Shown here in pieces: positions 1 through 64,000 of a stretch of DNA of 64,000 nt (position 1 is the stretch's first letter; the number at the start of each line of letters is the position of its first letter). The notes beneath the pieces were generated by a model. That model ran no database searches and was not told the origin of the DNA. It saw only the letters and a list, made by a program, of their open reading frames with translations. This stretch comes from Bryoerythrophyllum caledonicum (taxonomy: Eukaryota; Streptophyta; Bryopsida; Pottiales; Pottiaceae). The translations under genes and the position numbers were made by a program. The stretch is from contig OZ020514.1 in assembly GCA_963971425.1 (NCBI GenBank), forward strand, positions 41,763,158-41,827,157. Reading direction: 5' to 3'.

Positions 1-74
1 TTCTATCATGCAAATTTACAAACAATGCCACGTAGGCAATCAAAATGTTCAAAAATTGCTCTATAACTTCGCCA

Positions 75-1265
75 CTACAATGTACATCTAAAACAATTGT
101 CGGGGACTATGAAGTTGTAGTGGGGACCTAGGAAATATGCTACAACTTGAGCAAGTGATGGCCTCTTCGTGGGATCTACGTGAACCAGAGCATCCAACTT
201 TGTTGTGAATGCTATGGTGTCCATGGTATTCTTGAAGAGGTCTGGACACTCCTGGCCTTGCCATATCATTTTTGCCAAAAAACCGACCGCATATGCATCC
301 GATTCCATTGTATATGGATGCAACCTCTTCATGCGTTCCAAATTGCGCTCCTCGTCATTTGGTCCCCCAAACACAAAAAACAACTCGGGGGCGACATATC
401 GCTTCCGTTCCTTCATTTCCCGGCATCGATCTTCATCTTGGAAACCAAAATACGAAGCCTTGTTTTCTACAATTTGGCTTGCCATCCCCCAATCACACAC
501 TCCAATATATACTTTCTCCACATCCTCCGGTGGAAAGTGGAGTAGAACATTTGACGGTGTTATATCATTGTGGATGATTTTTGCCTTATGGACTAGGTCC
601 ATTACATATATGAGAGCCCAAGCCAGCATTGCTCTGTTCTTTCGAAAGGCAACAATTTTTTGGCTCTGCTCGATGGTGAGATGTTTTATTTTCATTACTT
701 CCTTGTTGCTCATTGCCTCAGACGCCAAGCTATTGAATTTTTGTAAGTTGCGAATGCTATCACCGTTCCACCACAATGTATAGGCTTCTATGCTATTTGA
801 ATTAATAGCCCAAAATTTAATCACACCTGGATGCTGAACAGGGCAAACTAGAGCCTCAATTGAACGTTGCTCACGCTTCTCATGTTCCGTTTTAGCCATT
901 GAAAGTTTGCCCGCAAATTCAATGTGGATTGGAATATCTGGCATATCTGCAATCCGTACTTTCCGCACTTTGCCGTATCCTCCTTGAGAATCAAACCCAG
1001 ACAATGGTACAATCTTTGCCTTCTCTGGAATCCACACTACTCCCGAGTGCATGTGTTGTTCCATCGCCGCCTTCAGCGCTTGTTCATTCCAAGGCATGCC
1101 CTTTTTATTGCCTCTTGAATGTTTTCCACATTCCTTTTGAACCCACTTTAGTTTCTCAAAAAACTGAGCGTCTTCATCGCTCCTCGCTTCTCCCCTCGCT
1201 ATTTTTACCACGCATTCAAACACATGCGTGATGTTTGTTATAGCTGTGATGACTTGTTGTGCCAT
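75..1265 (-). CDS. protein kinase-like domain protein (396 aa frame)
   Basis: The frame has the layout of a eukaryotic protein kinase. I see a glycine-rich loop GGYGKV (residues 95-100), a candidate ATP-binding Lys in FAGK (120), a catalytic-loop equivalent HNDITPSN (232-239), a metal-binding DWG in place of DFG (258-260), an APE motif (292-294), an SDAYAVG helix (322-328) and the late Arg of KRPS (368). Asp234 and Asn239 are kept, while the usual HRD Arg is Asn, so activity is plausible but atypical. The preceding codon is a TGA that abuts this ATG (TGAATG), and the 131-codon frame upstream is in phase with it. Initiation at this ATG is therefore uncertain, and one 528-codon product broken by a single TGA is likelier. 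The gene is divergent from the RING gene at 3.7 kb and seems part of the same repeated unit. Substrate is unknown. Confidence 0.75.
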   Translation of the reverse strand: MAQQVITAITNITHVFECVVKIARGEARSDEDAQFFEKLKWVQKECGKHSRGNKKGMPWNEQALKAAMEQHMHSGVVWIPEKAKIVPLSGFDSQGGYGKVRKVRIADMPDIPIHIEFAGKLSMAKTEHEKREQRSIEALVCPVQHPGVIKFWAINSNSIEAYTLWWNGDSIRNLQKFNSLASEAMSNKEVMKIKHLTIEQSQKIVAFRKNRAMLAWALIYVMDLVHKAKIIHNDITPSNVLLHFPPEDVEKVYIGVCDWGMASQIVENKASYFGFQDEDRCREMKERKRYVAPELFFVFGGPNDEERNLERMKRLHPYTMESDAYAVGFLAKMIWQGQECPDLFKNTMDTIAFTTKLDALVHVDPTKRPSLAQVVAYFLGPHYNFIVPDNCFRCTL

Positions 1266-1658
1266 TCATTTTGGAGCATGGAAATACTTGTTCATGCAAT
1301 CCATAAACTGCTCTGATTGAGCGAGTTTGCTCCAAAATTCACGTTCCAAATCAGCCTGTAGCTTTAAAACCCTCGCATGTCCATAATCCAAAAATGATTT
1401 CTTCAACATATCTCGTGTACAAATACGATAGTAAGTGATGGTCACCTCTCTAATGAACTCTGTGTATTCCTTTGGTGGATATCCTTCGTCCCTCTCGTTG
1501 GCGGAAATATTCTTCTTATTCTTCTTCCCCCCGGAGCTTGAAGAAGGAGTTGAACTAGTTCCCGATTTCGATCGTACCTGGCTCATGGGGTCCATCACCT
1601 CCGGAGCATCCAAATCTTCATACATGGGCCTTTTGCCAGATCCTTGCTTTGAAGACAT
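1266..1658 (-). CDS. N-terminal part of the kinase-like gene, ending at an in-frame TGA
   Basis: This 130-residue frame starts MSSKQGSGKRPMYEDLD. It has a Ser/Gly/Lys-rich low-complexity stretch (about residues 33-50) and then a helical charged segment ending NKYFHAPK. Its TGA at 1266-1268 is followed directly, in phase, by the kinase frame, with no frameshift or spacer. I chose the ATG at 1656-1658 over one 11 codons upstream because the upstream codons read through an A-rich leader. A TATA-like box lies about 150 bp upstream. The TGA could be a CGA (Arg) to TGA change at a methylated CpG. It could also be the true end of a small separate protein, but perfect abutment and phase favour one broken gene. 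No domain is recognised. Confidence 0.55.
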   Translation of the reverse strand: MSSKQGSGKRPMYEDLDAPEVMDPMSQVRSKSGTSSTPSSSSGGKKNKKNISANERDEGYPPKEYTEFIREVTITYYRICTRDMLKKSFLDYGHARVLKLQADLEREFWSKLAQSEQFMDCMNKYFHAPK

Positions 1659-1806
1659 CCTCAAATAGTTTCTGCACAAAAAAAAAATCAAAAATCTCCC
1701 CTTCCAAATCTAAACATTCCACTGTAGTTCCAAGCAAGACGCGCATTCACACGTCAGGACAAGGAGCCACTATGGAATGGAATGAAGTTGGCCCAAACTC
1801 TTTGAG

Positions 1807-1815
1807 TTTTATATA
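1807..1815 (-). promoter_or_regulatory. TATA box of the kinase-like gene
   Basis: On the minus strand this reads TATATAAAA. It lies about 150 bp upstream of the ATG at 1658 and directly beside a C-rich minisatellite, the same arrangement as in the divergent RING gene. Confidence 0.5.
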
Positions 1816-1823
1816 CTCGTCCG

Positions 1824-1992
1824 CGCCCCCTGGACCTGTCCGCGCCCCCTCCCAACCCGTCCATGCCCTTCTCAACACGTCCGTGCCCCCCCTTCAACCC
1901 GTCCGCCCCCCCCCACCTCCCAACCCGTCCGCGCCCCCCCCCCCTCTTCCCAACTCGTCCACGCCCCCCCCCCCCCCGTTCGCTCGCCTTTC
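1824..1992. repeat. C-rich minisatellite, unit about CGTCCGCGCCCCC
   Basis: About ten degenerate units of 14-20 bp with the core CGTCCGCGCC followed by C-runs of 3-9. It sits immediately upstream of the minus-strand TATA box. Related arrays occur at 3209-3412 and 6280-6345. Its GC content is far above that of the neighbouring DNA. Confidence 0.8.
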
Positions 1993-2394
1993 GCGCCCCG
2001 TTCAACATTTAAAGTCTACACCACTACACTAAATATCTGTAGTATACACGATTTGACTTGTAATTGCTATAAGTATTCACTCTTAGTGAATCTTTTTACC
2101 ATCTGTATCCACAATGATCCGCGTCTTTCAGTAGTATAAATAGTTGTGCTTTCAATAAGTAAATTCATCAAAAGTAAAAAGCTATAGCGCTTCAAAATCG
2201 TGTAGTGTGGGTACAGTAAAAGTGATATTTAGAGTACTAGTCTTTATTGTAAAATAGTCCTTAGTGTAAATATAAGTTTCCACCTCAATAAAAAATTTCC
2301 ACACATTGTCAAGCAAGAGGGCCTTTTCTTCTCACCTCCGAGCCTTATATACTAAGTTCCTTCATCATAGAATTTTGTAGTTTATCTCTAGTCT
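1993..2394. other. AT-rich spacer between the divergent genes
   Basis: No open frame of substance, no RNA gene and no clear repeat is visible. The stretch lies between the two divergent promoters. Confidence 0.5.
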
Positions 2395-2570
2395 CTTTTA
2401 CTTTCTATTCCAAAAGTAGACTTTGTAATCCAATAGTAGACTCTCTATTCCAATAGTAAACTTTGTATACCAAAATTAGTCTCTCTATTCCAATAGAAAA
2501 CTTTTAATTCCAAAAGTAAACTTTCTATCCCAACAACATACTTTCTATTCCAACAGTAGACTTTAATACA
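2395..2570. repeat. about 22-bp tandem repeat
   Basis: Seven or eight imperfect copies of a unit close to CTATTCCAATAGTAGACTTT run in tandem. Frames predicted here are products of the repeat. Confidence 0.75.
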
Positions 2571-2594
2571 TTCCACTACGTATGTAAAATAAAT

Positions 2595-3010
2595 CATTGG
2601 GTTGAGTTGCATTTTAGCTATATACATTCCACTACACTTAAAGAAAAAAATAAACGAATGTGGCATGTCAAATATATCATTNNNNNNNNNNNNNNNNNNN
2701 NNNNNNNNNNNNNNNNNNNNNNNNNNNNNNNNNNNNNNNNNNNNNNNNNNNNNNNNNNNNNNNNNNNNNNNNNNNNNNNNNNNNNNNNNNNNNNNNNNNN
2801 NNNNNNNNNNNNNNNNNNNNNNNNNNNNNNNNNNNNNNNNNNNNNNNNNNNNNNNNNNNNNNNNNNNNNNNNNNNNNNNNNAACGAATGTGGCATGTCAA
2901 ATATATCATTGGGTTGAGTTGCAATTTAGCTATATACATTCCACTACACTCAAAGAAAAAAATAAACGAATGTGGCATGTCAAATATATCATTGGGTTGA
3001 GTTGCATTTT
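2595..3010. repeat. 83-bp tandem repeat with assembly gap
   Basis: The motif AACGAATGTGGCATGTCAAA starts at 2653, 2882 and 2965, giving an exact 83-bp period for the last two. Exactly 200 N (2682-2881) replace the middle, so the true copy number is unknown. Frames crossing the N run are artefacts. Confidence 0.85.
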
Positions 3011-3208
3011 AGATTTATACATTCGAGTTTTAACTTCAAAAGTTGCAATTGTATTAGTAACTCTTAACACATAAGACGTTTTAAAAAGTAAAGGTGGAAG
3101 TCTTAAGTTTCGAAAAGTAAAAGTGAAAGTCGCAAGTTCACTATATAAACTCAGAAACTTCACTTGAGTATGGTGTGAGGATTGTATTGAAAATTATTTT
3201 AGGTGTGC

Positions 3209-3412
3209 CCCCCCATCCCTCGAGACGTCTGTGCCCCCCGAGAAGTCCGCGCCCCCCGAGAAGTCCGCGCCCCCCTAGACGTCCGCACCCCCCCAGGCGT
3301 CCACGCCCCCCGTGGAGGCGTCCGTGCCCCCCCGCGAGGCGTCCGTGCCCCCCCCTCGAGGCGTCCGCGCCCCCTCGACACGTCCACGCCCTGAGCCGTC
3401 TGCGCCCCTAGG
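3209..3412. repeat. C-rich minisatellite upstream of the RING gene
   Basis: About eleven units of the form GAGGCGTCCGCGCCCCC with variable C-runs end just before a TATA box. It is the same family as the array at 1824-1992. Confidence 0.85.
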
Positions 3413-3414
3413 GG

Positions 3415-3421
3415 TATAAAA
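3415..3421 (+). promoter_or_regulatory. TATA box of the RING gene
   Basis: TATAAAA lies directly after the C-rich array and about 290 bp upstream of the ATG at 3708. Together with the mirrored arrangement at 1807-1815 it supports a real promoter. Confidence 0.6.
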
Positions 3422-3466
3422 GGAGGAGTGCGCGCCCATTGTCCTTACTTTTTCATTCCTCATCCA

Positions 3467-3634
3467 GGAATTCGGGCCTAAAACTGCCTCACGGCGGCTT
3501 TCTGCTGACTACTTGGGTGAGCTACAGACTGTTATACGACGACACATGTCCTACATCGGTGGAACACTCATCTCAACCGGGAATTCGGGCCTTAAACTAC
3601 CTCACGGTGGCTTATTGCTGAATACTTGGGTGAA
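3467..3634 (+). repeat. duplicated 55-bp leader segment, period 113 bp
   Basis: Copies at 3467-3522 and 3580-3634 both run from GGAATTCGGGCC through CTCACGG-GGCTT to ACTTGGGTGA. They lie in the presumed 5' leader of the RING gene. Confidence 0.75.
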
Positions 3635-3707
3635 TTTATTTTCTGCGGCGAACTAAATTTGTTGTTAGTGTGTTTTTTAACACACTTGAGTTTGTCAACG
3701 GGGCTCA

Positions 3708-4502
3708 ATGGAAGGAAATGCAGTGCCAGAAACCGGGGCGGTCCGGAAGAAAGAGAGAGATCGGACTCGGAAGCGGGCGGGGGCCATACAGAAGAAGCGA
3801 GAGCATGTTTTGAAGAACCCCAATAAATTGGCGTTCAAAGGTTGGTGGGACGTGCTTGATCCATGAAAATATTCTACATGTGAAGAATACATTGAGTGGT
3901 GCCATATCACCAAACTATTTCCGCTTGAGCGCGACCATTTCTATCGCCATTCAGAGAAGGAAAATTTGACTTATTGTCGGAATCAAGATTTTGTTCAACG
4001 TTGTATAGAAGTTTTTCAACATTTATACAACCTTCCGATCTTGAAGCGCAATGAAGCACCACTCTTCATTTGCAGAATGGTGTACGCGGAGGTAATTCTT
4101 CACAAAGTAGTGGATTGGACCACCATAAAGTCTACACCACGCATTACGGTGCCAATAGAGCCGCAAATTCCAAGGGAGAAGAAATTTCCGGATGGTGGCT
4201 TGGGAAGAATAATTAAGGTTGGTCGAAGCGGAGTTGAGAAGGCGCACGAGACTGAAGAATCAGATTCAGATTCAGATTCAGACGGGACTCGCTTTCCACG
4301 AGCGAAACATCGACCTACTGTACGTCGTGGAGCACCGAACGTTGCACCAACATCCGTTGTTGAAAACATAGACCCTGCGGAGAACAGTGAATGGGTTTCG
4401 GTGCCCACAGAGGTCATTGGAGACCCCGTAGTATCCGTGGAGGTGATTGGTGTGCCAGTTGCTAGACAATGCGACGAAATGGATGAAATGTCCAAGATGT
4501 GA
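3708..4502 (+). CDS. N-terminal part of the RING gene with an internal TGA
   Basis: The ATG at 3708 opens a frame that stays in one phase to the terminal TAG at 6042. It is interrupted only by TGA at 3864-3866 and at 4500-4502. The first 50 codons are very basic (KKERDRTRKRAG then QKKREH) and could be nuclear-targeting. A Trp/Cys-containing segment follows, and then an acidic run SDSDSDSDG near codon 188. No domain is recognised. The absence of any TAA, TAG or frameshift argues for very recent damage or for recoding. The start is supported by the TATA box and C-rich array upstream. Confidence 0.6.
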
Positions 4503-6044
4503 GGAGTACTTTTGGAGAAGGATGATTTCATCGCACAATTGCAAGCCACCATCCAAAGTCTCAAGTTGGAAGTGACGACAAAGGACATTAAGATTTCAAG
4601 GTTACAGAATCAGTTGCAACAACGGCAACCAATGGAACATGTCGAAGTACGTGAAACAGTTGCGGTTCACGATCCGCTGGAGGTGAATGAGAATTTCCCC
4701 AACAACGTAGTTGATATTGTAACGGCTGGTGTGTTACAAGAAATTCATACATCGGCCAAACGACAACGTCCTCCCGTCATTCTTCCTCCATTGGGCCCAT
4801 TGGTGCAACTATATGTGGACATTGACGGCGCACTTAGCGAAGATTCATTGTCATTTCCAACAAACATTCAAACGGATGAAGTGAATGAATTGAGGAAGGC
4901 AAATGATGAATTGCGCCTTCGTCTTTCAAAGATGTCAGAATCGTACTATCAGTGGAAGGTGGCAACCATTCTTAGTGCCGATCGCGGTCGTCAGATAGCG
5001 AATGAGTTCAAGAGGATTGACAATGAATACTTGGAACACAACACACGAAGGGATTTTGGCCTCACGTCGTGGAGTAGTTCCGATGAAATGTTTCCATCTG
5101 ATTTGCCAATGACCGCTGGAGAGCCGTCACTCATTGATTGGGCAAAGGTGGACTTTGATCACGAGAATGCTAGATCCAGCCATGATCTCCAATTGAAAGA
5201 AGGAATTACGAGCAGACAACTATGGCCGCAACCCGCACCATGGATGTTCGATGGCACCAAATGCGTAATGTGTTATAATCCATTTGGCCCCGAGGGTGGA
5301 TGGGCCCTTGGATCATGTAAACACATGTTCCATCCAATGTGCTTAATTAGCATATTTTTGGTTAGAAGATTTTGCCCAAGTTGCCGTGCTCCATTTCACG
5401 CACGCCTTTACGAGGTATTTGGACTCACAACATACATGCCACCAAGCCATGAGAGAGATCCAATTAACACCCCTGGTGAAGGTTACCGCCGTCAATGGGG
5501 CGAAGATTTAATTTGGAGTTGGCGTGCCCAAACTCATTCAGTGTTCAAGAACGACATCAGTATGTCGTTCGGGTGGGAGCACGACCACACTGAGATTGTG
5601 AGGGTGTGCCATAAGATCATTGGAACTGCTCCAGGTGACGAAGGGAAGCGGAATTTCTTCTACCAAACTATGGATAGCTATTGGGATTCCAGAAAGAAAA
5701 AATTCCAATTTGGTAAGCATCCTAAAGGCTTCATGTGGAACAGGAAAGGAGAGTTGGTTACAGACAAACGTGGGCATGCAAGCATGACAGCCCTTGAATC
5801 AGTCCAGATGGATCTTTTACAGTGGAAAGAGACTTGGAGAAGTGAAGCCGTGGACTTTCTTTTGGACGAGCACAGTCCATCAACACTGCGATGTCTCGAA
5901 GAATTGAGAAACTCGCAAATGTTGCGTAATCTCAGTGAGGTGGATGGTCCATTTCGGCGGACGCGAGCGAGAGCAAGGCGCAGCCTCATATTGGGCGACG
6001 AAGCGGGACCAAGCGGCACAATGGGAGGAAATGAAGATGAGTAG
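4503..6044 (+). CDS. coiled-coil RING-H2 type zinc-finger protein
   Basis: After the TGA the same phase continues for about 513 codons. A Leu/Ile/Gln-rich heptad-like stretch (4520-4640) suggests a coiled coil. At 5262 a RING finger begins: CVMC, then GSCKHMFHPMC, then FCPSC. This gives C-x2-C, C-x-H-x2-H-x2-C and C-x2-C, the C3H2C3 ligands of RING-H2 domains, which usually bind Zn and an E2 in ubiquitin transfer. The C-terminal 240 residues match no domain I know and end in an Arg-rich tail. If translation restarts after the TGA, a downstream initiation codon would be needed. It forms a divergent pair with the kinase-like gene. E3 activity is inferred from the finger only. Confidence 0.75.
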   Translation, partial: GVLLEKDDFIAQLQATIQSLKLEVTTKDIKISRLQNQLQQRQPMEHVEVRETVAVHDPLEVNENFPNNVVDIVTAGVLQEIHTSAKRQRPPVILPPLGPLVQLYVDIDGALSEDSLSFPTNIQTDEVNELRKANDELRLRLSKMSESYYQWKVATILSADRGRQIANEFKRIDNEYLEHNTRRDFGLTSWSSSDEMFPSDLPMTAGEPSLIDWAKVDFDHENARSSHDLQLKEGITSRQLWPQPAPWMFDGTKCVMCYNPFGPEGGWALGSCKHMFHPMCLISIFLVRRFCPSCRAPFHARLYEVFGLTTYMPPSHERDPINTPGEGYRRQWGEDLIWSWRAQTHSVFKNDISMSFGWEHDHTEIVRVCHKIIGTAPGDEGKRNFFYQTMDSYWDSRKKKFQFGKHPKGFMWNRKGELVTDKRGHASMTALESVQMDLLQWKETWRSEAVDFLLDEHSPSTLRCLEELRNSQMLRNLSEVDGPFRRTRARARRSLILGDEAGPSGTMGGNEDE

Positions 6045-6279
6045 ACATAGATGTAGTGTTAGTATAGCAATAGGAGGTGAAGGATAATTGCGTTGGCCCT
6101 TTCTTTTGTGTGAGTTTTTGGTTTGAAGTTGAATGACATGTTTTTTCCTTCTCACTTATCCACAACGTTGCACACCTCATGAATGACGAGTATCTCAAAC
6201 ACAATACATTTGCCGTTGCGGTGAATCCAACTTTTTTAATATGTTCTTCATTTTTTCTTGGTAAGTTTTCCATTGCAGT

Positions 6280-6345
6280 ACCCCTCTCGAGGCGTCCACG
6301 CCTCCCCCCCGAGGCGTCCGCGCCCCCTCCAAATTTGAAATGCCG
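6280..6345. repeat. short C-rich minisatellite downstream of the RING gene
   Basis: Three to four units of GAGGCGTCCGCGCCCC type, the same family as the two promoter arrays. With those arrays the whole 0.1-6.35 kb unit carries this repeat at three places, which would suit subterminal repeats of a mobile element. Confidence 0.65.
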
Positions 6346-6561
6346 ATGTGGCTTTTCAAGTCGTCCACGTCACCAATTGCTTGTCCATGTCATCATATCA
6401 CTTTAACTTTTCGTACATTGTAAAAAAAAAATTCACCGCAGTAATTTTTGCTCCTCCCCTCAATGTCCGATTTTTCTTGGGGACCGCCCGGTCCGTCCGT
6501 CTGAATGTCCGTCCGGTCCGCAATATTTGGGCCATGTCCGTACTTTATGACAACCCTGCCC
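6346..6561. other. spacer with GTCCG-rich tract
   Basis: No gene is seen. A GTCCG-rich stretch (about 6482-6545) resembles the C-rich arrays and lies just beyond the 3' end of the next minus-strand frame. Confidence 0.4.
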
Positions 6562-7389
6562 TCAAGGCCTCTTCTCGGTCCTCCGGCCTTCCTTATAAGT
6601 GTCCGTGGTGGTTGCTTCTAGCACATGTTCCACTGCCCCTCTGGATGTTTCATCTAACTCCTGACCTCCATACTTCTGGAGGCTGAGGACTTCGTCATAT
6701 TGCCTCTACTTCGCCTGGGTGAGCTGTTGATGGTGGTAGTAGAGATGAACCACATAGGAGGCTAGTGCGGTTGCCGATTTTTTCACCTTCTGGAGGTTGG
6801 CCACGAGTCGATTGATCATCTTGCTCATGAGCGTCCCCCAGTCCACGACAATATTTCCCCGGAGTGATCTGAGGAAAGTGCAGGCCCACTTCGCCACTAC
6901 TCGCTTCGGCTTTTCCGGATGGAAAATAGGGTTTATAAACCCTAGCACTAGCTGGGCATGCCGGTGCCAAAGGTCTTGTATGTTGTAGCCCTCCTTCGGG
7001 TCGGCTTGTCCCTGGAATTCCTCCGCCAGGAACTCATCTCGCCATTCCACCACCTTGGTGCGGCCGGCCCGAAAGTCGTATGCCTGTGCCCATTTCGGAA
7101 CTCCCCAGAGTTCCGGATGGGCCCACATCAACCCCTTGTACTTCTTGTCCGGAGTGTCTACAAGCTCCCGGACGTAGACCTCCTCGCGGATGCCCTAGGC
7201 GACTTCGAGCAAGCCATCGCACCCCATGGTCTTCAAGCTCTCCTTGAGCAGGTTGTACTCGTCCAGGTCTGTTGGGATTTCCGGAATAACTCGTGTCAAG
7301 GGAGGGAGAGCAACGGCCAACTCTTCGTCTCGCCTTCCGCGCCCATCCCTATCCGTCCACTTCTTCTTTGCCATAAAGACCGTCTTCAT
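6562..7389 (-). pseudogene. uncharacterised protein with two in-frame TAG codons
   Basis: One phase of 276 codons runs from ATG 7389 (MKTVFMAKKKW) to TGA 6562. TAG codons interrupt it at 7195-7197 (after GLLEVA) and 6706-6708 (after LTQAK). Both could derive from CAG (Gln) by C-to-T change. The middle is dense in Trp and aromatic residues (MWAHPELWGVPKWAQAYDF, then FINPIFHPEKP), and the C-terminal half is basic and helical. I do not recognise the family; a retroelement gag-like or plant-transposon accessory protein is possible because gypsy remains lie 0.5 kb away. Codon GC is higher than in neighbouring genes. Confidence 0.5.
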
Positions 7390-7460
7390 GAAGCCTGCCT
7401 ACTTCCTCACGTTCTCTCAAGGTTGTCCCTCCACGCACCGACCTCACTAAAACCCTCCCT

Positions 7461-7518
7461 AACGGACAGAGGTCCGTTCTAACTGTCTAAGCTACAAATC
7501 CTAACGGCCAGCCGTTAG
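7461..7518. promoter_or_regulatory. two short perfect inverted repeats upstream of the minus-strand gene
   Basis: AACGGAC-agag-GTCCGTT (7461-7478) and CTAACGGC-ca-GCCGTTAG (7501-7518) lie 70-130 bp upstream of the ATG at 7389. They share an AACGG core and could form hairpins or bind a dimeric protein. Function is not shown. Confidence 0.45.
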
Positions 7519-7524
7519 GAGAAT

Positions 7525-7548
7525 GAGAGAGAGAGAGAGAGAGAGAGC
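7525..7548. repeat. (GA)n microsatellite
   Basis: Twelve uninterrupted GA dinucleotides. Confidence 0.9.
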
Positions 7549-7886
7549 GTTGGGGTGGAACACGCGAAGAAGGAAGGAAAAGAAAGAGTTTCCCCTCGCA
7601 TCGTGGCCTTTTGTAGTATGGTCGTTAGTACGGCTCATGATGATTGCGGATGGTGATAGCTCCGGATGACATTTCCGGATGACAAACTATTCCGAACTTC
7701 GGTTAACTACTCCGGCTATCCATTTCGCAACTTTAGGCGCAATTAGGGTTTTCAGACAGGTCCATCCGTCTTTATTCTTACAAACTAGCTGTAGGTTTTA
7801 TTCTAGCACAAACTATTGTAACTACTTAACTAATTTTTTTTGTCTTTGCCGGATTTATAGGTTAACTTCCAGCACCATGTGGGAAC
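7549..7886. other. unannotated spacer
   Basis: No gene or clear repeat is visible between the GA tract and the gypsy remnant. Confidence 0.4.
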
Positions 7887-8185
7887 AGAGTCCCACACAG
7901 ATGCTATACGCCGGCCTTTCTACTTGCACACAGATCGGAGTGCCGTAGGATTGGGAGCTGTATTGACTCAAAAGGATGATGAGGGACGGGAGTACATTGT
8001 GGCATTTGCTTCTAGGCAACATCGCCGAGTCCAATTATTCGTCCTATGAGGGAGAAGCTTTGGCCGCGGTTTGGGCCATAGCTCATTTTAGGCCCTACTT
8101 ATATGGGCAGCGGTTTACCTTGGTAACCGACCACCAGCCTTTAAAGTGGCAGATGTTGTTAGCAATGTGTGGGAAGACGGTCTAG
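7887..8185 (+). pseudogene. Ty3/gypsy RNase H domain remnant
   Basis: RNase H motifs are spread over two frames. One frame carries [15 protein letters not shown] and VAFASRQH (7918-8010). After a frameshift the other carries [20 protein letters not shown] and TDHQPLKW (8020-8150). These match the D-E-D pattern of Ty3/gypsy RNase H, which removes RNA from the RNA-DNA hybrid in reverse transcription. The gag, protease and reverse transcriptase regions are missing upstream. The element is dead. Confidence 0.85.
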
Positions 8186-8908
8186 TCTTGCATAAGCTGC
8201 AACATGGCACACTTCCGCCTGCTCTTTCGGCCATGGAGCGCGATCAAATTGGACACCAGATAGCGAGGTTCCGTAGGGAGAACGGCCTTATATTTTGGTT
8301 GTGGCCGGATGGGATGAGGCGCATAGTTCCCAGACCGGATCAAAAGGCTTCGTTGGTATGGCAAGTACACGAAGACCTTGGACATTTGGACGTGCGGCGG
8401 ACTCATTTGATGCTGCGCAGCTAAAATTGGTAGACTGGCATGTATCAGCAAGTCGCCACTTACGTTTTCACGGTGTGAAGTCTGTGATTGGGTCAAATCC
8501 AGTTTCAACACCTTGTCACCACAGTTGCAGCCTTTGTCCATCATGCGTTTGGGCTACCGTTGGTCTCTCGATTTTGTCGGGCCGCTTGTTGTCACCCCAC
8601 GTGGAGCCAAGTAGGTGTTGGTGATGGTAGAGCACTTCAACAAGTGGATTGAGCTCGTGGCTCTTCCGCAGAACTCATCAGAGTAGGCAGCAATGGCATT
8701 CCTAGACCGAGTGTTAGCTAGTTTTGGAGCTCCAACTGAGGTGTTCACAGACCAGGGACAAGAGTTCTTGGGGGCTTTTGAGGCTTTGTGCACCAAGACT
8801 TTGAGTGACTACCGTACCACTTCTCGTGATCATCCCGAAGCGGACGGTTTGGCGGAGCGTGTGGTTCAGACCATCAAACGTAGACTACGGAAGTATGGAT
8901 TACTTTAG
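8186..8908 (+). pseudogene. Ty3/gypsy integrase: zinc-binding and catalytic core
   Basis: A degenerate HHCC zinc-binding region (HEDLGHLDVRRTHLMLRS, then a Cys-rich stretch after a stop near 8424) precedes the catalytic core at 8543-8908. The core keeps Asp in WSLDFVGPL, Asp in FTDQGQEF and Glu in the segment after HPEADG, so the DDE triad is visible. In-frame TAG codons at 8609 and 8681 and the TAG at 8906 disrupt it. Integrase inserts retroelement cDNA into the host genome. The frame is cut about 30 bp later by inserted DNA and resumes near 10.8 kb. Confidence 0.85.
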
Positions 8909-8937
8909 GGTGGCCATTGCGATTGGAATCTGATGAT

Positions 8938-10800
8938 ATCATGTGTGAGCCAAATAAACCCCTCCTAGTAGGTGGCTTATCTTCAACACAAGACCCTAAA
9001 ATCGGGATACAACCCATTGCACAACCACCATTGAGACCAGCCATACATGACACGCACGGGACATAGCGACTTAGGTTGTGGTTACTTGAGATTTTAGTGA
9101 ACGATTGGTGTTGTTATGATTGAATTCAGCCTTAACTTATGTCCAAACTTCAAACACACATAAGTTTTGCCTTAGGGCTCCGTTTTCAACGTTTTTTGGT
9201 TTAATTGGGTTCAACTTGTCCTTCTGAACTTGACTAGTCCCTCAAGGACCAAGTTTAGACCAAGGTACGACCCTGACAGCAATGGGCAGCAGACAGACCC
9301 TTTCCTTGATCTCAGAACTTATGTTCCCCCTATCTCATTGGTTATAACTTCGTTTTTGTGTTTTCTTCTCCTATCCTCACTAGTTTTTTGTGCTTAATGC
9401 AATGGCATTGTTCAATTAACCAATCCACGTGAACCTAGACTTATAATGGTGCGACCAGCAGCACAAGGACCTCATCCATTCACTCCAATTAATCACAAAC
9501 CATACATTCACATGCACAACCCATGCAATACCTCCTCCTTGGGTTAATTCCTTGTATTTATTTGAAATGGTTTCCTAGCCTTGTAGCAAACCCTAATTCT
9601 ATCCAGACTTTAACAACGCTTCCGCGCGATGGTTGGAAATAACAATTCAGGGTTTATTTTCCTATGACCAATACTATGTGTAACTTAATCACATTCACAA
9701 GGTAGGGTTTCGATAGGTGAAGGGAGGCTCCCTGATTCGATACTGTCGTTCATCCTCTGTCCTTCTCTTCATGTTCGTCCTCTTCTCTCGGTCGTAATGC
9801 TCTTGTTGTGATCTTCCTCTTCGTGTTCGTCCTCTTCTCTCAGTCGTGATGCTCCTGCTGTGATCTTCCTCTTCGTCTTCGTCCTCTTCTCTCGATCGTG
9901 ATGCTCCTGCTGTGATCTTCCTCTTCGTGTTCGTCCTCTCGAATTTGCTACTTGTTACTCAAAAAAAACATTCAGTCCTAGGGCCGGGGCATCCGGCTCT
10001 TCTTCAGTCCACTCTCACTCACATTCCTCCGTTGTTTTTCCCGAATGAGCGTCTCCCAGGGGGTACTCCCAAAGCCCTTTGCTCCCCTCGCGTTCCCAAC
10101 GTCGTTCTCTGCCGTCTTTTTCCTTCCTCCATTTATGGCGTTCTCCATAAAAAAACCTTGACCCATAACTAATTAATTTGGCGCCACCCTTGCACTAACA
10201 AAGTGGGTGTCACTACTAAACAAGGAATACTTCTACCTCATAATTTAACCTTATGCCACATGATGTGCGCATGATCACCAATAAGTGAGCAATCTAATTA
10301 ATTCAAGGATGCTAAATCTACCTACCCCACCTAACTTGAATTCCTCTCGCGTGAGATTATGCCTAATTCACTTAGTGATTGATGAGGATTTTACCCAAGT
10401 CACTTTGACCCTTTTCGACTATTTTTTAATGGGCTTTTAAGGCCTCATTCTTTTTTCTTTCTCCGCACCATCATTCTTCCATCTTCTCCTATCATGGTTT
10501 CATCACCGTGGCCACTTCGCGGTCCCCGACTTGTAGGAGGTAAATTCTTCTCCATCCCTTCTATTTCTAACTTCTCTTGTTTTTTTTAAAAAAATTTACC
10601 TTTCCTTTATTATTTTTTCCTTCAATTTATTTTTTGGTTAACCCCATAAAAATCTTGGTTGCCATAATGTGGCTCCCAATTTAAGAATTAGTGTATGAAA
10701 AGGCCAATTGACCATTTTGATAAAAAATCATGGGCTAATCCAATTGGATAACCCATTTCTACTACTTGTTGACCTTAATGCGCATGATGCGTGGTCCGTT
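8938..10800. mobile_element. unidentified insertion splitting the gypsy integrase
   Basis: The gypsy frame stops matching after CDWNLM (about 8937) and resumes with LTPWIAMGYRFS (about 10830). About 1.85 kb of unrelated, non-coding DNA lies between. No long open frame is seen. It could be a solo LTR or a non-autonomous element; I could not fix termini or a target-site duplication. It contains the 52-bp repeat listed next. Confidence 0.55.
9762..9946. repeat. 52-bp tandem repeat, about 3.5 copies
   Basis: The unit runs from ATGCTCYTGYTGTGATCTTCC to CTCTCRRTCGT with few changes. It is pyrimidine-rich on the plus strand. Confidence 0.8.
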
Positions 10801-11160
10801 CGTCAGTTTGAACCATTTTTGCGGCTCACACCCTGGATCGCCATGGGATACCGGTTTAGCCGGCAGACCTCTTTGGCTGCTTTCAGTCCGTATCAGTTGT
10901 TGTATGGACGGGAGCCAATTCTACGGAGTTCCGTTTGGGAAAAGTTGGCTCCGGTTGTAGATTTGGACGATCCAGAGGTGTGGGCCGAGTGTCTAAGGGA
11001 TCGAGCGGAGTTCTCTAAGCGGGTTATGCCCATGGCCATGTAGAAGTTGTCCATTGCTCAACATCGTGACACCTTACGGTAAGCTCGTATTTGTAGCGGT
11101 GTCTACCAACCTCAGCCGCGATGTTTCTCCACGAGGGATTACGTTTATCTGTAGCGTGAG
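10801..11160 (+). pseudogene. Ty3/gypsy integrase C-terminal part
   Basis: The frame reads PWIAMGYRFSRQ, FSPYQLLYGREPIL and then an acidic helix and RAEFSKRVMPMAM, typical of the region after the integrase catalytic core. It continues past a TAG at 11041 as LSIAQHRDTLR with further stops, into DYVYL, a feature of the GPY/F-like module. It is the continuation of the integrase at 8.9 kb. Confidence 0.75.
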
Positions 11161-11204
11161 GCGCCCACGACGTTGGATGTTAAGGCTGGGCGTATCATTT
11201 TTGC

Positions 11205-11530
11205 ATGAAGGATGTGTTGCCTAGTGGCATCTTGTTGTTGGAAAACAAGGACGGCCAGGAGTGTTGAGAGCACTCCAAGAACTGTGCGCCCTGCCATTTG
11301 CCCATTGATGGCTCCGTGCATCCTAAGTTGGCCGTTGTGCCTTAGGGTCTTCCATGTTTTGTGTGTGGTGAGAAGAAGAGCGCGGCTACCATGTTGCTTT
11401 GTGACCATTATCAGCGTGGTTCGCATATGGCTTGCTTGACGCCGCCTCTTTTGACTCTACCGTCCGGGGATTGGACTTGCCCTCGTTGTCCGAGGTCTTT
11501 GAGCCACGTTTCACTAGATGAAACGGCTTG
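11205..11530 (+). pseudogene. PHD-like zinc finger at the gypsy polyprotein C-terminus
   Basis: Translation from 11205 gives DVLPSGILLLE, a Cys/His segment (KNCAPCHLP) and then a PHD-type finger: CFVC, LLCDHY, HMACL, LPSGDWTCPRC (about 11352-11490). PHD fingers have C4HC3 ligands and often read histone tails. Here the fourth Cys position is Tyr (CDHY for CDxC). In-frame stops TGA (11246 region) and TAG (before the finger) show decay. A C-terminal PHD in place of a chromodomain would be a chromatin-targeting module for integration; that role is inferred. Confidence 0.6.
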
Positions 11531-11842
11531 AATTCCTCGTGAACTTGTCACTGTATGGTGCATTGCTATCCAGTTCAAGTTCTTAGTTTTGATTCGGGGT
11601 TAGGTAAAGTGGAGATTGACCAAGGGATTGGCAACAAAGTTGCCTAAGGCGATTAAAGATGGGGCTCACATTGCATCCGACCTACCCTCTCTTTGTTACT
11701 TCTCCATATGCTTATTGATTTGGCGACGAGCGACATCTTTGATTGGATGCGTACAGTTATTGTAGTGACATCACCGTGGCGTTTAGTCTTGTTAGTGTTG
11801 TATTGTCCTAGCTGGATAGAGGGTGTCTTCATCCGCTAGGGG

Positions 11843-12413
11843 GGGCACTAGAGGGTGTATTACGAATACTTGTTTCATTGTTTGTTTTTCATTTATTTGA
11901 TGTTGGTTAGGACTCTTGATCTGTTGTGGTTATCGATCTTTCTTTACACGATAGCTGTCACGGGACGTAGCATTGAGGGCCTCTCCGTATCTCAGTGTTC
12001 TAGCATAGGTTAGTTGTTACTAATCCACGGGTGTTTAGGGACGTATGGCAGCGCACCCTATTCATCCATGGATGACTTTCATCCACTTAGGGTGTAAGCA
12101 TATAGCGCCGCACTTGTCCTTGACTTGACATCTTTGTCAAGTCAAGCTTTGTGAGTGAGTTAGTGAGTGTTTAGTGAGTTCTTTGCTTGTAAGTGATGGT
12201 TTGTCATTAGTAAAGGCTCCGCATTCACTACTTAGTTGCACTCGTTGATTCTCCCCTTGTGGAGTGCGTGCCGCTTGACTTCTTGTAGAAAACACATGCA
12301 TCTTTCCTCCAGGGTGTATTACGTATACTTGTTTTAGTGTATATTTTTTGTTTATTTGATGTTGGTTAGAACTCTCGATCTGTTGTGGTTGTCGATCTTT
12401 CTTTACACGATAG
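11843..12413. repeat. LTR-like direct repeats after the gypsy fragment
   Basis: A purine-rich GGGGGGG tract at 11840 is followed by a 100-bp segment (11853-11952) beginning GGGTGTATTACG. A close copy lies at 12311-12413, a period of about 458 bp. This fits a polypurine tract and the start of a 3' LTR that is partly duplicated. Exact LTR ends were not determined. Confidence 0.5.
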
Positions 12414-13268
12414 AGCAAAGAAATAAATGCAATAACCACAAGAAGAAGTATGAAGATTGTTGGGCAACAAGGTGGGTTCCAAAAAAACGACGTCCACTTC
12501 AAGTTTATGTTAAGGCCGTTGTATTTGCCTCCACGTTAGGTAGAACAAAGTCTAAATTTCAAGAAATTTGAGAGAAAGACCGAATTGCAGCATTGGCTTA
12601 CCTTAAAGCTACAAACGTGGCGGACCCTTGATTGTAATAGGATTCTCCAACGACATTGTAGGATCTTATGACCTAGCTATAACTCTCCACAATACAATCT
12701 ATGATTTTGTAGAAGTTTGTACGCCAAATAGCACAATTTTCTCATTGTTGATCTTTTTTTTTATCCTTTCTAGCGAGATAGTAGAATCCTACAATCCTAT
12801 TTCTTCTCGTTGAATATGATCAATTTTAAAATCTATTGAAATTAAAATGCAAACAATTTGGCATTGTCATTAGTTTGTTAAGAATGTATGAGCTTTCTTC
12901 TCATACTTTTGATTCTACCCTTGACTACTAGTATGCTACGTTATTTTCCCAACGATTGATGCAATTTATACAATACTCTTATCTAGTAATTTTTTAAAAC
13001 TCTTCTAGCAAGATAGCAAGAACCTACGGTTACGCCTCCTCTAGCTGCCTATGTAAGATGCTCACATGTTTGATAAATTTTACACATAAACTTGGGTGAT
13101 GTCATAATTTCTTTACAATGTATTAGCCCTCTTCAAATACTTCTACTTCTACTCGAACCGCTTACATGCTACGTTGGTTTCTCAATGTAGATGGAATATA
13201 TTCATTATTCTTCTCACTTCTACTACTACCAATCAATGAGGATAATAGGATCTTCTTGTCTTCTAGTA

Positions 13269-13362
13269 CAAGGTCACTTTTCATTTATGCTATGATCCTC
13301 CTATCCTTGCAAGGTCACTTTTCATTTATGCTATGATCCTCCTATCCTTGCAAGGTCACTTG
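13269..13362. repeat. 41-bp tandem repeat, 2.3 copies
   Basis: CAAGGTCACTTTTCATTTAT begins at 13269 and 13310, with a partial copy at 13351. The first two copies are identical. Confidence 0.9.
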
Positions 13363-13739
13363 CTATATCACACATTCCTACAATTCATCAATTGTTTCTC
13401 TTGTGAAGCTTCTCACTTTCTAGATTTATTCACCATTTTTGTTGAATCATAGGTTCTTACTAGGCACCTCTATATCAAATTTTGTTGGATTTTCCTTTAC
13501 TAAATATGGACTTTGACCAATCATGACTTCCAAAGGTCCAGATTAACTTTAATGTGGCGTAAGTCCAACGAGAATAAAAAACATACTTCCACCTACTTCT
13601 TGTCTTCTTGCATCTCTGTACAAAATTTTAATATATTCCAAATATTAATTGCATCCATGGGAATATGCTTTAAATATACAAAAGCCCACCTTGAGATTCT
13701 TCTCATTTAGGGGTTAATTAGAAACTTCATTTGTGATTG

Positions 13740-14180
13740 TCCCTCCCTCCTTCCCTCTTCCTTCTCCTATTTTAGTTGAGAACTAATTGTTTGAGTTGTC
13801 CCCTCTCCCCATTGTCCCTCCTCCCCATTGTCCCCCTCATTTTTTGTTTTTAAAACTACATTTTTTTTGGATTCCTCTCCTTATACTTCAGAGAATGAAA
13901 TCCTTTTTGCCTTGGATTCCTCTCGTCCTAATTGAAATGAATTCTTTATTTACGATTGCCCCCCTCCGTCTTTTCATAATCTGGTCAAGATTTTGATTTT
14001 TATGAATCACCCTATCCCATTTCCACCTCTTTTTAACTACTTGAGATCTTTATTTTAATTATGATTGTCTCTATCTCTTTCTTTCTTTGTCTCCTTCTCC
14101 TTCTACTTCAATTGATCATAATAAATTTGTCTTTGTTCCTCTCTCTTCCTTTTGTCCCTTTTATTTATTTAAAAAAATTT
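13740..14180. repeat. polypyrimidine degenerate repeat
   Basis: Blocks of GATTGTCCCTC followed by CT-rich runs recur about every 80-100 bp. A purine-rich version in the opposite sense lies at 46560-46800, so the two may be copies of one repeat. Confidence 0.4.
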
Positions 14181-15675
14181 AGTTGAATTCTTTAAAACAA
14201 CGTAAAAAAATTGAGGTCGGACTCCTCATAGGATGCCTTGTCCAATATAATGACTAGCCAATGACAATTTGCAAGAAAATACAGCCCCTCCCCCATGCCA
14301 ATGTCCATGTACATGAAGTACTCAAAAATGACATTGTGAAAACATGGGAACTTGTATTTTGTTATTGATGGGGGTTTTGGACGGCTTGGGTTGGGCTTGG
14401 GCTAGGTGTCAACTTCCCCCTTGGAATTTATTATGCACTATTTTTTATACTAGTCGGAGTGAAGATGGGGCGGACAGTTCAGGTTATAGAATTGACATGA
14501 TAATATATATTAGAAATGACTAAGTAGAAACATATTTTGAACATCGATATAATTAAATTCAAAATGGGCAAAGATATCCCTTCATAAACAGTTGTACGTA
14601 TATGGCTATGTCCATAATGGCAACAACATGGACAAGGAATAGATATGTATATTAATTGAAGGTGAAAACTGTTGCTGATCATATTATCCGATTTCTCTTT
14701 TTTCACTTGACAATTTATTATCGCAGTTTTGAAGGTATGTTAATAATGGGCATATGTTTACTTTATTGAGGATTATCATTGGCCCATAGGGGACAACGGT
14801 GGATCCACTAGTATTGAGGAAAAGGGCTAAGAGTATCAACTAGGTATAACACTATAGGACGTTATATCCTTTGGGTATTGCCACTTGGAAGAAGGTTATT
14901 GAAAGAAAAGTTGAGGGGATTGGGACTAGGGTGTTTTTTTGTAGGGGCATTTACTTTAATAATTTTACTTTATATGCCTAGGCAATCCCGCTAATCTAAA
15001 ATAAAAAGTGGGTATTGAGAATTAATGACTGTAACCATCTTAAACCTGTTGGGGACAATGAGTATTTACAATAGTGATTTATACAATACATAGATGTCAT
15101 ATTTTATAGTTTGTATTATATATTCTATTTGTAGTATGTAAAGGGCATTCAATATTTTAACTTTATTTTATTTTTTATTCTTTGTTTCTTCTTCTTCTTC
15201 TCTCTAGATAATAAAAGCTGCTAGGGGTATCCAGTGATAACTAGGTGATTTGTGCCATACAACGTGACAAGATGAGGCACTTGCTTTTATGTCTACTTTT
15301 AGGATTCAGAGAGTTTGATAATACATAGAAAAACACTGCAAAGTTCTAAAACAATATTGAAAATGGATTTAACATTTCTTATGTATTTAAGAATATATTT
15401 ACAAACATCAACATAATATTGATTATTGTAATGATTTACTTTATTGCAATCAATAAGCTCACAATAAAATAATGGAAGAAGGTGAAAATATATAATATGT
15501 TACAAAAAATATATTATATGTTACAAAGTGAACTTAAAAAAAGTAATTTGGGGTTCAACTGGTAACTGTAAAGTATATATTTATAAACCTCAACATACAT
15601 TTTAATAATATAATGTATCTTACAGTAATCATTAAGCTTAAAAAAAATCACAATTTTGCAAAGTAAAACATAATA

Positions 15676-16259
15676 CTAATAAAAATAGTGTGCACAAAAC
15701 ACGTTGGCCATGGTGACGACACAACAGGTGGTTCGAACACGGTTAGGAAAGTGTTCTTTTAACTTTTTGATGCATTGTTCAAGCTCTATTTCGACAGTAT
15801 CATTCGTAGACGCTACTCCAAGGTCCACCCCAATAAGATCTATGGTTGTATCTCCTTCTCCTTGGTGGCCAACATCCACCTTTGTTTTGTCACCAAAATC
15901 CAACTTTGTCTTGTCACCAACATCCACCTCTATTTTGTCGCAGACATCCACCTTGGCTTTGATGCCAACATCCACCTTTTGTGTGTCAACTACACCCACC
16001 TTTGTTTTTCCAAGGGAGTCTACTTCATCAATACATGGAAGACCCGATTGTGATTGTGCGCGAATTGATTGTCTTGGAATTTGAACCCTATGTCCATCAC
16101 TCCCTGTTGTGCTATAGCTACCTAGGCCCTGCGTTCCACCGCTCCCACTGAAGCTAATCCCTAAACCAACACTGTCCATGATAGTTGTTCCACCCGCGCT
16201 TTCAGTCCATGTATACACTGTGGATTGCGCCAATTGATCTTGATAAATCTTATCAGGAT
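15676..16259 (-). pseudogene. C-terminal exon of the RING-like gene 2, with VDVGDKTK repeats
   Basis: After an AG acceptor at 16260-16261 the exon reads DPDKIYQDQLAQSTVY, then a Gly/Ser-rich stretch. It then carries a tandem peptide repeat of 9-10 residues (KTKVGVV, KVDVGIKA, KVDVCDKI, EVDVGDKT, KLDFGDKT, KVDVGHQG) and an acidic-basic tail. Joining it to the upstream exon with phase 1 keeps the frame. The repeats have beta-type spacing and no enzyme motif. The exon itself is open. Upstream exons carry frameshifts, so the gene is probably dead. Confidence 0.55.
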
Positions 16260-16463
16260 CTGCAATTTACAATAAAACAAAAGCCATTAGTCGAGGCTCC
16301 CTTGAGAACAATCAATTACATACAAAGATATATAATTTATACTATGCATACAATGAGGTACACATCATTCAAATTGTACTGTTCTTACAAATCATGTACA
16401 CACAATATACTTAAAACATTCAACTAGATCTCGAAAAAAAAAAACACTAGGTTTAGAACATAC
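16260..16463 (-). other. intron of RING-like gene 2
   Basis: The donor is C|GTATGT at 16458-16463 and the acceptor TTGCAG|AT at 16260-16261. Splicing joins PGI to HPDKIYQD in frame. The 204-bp intron is AT-rich with a pyrimidine-poor end. Confidence 0.6.
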
Positions 16464-17400
16464 GGATGCCAGGATATGATTTCAATATAGTTGATGTCAA
16501 GGTGGCTAGAAGATTGTGTTGTTCCTTGTCCAACTCTAGAGTCTGTGCAAGATCTTGAAGAGGGGTATATAGTTGTCCAAATCCAAAACTACTAAACCAA
16601 GATGGATGCACTATAGTTCCACAACTTACATCTGCACATGTGCTAGCCACTCTAAACCAAACCCCCGCGCACCAAGGATGGTATAAATGTCCACAGCTGC
16701 TAACTACAATGTCGTTGAAAGGGAAATAGTTGAGGCAAAGTGCACAAGGTTGCACACTAATCTGGTAAGACTCTGATGTTGCCTTAGAATCAAACAATGA
16801 GCAATGGGGAGTAGGCCTGATAGCAATTCCAACTTCTCTCTTCATATGAGTAAGTTGGAACAACATCGCATCAAATTGCCTCCTCAACAAGTTTTCCTCG
16901 TTAATAGCTCTTCATACGTCACATTACATTCCTTTAGTTCTAAAACAACACCTTCATAATCCACCTTGACATCCTTGAGCATCTCCTGGTATACCTCTTC
17001 CTTCTTAGAGAGATTTAGTACATCTTGTACGGTTTGTACACCATGTAACTTCTGCATCCTTTCAATTTTTTCCTCAGTTCGGTGGAGGACCCCTTCTTCT
17101 TGAGACACATTATTTGCCAATTCAACTTTCTTCTTGTTGATTGAGACATACTCCCTTGTCACGATGTGAAGTTGCAATCCCACCAATTTAACCACGTCCG
17201 TCAGGTCTTGTAAATTCTTCTCCTTCTCCGGGCCACACTTGACACCTATGTGGACCAAAAGACCCTTTAGATATACGAAAGACCTTGTAGTAGGATCATG
17301 AAACAAGTCATCAATCTCCACAAGTATGTGAAGTTCCTCCTCACAAGTACCTGTGAGCTGTCCTAAAGCCCTCAAATAACTTCACCTTCTTCAACCATTT
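16464..17400 (-). pseudogene. RING-like gene 2: coiled coil and zinc finger
   Basis: Two frames are joined by a small frameshift near 16890. The first (17375-16890) is helical and charged (EELHILVEIDDLFHD, KVELANNVSQEEG). The second carries a finger: CALC, VSSCGHLYHPWC, then STCADVSC, giving C-x2-C, C-x-H-x2-H-x2-C and C-x4-C. This is RING-H2-like with a longer last pair. A conserved aromatic tail HPSWFSSFGFGQLY follows, recalling the RLYEVFGL after the finger in the gene at 4.5-6.0 kb. The two genes are probably distant relatives. Another frameshift near 17370 links it to its N-terminal part. Confidence 0.6.
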
Positions 17401-18018
17401 GTTCCTTTGGTTTTTGTTAGAAATTGCAGCAAACTCCGCTCAACTCACAAGTTTCTTCTTTGACACCTCCATGACAATATCCCTTGCAAATTGCTTAGCT
17501 ATTATCTTGGATTTACGTAGATCTCTCAAATACACTAGGGGAAAAATCTCAGCAATGCGGGTTAAGACTTTGTCGTCCTTACAATCTCCATAATGATAAC
17601 CAGCTCTCCTCTTTCTTCCCTTCGAGAATCCAAAAACATCAGTTACCTCCTTCTGTTGGATGTCAACCGGAGGTCGCAACTTGTGTGGATTTTTGCTTTT
17701 GTTGGGGAGTTCGGTTTTTTGTCTCAAACTCTTCTTCCGTGACTGCGCACTTAGGAAGATGGGTCTTCAGCGATGCCAACTTCTCAAGTTCCTTGTCTAA
17801 AACACTCTTCTTTACCTTGTGATCAACATGGCCTTCATCTTGTGGTGTAGCATGCGGAGACCCAGGGAAATCACCGTCGTAGTCATAGTCACTTATAGGT
17901 TCATCTTCTCTGGAGAAGTAACTAGAGGGGTCATTTTCTTTAGAGAAGGTCTTGCTCTCGACAAGCCAGTCCTCTCCTTCAAAATCCGACATGGACCCCA
18001 AGTCCATGGGACGGTACT
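17401..18018 (-). pseudogene. RING-like gene 2: acidic N-terminal part
   Basis: Translation starts at MDLGSMSDFEGED just after a strong acceptor (TTTCATTTCAG|TACCG near 18017), so an intron lies in the 5' leader. The first 90 residues are acidic (EDEPISDYDYDGDFPG). After a frameshift near 17700 comes a basic stretch (KGRKRRAGYHYG) and a helical segment to KKKLVS, then a stop. Nothing enzymatic is seen. The promoter-side exon probably lies at 18255-18.5 kb, with donor GCAG|GTGAGT. Confidence 0.5.
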
Positions 18019-18254
18019 GAAATGAAATAAGAAACAAAAGATGGATTATTTGTACTGAATGGTACTATTTGTAGTATACTTTGGTACATAAAGTACAACA
18101 AGCATACATGCTTGAAACACTCCGGATTGCATTACAACCTCTATAACCTATAATCAAAATCCTATGCCTAGTCAAGTACACATACATGGAAACATTGAAG
18201 GGAGTATATAAGAAGTATACAAAGAAACATACAACGTGAATCAAATGCTAACTC

Positions 18255-19152
18255 ACCTGCGAAGGTTGTATACACACGCCGATTCAAGCTCTCAAGCACA
18301 GCAACTTCAGGAATTTCTCTTCAAGAATTCAAGAAGGTACAAGAAGGATAAGTGCACTATCATGCGTACCACTCATCCTTCTCCTTGAGATAAGGAATTT
18401 TTCCGTCTTTCACATTCTAGTGAAGCGCGAGAGACTTCTGCTGAAAAGGCACCACCTGACAATGTCGACATGTGCTCCAAATCCGAAATTAGAAGCCACG
18501 CAAAAAGTTGTGATTGGTCCATACTGTTCAATAAGTATGAACTGTACAATTGAGTACAACGAGGAATAGAGAAGAATCTCTACGGATTTTGGAAAAACTT
18601 AGGCAAAATGGGGAGTAAAATCTCCGTTGTAGGAAATCATAGGAAAGATTTTGTTCTTGTTAAAAAAAATTGTTGGCTCCTCTACATCAATAGTCCTTGT
18701 ATCTAGTTTTAAGAAAAAAATTAGAAAAAAAGAACATTACACTCATGTTTTGGGACTTTTAAATAATATCAAATTTCTTATATTTCAGGTCAATTGGCTA
18801 CCAATTAATCTAATCAAATAGAGGGGTATGATAGCAAAAGAGTAGAGGATCATACATAGCTCTTTAAAACATGAAAATGCTATCTTTAAATTTATATAAT
18901 GAGTACAAACATGAGAACCCTGAATCAGGACAGTACGAACATTTTATGATTGTACTCATTTTAAGGGTTTTTTAATGCAATCAATATTTTGAATCTTATT
19001 CTTGAATATATGGAAGATGTAGGACTATACCAACTAGTTTTTTCTTCAAAAATATAAAATAATCTAGTCTAAAATTGAGTCCAAACTTCTACCATGCCCT
19101 GAATTGTGCCCGAGACAAAAAATCGTACAAACGTAGTGTGCAATCACCCTAA
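18255..19152 (-). repeat. segment C, copy 1 (upstream region of RING-like gene 2)
   Basis: About 890 bp here match 33513-34403 in the same orientation, from GCGAAGGTTGT to GTGCRATCWCCCT, at roughly 80-85 percent by eye. In this copy the left edge coincides with an exon-donor junction (GCAG|GTGAGT on the minus strand), so the repeat covers the first exon and upstream DNA of the gene but not its body. Confidence 0.8.
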
Positions 19153-20040
19153 TGCGCACTAGCTCCATAGAAACCAACTTGGAGTTTGGCTTTGGAAGGA
19201 AGATGTTAACAGGAGATCCATGATACCTTCTAGCATTTCAAAGTCAGTGCCTTTCAAGCGGTTGTGAAGAGGCGAGAAGCCTTCTAAACGTGGATATCAA
19301 GTCTAGGCCAAAGAGTTGGCTGCAAAAGCGCTAGATAAAAGTCTATGATTCAGTCTAGAATTTGCGCTTATATAGCATTTTGAAAAGGAGGGATGGTTAA
19401 GTGCGCTAGGTGGAAAAAACACCATATTCGTTATATTTCCATGACTTTGAAGATATATGCTCTTCGAATCATCAATATATATAGACATTTGTAGGTGCAA
19501 AGCATAAAGACAATGTTCCAAGAATATTATATTTCATTCCATGGAGAGACCAAATTAGCCAAACGTTCCAAAAATTGGTAACAATAATAAATGCATATTT
19601 CTTTAACCCAAGCTTTATTTAAAACTTCATGAAAGAAAATCACGAACAACACTCATTTATCCCTAGGCAAAACACAATCCTCTTATCACTAATTAAATTG
19701 TCTAGAGAGTTCTTCTATACTCCTATTTACGCGTCTTCAAAAAAACCCTTTGACGTTGACGAGTCCACATTGCCCCATTCATTTGCACTAATAGATTGTC
19801 TAGAAGACGCTACAAACCCTGCCTACGCACCTCGTCAATGTTTAAATTGGGCAGTGAGTAGCGGCCGGTAGGATTTGGAGGAGACCATTTGTTTCTAGCA
19901 ATGTTTTCCAAGAGAATGCGGGGGCTGAGACATTTCGCAAATGCTTTCTGCACAACAAGTGCCACATACAATCCAAACAAATACACTTTTAGAGCGAATA
20001 TTCTTACATGGGACACATGAAAACCGAATCATTAAGATCG
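19153..20040. other. spacer left of the HAD gene
   Basis: Open frames are present (for example 19303-19521 and 19810-20016, minus) but they show no motif, repeat partner or splice support. The 19810 frame may be the tail of the HAD-type gene. Confidence 0.35.
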
Positions 20041-20344
20041 AGCCAAGTGCACTTTAGGTCAAATGGAGCTAAAGTGCTCAAGGGTACATTCACAATGCAC
20101 ATTTACCATCCATCCAAATAAAAATGAGCTTCAATGAAGCTAAATTACACGAGTGCAATGCAGCTCAACATCAAACCAAAATTGCCTAGGCAAAAAACAA
20201 CTCAATAGTGCAATAACTAGGAGGTGAGCATAAAATGCACTGTCAACAAGAGTGAGTAAGGAGCATCCCTCAAACCGTCATAAAGAATACGCTTTGCAAA
20301 GGTAGAATCATATGGATTCAACCGCAAAGACCGTGGAACTGAAC

Positions 20345-20610
20345 GAGCTCACTGTGGCGAAGGGGAGTTGACCCTATCGTGAATTGTCTCTCCAGCAACT
20401 GAGCTTTCAACAACTCCGTCGTCCATTGCCATGGTTGAATAATCCATGGTGGACTGCGTAGTTGCTGCAGAGTGCAACAAAAGCCCTTTACTCCGAAGGG
20501 AAAGAGCAAACTCCTTTGGGCCTAGCAAGGAATCCACGGATGCTCGACAATCATAGTCCCATAGAATTTTCAACCAAAGTGACGTGCATATACATGAGAA
20601 CAATAGATGA
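20345..20610 (-). pseudogene. HAD-type gene copy 1: C-terminal exon
   Basis: The frame reads LWLKILWDYDCRASVDSLLG, then HSAATTQSTMDYSTMAMDDG and ends NSPSPQ. It matches the minus-strand frame at 45577-45830 over most of its length (QDYNCCVWVESFLDAKEYAP, HSVATAQSTMNYSTMAVDEG). Conservation of two copies at protein level marks it as a real exon. It lies downstream of the phosphatase-like exon and is separated from it by an intron holding a palindrome at 20773. Confidence 0.6.
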
Positions 20611-21019
20611 AAATTCCAATCATTCAAAACAGGATGACATTCCATCAGGAGTAGATATCCAATCCGCACAACAAACAAAGTGGTGAAACATCTCGATTTG
20701 TATTATCAAAAAATACATATACACAAAAAATGATCCAACAAATTTTATACAATAGAGCTGTAGTCAATCGATACACTTTAGCTCTATCCAACCTAGAGTG
20801 TAATAGAGATCTAAGCGTTCCCAACGACATCAAGAGCGAAGATTCAGAGACGCTTGAATTGCGTTCTAGATAATTGCAGAGTGACGACACGTCTTCTGAT
20901 CATTATAGAACATCTCTCGGCCGGAGGGATGTTCGGCTTGGTAGTGCGTTAGACCACCCTAAAATAGATGAAGATCAAAGAGATATGGCATCATTTCCTC
21001 CAGCAGTACCGAATCCTCT

Positions 21020-21545
21020 CTTGCGTCATCGTGATTGTGAAACTATGATGGAAGTAGAAGGACGTTCTTTAGCAAATTGAGCATGTGCTTAATCGAGCTA
21101 TCGTCAATGACAAGCGTATTTGCCAAAGAATATTCACGACCCAACCTATTGAAGAGATGGTTTGATAACGTCTTCAAGAAGATGTCCTTTTGAGTGGCAA
21201 ATTCCTTCATGTAGATTGTTCTAGTACCGACTCTACGCTCGGAAATCCTATCGCAATTCTCCTGATCAAAGATACTTAGGGGGTACGGAGGACAATATTG
21301 AAAAACGATGTTTACATATCTACGAGGTTGAATATGTCATCACTGAACTCCAGATCGTGATGATGGCAAACTTAGACAACTTTGTGAGGAACTCAGCACA
21401 ATTTGGGCGCACTTGAACTTGTTTAGAGCGTACTTTTGTCAACAGCGTAGCAAAGTGTTTAGACATATCAAGGTTCTTGAATCCTTTGGCCTGCCACGCA
21501 GGCTCACACGTGCAAAGAATCCCATTTAGATCAAGCACAATATTT
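21020..21545 (-). pseudogene. FCP1/NIF-type HAD phosphatase domain, copy 1
   Basis: The reading IVLDLNGILC at about 21517-21545 matches HAD motif I of FCP1-like (NLI-interacting factor) phosphatases in a DLNG variant. VRPNCAEFLTKL and ITIWSSVM follow (motif II region). After a frameshift near 21320, LSIFDQENC, KDIFLKTLSN and TLVIDDSSIKHMLN (21089-21118; motif IV) follow. These enzymes remove phosphate from Ser in proteins such as the RNA polymerase II tail. In this copy the Asp pair of motif IV is intact, but there is a frameshift and a TAG where copy 2 has Trp. A stop also precedes motif I. Confidence 0.65.
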
Positions 21546-21779
21546 CACTGCCTGCCATGGGAATTTGATAGGACTCTAGGTATTTCTTCTAGATTATTGG
21601 GACCACTTATTGATGCCTCGCAGACTCGATTGAAAAATGCCAAGAAAACAAACAATATTATTACAGATTCATTAATAACGATAGTTCAACAGAACATAGG
21701 ATGGAATGAGCAAAACAGTGGTGGGGGCATCGAGGGGAGGTGGAGTGTAAAAAGTGTTAGAAAAATACCTCAAGAAAGT

Positions 21780-22020
21780 CATCGTCTTGCAGGAATTTGT
21801 TTGAGACCCCCATCGATCCCAACAAACCCTACATGTTGCCAAGGGGATCCAAGTGTCCCCCAACCATTTTGGAGCCCGGCTCCAAGACAAGAAAAGGTGG
21901 CTCTGAGATAGCAGAATCATGAATGACCTCTACTACGAGTATGATCGAAGCTTCGACGACCTCTTCTACAATTGGAATTGTAGTTAGGACGACCTCTTCT
22001 ATGACTAGGTGAGCGATCAC
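21780..22020 (-). pseudogene. HAD-type gene copy 1: N-terminal exon
   Basis: A frame from 22020 reads IEEVVLTTIPIVEEVVEAS, then LDPLGNM, stop, GLLGSMGVSNKFLQDDDFLE. It is acidic and hydrophobic and ends near a possible donor GAG|GTATTT. It lies upstream of the phosphatase motifs on the same strand. No copy is seen near 47 kb, so the assignment rests on position only. Confidence 0.35.
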
Positions 22021-22240
22021 GTCATGTCCAAAACTTTAATCAGGAAAGTTCAACAATTTCAAACTATGAGCTAATAGACACATAGGACACTGATACAAGG
22101 CAGATTTGTCAGATGTCAAGAAGTTTGGTTTTACTCGAGTTGAAGTGCTGAGGAAGCACTATAACATTTAAAAAAAAAGGGTGTACAAAATAAGACATCT
22201 TCAAAATGTTTTGTCTATATACAATCGGAACTACATCACA

Positions 22241-23342
22241 CTAACTTGACGATGAGCTTGGGACATCTTCGATAGATAAGGACCGAGCGGGCGACTTTGG
22301 AGGAGAAGAGGGGGAATTTGATGTGGATGGAGGAACAAGAAGTGATTGAGGCGTGATAGAGAAGGGCGAGGAACCAACGGGCTACAGCAGAAGAGAATCG
22401 TGGAGCTAAGTTCCACTCCCTTCTTCCGCGAAGAGGGGAGGCTGGGAGATCGCAACATTTACCGCAGGTGGTGTCGTGGCGACAATAGGCAACTTAGCGG
22501 CCATGAATCTCTCGAGCATGAGCATCATGTTGGCATGTCTCTACTTTTGGTCCCTCTTCACCTCTTCATCACGCCTCTCATGTAGGTTTCTCAGCTTGTG
22601 GCCACGCTGTGCTAACTGTTGCTCCATCAACCTCCGCTAGATGGCCTCCTCTTCAAGCTTCTTTTCAAGGGTGATTAAATTACTGTCATCTTGGGGATGC
22701 TTTCCAATGCTAACGAAGAGTAACCACTTGCGCTAGCGACCTTCCTCCTCTTAGATACAAGCCGAGCGGATGATCCGCCCAAGGTAAGAGGTGAATGAGG
22801 CTTGACCAAAATATCCAGCAAATCCAACTCTTGAAAGTCAAGTTCTTGAGGGGACAACCGCTGCCGCAAGGTACCGATTGTGTCCCTTGCTTCAAATTGA
22901 GTGTCACATTGAAATTCCGGGGGAGTGGCGTCATCGAAGTTGTTATGGGATTCGTCGTCCACATTGACCGTGCTGGAGCTTGGTCACACTCCAAAGGGGC
23001 TTCGGTCCACATCTTCCTCTTCATCGACGATGTGATCACTCAATTTTTCCTTCCCCTTGGCAACGACCTTGCCAAGATGCGAAAAGATCTTCTCGTTGAC
23101 GTGATATCCGCCAAAGACAAAATCGGCCATGTCTAGCATCAAAGCCATCTCTGCGACTTTGTCAAAGTCCGTCTCATCAGAATTGTGCCAGACGCATAAT
23201 GCCTCCAGATCTAACATCTGCATACGAATGGATTTGGACCGGTTGGACTTAACGTCAAGTCGAGCTAAAGTGAGGATGAAGGCATACAAATACCGCACGA
23301 CAATAATTGAAAATTCAAGGGATACAATGCGATTGTTGACTG
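22241..23342 (-). pseudogene. gene 1 (left copy): C-terminal exon
   Basis: The exon starts after TATAG at 23343. It reads VSLEFSIIVVRYLYAFILTL, then MLDLEALCVWHNSDETDFDK and FSHLGKVVAKGKEKLSDHIV. After a TGA at 22984 it continues in phase with an acidic linker, and a frameshift near 22680 leads to a helical Arg/Glu-rich segment (RRLMEQQLAQRGHKLRN). It ends in a Ser/Pro-rich tail at TAG 22241. Four or more in-frame stops show decay. The TGA at 22984 could come from CGA. The C-terminal half looks disordered and charged. The protein family is not known to me. Confidence 0.5.
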
Positions 23343-23506
23343 CTATACAAAAAGCATATATGAGTAAGCCGACACTTTAGCTCGAGTTGAGCTAAAGTAA
23401 TACTCTATGCATAGCAAAAGAAGGTACTCTAAAAAATAGTCCATGCAAGAGTCATAAAGAAATCTACAATTTAGCTCAACTCGAGCTAAAGTGCAGGTGG
23501 ACTTAC
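23343..23506 (-). other. 164-bp intron of gene 1 bracketed by two palindromes
   Basis: The donor GTG|GTAAGT lies at 23501-23506 and the acceptor TTTTTGTATAG at 23343-23353. Palindromes at 23467-23493 and 23373-23398 lie about 13 nt inside the donor and 29 nt inside the acceptor. Coding character ends and resumes exactly at these borders. Confidence 0.65.
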
Positions 23507-24853
23507 CACGTTGGCAATAAGTAATTTTGTCGTGCCGACCAGTTGGACAAAGACCTCCCCTCTCTTACAGATGAGTTTGAGGACCTTGATGAAGAACTCC
23601 ATCCTCAACTCGTTCATGTTCATCAAGTACGCAAGCTCATTGTGTTTGCAAAGCTTCGTCTACGACACATGCTCCGGAGCTTTGTAGTTCTTTCTCACAG
23701 CTGGAATTTGTGTGAGCCCTTTCTTGAAGAGGAAGAAGAGGCAAATAGGGTCCGCATCAAGGTTGTTCTTTGCGGAGTATCCTCTCAAGGGCTCGTTGTC
23801 GAAGAGAATGTACGTTGACTGTAGCACATCGTACAGATGGGACAAAGACAAGCCCATTGCAAATGCCTCCACTTGAAGAAGAGAGTACGCATCTCCGCAA
23901 ATGAAGAGCCAAGCTTGAAGGTCACTGGGGGGGGTGACCTTTGGATGCAAACATCGTCATGAACTCATCAAAGAACATCTTCTCTAAAGACGACTTGGCC
24001 TTCCTAGAGAATCCAAGAATGTTCCAGAAGTTGATGATCCCGAGATGCACGTTACAGCCTTGATTGCACCAGGAATCACAGGGCCACGTCTCAAGAAAAT
24101 TTGTCTGTGCCTTGTACGAATAAAAGTACAAGGCTCCCTGCGGTGGAACGAACTGCAACCAATTTTTGAAGAAGACTTTAAAGAATTCCTTTGCAAACGG
24201 AGAGAGATCCTCACATTTGTAGTTGCAAAACTGGATCTGCCTTGTGTTGGCGTAGTACAAATCCGATGGACCTCAATCCATGAAGACATGCTTAGAAGCC
24301 TTGCTAACATTGTAGTTCTTCTTAAGTTTCTTCTAGTTAGACCAATTGTATGCTCTAGCGCTGTTAAATAGGCCCAACTCCAGCTTAATGATGTGAAGCT
24401 CCATTCGAGCGACTTCCTTCCTCTTCCTCCGATTGACCCAGTCCCGGGCAGCATAGCAATCTCCGAGCACAAATACTGGCTATTTTACAACCACCTTAGA
24501 GTAAGGCAGCATCTGCGATGGCTCTGATTGATTGAGTATGTCTCTACATATTTTTGCGTGACCAGCCTCGGCATCCCATCCCTCATCGGGACCCAAGACT
24601 TTGCTTCCTTGAACTTAGTCATCGGCGTCAATTTGGAATTGACGTCGATGAGGTCGTTGTGCGCCGTCAAAGAGATGACCTCCTACCACAGCTTGAAGGT
24701 ATCCTCCAATGTAGTGATGATCTTCAACTTGTTCGTCAGCGTGAGCCCCTTAGCCTTTCCGGCTTTTTTGAGCTCTGGTTGATTCATTGCAACGTTGATC
24801 AAGGCAAACCATTCACAAACAGGGTTTAGAAATGGCTGTACATAACAAAAACA
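23507..24853 (-). pseudogene. gene 1 (left copy): central region
   Basis: After an acceptor TTATGTACAG near 24843 the frame reads NPVCEWFALINVAMNQPELK. A frameshift follows near 24535, then VFVLGDCYAARDWVNRRKRK, ARMELHIIKLELGLFNSA, VFMD-stop-GPSDLYYANTRQ and CEDLSPFAKEFFKVFFKNWL. Next come GALYFYSYKAQTNFLETWPC and HLGIINFWNILGF. A G8 run (23927-23934) causes a frameshift before AWLFICGDAYSLLQVEAFAM, ILFDNEPLRGYSAKNN and NELAYLMNMNELRMEFFIKV. MD-x-GPSDLYY and CGDAYSLLQVEAFAMG could be the two halves of a SAM-dependent methyltransferase fold, but no textbook motif is clear. The family is unknown to me. Confidence 0.5.
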
Positions 24854-25059
24854 CGGTTGAATAAGTTGATCATTATAGTATACTGAGTATCAAATCAATA
24901 AAAATCCAATAATTAAAATTTAGCTCGAGTCGAGCTAGCCTGCAACCGAAAAATATACAATGAAAACGATTCGAATCCGTATACAACACTATACAGATAC
25001 GACACATACTTGCACGTTACCTTAAGTCAAGCTAAAGTGCTCGAGCTTGATTTGAAAAT

Positions 25060-25640
25060 CTTATTTCGTACTTCTTGTCAATCACAGACTCCAATGTTGT
25101 TCTTCACCGTGATATGTGTGACCCTATAACGCCCGCTACAGGGTACTTCAGCATTAGTCTCACAGCGTAAATCCACAAAGCGCAAGCGCCGAGGACATTA
25201 GTTGCCTACGTAGACTTGAACTCAACCAAGCAATTTACGGGATAATAATACGCATAAATCTTTCTAAGCTTCTCCGGATCTAGCGTTCGTACAATGAAAC
25301 ACTGCCACATTTGGAAGTGCTTCCTGATTTGCTCAGGGACGTTGCCGTCTATCATCGCCTTTGATACTGCAACGCTATGTTGGCTGTTGATGATATAAAA
25401 GAGACAATCACCAATCTCCTCAACCTTTGATGGCATCTCATCAAGCTTTGACATGACGCATAGAGTATGCTTCTACGACTTGTCGGGCATTTCGATAAAA
25501 TAATGCATCAATTCTTTCATGCCTCTAGGTTCAAATGCATGGATTGTCAACTTTGGGGGTGCATTAAAGAGCCTCATGACGTCGAGCTCAACCGTCTTCT
25601 TTGTGCTTTCGTAGACAAAGCAGCCCTGACACTCCATCTA
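25060..25640 (-). pseudogene. gene 1 (left copy): possible ParB-like region
   Basis: Reading on from the N-terminal exon in the same phase gives MECQGCFVYESTKKTVELD, RLFNAPPKLTIHAFEPRGM, a TAG, and EIGDCLFYIINSQHSVAVSK. Then come RKHFQMWQCFIVRTLDPEKL, another TAG and ATNVLGACALWIYAVRLMLK. The YIINSQHSVAVSKAM block resembles the nucleotide-binding G-x-H/Q-x-R-type signature of ParB/sulfiredoxin-fold domains (usually DGQHR or similar). This is inference from one motif. An intron with palindromes at 25021 and 24917 follows. Confidence 0.4.
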
Positions 25641-26535
25641 GAATTTTTGGTATATTTCTTGAACGTTGTTGTAGTCAACTGTCTCTCCATACCCAAGCGC
25701 AGGAGGGAGCTCTCAGAGTGCGGAGGCCATGGAATTGGCCAACTCCTCGTCCGAGACAAGCATCGTCTTCTTTCTCAATGAGCTCTCCGACTTCTTGGTA
25801 GCAGAGCGCTTCTTGATAGGGGAAGCGGAGAGCGTGTTGCGTAGGGTGCTTCTACTTGTTCGTGCGCCTGATAATTGAACCGGTACCAAAGCTTGACTCA
25901 ACTCCTGGCTACTGGTCCCGGCCCCTGAAACTATAGAAACCAATGAAGGGCGCCTATCTCCAATTGTCTTTTCCTTCTCAAGAGCGGCAAAAGTATTTAT
26001 TCTGGATAGAATAACGCGGAGTTTATTCACTACAGCCTTTGCCTTTAGCAGCTGACCACTACTAGTCTCTCATTTCTTGAGTGAGATTTTGTGGTCGATC
26101 TAGGCCACTACTTCATCAAATTTAGACCCCCTAAGTGTATCGACAGAATCCTCGATAGAGAATGGAGATAGAATATTGTTCACTACAATAGTAAACATAT
26201 ATGGCTCTACGGACTCAGTGGTTGTCACTCAGGACAACTTAACGTGGTCGTTATCTTCGTGAACCACATCCGTAATTTTGATATTTTAGTTTATGTGCTG
26301 CGGGTCTGAGACATCAGTAGTATAGATCTGACCAAACACAAGATTATCCGTCCAAGGGGCTCAAAGAAGCGTCCACTTCGACGTCTTTGTTGGATCCTTG
26401 AGCCCCGAGCAATTCAAGTGGTTTTTGTCGTCTCCATTGTCATCATCTAGGTCAACTAGCTATAGAGGGAAGAAGTGTTGAGGCTAAGTCACAATCGTGT
26501 CCCTCTCATTTGTGCACCCATACAAAAAACGAGCA
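25641..26535 (-). pseudogene. gene 1 (left copy): N-terminal region
   Basis: The frame is preserved at protein level against 56910-57800 (plus). It shows DDDNGDD, HLNC-GLKDPTKTSKW, NLVFGQ, VEPYMFTIVVNNILSPFSIE, DTLRGSKFDEVVA, INTFAALEKEKTIGDRRP and a Ser/Arg-rich linker. Stops fall at different places in the two copies: here TGA or TAG in positions where the other copy has Trp or Gln, and the reverse. Both copies share one stop just before the DDDNGDD region, so decay began before the duplication or that site is non-coding. No known domain. Confidence 0.5.
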
Positions 26536-26587
26536 CAAGCATCAGATCTCTAAATTGATAATCCAAATATGCTGGAGAATGTACCCT

Positions 26588-27441
26588 TACACTCGAGTCG
26601 AGCTAAAGTGTATCAACTAAATCCGTATTTTCAAATTTATTATAGAACTACTTGAAGCGTGCAAAGAGCGGCTTTCGAGAGAAAGAGCACAAGATTAGCA
26701 ATCTGTGCCTAGGCTTGGAAAGGATTTCACCTAGAGATCGGATGAGGACCTTTGAAAAATTGGGTGCAACTAAGTTATCAAGTGCTCTTTAGCTCGACTT
26801 GAGCTAAAGTGCATCTAACATAACCGTTTTTTTTCAAGAATTCAATTGAGAACAAAAGAGCTACCTTCGAGCAAAAGAACACCAAATAAGATGACGTTGA
26901 GTAGTTTTGGAAACGACCGTAGGTGCAGTGCAAGTGAGGACCCCCGCAAAATTTCTTAGCGATATCTAATAGTGTACACTTTAATGGTCATATTCATTAT
27001 TTTTAGACAATTCCAGAGTTTTGAGACTTTTTGCCTATAATTTCAACACCTATTTTGAGGTAATTCATGCATTTTATTGACTTTCTAATTATAGATTATC
27101 CTCGAGTCAAGGATAAACTTTCCAATTATAATAAAAAATTCAATTAAAAATTTAATATTAATCGAGAAATCAATTACAAATGTAAGATCAGCATTAAATT
27201 GAGATTGTGAAAAGTCTCAATATATCAGATATGGCGTTTTTAGCTCAAGTCTAGATAAAGCGAGGTAAATTGTTGAGCGTATGATGCCTTTTAAACAATG
27301 TTTTTGACCTGATTTATTTTCAAGTCGAGACGGGTGTAAATTTTTATTCAAGGAGTAGTATCCACACTTTGGCTCCAGTTGAGCTAAAGTGTGCCAATTG
27401 CAAGAGCTTTGCCTATACTTTAGCTCGTATCGAGCTAAAGT
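26588..27441. repeat. palindrome cluster upstream of gene 1 (left copy)
   Basis: Five imperfect palindromes lie at 26588-26610, 26785-26811, 27237-27260, 27363-27393 and 27417-27441. The last is a perfect 25-mer with 11-bp arms ACTTTAGCTCG and CGAGCTAAAGT around TAT. The five correspond in order to those at 56823, 56623, 56425, 56290 and 56244 in the right arm. Confidence 0.85.
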
Positions 27442-30400
27442 GTAGCCAATAAAATTTTGTGTCAATTTTTCATTTGTCAAAATTGAGTTCGGAGTGAAGG
27501 TTTCGGGGTTTAGGTTTTAGGTGTCGGGTTTGGAGTTTTACCGTTCAGCCATTTTTGAACACTATTCAGCACCATGATTCCAAATTATAACTAGCGTTGT
27601 GCAACAATAACCACATTCCAAATTGTTAGCAACAAAAATTACTCATGAACCATGTTACAAACTCAATCATCTAATCACGGAAATAAACAAAGACACTAAC
27701 AAACAATATTGACAAAACAAAACAAACAGAAATATGGAAGAGAAAAAATGACGAGAAAACGTGCAATAATATAAATGCTCATATGAAAAGAAGTGAATAA
27801 AAAAGCTTAAACAAAAAAGCATGCGTAGTAACCCATCAATAAGTTTACAGACTGTAATGCAGACTCTGATGGGAATAAATAAAGAATCACAGACTATGCA
27901 CACAAACGTATGTGCTCTCATACACACACATGTGCAGACACACACCTCTGCACACACATGTGGGTACAAACAGAAATGAACACACAAATACATATAAAAC
28001 ACAAAAATATATGCCGACATAGACAGGATTCCGTACACAAGAAAGCACATACAAATTCTAAAAAAATAATAAACACAAAATGGAAACAAGAGCATACATA
28101 AAAGCACTCACACAAACACATAGAAAAACTTCACAAGTGAATCAGTAGCTATGATTGCAAGAGTTTATCTTTCAATATCTATGTGTAGTACTAGAACCAA
28201 AATTTGCCGTCACCCTTACAAAAAACCGCAAATTCTCCTTTTCAACTCCTGATCTTCGATCCGCGCAACTACGCCAATCTCGTCACACCTCAACACACAA
28301 GTCTTGTCACTGTTGTGGAGAATCAAGAGAACACGCTACACGCACAACAAAAATCACAAATAACCTAAAACGTGACTCTCTGGGTCGAACGGAAGAAACG
28401 AAAAGGAAATTATCCTATAGTCGCGTCGGACTTGTATGCAACCCTACACCTAAGATTGCGGACTTCATACTCTAATGCCGTGAGCGAGTAGGAACCTTCG
28501 GCTCCTCTTCGAACCAATAATACCTAGATGATACTCTCGGGCTACCTCACGCTCCCACTAGTGTAGTTTTTCAAAATCCTGCGATACCATGGTGATACTC
28601 TCATGGACCAAATTAGTTTTTAGAAAAATAATTTGCTTTGATATTACAGAAATTGTATAGAAACCGGGTTCCTACAAATTTACAATAGATTTTAGGATTT
28701 CATCAAATTTATGATTTGAAGATTCTACAACTAACATCTCACTTTTTAAATTTATTGATATGAAAAACCACACAAGGGTAATTGAATATTTTCAGTAATG
28801 AAATAGATTTAGACCTTGAACTAATATTATTTTACATTTTATACAAGTATATTTTCCAAGGAAACAACTCACAAAATCATTTTCAAAATTATGTTCAAGT
28901 ATTGATAGCATAAAGAACAAATATTTATATTTTCAAGTAGAAAATAGACCCCCACGTTTCAATCGATTTTCATCCTTGTGAATTTTGAATCTTTGGAGTA
29001 ATAGATAATGAAGCTTCAAAGTTCATATTATTTCAAGTCTTACATTGACTCTAACCAGAGTTATTGTAATGGAAATGCTATAATTTAGTTTATTAAAATA
29101 TTTAAAAATAAATAAACTCATGTATCTTAACTACTTTAGAATTGAGATCATTGCGTTCATAATTGGTTTGATATTTCTTTACTATTAATATTTCTTAACT
29201 ACTTTAGAATTTGGGATCTTTGCGTTCATAGTTCTTTAATGAGAAAACACTTACATTAACACAACTTATAAAAAAGTAAGTGTTGTTAACACTAAATACT
29301 ATTTTTATCTTTATGAGTAATGAAAATTTGTAAAATATTTCAATTATAAATAATTGGTATCCAATTGGAGCACAAAGAATGATTAATAGTAAAGAAATAT
29401 CAAACCAAAATTAATCTTCTTATATTAAGTTTTATAAAAGAGAATGTTGAAGGTATTATATAAATCCACGCTTCGCTAGTTATTGCAATTGATTTGCAGT
29501 GGTTGTATTAATTTACACTTTCCTTTTTGCATTAGGTACGTTTACATAGATTTTTTAATTGCTCATTTACCATTTCTCATTTCTGTTTCCAATTCATGTG
29601 TAGCCCATTTGTTCTTGGACCAATTTTGCGGTTTTCCATGTGAATAAGTTTCACCATTACGGTTTATCAATAATTATTGATTGTAATAATTATTACACCT
29701 CGTACCTCATATACACATATAATTGATTTATAGCTCTTATATATTATAGTAGAATATATAATTTTAATCCACCATGCCTATGACTTTGTACCTATGTCCA
29801 TAAATCCTTTCATTGCCTTCTCGTTTAAACATAATTAGAATTATTCTGCACATAAAACAAATGCTATACTGTTGTTGAGACTTGTAAGGTTGTTATTGTG
29901 TTCTGCATATAGAAGCTAAAATCTCAATTGATCATTCAAACCAATAAATGAATAGGATACTCAATGTTTGTAAATAGACTTTTAGCCGTTGGAATTTTAT
30001 TATTATAACTAGCAGTTGGCGCTTGCTTTGCAACGCATCAGTTCAACCATGTTAATGTAGTTTTTAAATCACAATTTATTTTTTAAAAAGGTAATAACCA
30101 TCTACATAATATACAAATATGTCTTTCAATCCTATGCATGAATTTTGGTGATATAATAGACTAGAATAGAAGAAGAAAGAACAGGTTTTAGATTTTCTGC
30201 ATTTAAACTTGGAATTTCAAAAATGTTTTGAACGTCAAATGTGTAATCACGAGTTTCAAATTTGTTTTGGATGAGCACAAATTGCAACACACATATGCAA
30301 ATTTGACACACCTAAAAACCGAAGATCCTAAATTTCAAAAGTACACATTAAATCACACAACAATCAACCGCGCAGTCAACCAAGCAGTCAACCGCACAGG

Positions 30401-32100
30401 AACTACAATGATTATGATTTTAGTAGTATAATATAGTATTAAATGATATTAGTCTTTAAATTATTGCACAATTGCTATTTTAAAAAATGTATTATATAAA
30501 TTAAAGAAAGATATATTAACTGTGTCATATCATTGTATACCCAAGCATAAAAGTATTCACTCCAACTACCATTTAATTTCATACATATTAGATACTAGAT
30601 TATTTGTGCTATATAAATAACCCAAAATCCTTAAAATGTGGCTTTACAAAATAGTTACTATGAACAAAAGCATTGGTAGATGTAATAATATACATTGTAA
30701 AATGCTCAATACATATGATAATTATAATTTTTTTATAAACCACAATTAATGTTGCTACACAACATAATAAAATTCATAAAATCTAGATCGGTTACCAATT
30801 AGTAAATACACTATACAATTGCAAAGTAATATAACATATTTCACTGCAATTTGCAGTTGAACATTACAAACATGATCCCTATTCATATTGTAATACAAAA
30901 ATTGTGTGTAATTCCTCAGTATTTTAATTTACACATTTAAATACCTCCATCGTATTGTCCTGATCTTATTAATACCTTGTGAAAAAACATCAAAAGAGTG
31001 AACTCGTTACCATGGACACCAAATCCAATTTATAGCTGGAAGTCGCAAATCCTAAATTTGAAAATGGATGAGTAGGTCACTTCAAAATACTAAAATTCAA
31101 AAAATAAGAGACCCTATATTCTAAACCTATGACTACTATAAAACCCTCCATAACATTCAAACGATACATTTTTAGAATAAATTAAATACACCACTAGATT
31201 CATAATGCTCTAAAAGGGGAGGAGAAGGTTCTCTAAAAGTTCAAATTCCTCATAAATCAAAAACGTCAACTCAAATTTGGAAAGTCAGCAAAGTTAGATT
31301 TTATTACATATTTGGAATCACAACCATAAAAAATGGGAGGGAATGACACCTCAAAACTAAAAAGAGTATGACATATTAGTAGGGACACACATGTAACCCT
31401 AAACCAAAACCAAAACCAAAACCTAGCCTTACCATGAGTAGAACAACCTTATGATGTAGAATCATTTATAAGACCTATCATTTTTCGAGAATTTTGCTGG
31501 GAACGCTGATTGGCACATTTGTTCTAAAAGTAATTGTAGGATTTTTCCGCCGCAATGCTCAAATCCCACTATTTTTGGGACCTCCAATTATTCATTTTCC
31601 GCCCATTTCCGGACTCTACGCCTAGCAGGAAACGCTCAAGCGTGTGTCTCATAACTTGACGAACCTCGTTTCTTTACTCCTTTCCTTTCATGTGCGATTT
31701 TGTGTGTGTATGCACGCGACTGGTGGGAAGTTCACAAGAGGTTGAACTGCGCAAGGTTGGGCAGAGCAAGGTTCAGCTTAAGTTCAGGCTGACCACGGGG
31801 CATGCTTTAAGAGAAATTTCAACATTTCCGTGATCAAACACGTACATGAAATTTAGTTCTCATAATCTTGTATGTTTTGTGAATTTGCTCAATAGAGTTT
31901 GACTTCATGCGTCTGTGCAAAATTTCTTTGTGTAGTAGTGTTTCACTAGTGTAGTAGTAGTAACAGTTGCTCGATTTAGTTCTGCGAGGAACTCGTATCT
32001 TTTCTATCGTCCTGAACATTGGAAGGATGTTTAACAACCGTAAATGTTGCTGGGATTTCCGGACCTACAGTTAAGATCGAGCCGAGCCAAACTGTCAAGC
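27442..32100. other. AT-rich intergenic region between gene 1 and gene 2 (left copy)
   Basis: No convincing gene is seen. A (CA)n-like tract covers 27895-28110, which creates spurious frames such as 27667-28107. A 66-bp direct duplication (TCTTAACTACTTTAGAAT) occurs at 29126 and 29192. The homologous DNA in the right arm is 51.2-56.2 kb. Confidence 0.5.
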
Positions 32101-32253
32101 ATAGATATGCTAACGACTTAGCTTGATTCAAGCGAAACTGTTGGATTGGAGAATGCCAATTGATCTTGTATCAAATTTTGCTATTATTTATTTTATTGCT
32201 GATTGCTAAGCCCCAGTCGTCATACACTGTCACGTTCCATATTGCTAATATAG

Positions 32254-32399
32254 TTTAGCTCAAGTCAAGCTAAATTTTCAATTGAACAATTAGTTTGAGG
32301 GTATAACTTGGGACTTGGCCTTCTAAATTGTTTACTTTATTGCAGAAATAGTTTCATCAGGATAAAATCAATGTCACTTTAACTCAACTCAAGCTAAAT
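32254..32399. repeat. palindromes upstream of gene 2 (left copy)
   Basis: TTTAGCTCAAGTCAAGCTAAA (perfect around its central base) is at 32254-32274. A weaker copy is at 32375-32399, and a third, decayed one at 32117-32140. They correspond to 50997, 50865 and 51139 in the right arm. Confidence 0.75.
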
Positions 32400-32563
32400 C
32401 GTGTGGCTGAAAGTGATTTTGTATCATATCACGTTTTCCAGTCTTGTCTTATACCTTAGTTGTCATTGAGGTGAGATTTTCACTTCGTCTTCAACTATTT
32501 GGTTTTTCTTTTCCTCATACTATTTGTTCTGAAATATGTTTTTCCTTCCTCATATTGCAATCG

Positions 32564-33512
32564 AGGATGTCTTCTTTGGAGGAGGATGAAGTTCATGTTG
32601 ACACTCTCGTGAATCCAGATCTGCCAGTGTTTGAAGTCGTTCCTCGTTGCCTTTGGGTTAAGACTACCGTCGTGCTTCACAATACAAATAGCGTTCGCAT
32701 CGCAGAGGGGTTAGTTCGCAATTTAAGGTCAAGTGCAATTGTAGGTTCTTCAGGTCCCTTCCACAAATCAAAAGTATGGTCCAAGTGCCAAGTACATTTG
32801 TTGAGGAAGAAGCTCCTGTTGAATGAAGGTACTCACTCATTTAAAACTTGGCCTATTAAACAAGTCTACCTAAATGGGGTTAGTCTCTTGAATCACATTC
32901 TTAGAAACGTTTACTAAACGTGGATGCCTGAGCAAAATAGACCTTAACGTAGAAGCACCCAATCATACGACAATCGCCAAGAATATCCATCCTCTTGTTT
33001 CTAGGAGAAGTGAATTCCTCATGACGCTAGAGTCCATCAATGTTGTAGCCGCCAATAATTGTTGCAGCCAAAACTGTATCCAACACTATCCTAAGGCAAA
33101 AATTAAAGTTATGCGGACGCGCATGTACAATACAATGAGACTATCTTGCAGTTCAAAAATCATATCAAACTTGACGTTCATAGAGAGTTTCACAAAAACC
33201 TTGTAGGTAGGAAGGTTGTGACTCTAGAAGGGGTAGAAGTTCGCTCGTTTGCGTGCATGAAAACTATGGGAGTGAGTTCGAGTACTTTCTATTCCAATGC
33301 CAAGGACGTTGTTGCTGGGTACGGAGTGCAACGCCATGGCAACACTGGTTTGCGAAAGCCTAGAAGTCATATCATTGTAGCTACTGCTACGCTTAGGGCC
33401 ATTTTTGGTAGGCATGAGGACCACATGCCCCATAAGTCTTGTGTTCTCTCGTCTGGCAAAAAGGCTGTTGGAAAGGTCCTCCCTCCAAGTTTTAAGTAGA
33501 AAAATCAAATTC
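32564..33512 (+). pseudogene. gene 2 (left copy): truncated DUF7869-like protein
   Basis: After a leader with donor-like GAG|GTGAGA at 32470, the frame from ATG 32564 reads MSSLEEDEVHVDTLVNPDLP, RCLWVKTTVVLHN, TWPIKQVYLNGVSLLNHI and then a stop. After frameshifts it continues with NCCSQNCIQHYPKAKIKV, a HIKLDVHREFHKNLVGRKVV block and NTGLRKPRSHIIVATATL. The sequence is cut at 33512, where segment C begins. A TAG at 33498 stands where the right copy has TGG (Trp). It keeps an N-terminal stretch that the right copy lacks. See the right copy for the family argument. Confidence 0.6.
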
Positions 33513-34403
33513 GGCGGCGAAGGTTGTCTTGACACGCCGGTTCAAGCTCTAGAGCATAGCAACTCCAAGAATTTCTCTTCAAGAATTTGAGAATGTACAA
33601 GGAGAAGGATGAGTGCACCATCATGCGTGCAATTACTTACAAGAGACAAAAGGAGTTTTGCCGTCTTCCAAAGTTAAGTCAATTGCGAGAGATTCTTGCT
33701 CAAAAGGCACCACTTGACACTGTTGACATGTGCTGCAGATCTTTAATTGGAAGCCACGCGTGAAGTTGTGATTGGTCCACATTGTACAACAAGTATGAAC
33801 AGTACAAATTGAGTACAACAAGGAACAAAGAAGAATCTCTACAGATCATGGAAAAACCTATGCAAAATGAGGAGTAAAATCTCCGTTGCAGGAAATAATG
33901 AGGAAGATTTGCATTTTTGCCCAAAAAAAGAAATTGGACCTTCTATATTAATAGTTCTTATATCTAGTTTCAAAAAAATTGAAAAATAAAACACTAAACT
34001 CATGTTTTGGGGCTTTCCAAGAATATCAAATTTCTTACATTTCTAGTCAATTGGCTATGAATTAATCTTATCAAATAGTGGAATATGATAGCAAAGAAGT
34101 AGAAAATCACATATAGCTCTTTAGAACATAAAAATGCTATCTTAAAGTTTACATAATGAGTACAAATATGTGAACCTTGAATTGAGACAATACAAATATT
34201 TCATGTTTGTATTCATTTGAAGGTTTTTTTTATGCAATTAATATTTTGATTCTTAATCTTCAATATATGCAAGATGTTGGACTATATCTACTAGTTTTTT
34301 TTTAAATATAAAATAATCTAGTCTAAAATTGAGTCCAAACTTCTACCCTTCCCTGAATTGTATCCAGGATAGAAAATCGTACAAGGTAGTGTGCGATCTC
34401 CCT
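33513..34403 (-). repeat. segment C, copy 2
   Basis: This is the same sequence as 18255-19152 in the same orientation, here abutting the broken end of gene 2. No gene body follows it, so it is a detached 5' flank of an element. The frames it contains are not supported as genes. Confidence 0.8.
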
Positions 34404-35700
34404 TTGTACATCCTCTAAGTTTTGGATATATTGGTACCAATACCAAGACTCCTTCAAATCTTTGAGCCTTTGATATACCCGATTTGTTTAGGCTACTTGA
34501 TGAAGTTAACATGGCTACCCCTTATTTTCTTTTATATCTTGGTAACTTTTTATTTCTTCTTTTGTCAATTTTCGTAGAAACCTTGCTTAGATTCTCTACA
34601 TATTGGAGTTTTCCTGAAAGTGCTTTCCAAAACGGGAATCCAGTAGGAATATGGTGAAAGACAGGGCAAAATTTTGTAATGCACAAGAATAGATTTCTAA
34701 ACATCTCATACTCCCTTTTTTGCACCAATTAGATGCATGGCAATCAATGCTCTTGGGCCTTTTCTCAGGAAAGCTAAAGCTCTTCCGTTATATCCAAAGT
34801 TTCCAAAAAGTTGATTGGTGGCTTGTCCATATCTTACCCAAGCCAAGTGCATATGGTCTCAATTGGTCGACGCACATGCATCTTTGATGATGCATTCCGG
34901 CCATGGAGGTCAGGTGGTGGGCCCCCACCTGACGGAGTGCATGAACCCGCACATGGTTTCAAATTTCCCCACCCCCCTCACCTCATTTACCCCGCCCTTG
35001 CCTCGATTTTATTCCTCCAACAATATTTCTCTTCTCTGTTTTTTCTTGATTTCAGAGCTCTATTTCTCTTCTCTGTTTCTCTTTTCTATTTGTCTTCTAT
35101 GTTTCTCTTGCAGGGTTTTGAGACGAGATTTGCAGTTGATTATTCTTTTTGGGTTTTTAGGTTTGAATTTGAAGCTCCATATGCACTTTATTCCATTTTA
35201 ATTCTAACTGATTTTTGTGTTTATGTTTAAGCTTTGTTCATTGCTTCTTTCTCCCATTTTGCACTTTTTGGAAAGGTTTTGTCCTTGTAAGAATACTAAC
35301 ACGGAGTGAGGAGTGTGCAATTTTAATAAGTGGAATTATGTGCCGTAATTTCGATTATGCAATCACTAATTTACGATTTAGCATGAGTATTACAATGTTC
35401 CCATTTACATGCTGTTTTTTCTTCTCTTATGTGCCACAGGTGCTTCTACGCTACAATAGACTCAATTCTCGGTGCGGTCCCAATTATGTGGATGGTCCTG
35501 TCAATGTTAGCAGGCAATTCCACCATGCCACTAACTACTCCTATAGTACCATTTCCTGTGTTGAGCATTCCAAGGTCAATGACCTCTTTGTCCTTGGACA
35601 CTACAAGTTTGTACATTTTCTTCCCTTTTTATGCTTTATAGCCACAGAGAATGTTTATTCCCCACCGTTGTGGTGGGTGGTGCCGAGGCAAGAAACTCAC
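34404..35700 (+). other. region upstream of the Harbinger transposase
   Basis: No supported gene. A near-palindrome of the form AGGTGGTGGGCCCCCACCT lies near 34911-34935 in a locally GC-rich patch. The long frames at 34811-35703 are pyrimidine-rich and lack motifs; they may include the 5' leader or introns of the transposase gene. Confidence 0.4.
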
Positions 35701-35727
35701 TAGAGGTACGTTGAGCCACTAGTTTGG

Positions 35728-36772
35728 GCATCAACTCAGGAGTCTTTTTATTGGAGACACATGGAAAATTATAGAATGAGCCCCCAAGCATTTGATGAAT
35801 TGGTTGCCTTTCTAACACCTTATGTGCGATCAAAAATTATAAACCCGATTAGACCCCAATTGGCGATGAAGAAGATTGTTCTTGTAACAATATATAGGCT
35901 TGTTCATGGTATATCTCCTGACATCATGGCCAATCGCTTTTAGGTTGGAGGTTGTGCACATAGTCTTTGACATCCTATGTGACAGAAACAAGTTGTTCAG
36001 TACATGCATTAGCATACTTTCAGGAGAACGATTGCAAGGCATCATAGATGACTTTGACGTCCTCACAAGTTTGCCAAACATTTGTGGTGATGTGGATGGA
36101 ACACACATTCCTCTCTCTACCCGACCGGATACAAGAGTCACTCCTTCCAAAGGTGACTTCTTCAACACGAAGAAGTTTCATTTCATTGATGTACAAGTTG
36201 TTTGCGACTCGAACAAGATTTTTTGGAATGTGTATGCAAGTCAACCTGGTGGTGTTCACGACGGGGGGCAATTCAAAGTGTCAAGCTTATATAGTGGCCT
36301 TCAGAGTCGCGCTATATTGCAGGCGCCAGTCATGGATGTTCGAAGGAAGTTGTGCACTCCATACTTGATAGGTGATTCTGCCTATCCAATCCGTACTTAT
36401 TTGTAAAAGATCTACAGGCCTATATTGGATGAAGAGAAGAAGAGGTTTAATAGTGCTATGAATTTCGATAGGGTTGTTATAGAGGATGTATCTGTGTCCC
36501 TCAAGAATAGATGGCGTATTCTTAAGAATTTTAACTCCAGAGTTGATGGAGCGGCTAGGACTACTGTAGCTTTTTGTTGGTTGCATGACTTTTGTGAGCA
36601 ACAAAATTTACCACAACCAGGAGGTTATAATGCACGGATTCTAGGTACTGAGCGCGGATTTGGCAATATTAGACTACCAACTGTTTGTAAGGTAGAGAGA
36701 GCAAAAGAAGATGGCGAAGCTCTGAGAGGGAAGTTGTTTAAACAATGGGTTCTTCAAAATTTGCGGCCTTAA
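35728..36772 (+). pseudogene. PIF/Harbinger DDE transposase
   Basis: The reading begins near ESFYWRHMENYRMSPQAFDE. After a frameshift near 35930 it continues as VVHIVFDILCDRNKLFST and LPNICGDVDGTHIPLSTRP (first catalytic Asp). Next are GDFFNTKKFHFIDVQVVCDS, LIGDSAYPIRTYL (second Asp) and, past a TAA at 36404, VVIEDVSVSLKNRWRILKNF (catalytic Glu). It ends LFKQWVLQNLRP at 36772. DGTH, GDSAYP and the KNRWRIL helix are hallmarks of PIF/Harbinger transposases, which cut and paste DNA with 3-bp TTA/TAA target duplications. One frameshift and one stop make it inactive, but the DDE residues are all present. Its Myb-like partner follows 0.6 kb downstream. Confidence 0.9.
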
Positions 36773-37340
36773 AATCCATATCATCATAGTGACAAACTTC
36801 GGTTTTTTTAATATTTTAATCCATTATCAATATTAGCAAATAAAGCAATGGATTTTTTGAAAGCAATGGCATATCTTTCTAGCAATGGCATTTTTTTAAA
36901 GCAGTTTTAATTCTTATAAGCAATGGTATATTTTTAAAGTAGAGTTGTAAACTTCCGTAACCTAGGTTACCTATATTCGCTTATTGTTTTTTTTTGCAAC
37001 TTCACTTCAATATTGTTTTGTTACAAAAATATATATTACAATAAAGCTCAATTGCTATGGTTATAGTAATGATTGAAATCTTTGCTTTGACACTTCAATT
37101 TTAGGCTCTAGCTATTTTTAACGTGGTCTTTTATTTTGCACCTTCCGTTGTGTGCTTATACTTTGATAATCATGTAGTAAAGTAAAAGAAATCTTTATTA
37201 CATATTTTATTGCGGTCTCTAACAATATTCTATTGAATATATACGTCAGTGCTAAATATATTTTCCTTCTCTCTTCTCTCATTTGGATTGCGAGTTGTTA
37301 ATTTTACAAAACAACGTCTATCAGGGACCAATGTGAGCCT
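36773..37340. other. spacer between the two Harbinger genes
   Basis: AT-rich with no gene visible. It contains a short tandem-like GCAATGG(A/C)AT motif (36846-36925). Confidence 0.45.
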
Positions 37341-37353
37341 TCAAATGTCCACC

Positions 37354-38260
37354 CACAACAGACAGGGATAAAAAAAAGGTGAAAGGGATTGATCGGAGGA
37401 GCCTTTTGGCTTCTTTCTAGCTCTTGTTAAAGAGAAGTTCATAGAAATCGGCGGTACGGAGTTCTCAAGGGATAATTGGAATACTTTTGCCGAGACACTA
37501 AATGAATCATTTCCTAACAAGTCCAAACGATCATTTAAGCACTGCAGTGATAAGTTCCAAACTATGAAAACGAAGTACAAGGATGAGAAGCATGACATGG
37601 AACAGACAAGAGCTGCCCCATCAACGTGGCCATGGATTCTTTCTTCGATGATTTGTTTAGGGGCACCACAAATGTAGATGGTAATTAATTCTTTTCATAG
37701 TTTACTCTGCACTCGTTTGAAAAACTGTATTTGTACTAAATTTTGACTTTTAACAGAGTTCTCCATTCTTTTTGTATGTTTAAAAGGCGTACCGGGTCCT
37801 TGCAATCAAAGCGATATCGAGAGGGAAGTTCATAACTTAAGCGATGAAGAGGTGGCTCCGAGTTCAGCGCAACCATCCTCACCGATTGGAGCCCCTAGGG
37901 CTGGACTGTCCAACGGGCTCGTCTCTCCTCTTACATGAGCAGAGAAACAACCATAGGCTCTTGGACTACTGAATCGGAGCGGCGAGAAGCGTAGTAGGAG
38001 GGGGCCTACCATCGATGATGAGCGCAAGAGACAACATGAAGCGGCCACAAGAGAGATGAATATGCAGCTACAAAGAGATATGCACCAAGAGTAGTTGCGA
38101 GTGGCAAGGAAAATTCAAATGGACGTGCATCAGCAACAGTTCCAAATTGCTAACATGCTTGCAAATGCTTTGATGGCTATAGCTAATCGAACCCCTCCTC
38201 CCGAAGGACCACCACCACCCCCACATCTACCCCCACTGCCACATCCACTTCAACCTTGAG
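37354..38260 (+). pseudogene. Harbinger accessory protein with Myb/SANT-like domain
   Basis: The plus strand reads FLALVKEKFIEIGGTEFSRD, NWNTFAETLNESFPNKSKRS, KHCSDKFQTMKTKYKDEKHD and PSTWPW, typical of the Myb/SANT-like (trihelix-type) DNA-binding domain encoded by ORF1 of PIF/Harbinger elements. A break near 37650-37790 looks like an intron. A linker and a helical tail follow (TIDDERKRQHEAATREM, QMDVHQQQFQIANMLANALM), ending in a Pro-rich run at TGA 38258. Stops at 37937 and 38092 indicate decay. In this family the protein brings the transposase to the element ends and into the nucleus. Confidence 0.75.
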
Positions 38261-40200
38261 TAGTCATTTCAAGATACCTTAGGTGGTCCCAATTTTTTAA
38301 CAAAGTGTGAGACTTTTTTTGAATGCATTGTAATACTATTATATAACGGAATGTAAGACATTTTTTGAGCGGATTGTAAAAATTTATTGTAAAGTGTATA
38401 ATCATATGTTTTACTTCTATTAATTGTCTACATTAAAGAGGTTGAATGACAAAAACTCATGTTAATCTTTGAACGTCAATGGGCATTTGTGTTCTCAATT
38501 TTAGCATAATTTGTTTTTTAAAAATAAATATATGATTCACTTTACACTATCCAACAGACACAAAAATTCGTTCATCAGATGTAGTCAATTTGACGAGGAC
38601 ACAAGTCATATCACATATTTGTATTCCATTTGGATCAATAATCCCCCCGAACATGTGTTATTGTCTATCTTTCCATTTCTTTTAATATGCAACATCAAGT
38701 TAACCCCTACGAGTCCATGCCATTTCAGAGGAATCTCTACTTGGTTGGTTAGAAATTGAGAAGATGAACTTATTGAAAATGTAACTGTAGGATCTTCTTT
38801 TGAACTCATAAGAAATGATGTGGTAAATTTTTTGTAAAGTTTGACCTTACAGACTTAAAGATAATTGCGGTCAAAGTACACATTTTTGACCCTGTAGGTA
38901 CACTTGAGTCTTTAGGGGTTAATTAGCAAGTTCATGTTCTTCAAAATGTCACCCTTCTTGGCCACATGAAAGATAAGTACCCTAAGCCCCTCTTTTCCAC
39001 ATGAAAGAAAAGCTCATAAACCTACATAATGAACCAAAGAGGAACGGTAATGTCTTGCGTATAGTAACTAGGTTGTTGGGTGAATTTCGGGAGGGATGGT
39101 AAAACAAAGGGCGTTCATGGGAAAATTTTGTAAAGTTTAACTGCCAAACGTACCAACAAGCTCCCGAACTTACATGACGATAGAGTCAGCATGTCAAGGG
39201 ACAAAAATCTAAAAAGTGCTCCAACACATGGTGGTTAGGACCCTGAAATCTGATTTATGGGTGCATGTGCGGGGAGCAAATTACTAACATAAGACCCATA
39301 GATTTGGAATGAAAGATCCTTTACTTTCAAGAAAACTCCATCACTTTGACTTTAATTAAGTTAAAATATGAATACATTATTCTTTAGATTATGTTTGATT
39401 AATTTTATGATTTTGAAGGCCTACAAGGCTTTAGTAGGACATGTTGTTGGTTTATTTAGAGCAGGTTGCTTTCGTAGGACAAGTTGTAAGACATGTACTT
39501 ATTTCAAGACTTGAGATTTACACATATTTTACGTTTTTATAATACCAAGTAATGTTTTTCAAGTATGAAATGTCATTATTTCTATTGCTATAGTTTCATT
39601 TGTAGTAAGCACAATTTTTATTTGGATCAAACTTCTTTCCAAAAATCTATTCATGGACACATAGTGTATCCTTGAAAATCCAAAATTTCTACTTTCAATA
39701 TACAATAACATTACACACTATTATCTATTGCATTAGCCGTGGGATCTTAGGCATAAGTTAATTAAAATTTAAAGTGTTTCTTAAATTCAATCCCATACAA
39801 TTTCATTTAAAAAGATAGACATTATATTTTCATCAACAATGTTCTAAACAACAGAAGAACAAAAGCCTTGGTTTAACACAGTCATGCCCCTGGCATTGAA
39901 GGTTGTATCAAAGTTGAATAGCCAATATATGCTTTTTAAATAGAACATCATCTCTTTGCTTTCAATACTTTGAAAAAGGAGAAAATTGTTTTGTTAAACC
40001 ATATAACCGACGCCGAGTAGCATCATGAAAAAGTAGTTTGGTCGTTTAGACTTGACACTTTGTACATAGGATGGACCTTGAAAACATTACCAAATGAAGA
40101 TTGGTGTTCAAAACGTTGTAATGAAAAAATCTATACGACTTTGACGTCAAATTCAAGGTCATATGACATTGTAAAGGACAACTTGTCTCCAATCTTGAAG
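38261..40200. other. mostly non-coding stretch
   Basis: No gene is supported. It holds the small terminal-repeat pair at 38694-38930 described next and no other clear structure. Confidence 0.45.
38694..38932. mobile_element. possible MITE with TTAACCCCT/AGGGGTTAA ends
   Basis: AGTTAACCCCTACGAGTCC at 38696 and the inverse-type GAGTCTTTAGGGGTTAATTAG at 38908 could be terminal inverted repeats of a 235-bp element. The TTTAGGGGTTAATTAG block also occurs at 13707. The match is short and imperfect. Confidence 0.3.
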
Positions 40201-40219
40201 TTGTCCTGGGTGTATAAAG

Positions 40220-40850
40220 AGGTCCACTACTACAAGAAATAGATGCTCATTTGCCGTGGGTTGTGGTACACAACAACCTTCACCTTGGCATTCATCATTG
40301 GGCCTCGTAGTCTGTACATGACACCATCAAAGTTCTCAATCCCGTAAGAGGGCCAGGGATGGACTAAAATATTCTATAAAAAGAGATATCCAAATATGTA
40401 AACATAAAATTTGCATTGGCAAAACCGGTGTCATTCAAACGGGCCCTATACAATTAAAAAGTAGCTTACCAACTTAAGAGAATTGCAATCTTGCCCATGC
40501 GAAGGACGTAGGCTCTTCTCAAAACTGACAATGATCAAGAAGTCGTCGTTTAGGTGGTAAATGTGGACCATGGTGACGTGCATGTTAACCACCTCAATGA
40601 TGTGGAAGTCCTCAACCTTGAAAGAATATCGTTCCATGAAGTCCTTCTACCTACAAGTAATAGAAACCATAGATGGTGTGTCAAATCCATACTTGCTAAC
40701 ATACATGAGTTCGAGAAGAAATATAGAACCACTGATGGATTTCATCAATGAGGGCTCAAGATTCAGCTCATGTAAATGGTCTTTAACAAATGCTATCGAA
40801 CATTATTGTACATAGTGATGGAATATTTTAATTTTGAGATAAACACCATC
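40220..40850 (-). pseudogene. C-terminal exons of an unrecognised minus-strand gene
   Basis: A compact exon lies between an acceptor (TTACTTGTAG near 40645) and a donor (AAGTTG|GTAAGC near 40468). It reads KDFMERYSFKVEDFHIIEVV, NMHVTMVHIYHLNDDFLIIV and SFEKSLRPSHGQDCNSLKL without a stop. A last exon reads WPSYGIENFDGVMYRLRGPM, MNAKVKVVVYHNPRQMSIYF and then a stop at about 40240. Upstream fragments (HELNLEPSLMKSISGSIFL) are disrupted. The clean exon borders support a real gene. The mixture of beta-like hydrophobic and acidic segments matches no family I know. Confidence 0.45.
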
Positions 40851-41059
40851 ATACTCTGAAATACATTAGGATATATGTACACCAAATTTGCAAGAAATAG
40901 AGTATAAGAAATTGCAATTGCAGCATTCAGAAGAGAGAATTTTGTTTAATTTTCTCCAATATGGCAACTCATAGAACTAATAATTGCAACAAATTGGTAG
41001 CATAGAAGAAATTCTTAGATGCAGTCAAAAGACTGTAGTAGATAAAAATTGCAGCTGAA

Positions 41060-41640
41060 TTAAGGTGCCGATGGTGGCGTCTCGAGTGCAAGGATGTTCA
41101 GAGCTATGGGTTAAAAGGACACCTTCAAAGAGGATGTTAAGAGATATTCATTTTGTAGAAGGGGTGCTAAGAGCGGCATTTCTATTGCGGTGGAGTCTAT
41201 GCATCTATTGATGTAGAAGACACCATCATTGAAGGAGACTAAAATTCCAAGCAATCCTTATGAGGGGTGCCGATAGCGGCACCTCATTTGCAGGGATGTT
41301 AATAAATCTATGGATTTAGATGACACCCTTGTAGAAGGTGTCTCAAAATACGGATTTCATGGGAGGGGTGCCTACAACATCTCTTTGGTGGTGGTGCCTC
41401 CGCATGGGAAGATGTAGTGGACACCATCTTTTTAGAATGCACAATTCAAAGCACCCGTGTAGAAAGATGTGGCATATTCGTTAGATGCAAAAGACATTCT
41501 TCTTCAGAGAAGATAGAGATGCTTTTTTACCTCCGAGACAAGGGTGCTGACCACAACACTCCACTAGTGGAGGTGCCTCTACATCTGTAGATGTAGAGAA
41601 TAGCGTAGTTGGAGATGTTAAATGAGGCAAAAATTTTGGT
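41060..41640 (-). repeat. degenerate tandem repeat encoding an EAPPP-CC-HP peptide
   Basis: On the minus strand, units of about 80-165 bp repeat. The peptides TSTDVEAPPLVECCGQHPCL, TSSHAEAPPPKRCCRHPSHE and TSIDA-stop-TPPQ-stop-KCRS-stop-HPF can be read. On the plus strand the recurring core is GGGGTGCC-GCGGC with GATGTAG-GACACC. It lies between the two halves of the decayed minus-strand gene. Confidence 0.55.
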
Positions 41641-42689
41641 GGATGCGGCCGAAAGCGACAGGTCAATTAGAGAGGGCTTGTTGCATTTGAAGATATATCC
41701 TAAACTCTAAACTGTCTACCTAGATCACTACTTATTGTACGAGCCTATCTACCTTCACAAAAATTGTTGATCTCTTGTAGTTAGGAAATTGTGGACAATC
41801 AACCTCTACAAAATTCTCTCTAGAAACACTCCTCAGCTAACTCTTATCGTTTCACAACCCGCACTCTACAACAAACATGAAATTATCTACACATGGAATC
41901 TCAACACCATTGTAGAGTCGTAGCCGACCCTCCCAAGACAAACAACGATACTACAAACAGAATGTTGTCTAAGAAACGAGATAGAAATATGGAGGAGGCG
42001 AGAAGAGGAGTGAGCAATGAGGAGGATGCATATAGGGGATTGAAATGGGTAGATAATCACATTGCTCTAGAGGTATACTTTGGGGAGGTCGTTTTTTGAG
42101 ATGCCTGCATCTCGATGGCCACTCCACATTTTTGAAATACTTGGCAAAGATGACGGCATAGCAATCATGGCAGAGCTAGCCTAGACCCTTCACTTGAAGT
42201 CATTGCAGTTTGCATGTGGGAATTAACGAACCTCCAACATTTGAATTATTGTAAAATTGAATCTCTAAACCTACACCATGACAATCTGAAGTGTTGTTAG
42301 ACGCACGTCTTGGGGATTTGGATTGTTGAAAGAGAGTCTCAAGAGTAGGGGATTATGAATGAAGTCTTGTATGAAGGAACATGGTACTTGAATTTAAGAG
42401 GAGAGGTAGCGGAGCAATTTTTCATCTCTCTAGTATAACTCTTGATCTTTGTTTGCTTCATCTCTCTCACTGCCTCTCTCTATATATTCATTTTTAGTTA
42501 TCACCATCAAGGGGTTGCAAGTGTTCCTTGTGCTATTGTTTATTCTTTGAGGGATATACTTTGCTGATGTAGATGGCATGTTAGAAATAGTGGTGGAGTT
42601 TTAAGACGTTTATTTTGAGGAGTTGTTTGAAGCATATTGCAAATTTACAAGCAAATTGCATGTTATCACGAGATAAGACTTTTGAATTT

Positions 42690-43300
42690 CTTATTACAAA
42701 TGGTGAAAGGATGTGGCAGCTTGTACGTTACTCCTTACAATAAACTGCAAAATCATAGTGACAACCTTAAACATGATGGACTTCTTCAATGGATGCCAAT
42801 ATTGGCATCCTATCAAGCATGCCCTTGGAGTGGACTTGAGTGGTTGGCTTTGTAGAAAAGTAGACAACAACCTAGGCTTTGTGGAGATCCGTTGTCCACT
42901 ATCGCGAACACAGATGCCTAGGTTCAATTGTGGACCAACATGGTGAGTGGCATAATGTCGTAGGTGTCCATATTGACAACCTCGGCCAAAGAAGTTCTCA
43001 AAGCAGCATCCATTGTCATTTAGGCAATAGTTTCACCGAGGGTAGCTACAATGTTTCTCTTCACGGGAGCTTTTGCATCTACAATGGCCACCTTTACTTA
43101 TCTGCACCATACGCCTCCGCAACAACTTTTGCTTCTGCTGTAGTTTCTTCCTCAACAACTTTTCTTCTTGAGCCCCTTGTCTTCCTTGCAGCTACCTTAG
43201 TCAATGCGGGAGGAACCACTACCTTGATGCCTACCAAATCCAAATGGATACTATTTTTAAGTGCTATATAAAATGAAGGGGGTCTGTTGATTGGGCAGTC
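42690..43300 (-). pseudogene. decayed basic segment of the minus-strand gene
   Basis: Reading downward from about 43275 gives IHLDLVGIKVVVPPALTKVA, ARKTRGSRRKVVEEETTAEA and KVVAEAYGAD. After a frameshift come VAIVDAKAPVKRNIVATLGE and DAALRTSLAEVVNMDTYDIM with stops between. The Lys/Arg/Glu/Ala-rich character and phase continuity suggest coding origin. The plus-strand frame 42879-43271 is its complement. No family is recognised. Confidence 0.4.
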
Positions 43301-43739
43301 TAGGTACCACCTACACTTTGGCCAATGCCAATTCCCTTATCTTTTCACATTCTCATCAATGAACATGGAGTATCTCTATTCTTGTCAAGATAATTTGCAA
43401 AGAATGCAAGGGTCCTTGGAATTGTCTTCCTAAGAAACAAGATATATATAAAATTCGTGTATAACATTTAGGAAATATGCTGCTTCAATTCCACCTGCAA
43501 ATCTACATTGTGGTTCTTGTAAACTCCCTTCCTAAAAAACTCATCCTCAAATGCCAAAATTCACAACTCAATATGCATCTACTCTAATATTTAGCAAATG
43601 GAGGTATGGGACTTCCACCATCATATTGATAATCAACGTAACATTTAACTATAACAAAGAGCCCTCGTATAGCACCTGTACTTTACTCAATAATTGTAGA
43701 AACAAATAATAAAAGCACTCATAATTTCAAACTGCAAAA

Positions 43740-44400
43740 AATAGCAATACGGATACATGAAATTAACTTGAGCCCACCAAATTGCCTTGTGAAGCCATCC
43801 TAGGAAAGCATGGTCTGCAAACTTTGTCCCGTTAAAACGCAACGCCTCACAAAGAGAGACAAACTTGTTTTTGTGCTCCAACCACTTCACCTTCATAGCT
43901 AACTCTATCCTCAATGTTGCGAGATACCACAACTTCTCCTCAAACATCTTGGGATCGTCTTATTGGCTCTCATAATGCTTTCTTGTTTTTCAAGGAACTG
44001 CGGTGTATGTCTCAACTCCACGACAGAGTTGATTCTTCAATTGAGATGGAGTCTCTTTCTTCACCTTGTCGACAAGTTTTCCAATAACATCGTGAAGCAT
44101 CCTCATTGTCCATTCACTAGATTTTTATGAACACTTTGCCTTGAATCTTTTATCTACATGAGCAACAACTTTTCCCATCTCTTGTTGGTATAGAAACAAA
44201 GACAAAAACTCAAAGTAGTTATTATGATTTCAATGAGATATCAATGTTCAAGAAGTACAGAGGAGCCCACATGACAAGAACACACTCCATCTGAACGACC
44301 TCTAAAAGACTCCTTAACAAGGTGCTTGCATTGGCACACCCATTTGAATGCCATCCACCACATGCGGTGGACACTTTTATATTTAGTAGTTGGGGGTTTA
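43740..44400 (-). pseudogene. upstream part of the decayed minus-strand gene
   Basis: One phase with three stops reads YFEFLSLFLYQQEMGKVVAH, VDKRFKAKCS, EWTMRMLHDVIGKLVDKVKK, ETPSQLKNQLCRGVETYTAV and FEEKLWYLATLRIELAMKVK. It ends KFADHAFLGWLHKAIWWAQV. Further upstream, frame-shifted fragments include SVHRMWWMAFKWVCQCKHL and CSCHVGSSVLLEH. The stretch is rich in helical and aromatic residues and clearly protein-like. Function is unknown. The stop after AKCS could be a former Arg or Trp codon. Confidence 0.5.
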
Positions 44401-44407
44401 ACATCAT

Positions 44408-45385
44408 TTACATTGCATTTCTAAGACCATCATCAATCACAACAAGGAATTACGACTTCCACCCTTCACTCTTGAATTCAAATTAATATATTTACCTCAA
44501 AATAATTGAATTATCTTTATTATTTAGGCTATTCGCAAAACGATGTAGATTTAATTCTAATTTACTTAGCTTAAATTAAGATAACTTACTTCATCTCAAT
44601 TAGTTAATAAAACTAGATTAATTTAGAAGTAATTTAAATTTTTCCTCTTGTAAGGTAACTTAAAGTCAATTTAAAATCAACTAAAGGTAACCTTAAACAC
44701 CACATTTGTTATATTGGGAGATTTCAACAACTTTGAAAGGTCTATGCTCTTTTTAATATGGATTTAGAAAGTGAATATTTTGAATGCAAAGAGTTCATGC
44801 ATTTACAATGCTTTATTTCATTGCAAGGTTGCACTTCAATAGGAAAATTACTCTAAAATTATTAAGATTAAAATAATAATACTCATTCATATCGTGTTTT
44901 ATTAAAATGTCATGACCAATAATCACACACATCAATCTCTTTCTCTAAATGCTACAAGAGCCTACTATCACTATTCAATTTCTCTACGGCTTAGGGTCTA
45001 AACCTTCAAAATATGCCTTGAGCATTGCTAATTGATGCTAAGGATTATTAAGACGGTGAGGATGTACGAGACCAACATGTCTATATATTTTGATACAAAG
45101 GTTGCTTTTGCTTGACTCAAGAAGTGAATGGTGTCGAGGAGGCTCCCTTGAACACGTAGTGTTCCTAGCACGCTTCTCCCTAGAAATCCAAGGGCGGAGA
45201 TGATTAGCTAAGGGTTCCTATACATACCCATCACATATGATCCAAACAAATATAATTTAGAGTCTACGGAGGTAAATGGTACACATCAAATCTTGTCAAG
45301 CAAACTTAGACCATGCCAATTAAATGTTGATGTAGCAAAATAAAGTCTTAGTCAAATTATGCAAAATACATTATTTTTAAAGATA
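44408..45385. other. AT-rich spacer
   Basis: No gene or repeat is seen apart from simple AT-rich runs. Confidence 0.45.
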
Positions 45386-45390
45386 AACAC

Positions 45391-45945
45391 AATTTAGCTC
45401 AAATGGAGCCAAATTGTATTAGTGCATCCAACTCGACTCGAGCTAAAGTATACCAAATATTAAAAAGCATCAAATTTTTTTTTGTAAATGGAGATAGAAC
45501 CGTGTCTTCTATGTGACCGCACTAGTTTTTCCTTCAAACCAACATTTAGAGTGCGCTTCGTAGGAGTAAATTCCTCTTAGTTCAAACGTGGAGAATGTAG
45601 AGTAGAAAGTGGCCACAGAGGCAAAGGATAATCCACCCTCTCATGAATTGGCTCTCGAGGTACATGGCTATCAACAACTCCCTCGTCCACCGCCATAGTT
45701 GAATAATTCATGGTTGATTGGGCTGTTGCAACAGAGTGCAATAAAGGCTCTTTTCTCCAATGACAAGGAGCGTACTCCTTGGCATCAAGAAAGGACTCTA
45801 CCCACACACAACAATTATAGTCTTGAATTGGAGTAGCGTACAAGACATTTATATAAAAATGAATCTAAATAATGATACAAAAATCATTACAAAATTAAGT
45901 TGCAGCCAAGTGTTACAGTTTAGCTCCCGTCAACCTAAAGTGTAA
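45391..45945 (-). pseudogene. HAD-type gene copy 2: C-terminal exon and palindromes
   Basis: The frame 45843-45577 reads IQDYNCCVWVESFLDAKEYA, HSVATAQSTMNYSTMAVDEG and WPLSTLHSPRLN, matching the exon at 20345-20610. Palindromes at 45391-45417 and 45424-45450 lie below it, and one at 45913-45945 lies above it. The last corresponds to the intronic palindrome at 20773 of copy 1. The first 45 codons upstream of QDYNC are not conserved. Confidence 0.6.
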
Positions 45946-46470
45946 TATGTAAATTAACCTAAATGTTCCCTACGGCATTAAGAGCGGAATTCCTTTGAGA
46001 CCTCAATAGTGTACAAGATATTTGTGTAATGACCACATATCTTCCTATCATTATACAATATGGCGTGGACCGAAGGAATGTATGGATCGATACTCTGCAA
46101 GTGCCTTCCAACAAATGAATTTCATCAATTCAGTTAAGTGGATTTCTTTAATTCACTTTAGCTCCAACGTGGACGCCAACAACGTTGGTTTGACTAGTTT
46201 CAGCTCCGATGGATGAACGAGATGTGGTCATACCAAGGCTACTACACCAAATCCCATCAGAACTCTAAAGTTAAATGCCTTTGGGCCGGAATAGTACTCA
46301 AATTGTGTGACCTCTTAGGAAGTCCCGGTGTTGCATCCATTTTGATCTGTAAAAAAAATCTTTTTTCCAAATATATGTATATCCAAGTCCCAAAAATATA
46401 CATGTTAAAAAAAGTACATGTTCAAAAAATCCAAGTCCCACGATTCAGATTTAGCTTGATTTCGAGCTAG

Positions 46471-46860
46471 ATCGACAACTGTAATATAAATCTGGAGAAG
46501 GAATCCTAGGAGGTATCCAAGAAAATTTATTTTTATCTTTGTTTTTATGTAAACAAAAATGAAAGGGAAAGAGGGACGATCCAAAAAAAAAATCATCAAT
46601 TAGAGGGAGAAGGAGGAAGAGAGGGACAATCAAAAAATTAAAAATCTAGATTTAATTCTACAATGGGGTAAGGAACAATCTCAACTAAAAAAGAAGGTTC
46701 GGAGGGGGAGAGGGTCAATCAAGAATATTTTTTTCAATCATGATAAAAGGGGAGGAAGGAAGGGAGGGAAGGAGCAAGGGACACCTCATAAAAGCAAAGA
46801 AGGAATCCAAAGAAAACAGCTCTTTTCATATTTATTAATAGTACACTATTTTTGAAATGA
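46471..46860. repeat. purine-rich tract
   Basis: Blocks of GAGGGAC-ATC and GGAGG-AAGG repeat irregularly. It is complementary in type to 13740-14180. Confidence 0.4.
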
Positions 46861-46929
46861 GTTTTATCCAATAAAACAAATTAAAAGTGACATGGAGAGG
46901 GAGAGAGAGAGTAAAATATTAACCGAATC

Positions 46930-47226
46930 TTTTTTGACACTAGCATGATCATGCGACCAAGTTGGAAGTGTAAGGACATTCTTGGACAAATTTAGCATAG
47001 ACTGTATTGAGTTATTGTGAATGACAATAGTATTTGCCAAAGTATATTCACCACACAACCTATTAAAGAGATGATTCGACAACGTCTTCAACAAGATATC
47101 CTTCTGAATTCCAAGTTCTTTTATGTAGATTGTTCTACCACCATCATTAAACACCGTATTTGATATATAGGGAGATATCTTGTCTTCCAAAATAATATAG
47201 CTGTGCATTAGAGGTAAAGTGCCCAT
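46930..47226 (-). pseudogene. FCP1/NIF-type HAD domain, copy 2 (C-terminal half)
   Basis: The frame reads TIYIKELGIQKDILLKTLSN, HLFNRLCGEYTLANTIVIHN and NSIQSMLNLSKNVLTLPTWS, aligned with copy 1 (IYMKEFATQKDIFLKTLSN, TLVIDDSSIKHMLN). HAD motif IV Asp-Asp is changed to His-Asn, which would abolish metal binding. Copy 1 has the Asp pair but a stop where this copy has Trp. Motif I and the N-terminal half are missing. It lies in the same orientation as copy 1, 25.9 kb away. Confidence 0.6.
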
Positions 47227-47229
47227 CTA

Positions 47230-48069
47230 AATTCTACACTCTGGAATGTTTGATTTCTGTAATAAAGAGTTTCCATTAAATTGATAAATTATTTTCAAAA
47301 ATGAAAAACCTTAAAGTAATAGTTATTAGAGTAGACATTATATCACATATCATACTTTAGAAATATTTAGTAAGATAATTCATTATATTCACATATTTGA
47401 GGGTTTATTTAAGATTTTTAAAATAACACTATTCTCACAATTTGGCTTGATAGTAGGTAAACAATTGAATAATGTCACATCGTAACCAAGTGACAAATAC
47501 ATCAGAAGAAACACAAATCTACAATACAATGAATATAATTCCTCTTTTGCTATGTATTCCGTACAAACCAAAGATATGAGTTACACAACATATTAGTAGA
47601 AAATTGGGTGACCACATTCCACACACTTCATCTAGGTTCGAGCTAAAGTGTGCACCATATAATGCAACTGTAGTGAAAAAAATACCATACACACAAACAA
47701 ACTCGGCTTAAGCTAAAGTGCGCACGGCCATTATACTTCAAACCGGAATTATGAAAGGAAGATATAGGTAAAACGCCCCCGTAGAGGAGACAATTTACGA
47801 CGTTGTAATAATGAAAGACGAAAATCAAACTTACCATATTGACCGATACTCAAAACACAATTGAAGTAACACCATGCTAATATTTTTAATGTATTGATCT
47901 AAATGGTGTGCTAATTAATAGTGTATAGGAATGATTAGCATCCCAAATAGAAAGGATTGGAATATTGTCTCAAACAAATTAGACCCAAAAGACCTAACCA
48001 TACTACATGAAGTACTACTCATCACAATTTGCAATTGCATTGGTATAAAAGATTATAAATTTGGGGCTA
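47230..48069. other. spacer with two palindromes
   Basis: No gene is supported. Palindromes of the common family lie at 47622-47652 and 47699-47720. The right half GAGCTAAAGTGTG is kept better than the left. Confidence 0.5.
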
Positions 48070-50815
48070 TTACAATCTGGACAGAACTAGCGTAGCGAAA
48101 GACTCCTTTATGATCTCTATTTGCCTCCTTGAAATTTTTGTGGTTGGATAATTTTCTTTACCACGACCTTCATCTTCATTTTTCGTCCTTGATTCCCAAG
48201 CAGTAAAAAGGGAATCAATACTCTCCCACGACATGGCTCTTCCCTTCTCAACTGTCCATCAAAAGGTTGAAATATGTATCCTAGTCTTTATAGAAATGTT
48301 TAATATCCAAATCGCACGATATAGGACAGAAGAATTGGATCTAGACAGTGTTTGGCCTATTTGGATTCAAGTTTGGATCTAGTATTGCTCGGGCAATCTA
48401 AATTGGTTTAGGATCACCGTCATAGGGTTGCAATGCAACAAAGTACCTTGCAAAAAGATCAAGTCCAACTTGAAATGAAGGGGGGAGACGATCACGTCAT
48501 TGTCCAACAAAATGGTCATCTTCAGCATACTCTTTGCGAACATCATCCTTTGTTGTGAACTCATCTTCAACGGCATGGGCAATTCTTGTCGTTGGCTAAA
48601 AGCCCTATTCCAATAAAATTGGGGTTTCTATGGGAAGAGTAAGAGCATCTCTAACACCTCGCTAGTAATAGGATAGTGGCTAAAAACGTCTCTAGGCTCC
48701 AATCAACTCTTGCGATGATTGCTTTCAATGATCAATGAATCCTAATAGTCCCTTCAGCTCTTGCGGGAGGTGCTGCATCGAAGAATGTTGCAATGCATCA
48801 GGTTCTCCACAAGGCCACAATGACCGCCTTTCAAAATCCTCCTTCCACATTCTAATGCCAATGCCTTCTCCCCCCTTTGGAAGCCAATCCTCGTCACAAC
48901 AAAAGAATTTATACTTCATCAGTGGGCATCACTAGATGCGTCGAGATAAAACTTGAACTCGTAAGCTTTTGTATGACCTTGCAAAGCTTCACTACTATCC
49001 CCAATTGAATTCCCAAAGAACTTCTTAAAGTCCAAAACTTCTTGAATGAGGTGCGGGATTGTGGGAGCTGCCTCATTTGTCATGGACTTCATAAATAGAG
49101 GGATTGTTGGAATACTCTCCTTCTTTAACGCCATGCTTCAATGAACAAACAATGTATCTATATCGTCGTACGTGTGACCAACTAGCATGTAATTGACATA
49201 TACCTTGCAGAAGATGCATTTTGCAATAAGAAGAGACCAAAAACAAAAAAACAACTTATTTTTGTTATCACATACTATGTTGTCCATTTGCACATTCAGT
49301 ACAAGAGGCAATGGCCTCCTTAGAATGGATATATTTGGAATCTAGCCTAAAGGATCCAATCAAACCTCTGCACCACATAACATCGCTTCATACAATTGAT
49401 GGAAACAAGATTTCGGAAAGTGTTGCTGAAACGACGATTTAGGAGGCTTCTCAAGGTTGCGTAAAAGTTTTTTAAACAACTCGACAGTGTAATTGGCATT
49501 GTGAGACTAAAGATCGAGGCCGTAATGCGCGTAGCACTGGTCTACATGACTATATAAGAGCATGCCACTAACTGCAAGAGGCAACTTCATAAGACCATCT
49601 AAGTGTTTTGTCTTGTATGAAAAGACTGGTGAGGCAGTCTTTGAGTGGTCCATCTTATCATGTATAATAGTTACAACCTCTTGAGGCAACAATTTTGATT
49701 GAAAACGGTTTAGATAGTACAAGTCTCGATGTGCAAAAGCAAAATCAATGCGAACCTGCATTTTCTTTTGCCACAACAATGATGCTTGCATTCCACGTTG
49801 AATCAACTTCTTTAGGTCCTCATATTTTTCATAAGTAGAACACCCAGCAACATTGTCTCCTCTCTTCTTAAGTGAGAACTCAAGGAAGCTCACGCGTTGA
49901 ATCTTATTCAAGTTTGAGGTTGAGATTGAGGGCAACCCACAATCAGCGAGGTGCTCATCTAGTAGCGGAATTTGATCCTTCCACTTAAAACTTGGAGAGA
50001 GGACCTTTGCAACAACCTTTTTGCCAGACAGAAGGACACGAGACTTATGAGGCATGTAGTCGGCATGCCTATAAGGATGGCCCCAAGCGTAGCAGTAGCT
50101 ATAATGATATGACTTCTAGGCTTTCGCAAACCAGTGTTGCCGTGGTGTTGCGCTTCGTACCAAACAACAACGTCTTTGGCATTGCAATAGAAAGTAATCA
50201 AATTCACTCTCATATATTTCATCCATGCAAACGAGAAAACGTCTATCCCCTCCAAAGTCACAACCTTCCTACCTGCAAGGTTTTTGTGAAAATGTTTATG
50301 AACGTCAAGTTTGATATGATTTCTAAACTGCACAATAGTCTCATCATACATGCGCGTCGGCATAATTGTAATTTTTGCCCTAGGATAGTGCTGGAAACAA
50401 TTTTGGCTGCAACAATTATTGTCCACTACAGCATTGATGGACTATAGCGTCATGAGGAATTCACGTCTCCAAGAAATAGGAGGACGGATAATCCTAGGGG
50501 GCTTGTTGTTGGACCGCATGCTTCCATCTAAAGGTCTATTTTGCTCATGCATCCACGTCTCGTAATTGACTCAAAAAATGTGATTCAAGAGACTAACCCC
50601 ATTTAAGTAGACTTGTTGAATAGGCCAAGTTTTGAACAAGTACCTCCATTCATTACAAGCTTCATCCTCAACAAATATACTCGACACTTGGACCACAACT
50701 TCTGATTTGTGGAGGAGACCAAAAGAACCTACAATTGCGCTTGACGTCAAATTGCTAACCAACCCCTCTGCGAAGCGAAGTGAAAAACTCACCTCTATGA
50801 CAACTAAGGTATGAG
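48070..50815 (-). pseudogene. gene 2 (right copy): DUF7869-like transposase-related protein
   Basis: Fragments in order are: EWRYLFKTWPIQQVYLNGVS; NNCCSQNCFQHYPRAKITIM; RNHIKLDVHKHFHKNLAGRK; NTGLRKPRSHIIIATATLG; FKWKDQIPLLDEHLADCGLP; ASPVFSYKTKHLDGLMKLPL; LVLNVQMDNIVCDNKNKLFF; LVGHTYDDIDTLF; and FKFYLDASSDAH. Then come MKYKFFCCDEDWLPKGGEGI, a Trp-rich tail and ESFATLVLSRL at TAA 48070. The QMDN-x4-DNKNK and VGHT-x-DDID blocks resemble the DUF7869 domain of plant element proteins, thought to be RNase H-fold transposases. Frameshifts near 50045, 49500 and 48915 and several stops disable it. The N-terminal codons present in the left copy are deleted here. Confidence 0.65.
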
Positions 50816-50864
50816 AGGAGATCGGAGAAGGAGATATGATACATAATCAATATCAGTCAGGCGG

Positions 50865-51163
50865 TTTAGCTCGAGTCGAGCTAAGTTGACATTGAAATAA
50901 AGTGGTTGAAATATAACTCAACTATTTCCGCTACAAGGTTATAATTCAGCAAGCCAAGTCCGAAGTTATACCTTCAAACAAATTGTTTAGTTGAAAATTT
51001 AGCTCGACTCGAGCAAAATTGTATTAGCAATATGAAACATGACAGTTTGTTAGGACCAAGGCTTAGCAATTAGCAACAAAATAAATAAAAGCAAAGTTTG
51101 AGACAAGATCAATTGTCATGATCCTATTCAAGGTTAACAATTTAGCTCGACTCCAGCTAAACT
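50865..51163. repeat. palindromes upstream of gene 2 (right copy)
   Basis: TTTAGCTCGAGTCGAGCTAAG (50865-50885) and further copies at 50997-51021 and 51139-51163 match the three in the left arm in order. Confidence 0.8.
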
Positions 51164-53257
51164 GTAGGCCCGTAAATCTCGGCGACATTTACGGTTGTCA
51201 AACATACTTCCTGTGTTGAGGACGATACAAATGATATGAATTCCTTGCAGAACTAAATTGAGCAACCGTTACTACTAGTACACAAGTGAAATACTTCTAC
51301 TAAAGGAATTTTGCACAAAAGCATGAAGTCAAATCCTACTGAGCAAATTCACGAAACCTACGAAATTTGGAGAACTAAATTTTTGTACTTGCTTGATAAC
51401 GGAAATGTTGAAATTATTAGAAGCGCATATGCGGTGGCCAGCCTCAACTTAAGCTCAACCTTGCTCTGCTCAACTTTGCGTTGTTCTACCTCTTATGAGC
51501 TTTCCATCAGTTGCGCGCATACACAATTAAAATTGTAGATGCAAGAAAAGGTGCAAAGAAGCGAGGGTTGTGAAGTTGTGGGACGCATGCTTGATCAATC
51601 CAGCTTGACGTAGAGTCTAGAAATGGGCGCGGTCGCAATATTTGGAAATCCCTAAATACTTGGTTTTGAGCATTCTAGCGGAAAAATCCTACAACTACTT
51701 TCAATACAAATTTGCTAATTAGCGTTCCCAACGACATACCCAAAATAGAATAGGTCCGTTAAATGATTCTACATCATAAGGCCATTCTACTTATGGTAAG
51801 TGTTAGGTTTAAAATTTAGGTTTAGATTTAGGCTGAGGTTTAGGGTTTATGGTTTAGGATTTAGGGTTAAGGGTTTAGGATTAACGACATCTAGCTTCAA
51901 ATACAGTGTCCAAGGTAACATGTTAACTGTTTAAATGGTGTTTTTTCACAAGGTGTAAACATGATTAGGACAATACAGTGGAGGTGTTTAAATGTGTGAA
52001 TTAAAATACTGAGAAATTCTGCACATTTTTTGTATTACAATATGAATACGGGACATGTTTGTAATGTTGAAAGGTAGGTTGGAGTGAAATATGTTGTATT
52101 ACTTTGCAATTGTATAGCGTATTTACTAATTGGTAATCGATCTAGATTTTATGAATTTTAATATGTTTTGTAGCAACATCAATTGTGGTGTATAAAAGGT
52201 TTATATTAATATATGTATTCAACATTTTACAATGTATATTGTTACATTTGTCTGCGCCTTTGTTTATAGTATTTATTTTGCAATGCCACATTTTAAGGAT
52301 TTTGGATTATATATATAGCACAAGTAATCTAGTATCTAATAAATATGAAATTAATGGTAGTTGGAGTGAATTCTTTTTTGCTTGATTTTATAGTGATACA
52401 ATGTTATAAATATATCTTTCTTTAATTCATAAAATATAGTTTTTTTAAATGGCAATCGTGCAATAAAATAAAGACCAATATCATTTCTACTATTTTATAA
52501 TAATAAAATTGCAAAGATTAAGGTTCTATTTACAAACATTGAGTATTTCATTTATTTATTGTTTAGAATGATCAATTAAGATTTTATCTTCAATTAGCAC
52601 AAATCACAATAACAACCTTAAAAGATAATCAATAGTATAGCATTTATTTAATGTGCTAAATAATTCTAGTTGTGTTTAAACGAGAAGGCAATGAAAGCAT
52701 TTATGGACATAGGTACAAAGTCATAGGCATGGTGGATTATAATTATATATTCTACTATAATATATAAGAGCCATAAATCAATTATATGTGTATATGAGGT
52801 ACGAGGTGTAATAATTGTTGTAGTCAATATTTATTGATAAACCGTAATGGTGAAACTTATTCACATGAAAAGCTACAAAATTGGTCCGAGATTAATTGGG
52901 TTACACCACAATTAGAAAAAAATTCTAAAAGTGTTAAATAAGCAATTAAAAAATATATCTGATTGTACCTAAAGCAAAAAAAGTGTAAATTCAATACAAC
53001 CACTGAAATTCAAAACTCATAATCTAACAAAGTGTGAATTCAGATAATACTATTAGCATTCTCTTTCAGAAAAAAATAACATAATATGTTGAGTTTTGGT
53101 TTGATATTTTTTTACTATTAATCATTCTTTGTATTGCAATTGGTTTCTAATCATTCATAATAGAAATATTTTACAATTTTTTTAATATACATTAAACTAA
53201 AAATGGTATTTAGTGTTAACTGCACTAACTTGTTTATAACTGCTACTATAAGTTTTT
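51164..53257. other. AT-rich intergenic region of the right arm
   Basis: No gene is seen. It contains a TTTAGGG-like tract at 51806-51890 and matches 29.3-32.1 kb in reverse complement. Confidence 0.5.
51806..51890 (+). repeat. degenerate TTTAGGG repeats
   Basis: About ten TTTAGGG, TTTAGG or TTTAGGT units occur in tandem, resembling plant telomere repeats. The left-arm partner at 31390-31430 is further decayed (ACCAAA units). Confidence 0.6.
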
Positions 53258-54190
53258 CCTCTTTAACCCCTAAAGGACCAAATCTCCTTCAAGGGGATTT
53301 TTGATTTTGGGCAAGTTCCCAAAATTCGAAAAAAAATCCTTTTTCTCTAAACTTTTTATTCTAGACTGCCTCTGATAAGAGCTTCGTGAAGATATTTTTA
53401 TTTTATTTTTTGAATTTGTGATTTGAATGTTAGTACCACTTAAAGCCAAAAGTGGGGACACCATGCACCTCCAAATATTTTGACAAAAGTTTCTATTGAC
53501 ATTGATATTTTTCACACATATAAAGAATATTTCCTTTCTAGGACATTTTCAAAAAAAAAATTTGTCTTTAGTGTAAAAAGGCATTTTATTCCAAGTCAAA
53601 CATTTTCACACATTGTCGGGCAACGGGGGGAAAAAAATTCATCGGTTTTACATAAAACCTAGGAATCTTCATATTTTTCACTTTTTTTTTTTTCAACAAC
53701 AATATGTGGTGAAAACCATCTTATTGACCGTTTGGATTATCATTCGAATACAAACGTAGTTCTCTAAAAAATAAAATGAGAAATGGCAATTTTGAACCTC
53801 CACTCCTTGCACACTTGTTTTGAATATGCTACACCCTTTTCTTACCTCTAAAACTTGGTGTATAACATCATGTTTAAGAAAATGGTAAAATATTTAGACC
53901 TTGTACAACGCAAAAATTTGATACAAAGTGAAGTCAAAGTTTGCTGATCTACTCAATGTAGGGAAGAAAATGAACCATTGTTTTGACTTTAAACACTAAA
54001 ATCTATCAATCCGTGCGATGGATTGCAACCAAATTTTTTTGGAATGTTTATATATAAGTCTATTTAAAGATCTTACTATTAAAAATCCAAAATTCACTTT
54101 AAAATGTGATTTTCATTTCTCTTTTTGGGAGTGGCAGTTTTGGACTGGTTTTAGAGCGAAAGTGGTTATGGTTCTTTAGAGGTTAAAAGG
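53258..54190. mobile_element. 0.93-kb non-autonomous DNA element inserted in the right arm
   Basis: The left end CCTCTTTAACCCCTAAAGG (53258) and the right end, read in reverse complement as CCTTTTAACCTCTAAAGAACC (54190), form imperfect terminal inverted repeats of about 22 bp. The element is absent from the left arm, where the flanks are joined near 29245-29255. The flanks are T-runs, so a target duplication (TTTTT) is possible but not certain. It has no coding capacity. Confidence 0.55.
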
Positions 54191-55359
54191 TTTTTTTATG
54201 AACTAAATACATGATTTCAATTCTAAAGCAGTTAAAAAATATGTGTTTATTCTTTAAAAAATATTTTTTAAAACCAAATTATAGCATTTTCATAACAATA
54301 ACTCTCGTTAGAATCAATGTAAGATTTGTAATATTATGAATTTGGGAACTATCATTAACTATCCCTCAAAAGATTCAAAAATTCACTAGGATGAAAACTG
54401 ATTGTTACGTGTCGAGTTTGTTTTTTGCCTAAATATACAAATATTCGTTGTTTACGCTCTCTGTAATAGAACAGAATTCCAAAAATGATTTTTGTGAGTT
54501 TTTTTTATGGAAAATACATTTGAATGAAATGTGAAATAATATTATTTTTACGGGTCTAAATCTATTTCATTACCAAAATATTCATTTACCTGTGTGTGTT
54601 TTTTCATATTAGTAAGATGTTAGCTTAAGAATCTTTAAATCATAAAAGTGAGGTAATTCTAAAATCTATTGTAGAAAGCCGGTCTTCTATACAATTATTA
54701 TGATATCAAATCAAGGTAGTTTCTAAACAAAATTTGGTTCATGAGCATATGACTTCAGTATTGCATCACTTTAGATAAATATAGTAGAGGGAGGCGTAAG
54801 AAAGCCCAAGGATATCATCCACGTGTTACCGGTTCGAGTATAAGCTCAAGGTTTCCACTCGAGCATGACTTTAGGGTATGAAGTCAGCGATATTAGGTAT
54901 AGTGTTTGTATGCAAGTCCCAAGCGACTCTGAGAACTTCCTCTTTTCTTTTCTTTCATTCGACCCAAAGAGCCGCGTGTTAGAATTTTTGTGTCCTTTCT
55001 TGTGGGTGTAGCCATCAACGTCATTGTTGTTGTGCACGTAGGGTTTTGATTTGTGTTGCTTATATAGAATTCGGAAGACGGAGAGGTTTTTCTTCACGGA
55101 TTCTCTCATTCCTACGCAAAGTGAAAGGAAGTGCATGCGAGGGAAGAAGTTGTGTGAAGAGGTGTTGACGTGAGAAATTAAGGTAAAGAAGACAAAGTCC
55201 AGGAGTTTATTATTGTCTGAAGAGGAGGAGTTGTGGTTTTTTTCAAGGGTGAAACAAATTTGGAAGGAGTGATGCGCATGAGTATTGATAAGGTAAATTG
55301 TTGTAATCATAACCTATTGATTTAGTTTGGGATGAAATTTATGAAATTTTTCTTTGTGA

Positions 55360-55680
55360 CAGTGTTTGTATGTATGTTTTTGTTTCCATTCTTGTGTATT
55401 TTGGTTTTTTAGAATTTGTCTATGCTTGCATTTGTATGTAGTCAAGTCATTGTGTGCTTGTTTTATGTGTTTTATTTGTGTTTGTGTGTTTGTGTGTTTA
55501 TTTCTGTTTGTACGCACATGTGTGTGTGCATAGGTGTGTGTACATGTGTGTGTGTGCACAAGGGTGAGTGAGTGAATATGTGTGTGTGAGAGTACATGTG
55601 TGTATGTGAGCACTTACGCCTTTGTGAGCATACACGTTTGTATGGGAACACATCTGTGTGTGCATGGTTTGTGAATCTTC
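55360..55680. repeat. TG-rich tract of the right arm
   Basis: (TG)n and TGTGTGCA-like units are the complement of the CA-rich tract at 27895-28110. Frames here are low-complexity. Confidence 0.7.
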
Positions 55681-56243
55681 ATTTATTCCTGTTAGAGTCT
55701 ACATTATAATCTGTACAGCTTATTATTTGGGTTACTACGCCTGCTTTTTAGTTAAAGCTTTTATATGCACTTCTTTTCATGTAAACATTTCTATTCGTTC
55801 AAGTTTGGTTTTGTTTTGTTTTCATTTGTTCTCTTCTATGTTTTCTGTACTTCTAATAGAAAGTGGTGTTTTTTTTAATTGTCTTTGTCACTTTCCTTTG
55901 TGCCATGTGTGGTTTTGATTTTTATTATGTATAATGGTGTTTCTGTTCGTTTTGTTTTGTCAGTATTGAATGTTAGTGTGTTTGTTTATTTTAATGATTA
56001 GATGTTTGAGTTTGTAACATGGTTTATGATTTATTTTGTGTTGACAGTTTGGAATGTGGTTATTCTTGTAGGGCGCTAGTTATTATTTGCAATAACAATG
56101 CTCAATAGTGTTCAGACATGGCTAAACAGTAAAACACCAAACCCTACACCTAAAACCTAAACCTCGAAACCTTAACTCTGAACCTTTTTTTGACGAATGA
56201 AAACTTGACACAAATTTGGATGAATTTGTAGGGTATTGGCTAT

Positions 56244-56847
56244 ACTTTAGCTCACCTCGAGCTAAAGTGTGGGCAAAGCTCCGACAATCAGCAGACTTCA
56301 GCTCAACTAGAGGTAATGTGTGGGTACCACTCTCTATACAAAAATTGGCATCCGTCTCGACCCAAAAATACCTCACTAGTTGAAAACATTGTCAAAAAAG
56401 GCATCATAAGTTCACCCATCTACTACACTTTTCCTCGACCCAAACTAAAGTGTACACGATAAGACATCGCTGAGTAGTTTTGCAGACGTCCTCACCTACA
56501 TTGCAAGTGAGGTCCTTTCCAAAAAGTGCGTAGCGTCATCTATTTTGGTGCTCTATGGTTCGAAAGTAGCTCTTTGGTTTCCAATTGCATTCTTGAATAT
56601 GTAAATAAATAAATTTAGTTGATGTATTTTAGCTTAACTCGAGCTTATATGTACATGATAAGGTGACTTTGCTTAGTTTTGAAAAAGTCCTTATCTAAAC
56701 TCCAAGTAAGATCCTTTTTAAATTTGGGCCAATTTGCTTATCTTGTGCTTTTTCTCTTAAAAGCCGCCCTTTTGCTTCCAATTACATTATGGTGGGAATT
56801 CAAATTACTGATTAAGTTGATGCACTTTAGCTCAACTTGAGCTAAAG
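56244..56847. repeat. palindrome cluster upstream of gene 1 (right copy)
   Basis: Copies lie at 56244-56268 (ACTTTAGCTCA-CC-TCGAGCTAAAGT type), 56290-56320, 56425-56453, 56623-56653 and 56823-56847. They are colinear with the left-arm cluster although the spacers have diverged. Confidence 0.85.
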
Positions 56848-56909
56848 GGTAAACTCTCTAGCAGGTGTAGAGTAAAATTCAGAGATTTGATGCTTGTGTT
56901 GGGTTTGAT

Positions 56910-57805
56910 ATGGGTGCAAGAATGAGACGGACATGATTGTGACTTAGTTGCAGCACTTCTTCCAGCAAAAGCCAGTCAACGTAGATGATGACAATGGAGA
57001 CGACAACAACCACTTAAATTGCTGGGAGCTCAAAGATCCAACGAAGACGTCAAAGTGGGCGCTTCTATGGACCCCCAAGACAAATAATCTTGTGTTTGGT
57101 CAGACCTTTGCTAGTGATGTCTTAGACCCCCAGTACATAGACTACAATACCAACATTACGGATGTAATTCACAAAGATAACGAGTAGTTTAAGTTGTCAT
57201 GTGTGACAAGCACTGAGTGCGCAGAGCCATATATATTTACTATTGTAGTAAATAATGTTGTATCTCCATTCGCTATCAAGGATTGTGTCGATACACTTAG
57301 GGGGTTTGAATTTGATGAAGTAGTGGCTCAGATTGACTATGAAATCTCACTGAAGAAATGGGAGACTAGTAGCGGTTAGCTGCTAAAGGCGAAGGCTGTA
57401 GCCAATAAACTCTGCGTTATCCAATCCAGAATGAATACCTTTGTAGCTTTAGAGAAGGAAAAGACAATCACGAATAGGCGCCCTCTATCTATTTCCATAG
57501 TATCAGGGGTCGGGATCGATAACCTGGAGTTGAGTCAAGCTTTGGTACCGGCTCAAACACCAGGCGCACAAACAAGGAGAAGCAACACGTCACACTATTC
57601 GCTTCCCCTATAAAGAAGCGCTCTGCTGCTATGAAGTGGAGGAGCTAGTCAAGGAAGGAGATGAAGCTCGTCTCATAGGAGGAATTGGCCAAAAGCATGG
57701 CCTACGCACTCTTAGAGCTCTCTCATGCGCTCGGGTATGGAGAGACAATCGACTACAGCAACATCCATGAAATATACCAAAAATTCAGGACCAAATGTTA
57801 GAGCA
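56910..57805 (+). pseudogene. gene 1 (right copy): truncated N-terminal region
   Basis: One phase holds DDDNGDDNNHLNCWELKDPT, KTSKWALLWTPKTNNLVFGQ, CAEPYIFTIVVNNVVSPFAI, DTLRGFEFDEVVAQIDYEIS and MNTFVALEKEKTITNRRPLS. TAG codons lie at 57185 and 57377, and a frameshift near 57590 precedes SMAYALLELSHALGYGETID and EIYQKF. It aligns throughout with the left copy and stops matching at 57790. The right copy keeps Trp and Gln codons where the left has stops, which shows the two decayed separately. Confidence 0.55.
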
Positions 57806-58800
57806 GCTGTTGTTGGAGTTAAGAGTTGCTCGTAGTTAATACGACATTGTAAATACTTATTGAGGTAGATTTAGAGGGGAAAGTAAATAAGGAGAAAAGA
57901 AGTAGAGGTGAAAGGAACTTCAGAGGTACATGTATGGCGCAAGGTCAAAGAGGTGGAACCAACCCACATGTCTTGCATGGGATAATCAACGACAAGTGGG
58001 TGGCCATGAGGTGGCATGGAGGGACTTGCAAGTTGCTTGAGAAGCCACTTGCAAGATACTATAGACGCAACTAAATGGTAGTATAAGTAAAGGCCTTTAA
58101 AAGAAATCAACATCTCACTCAAAACATTCTTTGTACTACCTTGTGTGTCTTTCACTTGCTTGTGCAACCATCTCTCTTTTTCTTTTAACATCAAGAAGTT
58201 ATGGGCTTGCACATGTAAGTTGCAAGTGTAGATTTTTCTTGCTTACTTGTTTGGAGGAGGTCTTGAGTAAGTTTGAGTGTTTCAGTGCACAATGGCTGAT
58301 TCTGAGCTTTAAAAGTGCACATAGACGGCTTTTGGAGCTTTGGTGGTGCACAAGGAAGGCTTTGGAGCTTCGGTATTGTAAAAGGAAGACTTTGAAGCTT
58401 CAGTGGCATAAAAGAGAGGCTTTGGAGCTTTGGTGGTGCACAAGGGCTCATTTGAAGCATTGAAGTCGATTTGAGAAGGCACAAGGAGTTGTAGAGAGCG
58501 GCGGTTTTGCACATTCAAGCTTTTGAACCTTGTAGGTGTTCTTCATAGTGAATGTGTTTTTTGCTCTCTAAAGGTGTTGATTTGAGTGATTAAAGTGCAA
58601 ATTGCACATTGGAGTCAACGTGAAGCTTATTGAAGTTGTTGAAGTCTATATTTGCGTATTTTAGCAAAGAATGGGCTGATTAGTTTAAATAAGATGCAAA
58701 GTTGTACATTTGATTCTAGAAGGAAGAAGACTTGAGTGTTGAAATTGTAGCTTTGCACATTTGAGCTTAGAAGTGGGGTCACGGTCGACTAGGCTAGTAT
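57791..58800. mobile_element. possible solo LTR or other insert at the gene 1 breakpoint
   Basis: Homology to gene 1 stops at a TGTTAGAGCAG sequence, which would suit an LTR start. A TATA-like and leader-like region (TTTAAAAG near 58100) follows. The right end and target duplication were not found. Frames 57871-58212 and 58131-58463 are not supported as genes. Confidence 0.3.
58330..58450. repeat. 30-bp tandem repeat, four copies
   Basis: CTTTGGAGCTTTGGTGGTGC-type units repeat every 30 bp, so all three frames stay open as a ten-residue repeat on either strand. Coding use is not shown. Confidence 0.8.
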
Positions 58801-59280
58801 GAAAAACCTGTCACAAATGGTTTTGCATGGAGGATACAAGCCGTCTCTTGCACTCCACTTCCAACTCCACCTTGATTTTTAAAATATATTTATGGAATAA
58901 GATTACTGACTTCTTCAACATGATAAGAAAACAAAGTTATCTCCAATCCGCCTTATGGTGCGATTAGGAGAAGTATATCTCTCATTCATACATACCTGCC
59001 ACATGTATTTCAAATTGGACAAATATACTTCTTCTGGGAGGTTCATGAGGCTAAATACTTTGAAATTTTGGCGATACATTCATACTAGAGAGTGCTCATA
59101 TATTATGTTTTAAAATTCCTCATCGGAAACCTAATTTATCTTTTATTGGCAAAAAACATGTTTTTTTAGGACCATCCTAAATTAGGGATTACTGTTGGTT
59201 TTTCCTCCAAATTCTTATCCAAATGAGTACAGCATACGTACATGTATCTTGTCACATGAGGTGTTTTAAAAAAATCGATT
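58801..59280. other. spacer
   Basis: No gene or clear repeat is visible. Confidence 0.4.
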
Positions 59281-59389
59281 TTTGTTTTGGGTTTCCTTCA
59301 AAAACAAGTTATTGGAGTCTACTTGCATCATATATACTACTCAGTATATCTGGTATATTTTCATACTGTGCAGTATGCAATATTCTCCT

Positions 59390-60427
59390 CCTCCCGTGAA
59401 AGTTCGGCCACTTACAGAACGACATGTTTCAATTCAGACTTATCCGCAGAGCTGTCAAGGCATCTCCAGTGAATCAGGAGTTCAACTACTTCTTAACCAT
59501 CGTTCTTGATGTCAATGAAGCGCCAACGTTGGGAGTAGCATGGCCGACTTTGTTCATTACTCTATTGTCCACTATCAATGTGGCGCACCTTAGAGCTCTT
59601 CCATGCCGATAGTGGCTCAAGCACACGCCCACTATCACCATGTCAAAACGTTCGGGTGTAGATTCACGCTGTTCGTTTGGACACCAAGCGCCAACAACAC
59701 GAACAGGTGAGTGTCGTTTACACCCGTTATAGTTATCCAATTCTTGACGTTGAGAAGCACCGCCAGAACTTGAACTTGAGAAGTTTAGACTCTCAACTTT
59801 GGCATGCACATACACACCACGGAGTCAAGCGAGTCCAGATGTTACCGACACTATTGGAGTTCCATAGACTAATATCTGGTCAACAATCACATGATTCTAC
59901 TAAGACAGTAAGTATTCTCTGAACTTCAGATAACTAGCCCATGATTCAGTGAATGTAAAATGTCGCCCATGTGACGATCCATCATGATTCTACACACATT
60001 GTATTGTACACGTACACTGTACTTTCTCTAGGAGTGTTCTTGTAGTTTCATTACCTCGCCTTAATTTTCTCATGTCGATGTGGCGTACAATATTGTTATC
60101 ATATTATGCAAGTGAGGGCACGTAGATTATACGTCTGAATCGTACTCTACATTGCTGCAAGGTATGGGAGAAGTCGGTTATGGGAGGGGTAACGAGGTGC
60201 ATTATGCCATGATGAAATGGCTTGCTGATTTTAAGTATGATTGGAACAAAGATGAGGAGCTCGTCACTATGTGTCGTGTCTTTCGTAGAATTTGCTCCAT
60301 TGACATGGACAGTGTGAAGTTCTTGCGAACCTGGGTGTCAAACAAGTCGCACAAAGTAAACGTTGGAGAGAGTAGTGAGATGACTCTATTGTATTGCGAG
60401 ATGGCTCTGTTTGATCAAGTTAAATGA
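59390..60427 (+). CDS. possible small multi-exon gene of unknown function
   Basis: Three plus-strand stretches look coding. They are AVKASPVNQEFNYFLTIVLD (59424-59612), HRQNLNLRSLDSQLWHAHTH to QQSHDSTKT (59680-59908), which ends at a donor ACA|GTAAGT, and GMGEVGYGRGNEVHYAMMKW to EMALFDQVK (60160-60427), which begins at an acceptor-like GCTGCAAG. The last contains an acidic helix KDEELVTMCRVFRRICSIDM. No motif is recognised. It may be an unrelated host fragment or an N-terminal part of the transposase-like gene that follows. Confidence 0.3.
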
Positions 60428-60803
60428 GCCGCATTCAGGTGAAGATTCTTTACCATCTAGTAGTAACAACACCTGAAATATTAAGTAATGTGACCTCAGA
60501 AATATACTTGTTTCATAGTCTGTAACGTACTTCTAAAGAAGTTTTCTATAATGTTGGCATCATGTTGATCTCATAGCATTCTCATATTATGTCATGTACG
60601 CTACTATACATGCATGGTTTGGTGGCCACATACACCCTGCTTTCGTCATTGAGTATTGTGTATAGAACTGCGTGCAAAGTATTGGTGGCTGTACTTTTGT
60701 AATTTAATATACAATATAGTGTTCCATACGTAGATATGGTGTCTATACTTTAATTACTTATTTTGATGAGGTCTTTCCTACTTCATGCATTCTAGTACTC
60801 ATA
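60428..60803. other. spacer
   Basis: No gene is seen. A possible splice acceptor (GGCTTGTAG near 60823) lies just after it. Confidence 0.4.
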
Positions 60804-60829
60804 GTGGTATTTTGGCTTGTAGTAATGGT

Positions 60830-61601
60830 TACTATTGGGGCTGGAGATCAACGGAGGGGTGTGGGTCGCTCTACACCAACTGTGGAAATGTCCGTACATG
60901 AAGACAATCCTACGTTGGCTCGAGAGAATGCGGCTGAGAGACAGCGACGTTTAAGAGCAAGAAGACGGGAATTGGAGGACAGGTCGTTTCGACTAGCGTC
61001 TGTAGCTACAGTTCCAGGTCAGGACTTCTCTCACCGTAGAGATGTGCACAAGGTCTCATCACGCATTTCCAATTTCATTCTGAAGGAACTTGTAAATGCT
61101 GGAGAGGGTTCTAGGTTTAGCCAGGCTGTATTGGAATCAATATTTTCTACTAAGAATGTAGCCTTGCATTTGCCTGAGTGTTACTGTAGTCACTCCAAAG
61201 TTCAAGCTAGTCATGCATTTTGGGAATCGTATAGAAATGAATTGCGGCTATTGAAAAACCCGTGCTCTAAGGAAAAACTTGTAAGGAAGAAGGCCTTGTT
61301 GGAGGCTGCTGTGAGTACCGATGTGTCAGGCGTACGAGCGTTGTCGAAGGTTCTAGGTGCAAATCCTAAGTGCATTGTTGTAGCAGTGCAACGTCGCCAT
61401 AGTCTACAGTCAAGCGGGTCCTTCATTTTCATGTTGGCTGAGCGAAAGAAGAGGCCTGGTCTCTCCGCGATTGCAAAGGACCTAGTTATAGCGTGGTGGT
61501 GTTAAGAATCACGTGTAAGTTCTAACAAGGACGTAAGGTGAAGGCGTTTAGGGCCACATGTATACGAGACGCATGCAACCCATCTCCTCCTCGAGAGTCA
61601 C
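60830..61601 (+). pseudogene. transposase-like gene, exon 1
   Basis: From MSVHEDNPTLARENAAERQR the frame runs through an Arg-rich helix, SSRISNFILKELVNAGEGSR, VLESIFSTKNVALHLPECYC and RRHSLQSSGSFIFMLAERKK to LVIAWWC. It then passes TAA at 61503 and TGA at 61539 in the same phase and continues ESRVSSNKDVR and ETHATHLLLESH to a donor CAC|GTACTT at 61602. The part after the stops keeps protein character and joins exon 2 in phase. It belongs to a family of transposase-like proteins that I know from many eukaryotes but cannot name with certainty. The TGA could be a former CGA codon. Confidence 0.55.
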
Positions 61602-63044
61602 GTACTTCTAAGCACCTTCTCAAGTCTAAAATTAAACTTTGTGTAGGGAGAATATTGTATTGGTCCATTAGTGATACATTCTTTGTTTCACTGTGTTGTA
61701 TACTTAATAAGTCCTAAGTAATACTCCTGCATTGTATTCACCTATCTTTTTGGTCATTTGTCATATACCAATATTTTTCTACACACTTGAATGGTGTGAA
61801 TCTAGTCATTATGTCTAGACTTGAACACGTTGTATACGTCCATAAGTAACACCTATATGGTCAATTGGCGTGCTTGTGACATCCACACCCAGGTTTTGCG
61901 TACACAGTCCTTTTGTCTTTGTATACTCTACAAGGGTCTTTGACATACTTTAGATCTTCTCTTTGAAGTATGTCATCCACATGATATAGACTCATGTAAA
62001 CATTGACGATGTATATACTTAGGAGTCTTTCAGAGGGTACATTCTTGAATATTCTTTATTTGGATATTTATATGTAATCCATCCTCAGACATGAGGGGTC
62101 TTCTTGGGGTTTAGTTGTATACTTGGTCACACTATTCATGTGTGTATGTAAATGGTTTGTATAAAACCTAGGATGTCCAGTACACAGTCCTTGTATGTTG
62201 ATATACTTGGTGGAGGTCTACTACATACTTCAGAAGTCCTTCTTAGGTTTGTCCTCCCCATGTGGGTCTGTATTTATATACACTTTGAGGGAGTTCATAC
62301 TCATTGTCCAACAGATGGGTATATACTCATATATACTTTGTCTGGATACAATTGTACATAGCCCATCCTTAGACATGAGGGGTCCAATGTCCAATGGTTG
62401 TATACTTGGTCACACTATTCATGTGTGTATGTAAATGGTTTGTACAAAACCTAGGATGTCCAGTACACAGTCCTTGTATGTTGACATACTTGGTGGAGGT
62501 CTACTACATACTTCGGAAGTCCTTCTTAGGTATGTCCTCCCCATGTGGGTCTGTAGTTATATACATTTTGAGGGAGTTCATACTCATTGTCCAACAGATG
62601 GGTATATACTCATATATACTTTGTCTGGATACAGTTGTACATAGTCCACCTTTAGACATGAGGGGTCCAATGTCCAACGGTTGTTTACTTGTGGATGTCT
62701 TTTGCATACCTTAGAAGTCCTTCTTAAGGTATGTCCCCAACAAGATATATAATTATATATACTTTGGGGAAGTACAAACTCATTAATCACTCACTCGTTG
62801 TTTACTAATGTAAACTCTTTGAGGGTATGAACACATACTCCATCGTCATATCTTTGTTGAACACAAATGTCAATATTTGAATGTTGTTATTGTGTGAAGT
62901 TGTCATGTCATCTTGGGACCATGCATGCTTTGTACTTTGAAGATAGGCACATGGTATGTCTAGTACAATGGTTATAGACATATACACTTCGACTGGGAAT
63001 GTTGTACTCATTAATGATGGTTTCTTGCATGGTACCTCGTGCAG
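61602..63044 (+). other. 1.44-kb intron of the transposase-like gene
   Basis: The donor GTACTT is at 61602 and the acceptor CCTCGTGCAG|GCT at 63035-63044. Splicing joins LLLESH to ASLYDRFRVAHAD in phase 0. The intron holds the 283-bp repeat. Confidence 0.55.
62121..62720. repeat. 283-bp tandem repeat inside the intron
   Basis: ACTTGGTCACACTATTCATG begins at 62121 and 62404, an exact 283-bp period. A partial third copy follows from 62687, and weaker traces are seen before 62121. Frames such as 62152-62361 and 62435-62644 are two copies of the same repeat-derived frame. Confidence 0.85.
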
Positions 63045-63995
63045 GCTTCTTTGTACGACCGGTTTAGGGTTGCGCATGCAGATGAGCCCATCTCCATGCG
63101 CGCATTTGAAAGACTAAGGCCGTACTTCGTGAAAAAATGCAACAACAAGAATGTCTGTTGCTGTAGGTACCACGTGGAGCTTGACATATTGCGTCAAGCC
63201 CTACAGTCGGTCAAAGACTCAACTAGAGGTTTCCACGTTGGATATTCTAGCCAATGTAGATGCGTAGTATGTTGTAGTGAGAATGGTGTCCCATGTTCGG
63301 CACATTTGAAGAGCTTCGATGGAGTCACTAAAATGTCGGAGCTAGTTGTATGTCAAAAGGAGAACGATGAATTTCATCGGCTAGAGTGTCTGATGGGAGA
63401 ATGTGGAAGATGTGGAGGACATACGCTGCCAATTTGCGCGCTTGAGACCTCAATGACGGAGTTTTGACTGAAGTGGCGCCGATTCGATATGCATGTGGTG
63501 GGAGTTAGTGACGACGGGAGACCTAAGAAGAGAATAGGGGAAGTGTACATGGAGACGTAACTCAACGATTTCTTTGACTATCTACGGCCAAAACTGCACA
63601 AATTTATTACTCACAACTTTGTAGAAAGATGGCAAGACGTGCAGTGCAGAGTCAACATGGAGGAGCTGCCGTGGGATGTTATACTATCGCATGTGGATTT
63701 TGCAGAGAATTACACATTTGAGATTCAAAATGAGATCCAAAGCATGCAATGGCAGTCGATTCAGATTACTATACTAGTACACATTTCGTATCGATATGTT
63801 CATGATTGTGAGAGTATAGTGAAAGAGTCTCACCTTTATGTTTCAGACGATAGGACCCACGATACACTCTTTGTGCAGCATTGTTTCATCAAGCATTGGG
63901 AGTGGCTGACTGAACGTGGTAACCGGGTCCAACGCCATTGGGTGAAGAGCGACAGGTGCGCAGGTCAGTATAGCCTCGACTATTGTATTATGTAA
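63045..63995 (+). pseudogene. transposase-like gene, exon 2
   Basis: One phase reads ISMRAFERLRPYFVKKCNNK, NVCCCRYHVELDILRQALQS, a Cys-rich segment (CRCVVCC, CLMGECGRCGGHTLPIC), TGA at 63465 and LKWRRFDMHVVGVSDDGR. After TAA at 63558 come LNDFFDYLRPKLHKFITHNF, ILSHVDFAENYTFEIQNEIQ, SMQWQSIQITILVHISYRYV, LYVSDDRTHDTLFVQHCF and KSDRCAGQY. The Asp of HVDFAENY and the Asp of KSDRCAGQ are the likely first two acidic residues of a DDE/RNase H-fold catalytic site. GCGCAG|GTCAGT at 63962 is a good donor, so the remainder probably lies beyond the window and the final stop is intronic. Confidence 0.6.
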
Positions 63996-64000
63996 ACACA

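Follow-up and report, generated by a model that had tools for sequence, protein, structure and literature searches.

How transposons escape silencing in plants is an open question, for which few worked examples exist. In CACTA elements (through TNPA) and PIF/Harbinger elements (through a Myb-like protein), subterminal repeats are bound by a protein of the element itself; in both groups, the subterminal clustering of binding motifs is usual, and PIF/Harbinger elements generate a 3-bp target duplication. VANDAL elements encode VANC anti-silencing proteins, which bind their target motif and remove DNA methylation. In the VANDAL elements of Arabidopsis, the motif of VANC21 is the 9-mer YAGTATTAY (PMC5735166, PMC10398659), and the VANC21 signal is described as stronger in introns, intergenic regions and terminal non-coding regions, where the motifs form tandem repeats (PMC5735166). 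The word palindrome is absent from the main texts of both papers.

The window, meaning the whole 64-kb stretch analysed, contains one 31-bp palindrome in 29 copies, all located at 20.0–56.9 kb (Table 1). The site comprises two 15-bp arms flanking one central base, with the consensus CACTTTAGCTC-RASTY-GAGCTAAAGTG plus two outer pairs. When 22 arm positions were scored, with gaps of 0–12, against 20 first-order Markov sequences, 21 window places reached 18/22 compared with none in the Markov sequences, and 26 reached 17/22 (shuffle mean 0.15, maximum 1), while at 15/22 the excess was small (45 places vs 17.9). The set of 29 includes 24 of the 26 places at 17/22, those at 47193 and 54135 having other gaps and being excluded; its five lower-scoring members are 27236, 47694 and 56625 (16 each), 32114 (15), the support for which is mainly positional, and 45424, which was read by eye. 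The dispersed copies described in an earlier sequence-only reading are real, in that 27 of its 28 listed positions match a site whose 5-base centre is fixed (starts off by no more than 8 bp); the one at 46449 is weak (covariance model E 0.12), and sites at 32068 and 32114 were added to give the 29. Their confinement to 20–57 kb was also borne out: the covariance model, which was trained on the 29 sites and matches those by construction, gave no match under E 1 elsewhere in the window (best 1.2), and its marginal matches inside the interval lie at 39340 (E 0.036), 46445 (0.12) and 20119 (0.16). The window sites are not independent, as eight pairs are paralogues within two old inverted copies.

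Table 1. Transposon relic pieces and palindrome sites in the window (classes refer to positions in the element).
Feature	Coordinates	Strand	Remarks
Relic copy 1, left part (element 1-7199)	19418..26612	+	74.7% over 7271 columns
Relic copy 1, DUF7869 gene start (element 15111-16061)	32554..33510	+	73.3%
Relic copy 2, left TIR 27/29 and NIF gene	44696..47142	+	aligned pieces: element 930-1809
Relic copy 3, DUF7869 gene toward right end (element 18039-15251)	47985..50779	-	74.4%
Relic copy 3, G2 first exon block (element 7096-6212)	56923..57803	-	73.1%
Palindrome site	20048..20078	.	class ~650 by position
Palindrome site	20772..20802	.	class ~1368 by position, NIF gene
Palindrome site	23244..23274	.	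class ~3822 by position, presumed G2 intron
Palindrome site	23371..23401	.	class ~3947 by position, presumed G2 intron
Palindrome site	23465..23495	.	class ~4034 by position, presumed G2 intron
Palindrome site	24914..24944	.	class ~5517 by position, presumed G2 intron
Palindrome site	25011..25041	.	class ~5614 by position, presumed G2 intron
Palindrome site	26582..26612	.	class ~7184 by position, upstream of G2; paralogue of 56821
Palindrome site	26783..26813	.	upstream of G2; paralogue of 56623
Palindrome site	27234..27264	.	upstream of G2; apparently split in copy 1 by ~260-bp insertion; paralogue of 56424
Palindrome site	27363..27393	.	paralogue of 56292
Palindrome site	27414..27444	.	paralogue of 56241
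Palindrome site	32066..32096	.	upstream of DUF7869 gene; paralogue of 51136
Weak palindrome site (15/22)	32112..32142	.	copy 1 only
Palindrome site	32249..32279	.	paralogue of 50993
Palindrome site	32373..32403	.	paralogue of 50860
Palindrome site	45388..45418	.	relic copy 2, class ~650-718 by position
Palindrome site	45422..45452	.	relic copy 2
Palindrome site	45914..45944	.	relic copy 2, class ~1368 by position
Palindrome site	47622..47652	.	relic copy 3 right end, class ~18410 by extrapolated position
Palindrome site	47692..47722	.	relic copy 3 right end, class ~18337 by extrapolated position
Palindrome site	50860..50890	.	copy 3, upstream of DUF7869 gene
Palindrome site	50993..51023	.	copy 3
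Palindrome site	51136..51166	.	copy 3
Palindrome site	56241..56271	.	copy 3, upstream of G2
Palindrome site	56292..56322	.	copy 3
Palindrome site	56424..56454	.	copy 3, repeat spacing ~199 bp
Palindrome site	56623..56653	.	copy 3, repeat spacing ~199 bp
Palindrome site	56821..56851	.	copy 3

The window palindromes are relics, because the window carries decayed pieces (70–75% identity) of an 18–19 kb TIR transposon, which were aligned by blastn to the copy at C1:12808345-12827263. Relic copy 1 retains a decayed left TIR at 19418 (22/29 matching), a NIF gene on the minus strand (E 1.9e-7) and, also on the minus strand, a gene of unknown nature termed G2; its DUF7869 piece ends at about 33515, where another repeat (33517–34403) starts. 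The DUF7869 match of relic copy 3, at 48922–49137, has an E value of 0.0014, under Pfam's cut-off. Harbinger frames are present at 35.7–37.7 kb of the window, outside the relic pieces.

The link between palindrome and element, which the sequence-only reading had proposed, withstood a scan of the 437-Mb genome, in which a strict pattern gave 2573 matches per strand and its reversed control none; all six isolated matches examined, chosen by eye among the matches listed, lay inside element copies. The 29-bp TIR, with AACACC at the element ends, occurs at 1291+1280 places (≤3 mismatches; control 0), and a 4-bp target site duplication (TSD) was found in 11 of 13 pairs, being absent at 7661940 and 13680992. 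TIRs combined with a TSD of fixed length characterize a cut-and-paste DNA transposon, as does a DDE-type transposase. One pair of copies is 97.2% identical, and long alignments between compared copies are mostly 83–97% alike. The element carries a NIF-phosphatase gene, G2 and a DUF7869 gene, and when 10 frames from the reference copy were scanned with Pfam, NIF and DUF7869 alone exceeded the cut-offs. Membership of the latter gene in DUF7869 (PF25273), listed by Pfam as a domain of unknown function, is clear (E 3.1e-37 and 1.3e-42). A 525-aa frame of it has no PDB relative by sequence. The literature searched yielded no paper that mentions DUF7869. Three G2 frames gave no Pfam match above cut-off, the matches below it including HTH_Tnp_Tc3_2 (E 0.093; 0.0083 in the relic); for the longest of these frames, PDB contained no relative. 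A PIF/Harbinger identity was rejected on the basis of the 4-bp TSD and the absence of DDE_Tnp_4 and Myb-like domains from the 10 frames. Among 3611 DUF7869 candidates in the genome, 150 were scored matches; the palindrome described here was absent from the 12 best loci (3.6 kb each) and from three upstream 6-kb stretches, and hence does not belong to the DUF7869 gene itself.

The reference copy contains 35 sites scoring at least 17/22. None of them lies in an exon block, although these blocks, which are approximate and were drawn by eye from open frames, cover 42% of the element. Single sites occupy presumed introns and spacers, neighbouring sites are 69–73 bp apart, and arrays with periods of 47 and 52 bp lie upstream of two genes, G2 and DUF7869. 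The number of sites varies between copies, from 4 to 10 in the 52-bp arrays and from 3 to 9 in the 47-bp arrays (among copies in which that array was represented), counts that ignore sites below 16/22; the spacing within arrays is almost always one or two units. Sites also occur near both ends (element 637 and 18252–18582), while most are far internal, in presumed introns and mid-element arrays, and site positions are homologous between the copies fetched. CpG observed/expected is barely higher in the sites than elsewhere (1.03 vs 0.90).

The sites are more constant than their flanks, clearly so for intron and upstream sites, and are preserved about as well as the element's genes. Across four diverged copies, 20 sites outside the arrays had an identity of 0.899, compared with 0.793 in the flanks (bootstrap difference 0.065–0.147), dropping to background level at pair 15; seven of these sites (spacer, right end) are not clearly above their flanks, three being lower and four higher by no more than 0.05. 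The compensating changes claimed in the earlier reading hold in part within the window, where pairs 11–15 covary (61/100 vs 49.5, p 0.001, with one row per site and 20 rows; 63/100 vs 52.0, p 0.0009, with the other paralogue picked) but pairs 1–10 do not (145/200 vs 146.6), and are clear between site classes genome-wide. For 37 such classes, pairs 11–15 gave 151/185 vs 110.6 (sd 4.9), and still, averaged over 30 draws, 61.4/85 vs 45.6 (sd 3.2) when arrays and related pairs were collapsed to 17 groups. Arm covariation between positions is strong at pairs 2 (29/37 vs 22.4), 11, 14 and 15; all four base-pair types occur at pairs 11 (CG 18, GC 8, AT 2, TA 2) and 15, core pairs 3–10 show little variation and pair 16 shows no excess pairing. 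Since covariation is found between site positions and not among copies of one site, and G.U mismatches mostly do not exceed A.C on the presumed sense strand, the pattern points to selection in the active lineage on DNA symmetry, rather than to RNA hairpins, arm repair or mobile palindromes.

These data bear unequally on the three explanations first offered for the palindromes (protein-binding sites, RNA hairpins and small mobile palindromes). Hairpins in introns or UTRs would fit sites that lie within presumed introns or ahead of genes and are therefore probably transcribed, and would also fit a lean towards G.U over A.C on the presumed sense strand at the right end (20:4) and, slightly, on the DUF7869 side (39:26). 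However, A.C is about as frequent as G.U in the other three of five groups, namely the NIF/G2 side (26:26), the 52-bp array (15:17) and the spacer (16:14), the orientations of the array, spacer and right-end groups being assumed, and a role in RNA appears highly improbable. Template switching at quasi-palindromes, which copies one arm to the other and could yield covariation without protein, RNA or any function, is just as hard to credit: copies of the same site show no surplus of paired changes (16 against 13.6 expected, sd 3.0; 436 one-sided), and conservation above the flanks is left unexplained. That the palindromes are tiny mobile elements, like those of organelle genomes, would suit their dispersed, palindromic and non-coding character but is extremely improbable, given their homologous positions and the absence of equal 4-base words (the one length considered) directly flanking any of the 35 sites. 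The site at 32112, present in copy 1 only, resembles a local duplication or loss, the extra site of another copy arose from a deletion joining two known sites, and neither clean empty sites nor target duplications were found in the nine regions examined.

Other alternatives concern what the DNA sites do. Binding of a transposase or accessory protein in transposition itself (synapsis, end selection), as for the subterminal motifs of CACTA and Harbinger, agrees with the sites towards both ends and receives slight support from TIR spacing: 14 of 19 inward-facing neighbouring TIR pairs (<60 kb) span 16–23 kb and none is shorter (100 of the 2571 TIR places, all with 0 mismatches and on one contig), so that short derivatives arising by internal deletion are not prominent. 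Most sites nevertheless lie deep inside and the outermost kept ones are about 300–640 bases from the TIRs, which makes this role fairly unlikely. The sites might instead work as folded DNA, as cruciforms or single-strand hairpins recognised by structure in replication, transcription or transposition. The covariation of the arms at free positions, its end at pair 16, the folding of a perfect consensus into a 14-bp stem closed by a 3-base loop (with RNA parameters) and the absence of an overall strand preference, as DNA would predict, all speak for folding, but many copies contain mismatched pairs and the core pairs vary so little that sequence as such must also matter; we consider folding unlikely. 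Captured host transcription-factor sites driving the element's genes would account for the arrays upstream of G2 and the DUF7869 gene, but not for palindromes in introns and spacers, and host genes should carry such sites too, whereas all the isolated matches examined were in element copies; this origin is very unlikely.

The best reading is that the palindromes are candidate binding sites for a dimeric protein encoded by the element, arranged in the manner of VANC target motifs. Of the three initial proposals, protein binding is the best supported for these candidate sites, given their restriction to one family, their fixed positions, their avoidance of exon blocks and their conservation. They would be cis-acting double-stranded DNA units of the 18–19 kb TIR transposon family, with constancy and arm symmetry presumably maintained by selection during the active life of the lineage. 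A dimeric DNA-binding protein, most likely one of the element's own (the G2 product, the NIF protein or the DUF7869 protein), may occupy them along the non-coding length of the element. The likeliest role would be to counter host silencing by maintaining expression or hypomethylation of the element, as VANC does for VANDAL; in dead copies, the constraint would be lost and the sites would decay, as seen in the window. Conservation together with matching changes in both arms suggests that the sites are probably docking points that aid the element in its function or in evading silencing, while for the full proposal, with a putative element-encoded dimeric binder and a VANC-like anti-silencing role, we judge the chances to be about even.

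Plain protein binding explains the covariation incompletely, as a homodimer tolerating any base at pair 11 need not make the arms agree, and the agreement of half-sites at such tolerant positions is a puzzle in itself. A more tentative proposal, which we hold to be possible but doubtful, is that pairing is selected and not sequence alone, and that the element-long series of 31-bp palindromes forms a distributed address for the element's own anti-silencing or assembly protein, each unit of it, across introns and spacers, being DNA that is folded or has strict two-fold symmetry. To our knowledge, no comparable cis-element exists in transposons, and none of such palindrome type was found in the literature searched. 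A second transposon family whose introns and spacers are densely occupied by sites specific to it would point to the repeated evolution of distributed self-addressing. The abundance of the family (more than 2500 TIR places) and the similarity of its compared copies make tests of binding, methylation and mobility practical, and the palindrome-bearing element supplies a context for DUF7869.

Compared with other DUF7869-bearing sequences, the element gene is a member whose palindromes are lacking from the 3.6-kb loci of the 12 best of 150 scored matches. The sites share their short, dispersed and non-coding character with the mobile palindromes of organelles (GC clusters, double-hairpin elements) but belong to a 437-Mb genome assembly and keep homologous positions in one transposon, with no independent movement seen. 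Many short motif copies in both orientations are likewise found in CACTA and PIF/Harbinger repeats, which, unlike the present sites in presumed introns and mid-element regions, adjoin the TIRs; the AACACC ends and 4-bp TSD also set the element apart. VANDAL elements encode a MULE transposase (VANA), whereas no MULE domain was found in the 10 frames scanned and the genes are NIF, G2 and DUF7869; moreover, the VANDAL motif is short (8–9 bases) and non-palindromic, in contrast to a 31-bp palindrome with covarying arms. The two systems nevertheless have in common (PMC5735166, PMC10398659) a multi-gene plant DNA transposon with a short family-specific motif, the repetition of that motif within introns, between genes and in the non-coding terminal regions (with 0/35 sites in exon blocks here), and tandem arrays that expand and contract, as do the 52-bp and 47-bp arrays of this element.

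In the window, whose GC content is 39% and whose 5S rRNA match, transposon genes and array of TTTAGGG type suggest plant nuclear DNA, the palindrome occurs in 29 copies. Its 11-base arms, CACTTTAGCTC / GAGCTAAAGTG, enclose a constant 5-base centre, mostly RASTY. Scored by matching arm positions out of 22, 24 of the 29 sites reach at least 17 and five fall below, while scores of at least 18 are found at 21 places in the window and at none in 20 Markov sequences. The sequence-only reading had located the copies correctly in 27 of its 28 entries. It saw none in 1-20 kb or 57-64 kb; outside 20-57 kb, a covariance model trained on the 29 sites returned nothing below E 1. The 5S rRNA match (46220-46339; Rfam, 73 bits) lies within relic copy 2, one of three decayed transposon copies in the window, and adjoins a half-palindrome at 46154. 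Relic copy 1 contains an AT-rich insertion of approximately 260 bp (26979-27239), with TTTA on each side, which seems to split one of its palindromes.

The whole-genome scan proposed in the same reading yielded 2573 matches per strand to the strict pattern (437 Mb, 894 contigs), compared with 0 for a reversed, uncomplemented control. Two segments of contig C1 (7661940-7680937 and 12808345-12827263) share 97.2% identity across 19 kb; their homology breaks off sharply at a 29-bp terminal inverted repeat (TIR), AACACCATATTCGTTATAWTGGGAGATTT. With up to three mismatches, this TIR is present at 1291 + 1280 places genome-wide and at none in the control. Identical 4-bp flanks were observed in 11 of 13 TIR pairs picked from the listed ends, the exceptions being 7661940 and 13680992. 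Among 100 listed ends of the 2571 places, 19 inward-facing neighbouring pairs lie less than 60 kb apart, 14 of which span 16-23 kb and none less. The element carries three gene blocks, encoding a NIF-type phosphatase (E 6.9e-18), the protein designated G2 and a DUF7869 protein (E 3.1e-37; 1.3e-42 in another copy). G2 has no Pfam match over the cut-off and its longest frame has no PDB match. The DUF7869 gene of the reference copy contains in-frame stops. A host gene cluster or a giant-virus insertion was dropped as an explanation once the TIRs and TSDs appeared, and viral contigs provided no relatives for three protein queries. In an IMG/VR search, the palindrome was found at one place each in two contigs, L001 (65% GC) and L002 (38% GC); these matches are read as chance, since neither contig has a second site of at least 15/22.

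The reference copy contains 35 sites of at least 17/22. Single sites are located between open frames, within or beside the genes for NIF and G2. Others form two arrays, with a period of 52 bp upstream of G2 and of 47 bp upstream of the DUF7869 gene; in the spacer, sites are paired at a distance of 69 bp, and near the right end they are spaced by 72-73 bp. None of the 35 falls inside the exon blocks, which, as drawn by eye from open frames, make up 42% of this copy. Array size varies among copies, with a spacing of nearly always one or two units. In the 47-bp array at L015:4803-5110 (element ~14460-14770), some linkers are nearly palindromic themselves, of the tccttcgaagga type, and dyads may alternate along this array. 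Nine regions, all of one contig, yielded 286 sites of at least 15/22. Grouped by homologous position, these make up 44 clusters, of which 37 were kept as site classes (at least four copies and one site of 17/22).

The compensating changes described in the sequence-only reading hold within the window for outer pairs 11-15 and fail for the core. Between the 37 site classes, covariation of the arms is strong: pairs 11-15 jointly match in 151 of 185 cases, against 110.6 (sd 4.9) in shuffles, and pairs 2 (29 vs 22.4) and 14 (26 vs 18.5) also covary. Because array sites share ancestry, arrays were collapsed to give 17 groups, which still score 61.4 of 85 against 45.6 (sd 3.2). Pair 11 is C-G in 18 classes, G-C in eight, A-T in two and T-A in two; pair 15 is C-G in 12, G-C in eight, T-A in six and A-T in one. 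Pair 16 matches no better than chance (8/37 vs 9.4), and groups 14954, 15032 and 18595 lack most outer pairs. Genome-wide, with the centre GASTC, the symmetric form CAC..GTG is found at 1114 places and the mixed form CAC..CTG at 97 + 113, while pair 11 of 249 fetched sites of at least 17/22 is C-G in 111, G-C in 39, G-G in 21 and C-C in six. Between copies of one site, paired changes are not in excess (16 vs 13.6; one-sided 436; near-duplicate region R7660 omitted), which suggests that the arms acquired their symmetry while the lineage was active and that it is not being restored in resident copies. Independent half-sites would not be expected to covary at positions where every base is tolerated; possible explanations are folded DNA and a dimer with strong coupling.

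Several other explanations were weighed. CpG deamination is a plausible cause of the centre changes in relics, whose pairs 2 and 3 vary independently, but it cannot yield T-A and C-G at pair 2, nor the types seen at pairs 11 and 15. RNA hairpins, suggested in the sequence-only reading, predict more G.U than A.C on the sense strand. This is mostly not observed (NIF/G2 side, 26 vs 26; 52-bp array, 15 vs 17; spacer, 16 vs 14; DUF7869 side, 39 vs 26). However, the right end (element ~18250-18600) shows 20 G.U against four A.C, its sense orientation being assumed; this surplus might reflect an RNA role there and runs against action at the DNA level. Small mobile palindromes were rejected, the extra palindrome of region R13152 being a deletion product. 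Several sites seemed close to splice sites, which prompted the idea of an introner-like origin; this was also rejected, as sites occur in spacers and arrays too.

The sites are also conserved. Over eight regions, identity to the reference copy is 92.3% in sites, 85.5% in flanks, 91.7% in exons and 91.4% elsewhere. In four more diverged regions, selected after these values were known, it ranges over 0.876-0.899, 0.757-0.790 and 0.839-0.904 for sites, flanks and exons, respectively. Since a site within an array may be matched to the wrong one in another copy, only non-array sites were compared individually in the diverged copies; the 20 with enough aligned bases are 89.9% identical, against 79.3% for their flanks (bootstrap difference 6.5-14.7 points). 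Along the site, identity is 0.82-1.00 at pairs 1-14, 0.70 at the unpaired central base and 0.70-0.80 from pair 15 outward. Sites in introns and upstream of genes show a strong excess over their flanks; among seven spacer and right-end sites, where the whole region is conserved, the excess is reversed in three and at most 0.05 in four.

The element copies in the window present a different case. When the window is compared with itself, one region appears twice as old copies in inverted orientation (25641-33515 and 49965-57786; 73-84% identity in pieces), and there are smaller paralogous pieces. Eight of the nine palindromes of the former are kept at the same place in the latter. Sites of these paralogues are 76.1% identical and flanks 77.3%, the site value being reached in 76% of random-window draws; because sites have drifted as fast as flanks, these copies are read as dead. 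An inversion of 18259-49964 was dropped as the source of the window repeats, as the segments 18259-19150 and 33517-34403 belong to a separate repeat and relic copy 3 runs on through its DUF7869 gene. The DUF7869 piece in the window is no longer than 72 aa. The two copies of this separate 0.9-kb repeat are 81% identical, and one abuts the place where relic copy 1 breaks off inside its DUF7869 gene. The window also includes a separate PIF/Harbinger-like element (35704-37674), with DDE_Tnp_4 matches in frames 35888-36403 and 36407-36769 (the latter below the cut-off) and a Myb/SANT-like frame at 37393-37674; a tandem 283-bp unit in two repeats of 95-96% identity (62114-62691); and C-rich minisatellites with related CGTCC-containing units (1818-1977, 3217-3391 and 6281-6329).

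Relic element pieces in the window, placed by mapping on another element copy (70-75% identity)
Element positions	Window positions	Orientation	Remark
1-7199	19418-26612	+	
15111-16061	32554-33510	+	
930-1809	45611-47142	+	three pieces; left TIR at 44696
18039-15251	47985-50779	reverse	
7096-6212	56923-57803	reverse	

DUF7869 is very common in the scanned genome (150 scored of 3611 candidates), and open frames of 1066-1087 aa occur at many places, not necessarily in the palindrome-bearing family; this suggests several recently active transposon families. The palindrome (at least 15/22) is absent from the 12 best-scoring DUF7869 loci (3.6 kb each) and from three 6-kb stretches preceding other DUF7869 genes, whereas the corresponding part of the reference copy contains four, and thus not every DUF7869 gene has it. 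One of the three upstream stretches has a different palindrome, GAGGGGTCGAGGCCTCGACCCCTC, in three copies, two of them perfect (L064:2359, 3531 and 5407). These lie in a larger repeat with near-identical flanks and were not counted as support for other DUF7869 families having palindromes of their own; a parallel system or just the larger repeat is possible. In the open-licence literature, no paper was found that names DUF7869 or that combines NLI interacting factor with DNA transposon and terminal inverted repeat, and six strings of 10-11 bases taken from the palindrome led to unrelated subjects among the matches listed.

The evidence supports a site of two-fold symmetry that acts at the level of DNA, is specific to the transposon and is under selection. 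A host factor as its ligand is disfavoured, because isolated matches in the genome sit in element copies in all six cases inspected, a small set chosen by eye. Judging by site placement and by the precedent of VANC, the anti-silencing proteins of Arabidopsis VANDAL transposons, a protein encoded by the element would occupy the sites, and their purpose would be expression or anti-silencing. VANC21 signals are described as stronger in non-coding DNA, namely introns and intergenic and terminal regions, and the short motifs as tandemly repeated (PMC5735166, PMC10398659). However, no MULE domain was found in the ten frames scanned in the element and its palindrome is a motif of another type; on domain content and motif type, it is not classed as a VANC system.
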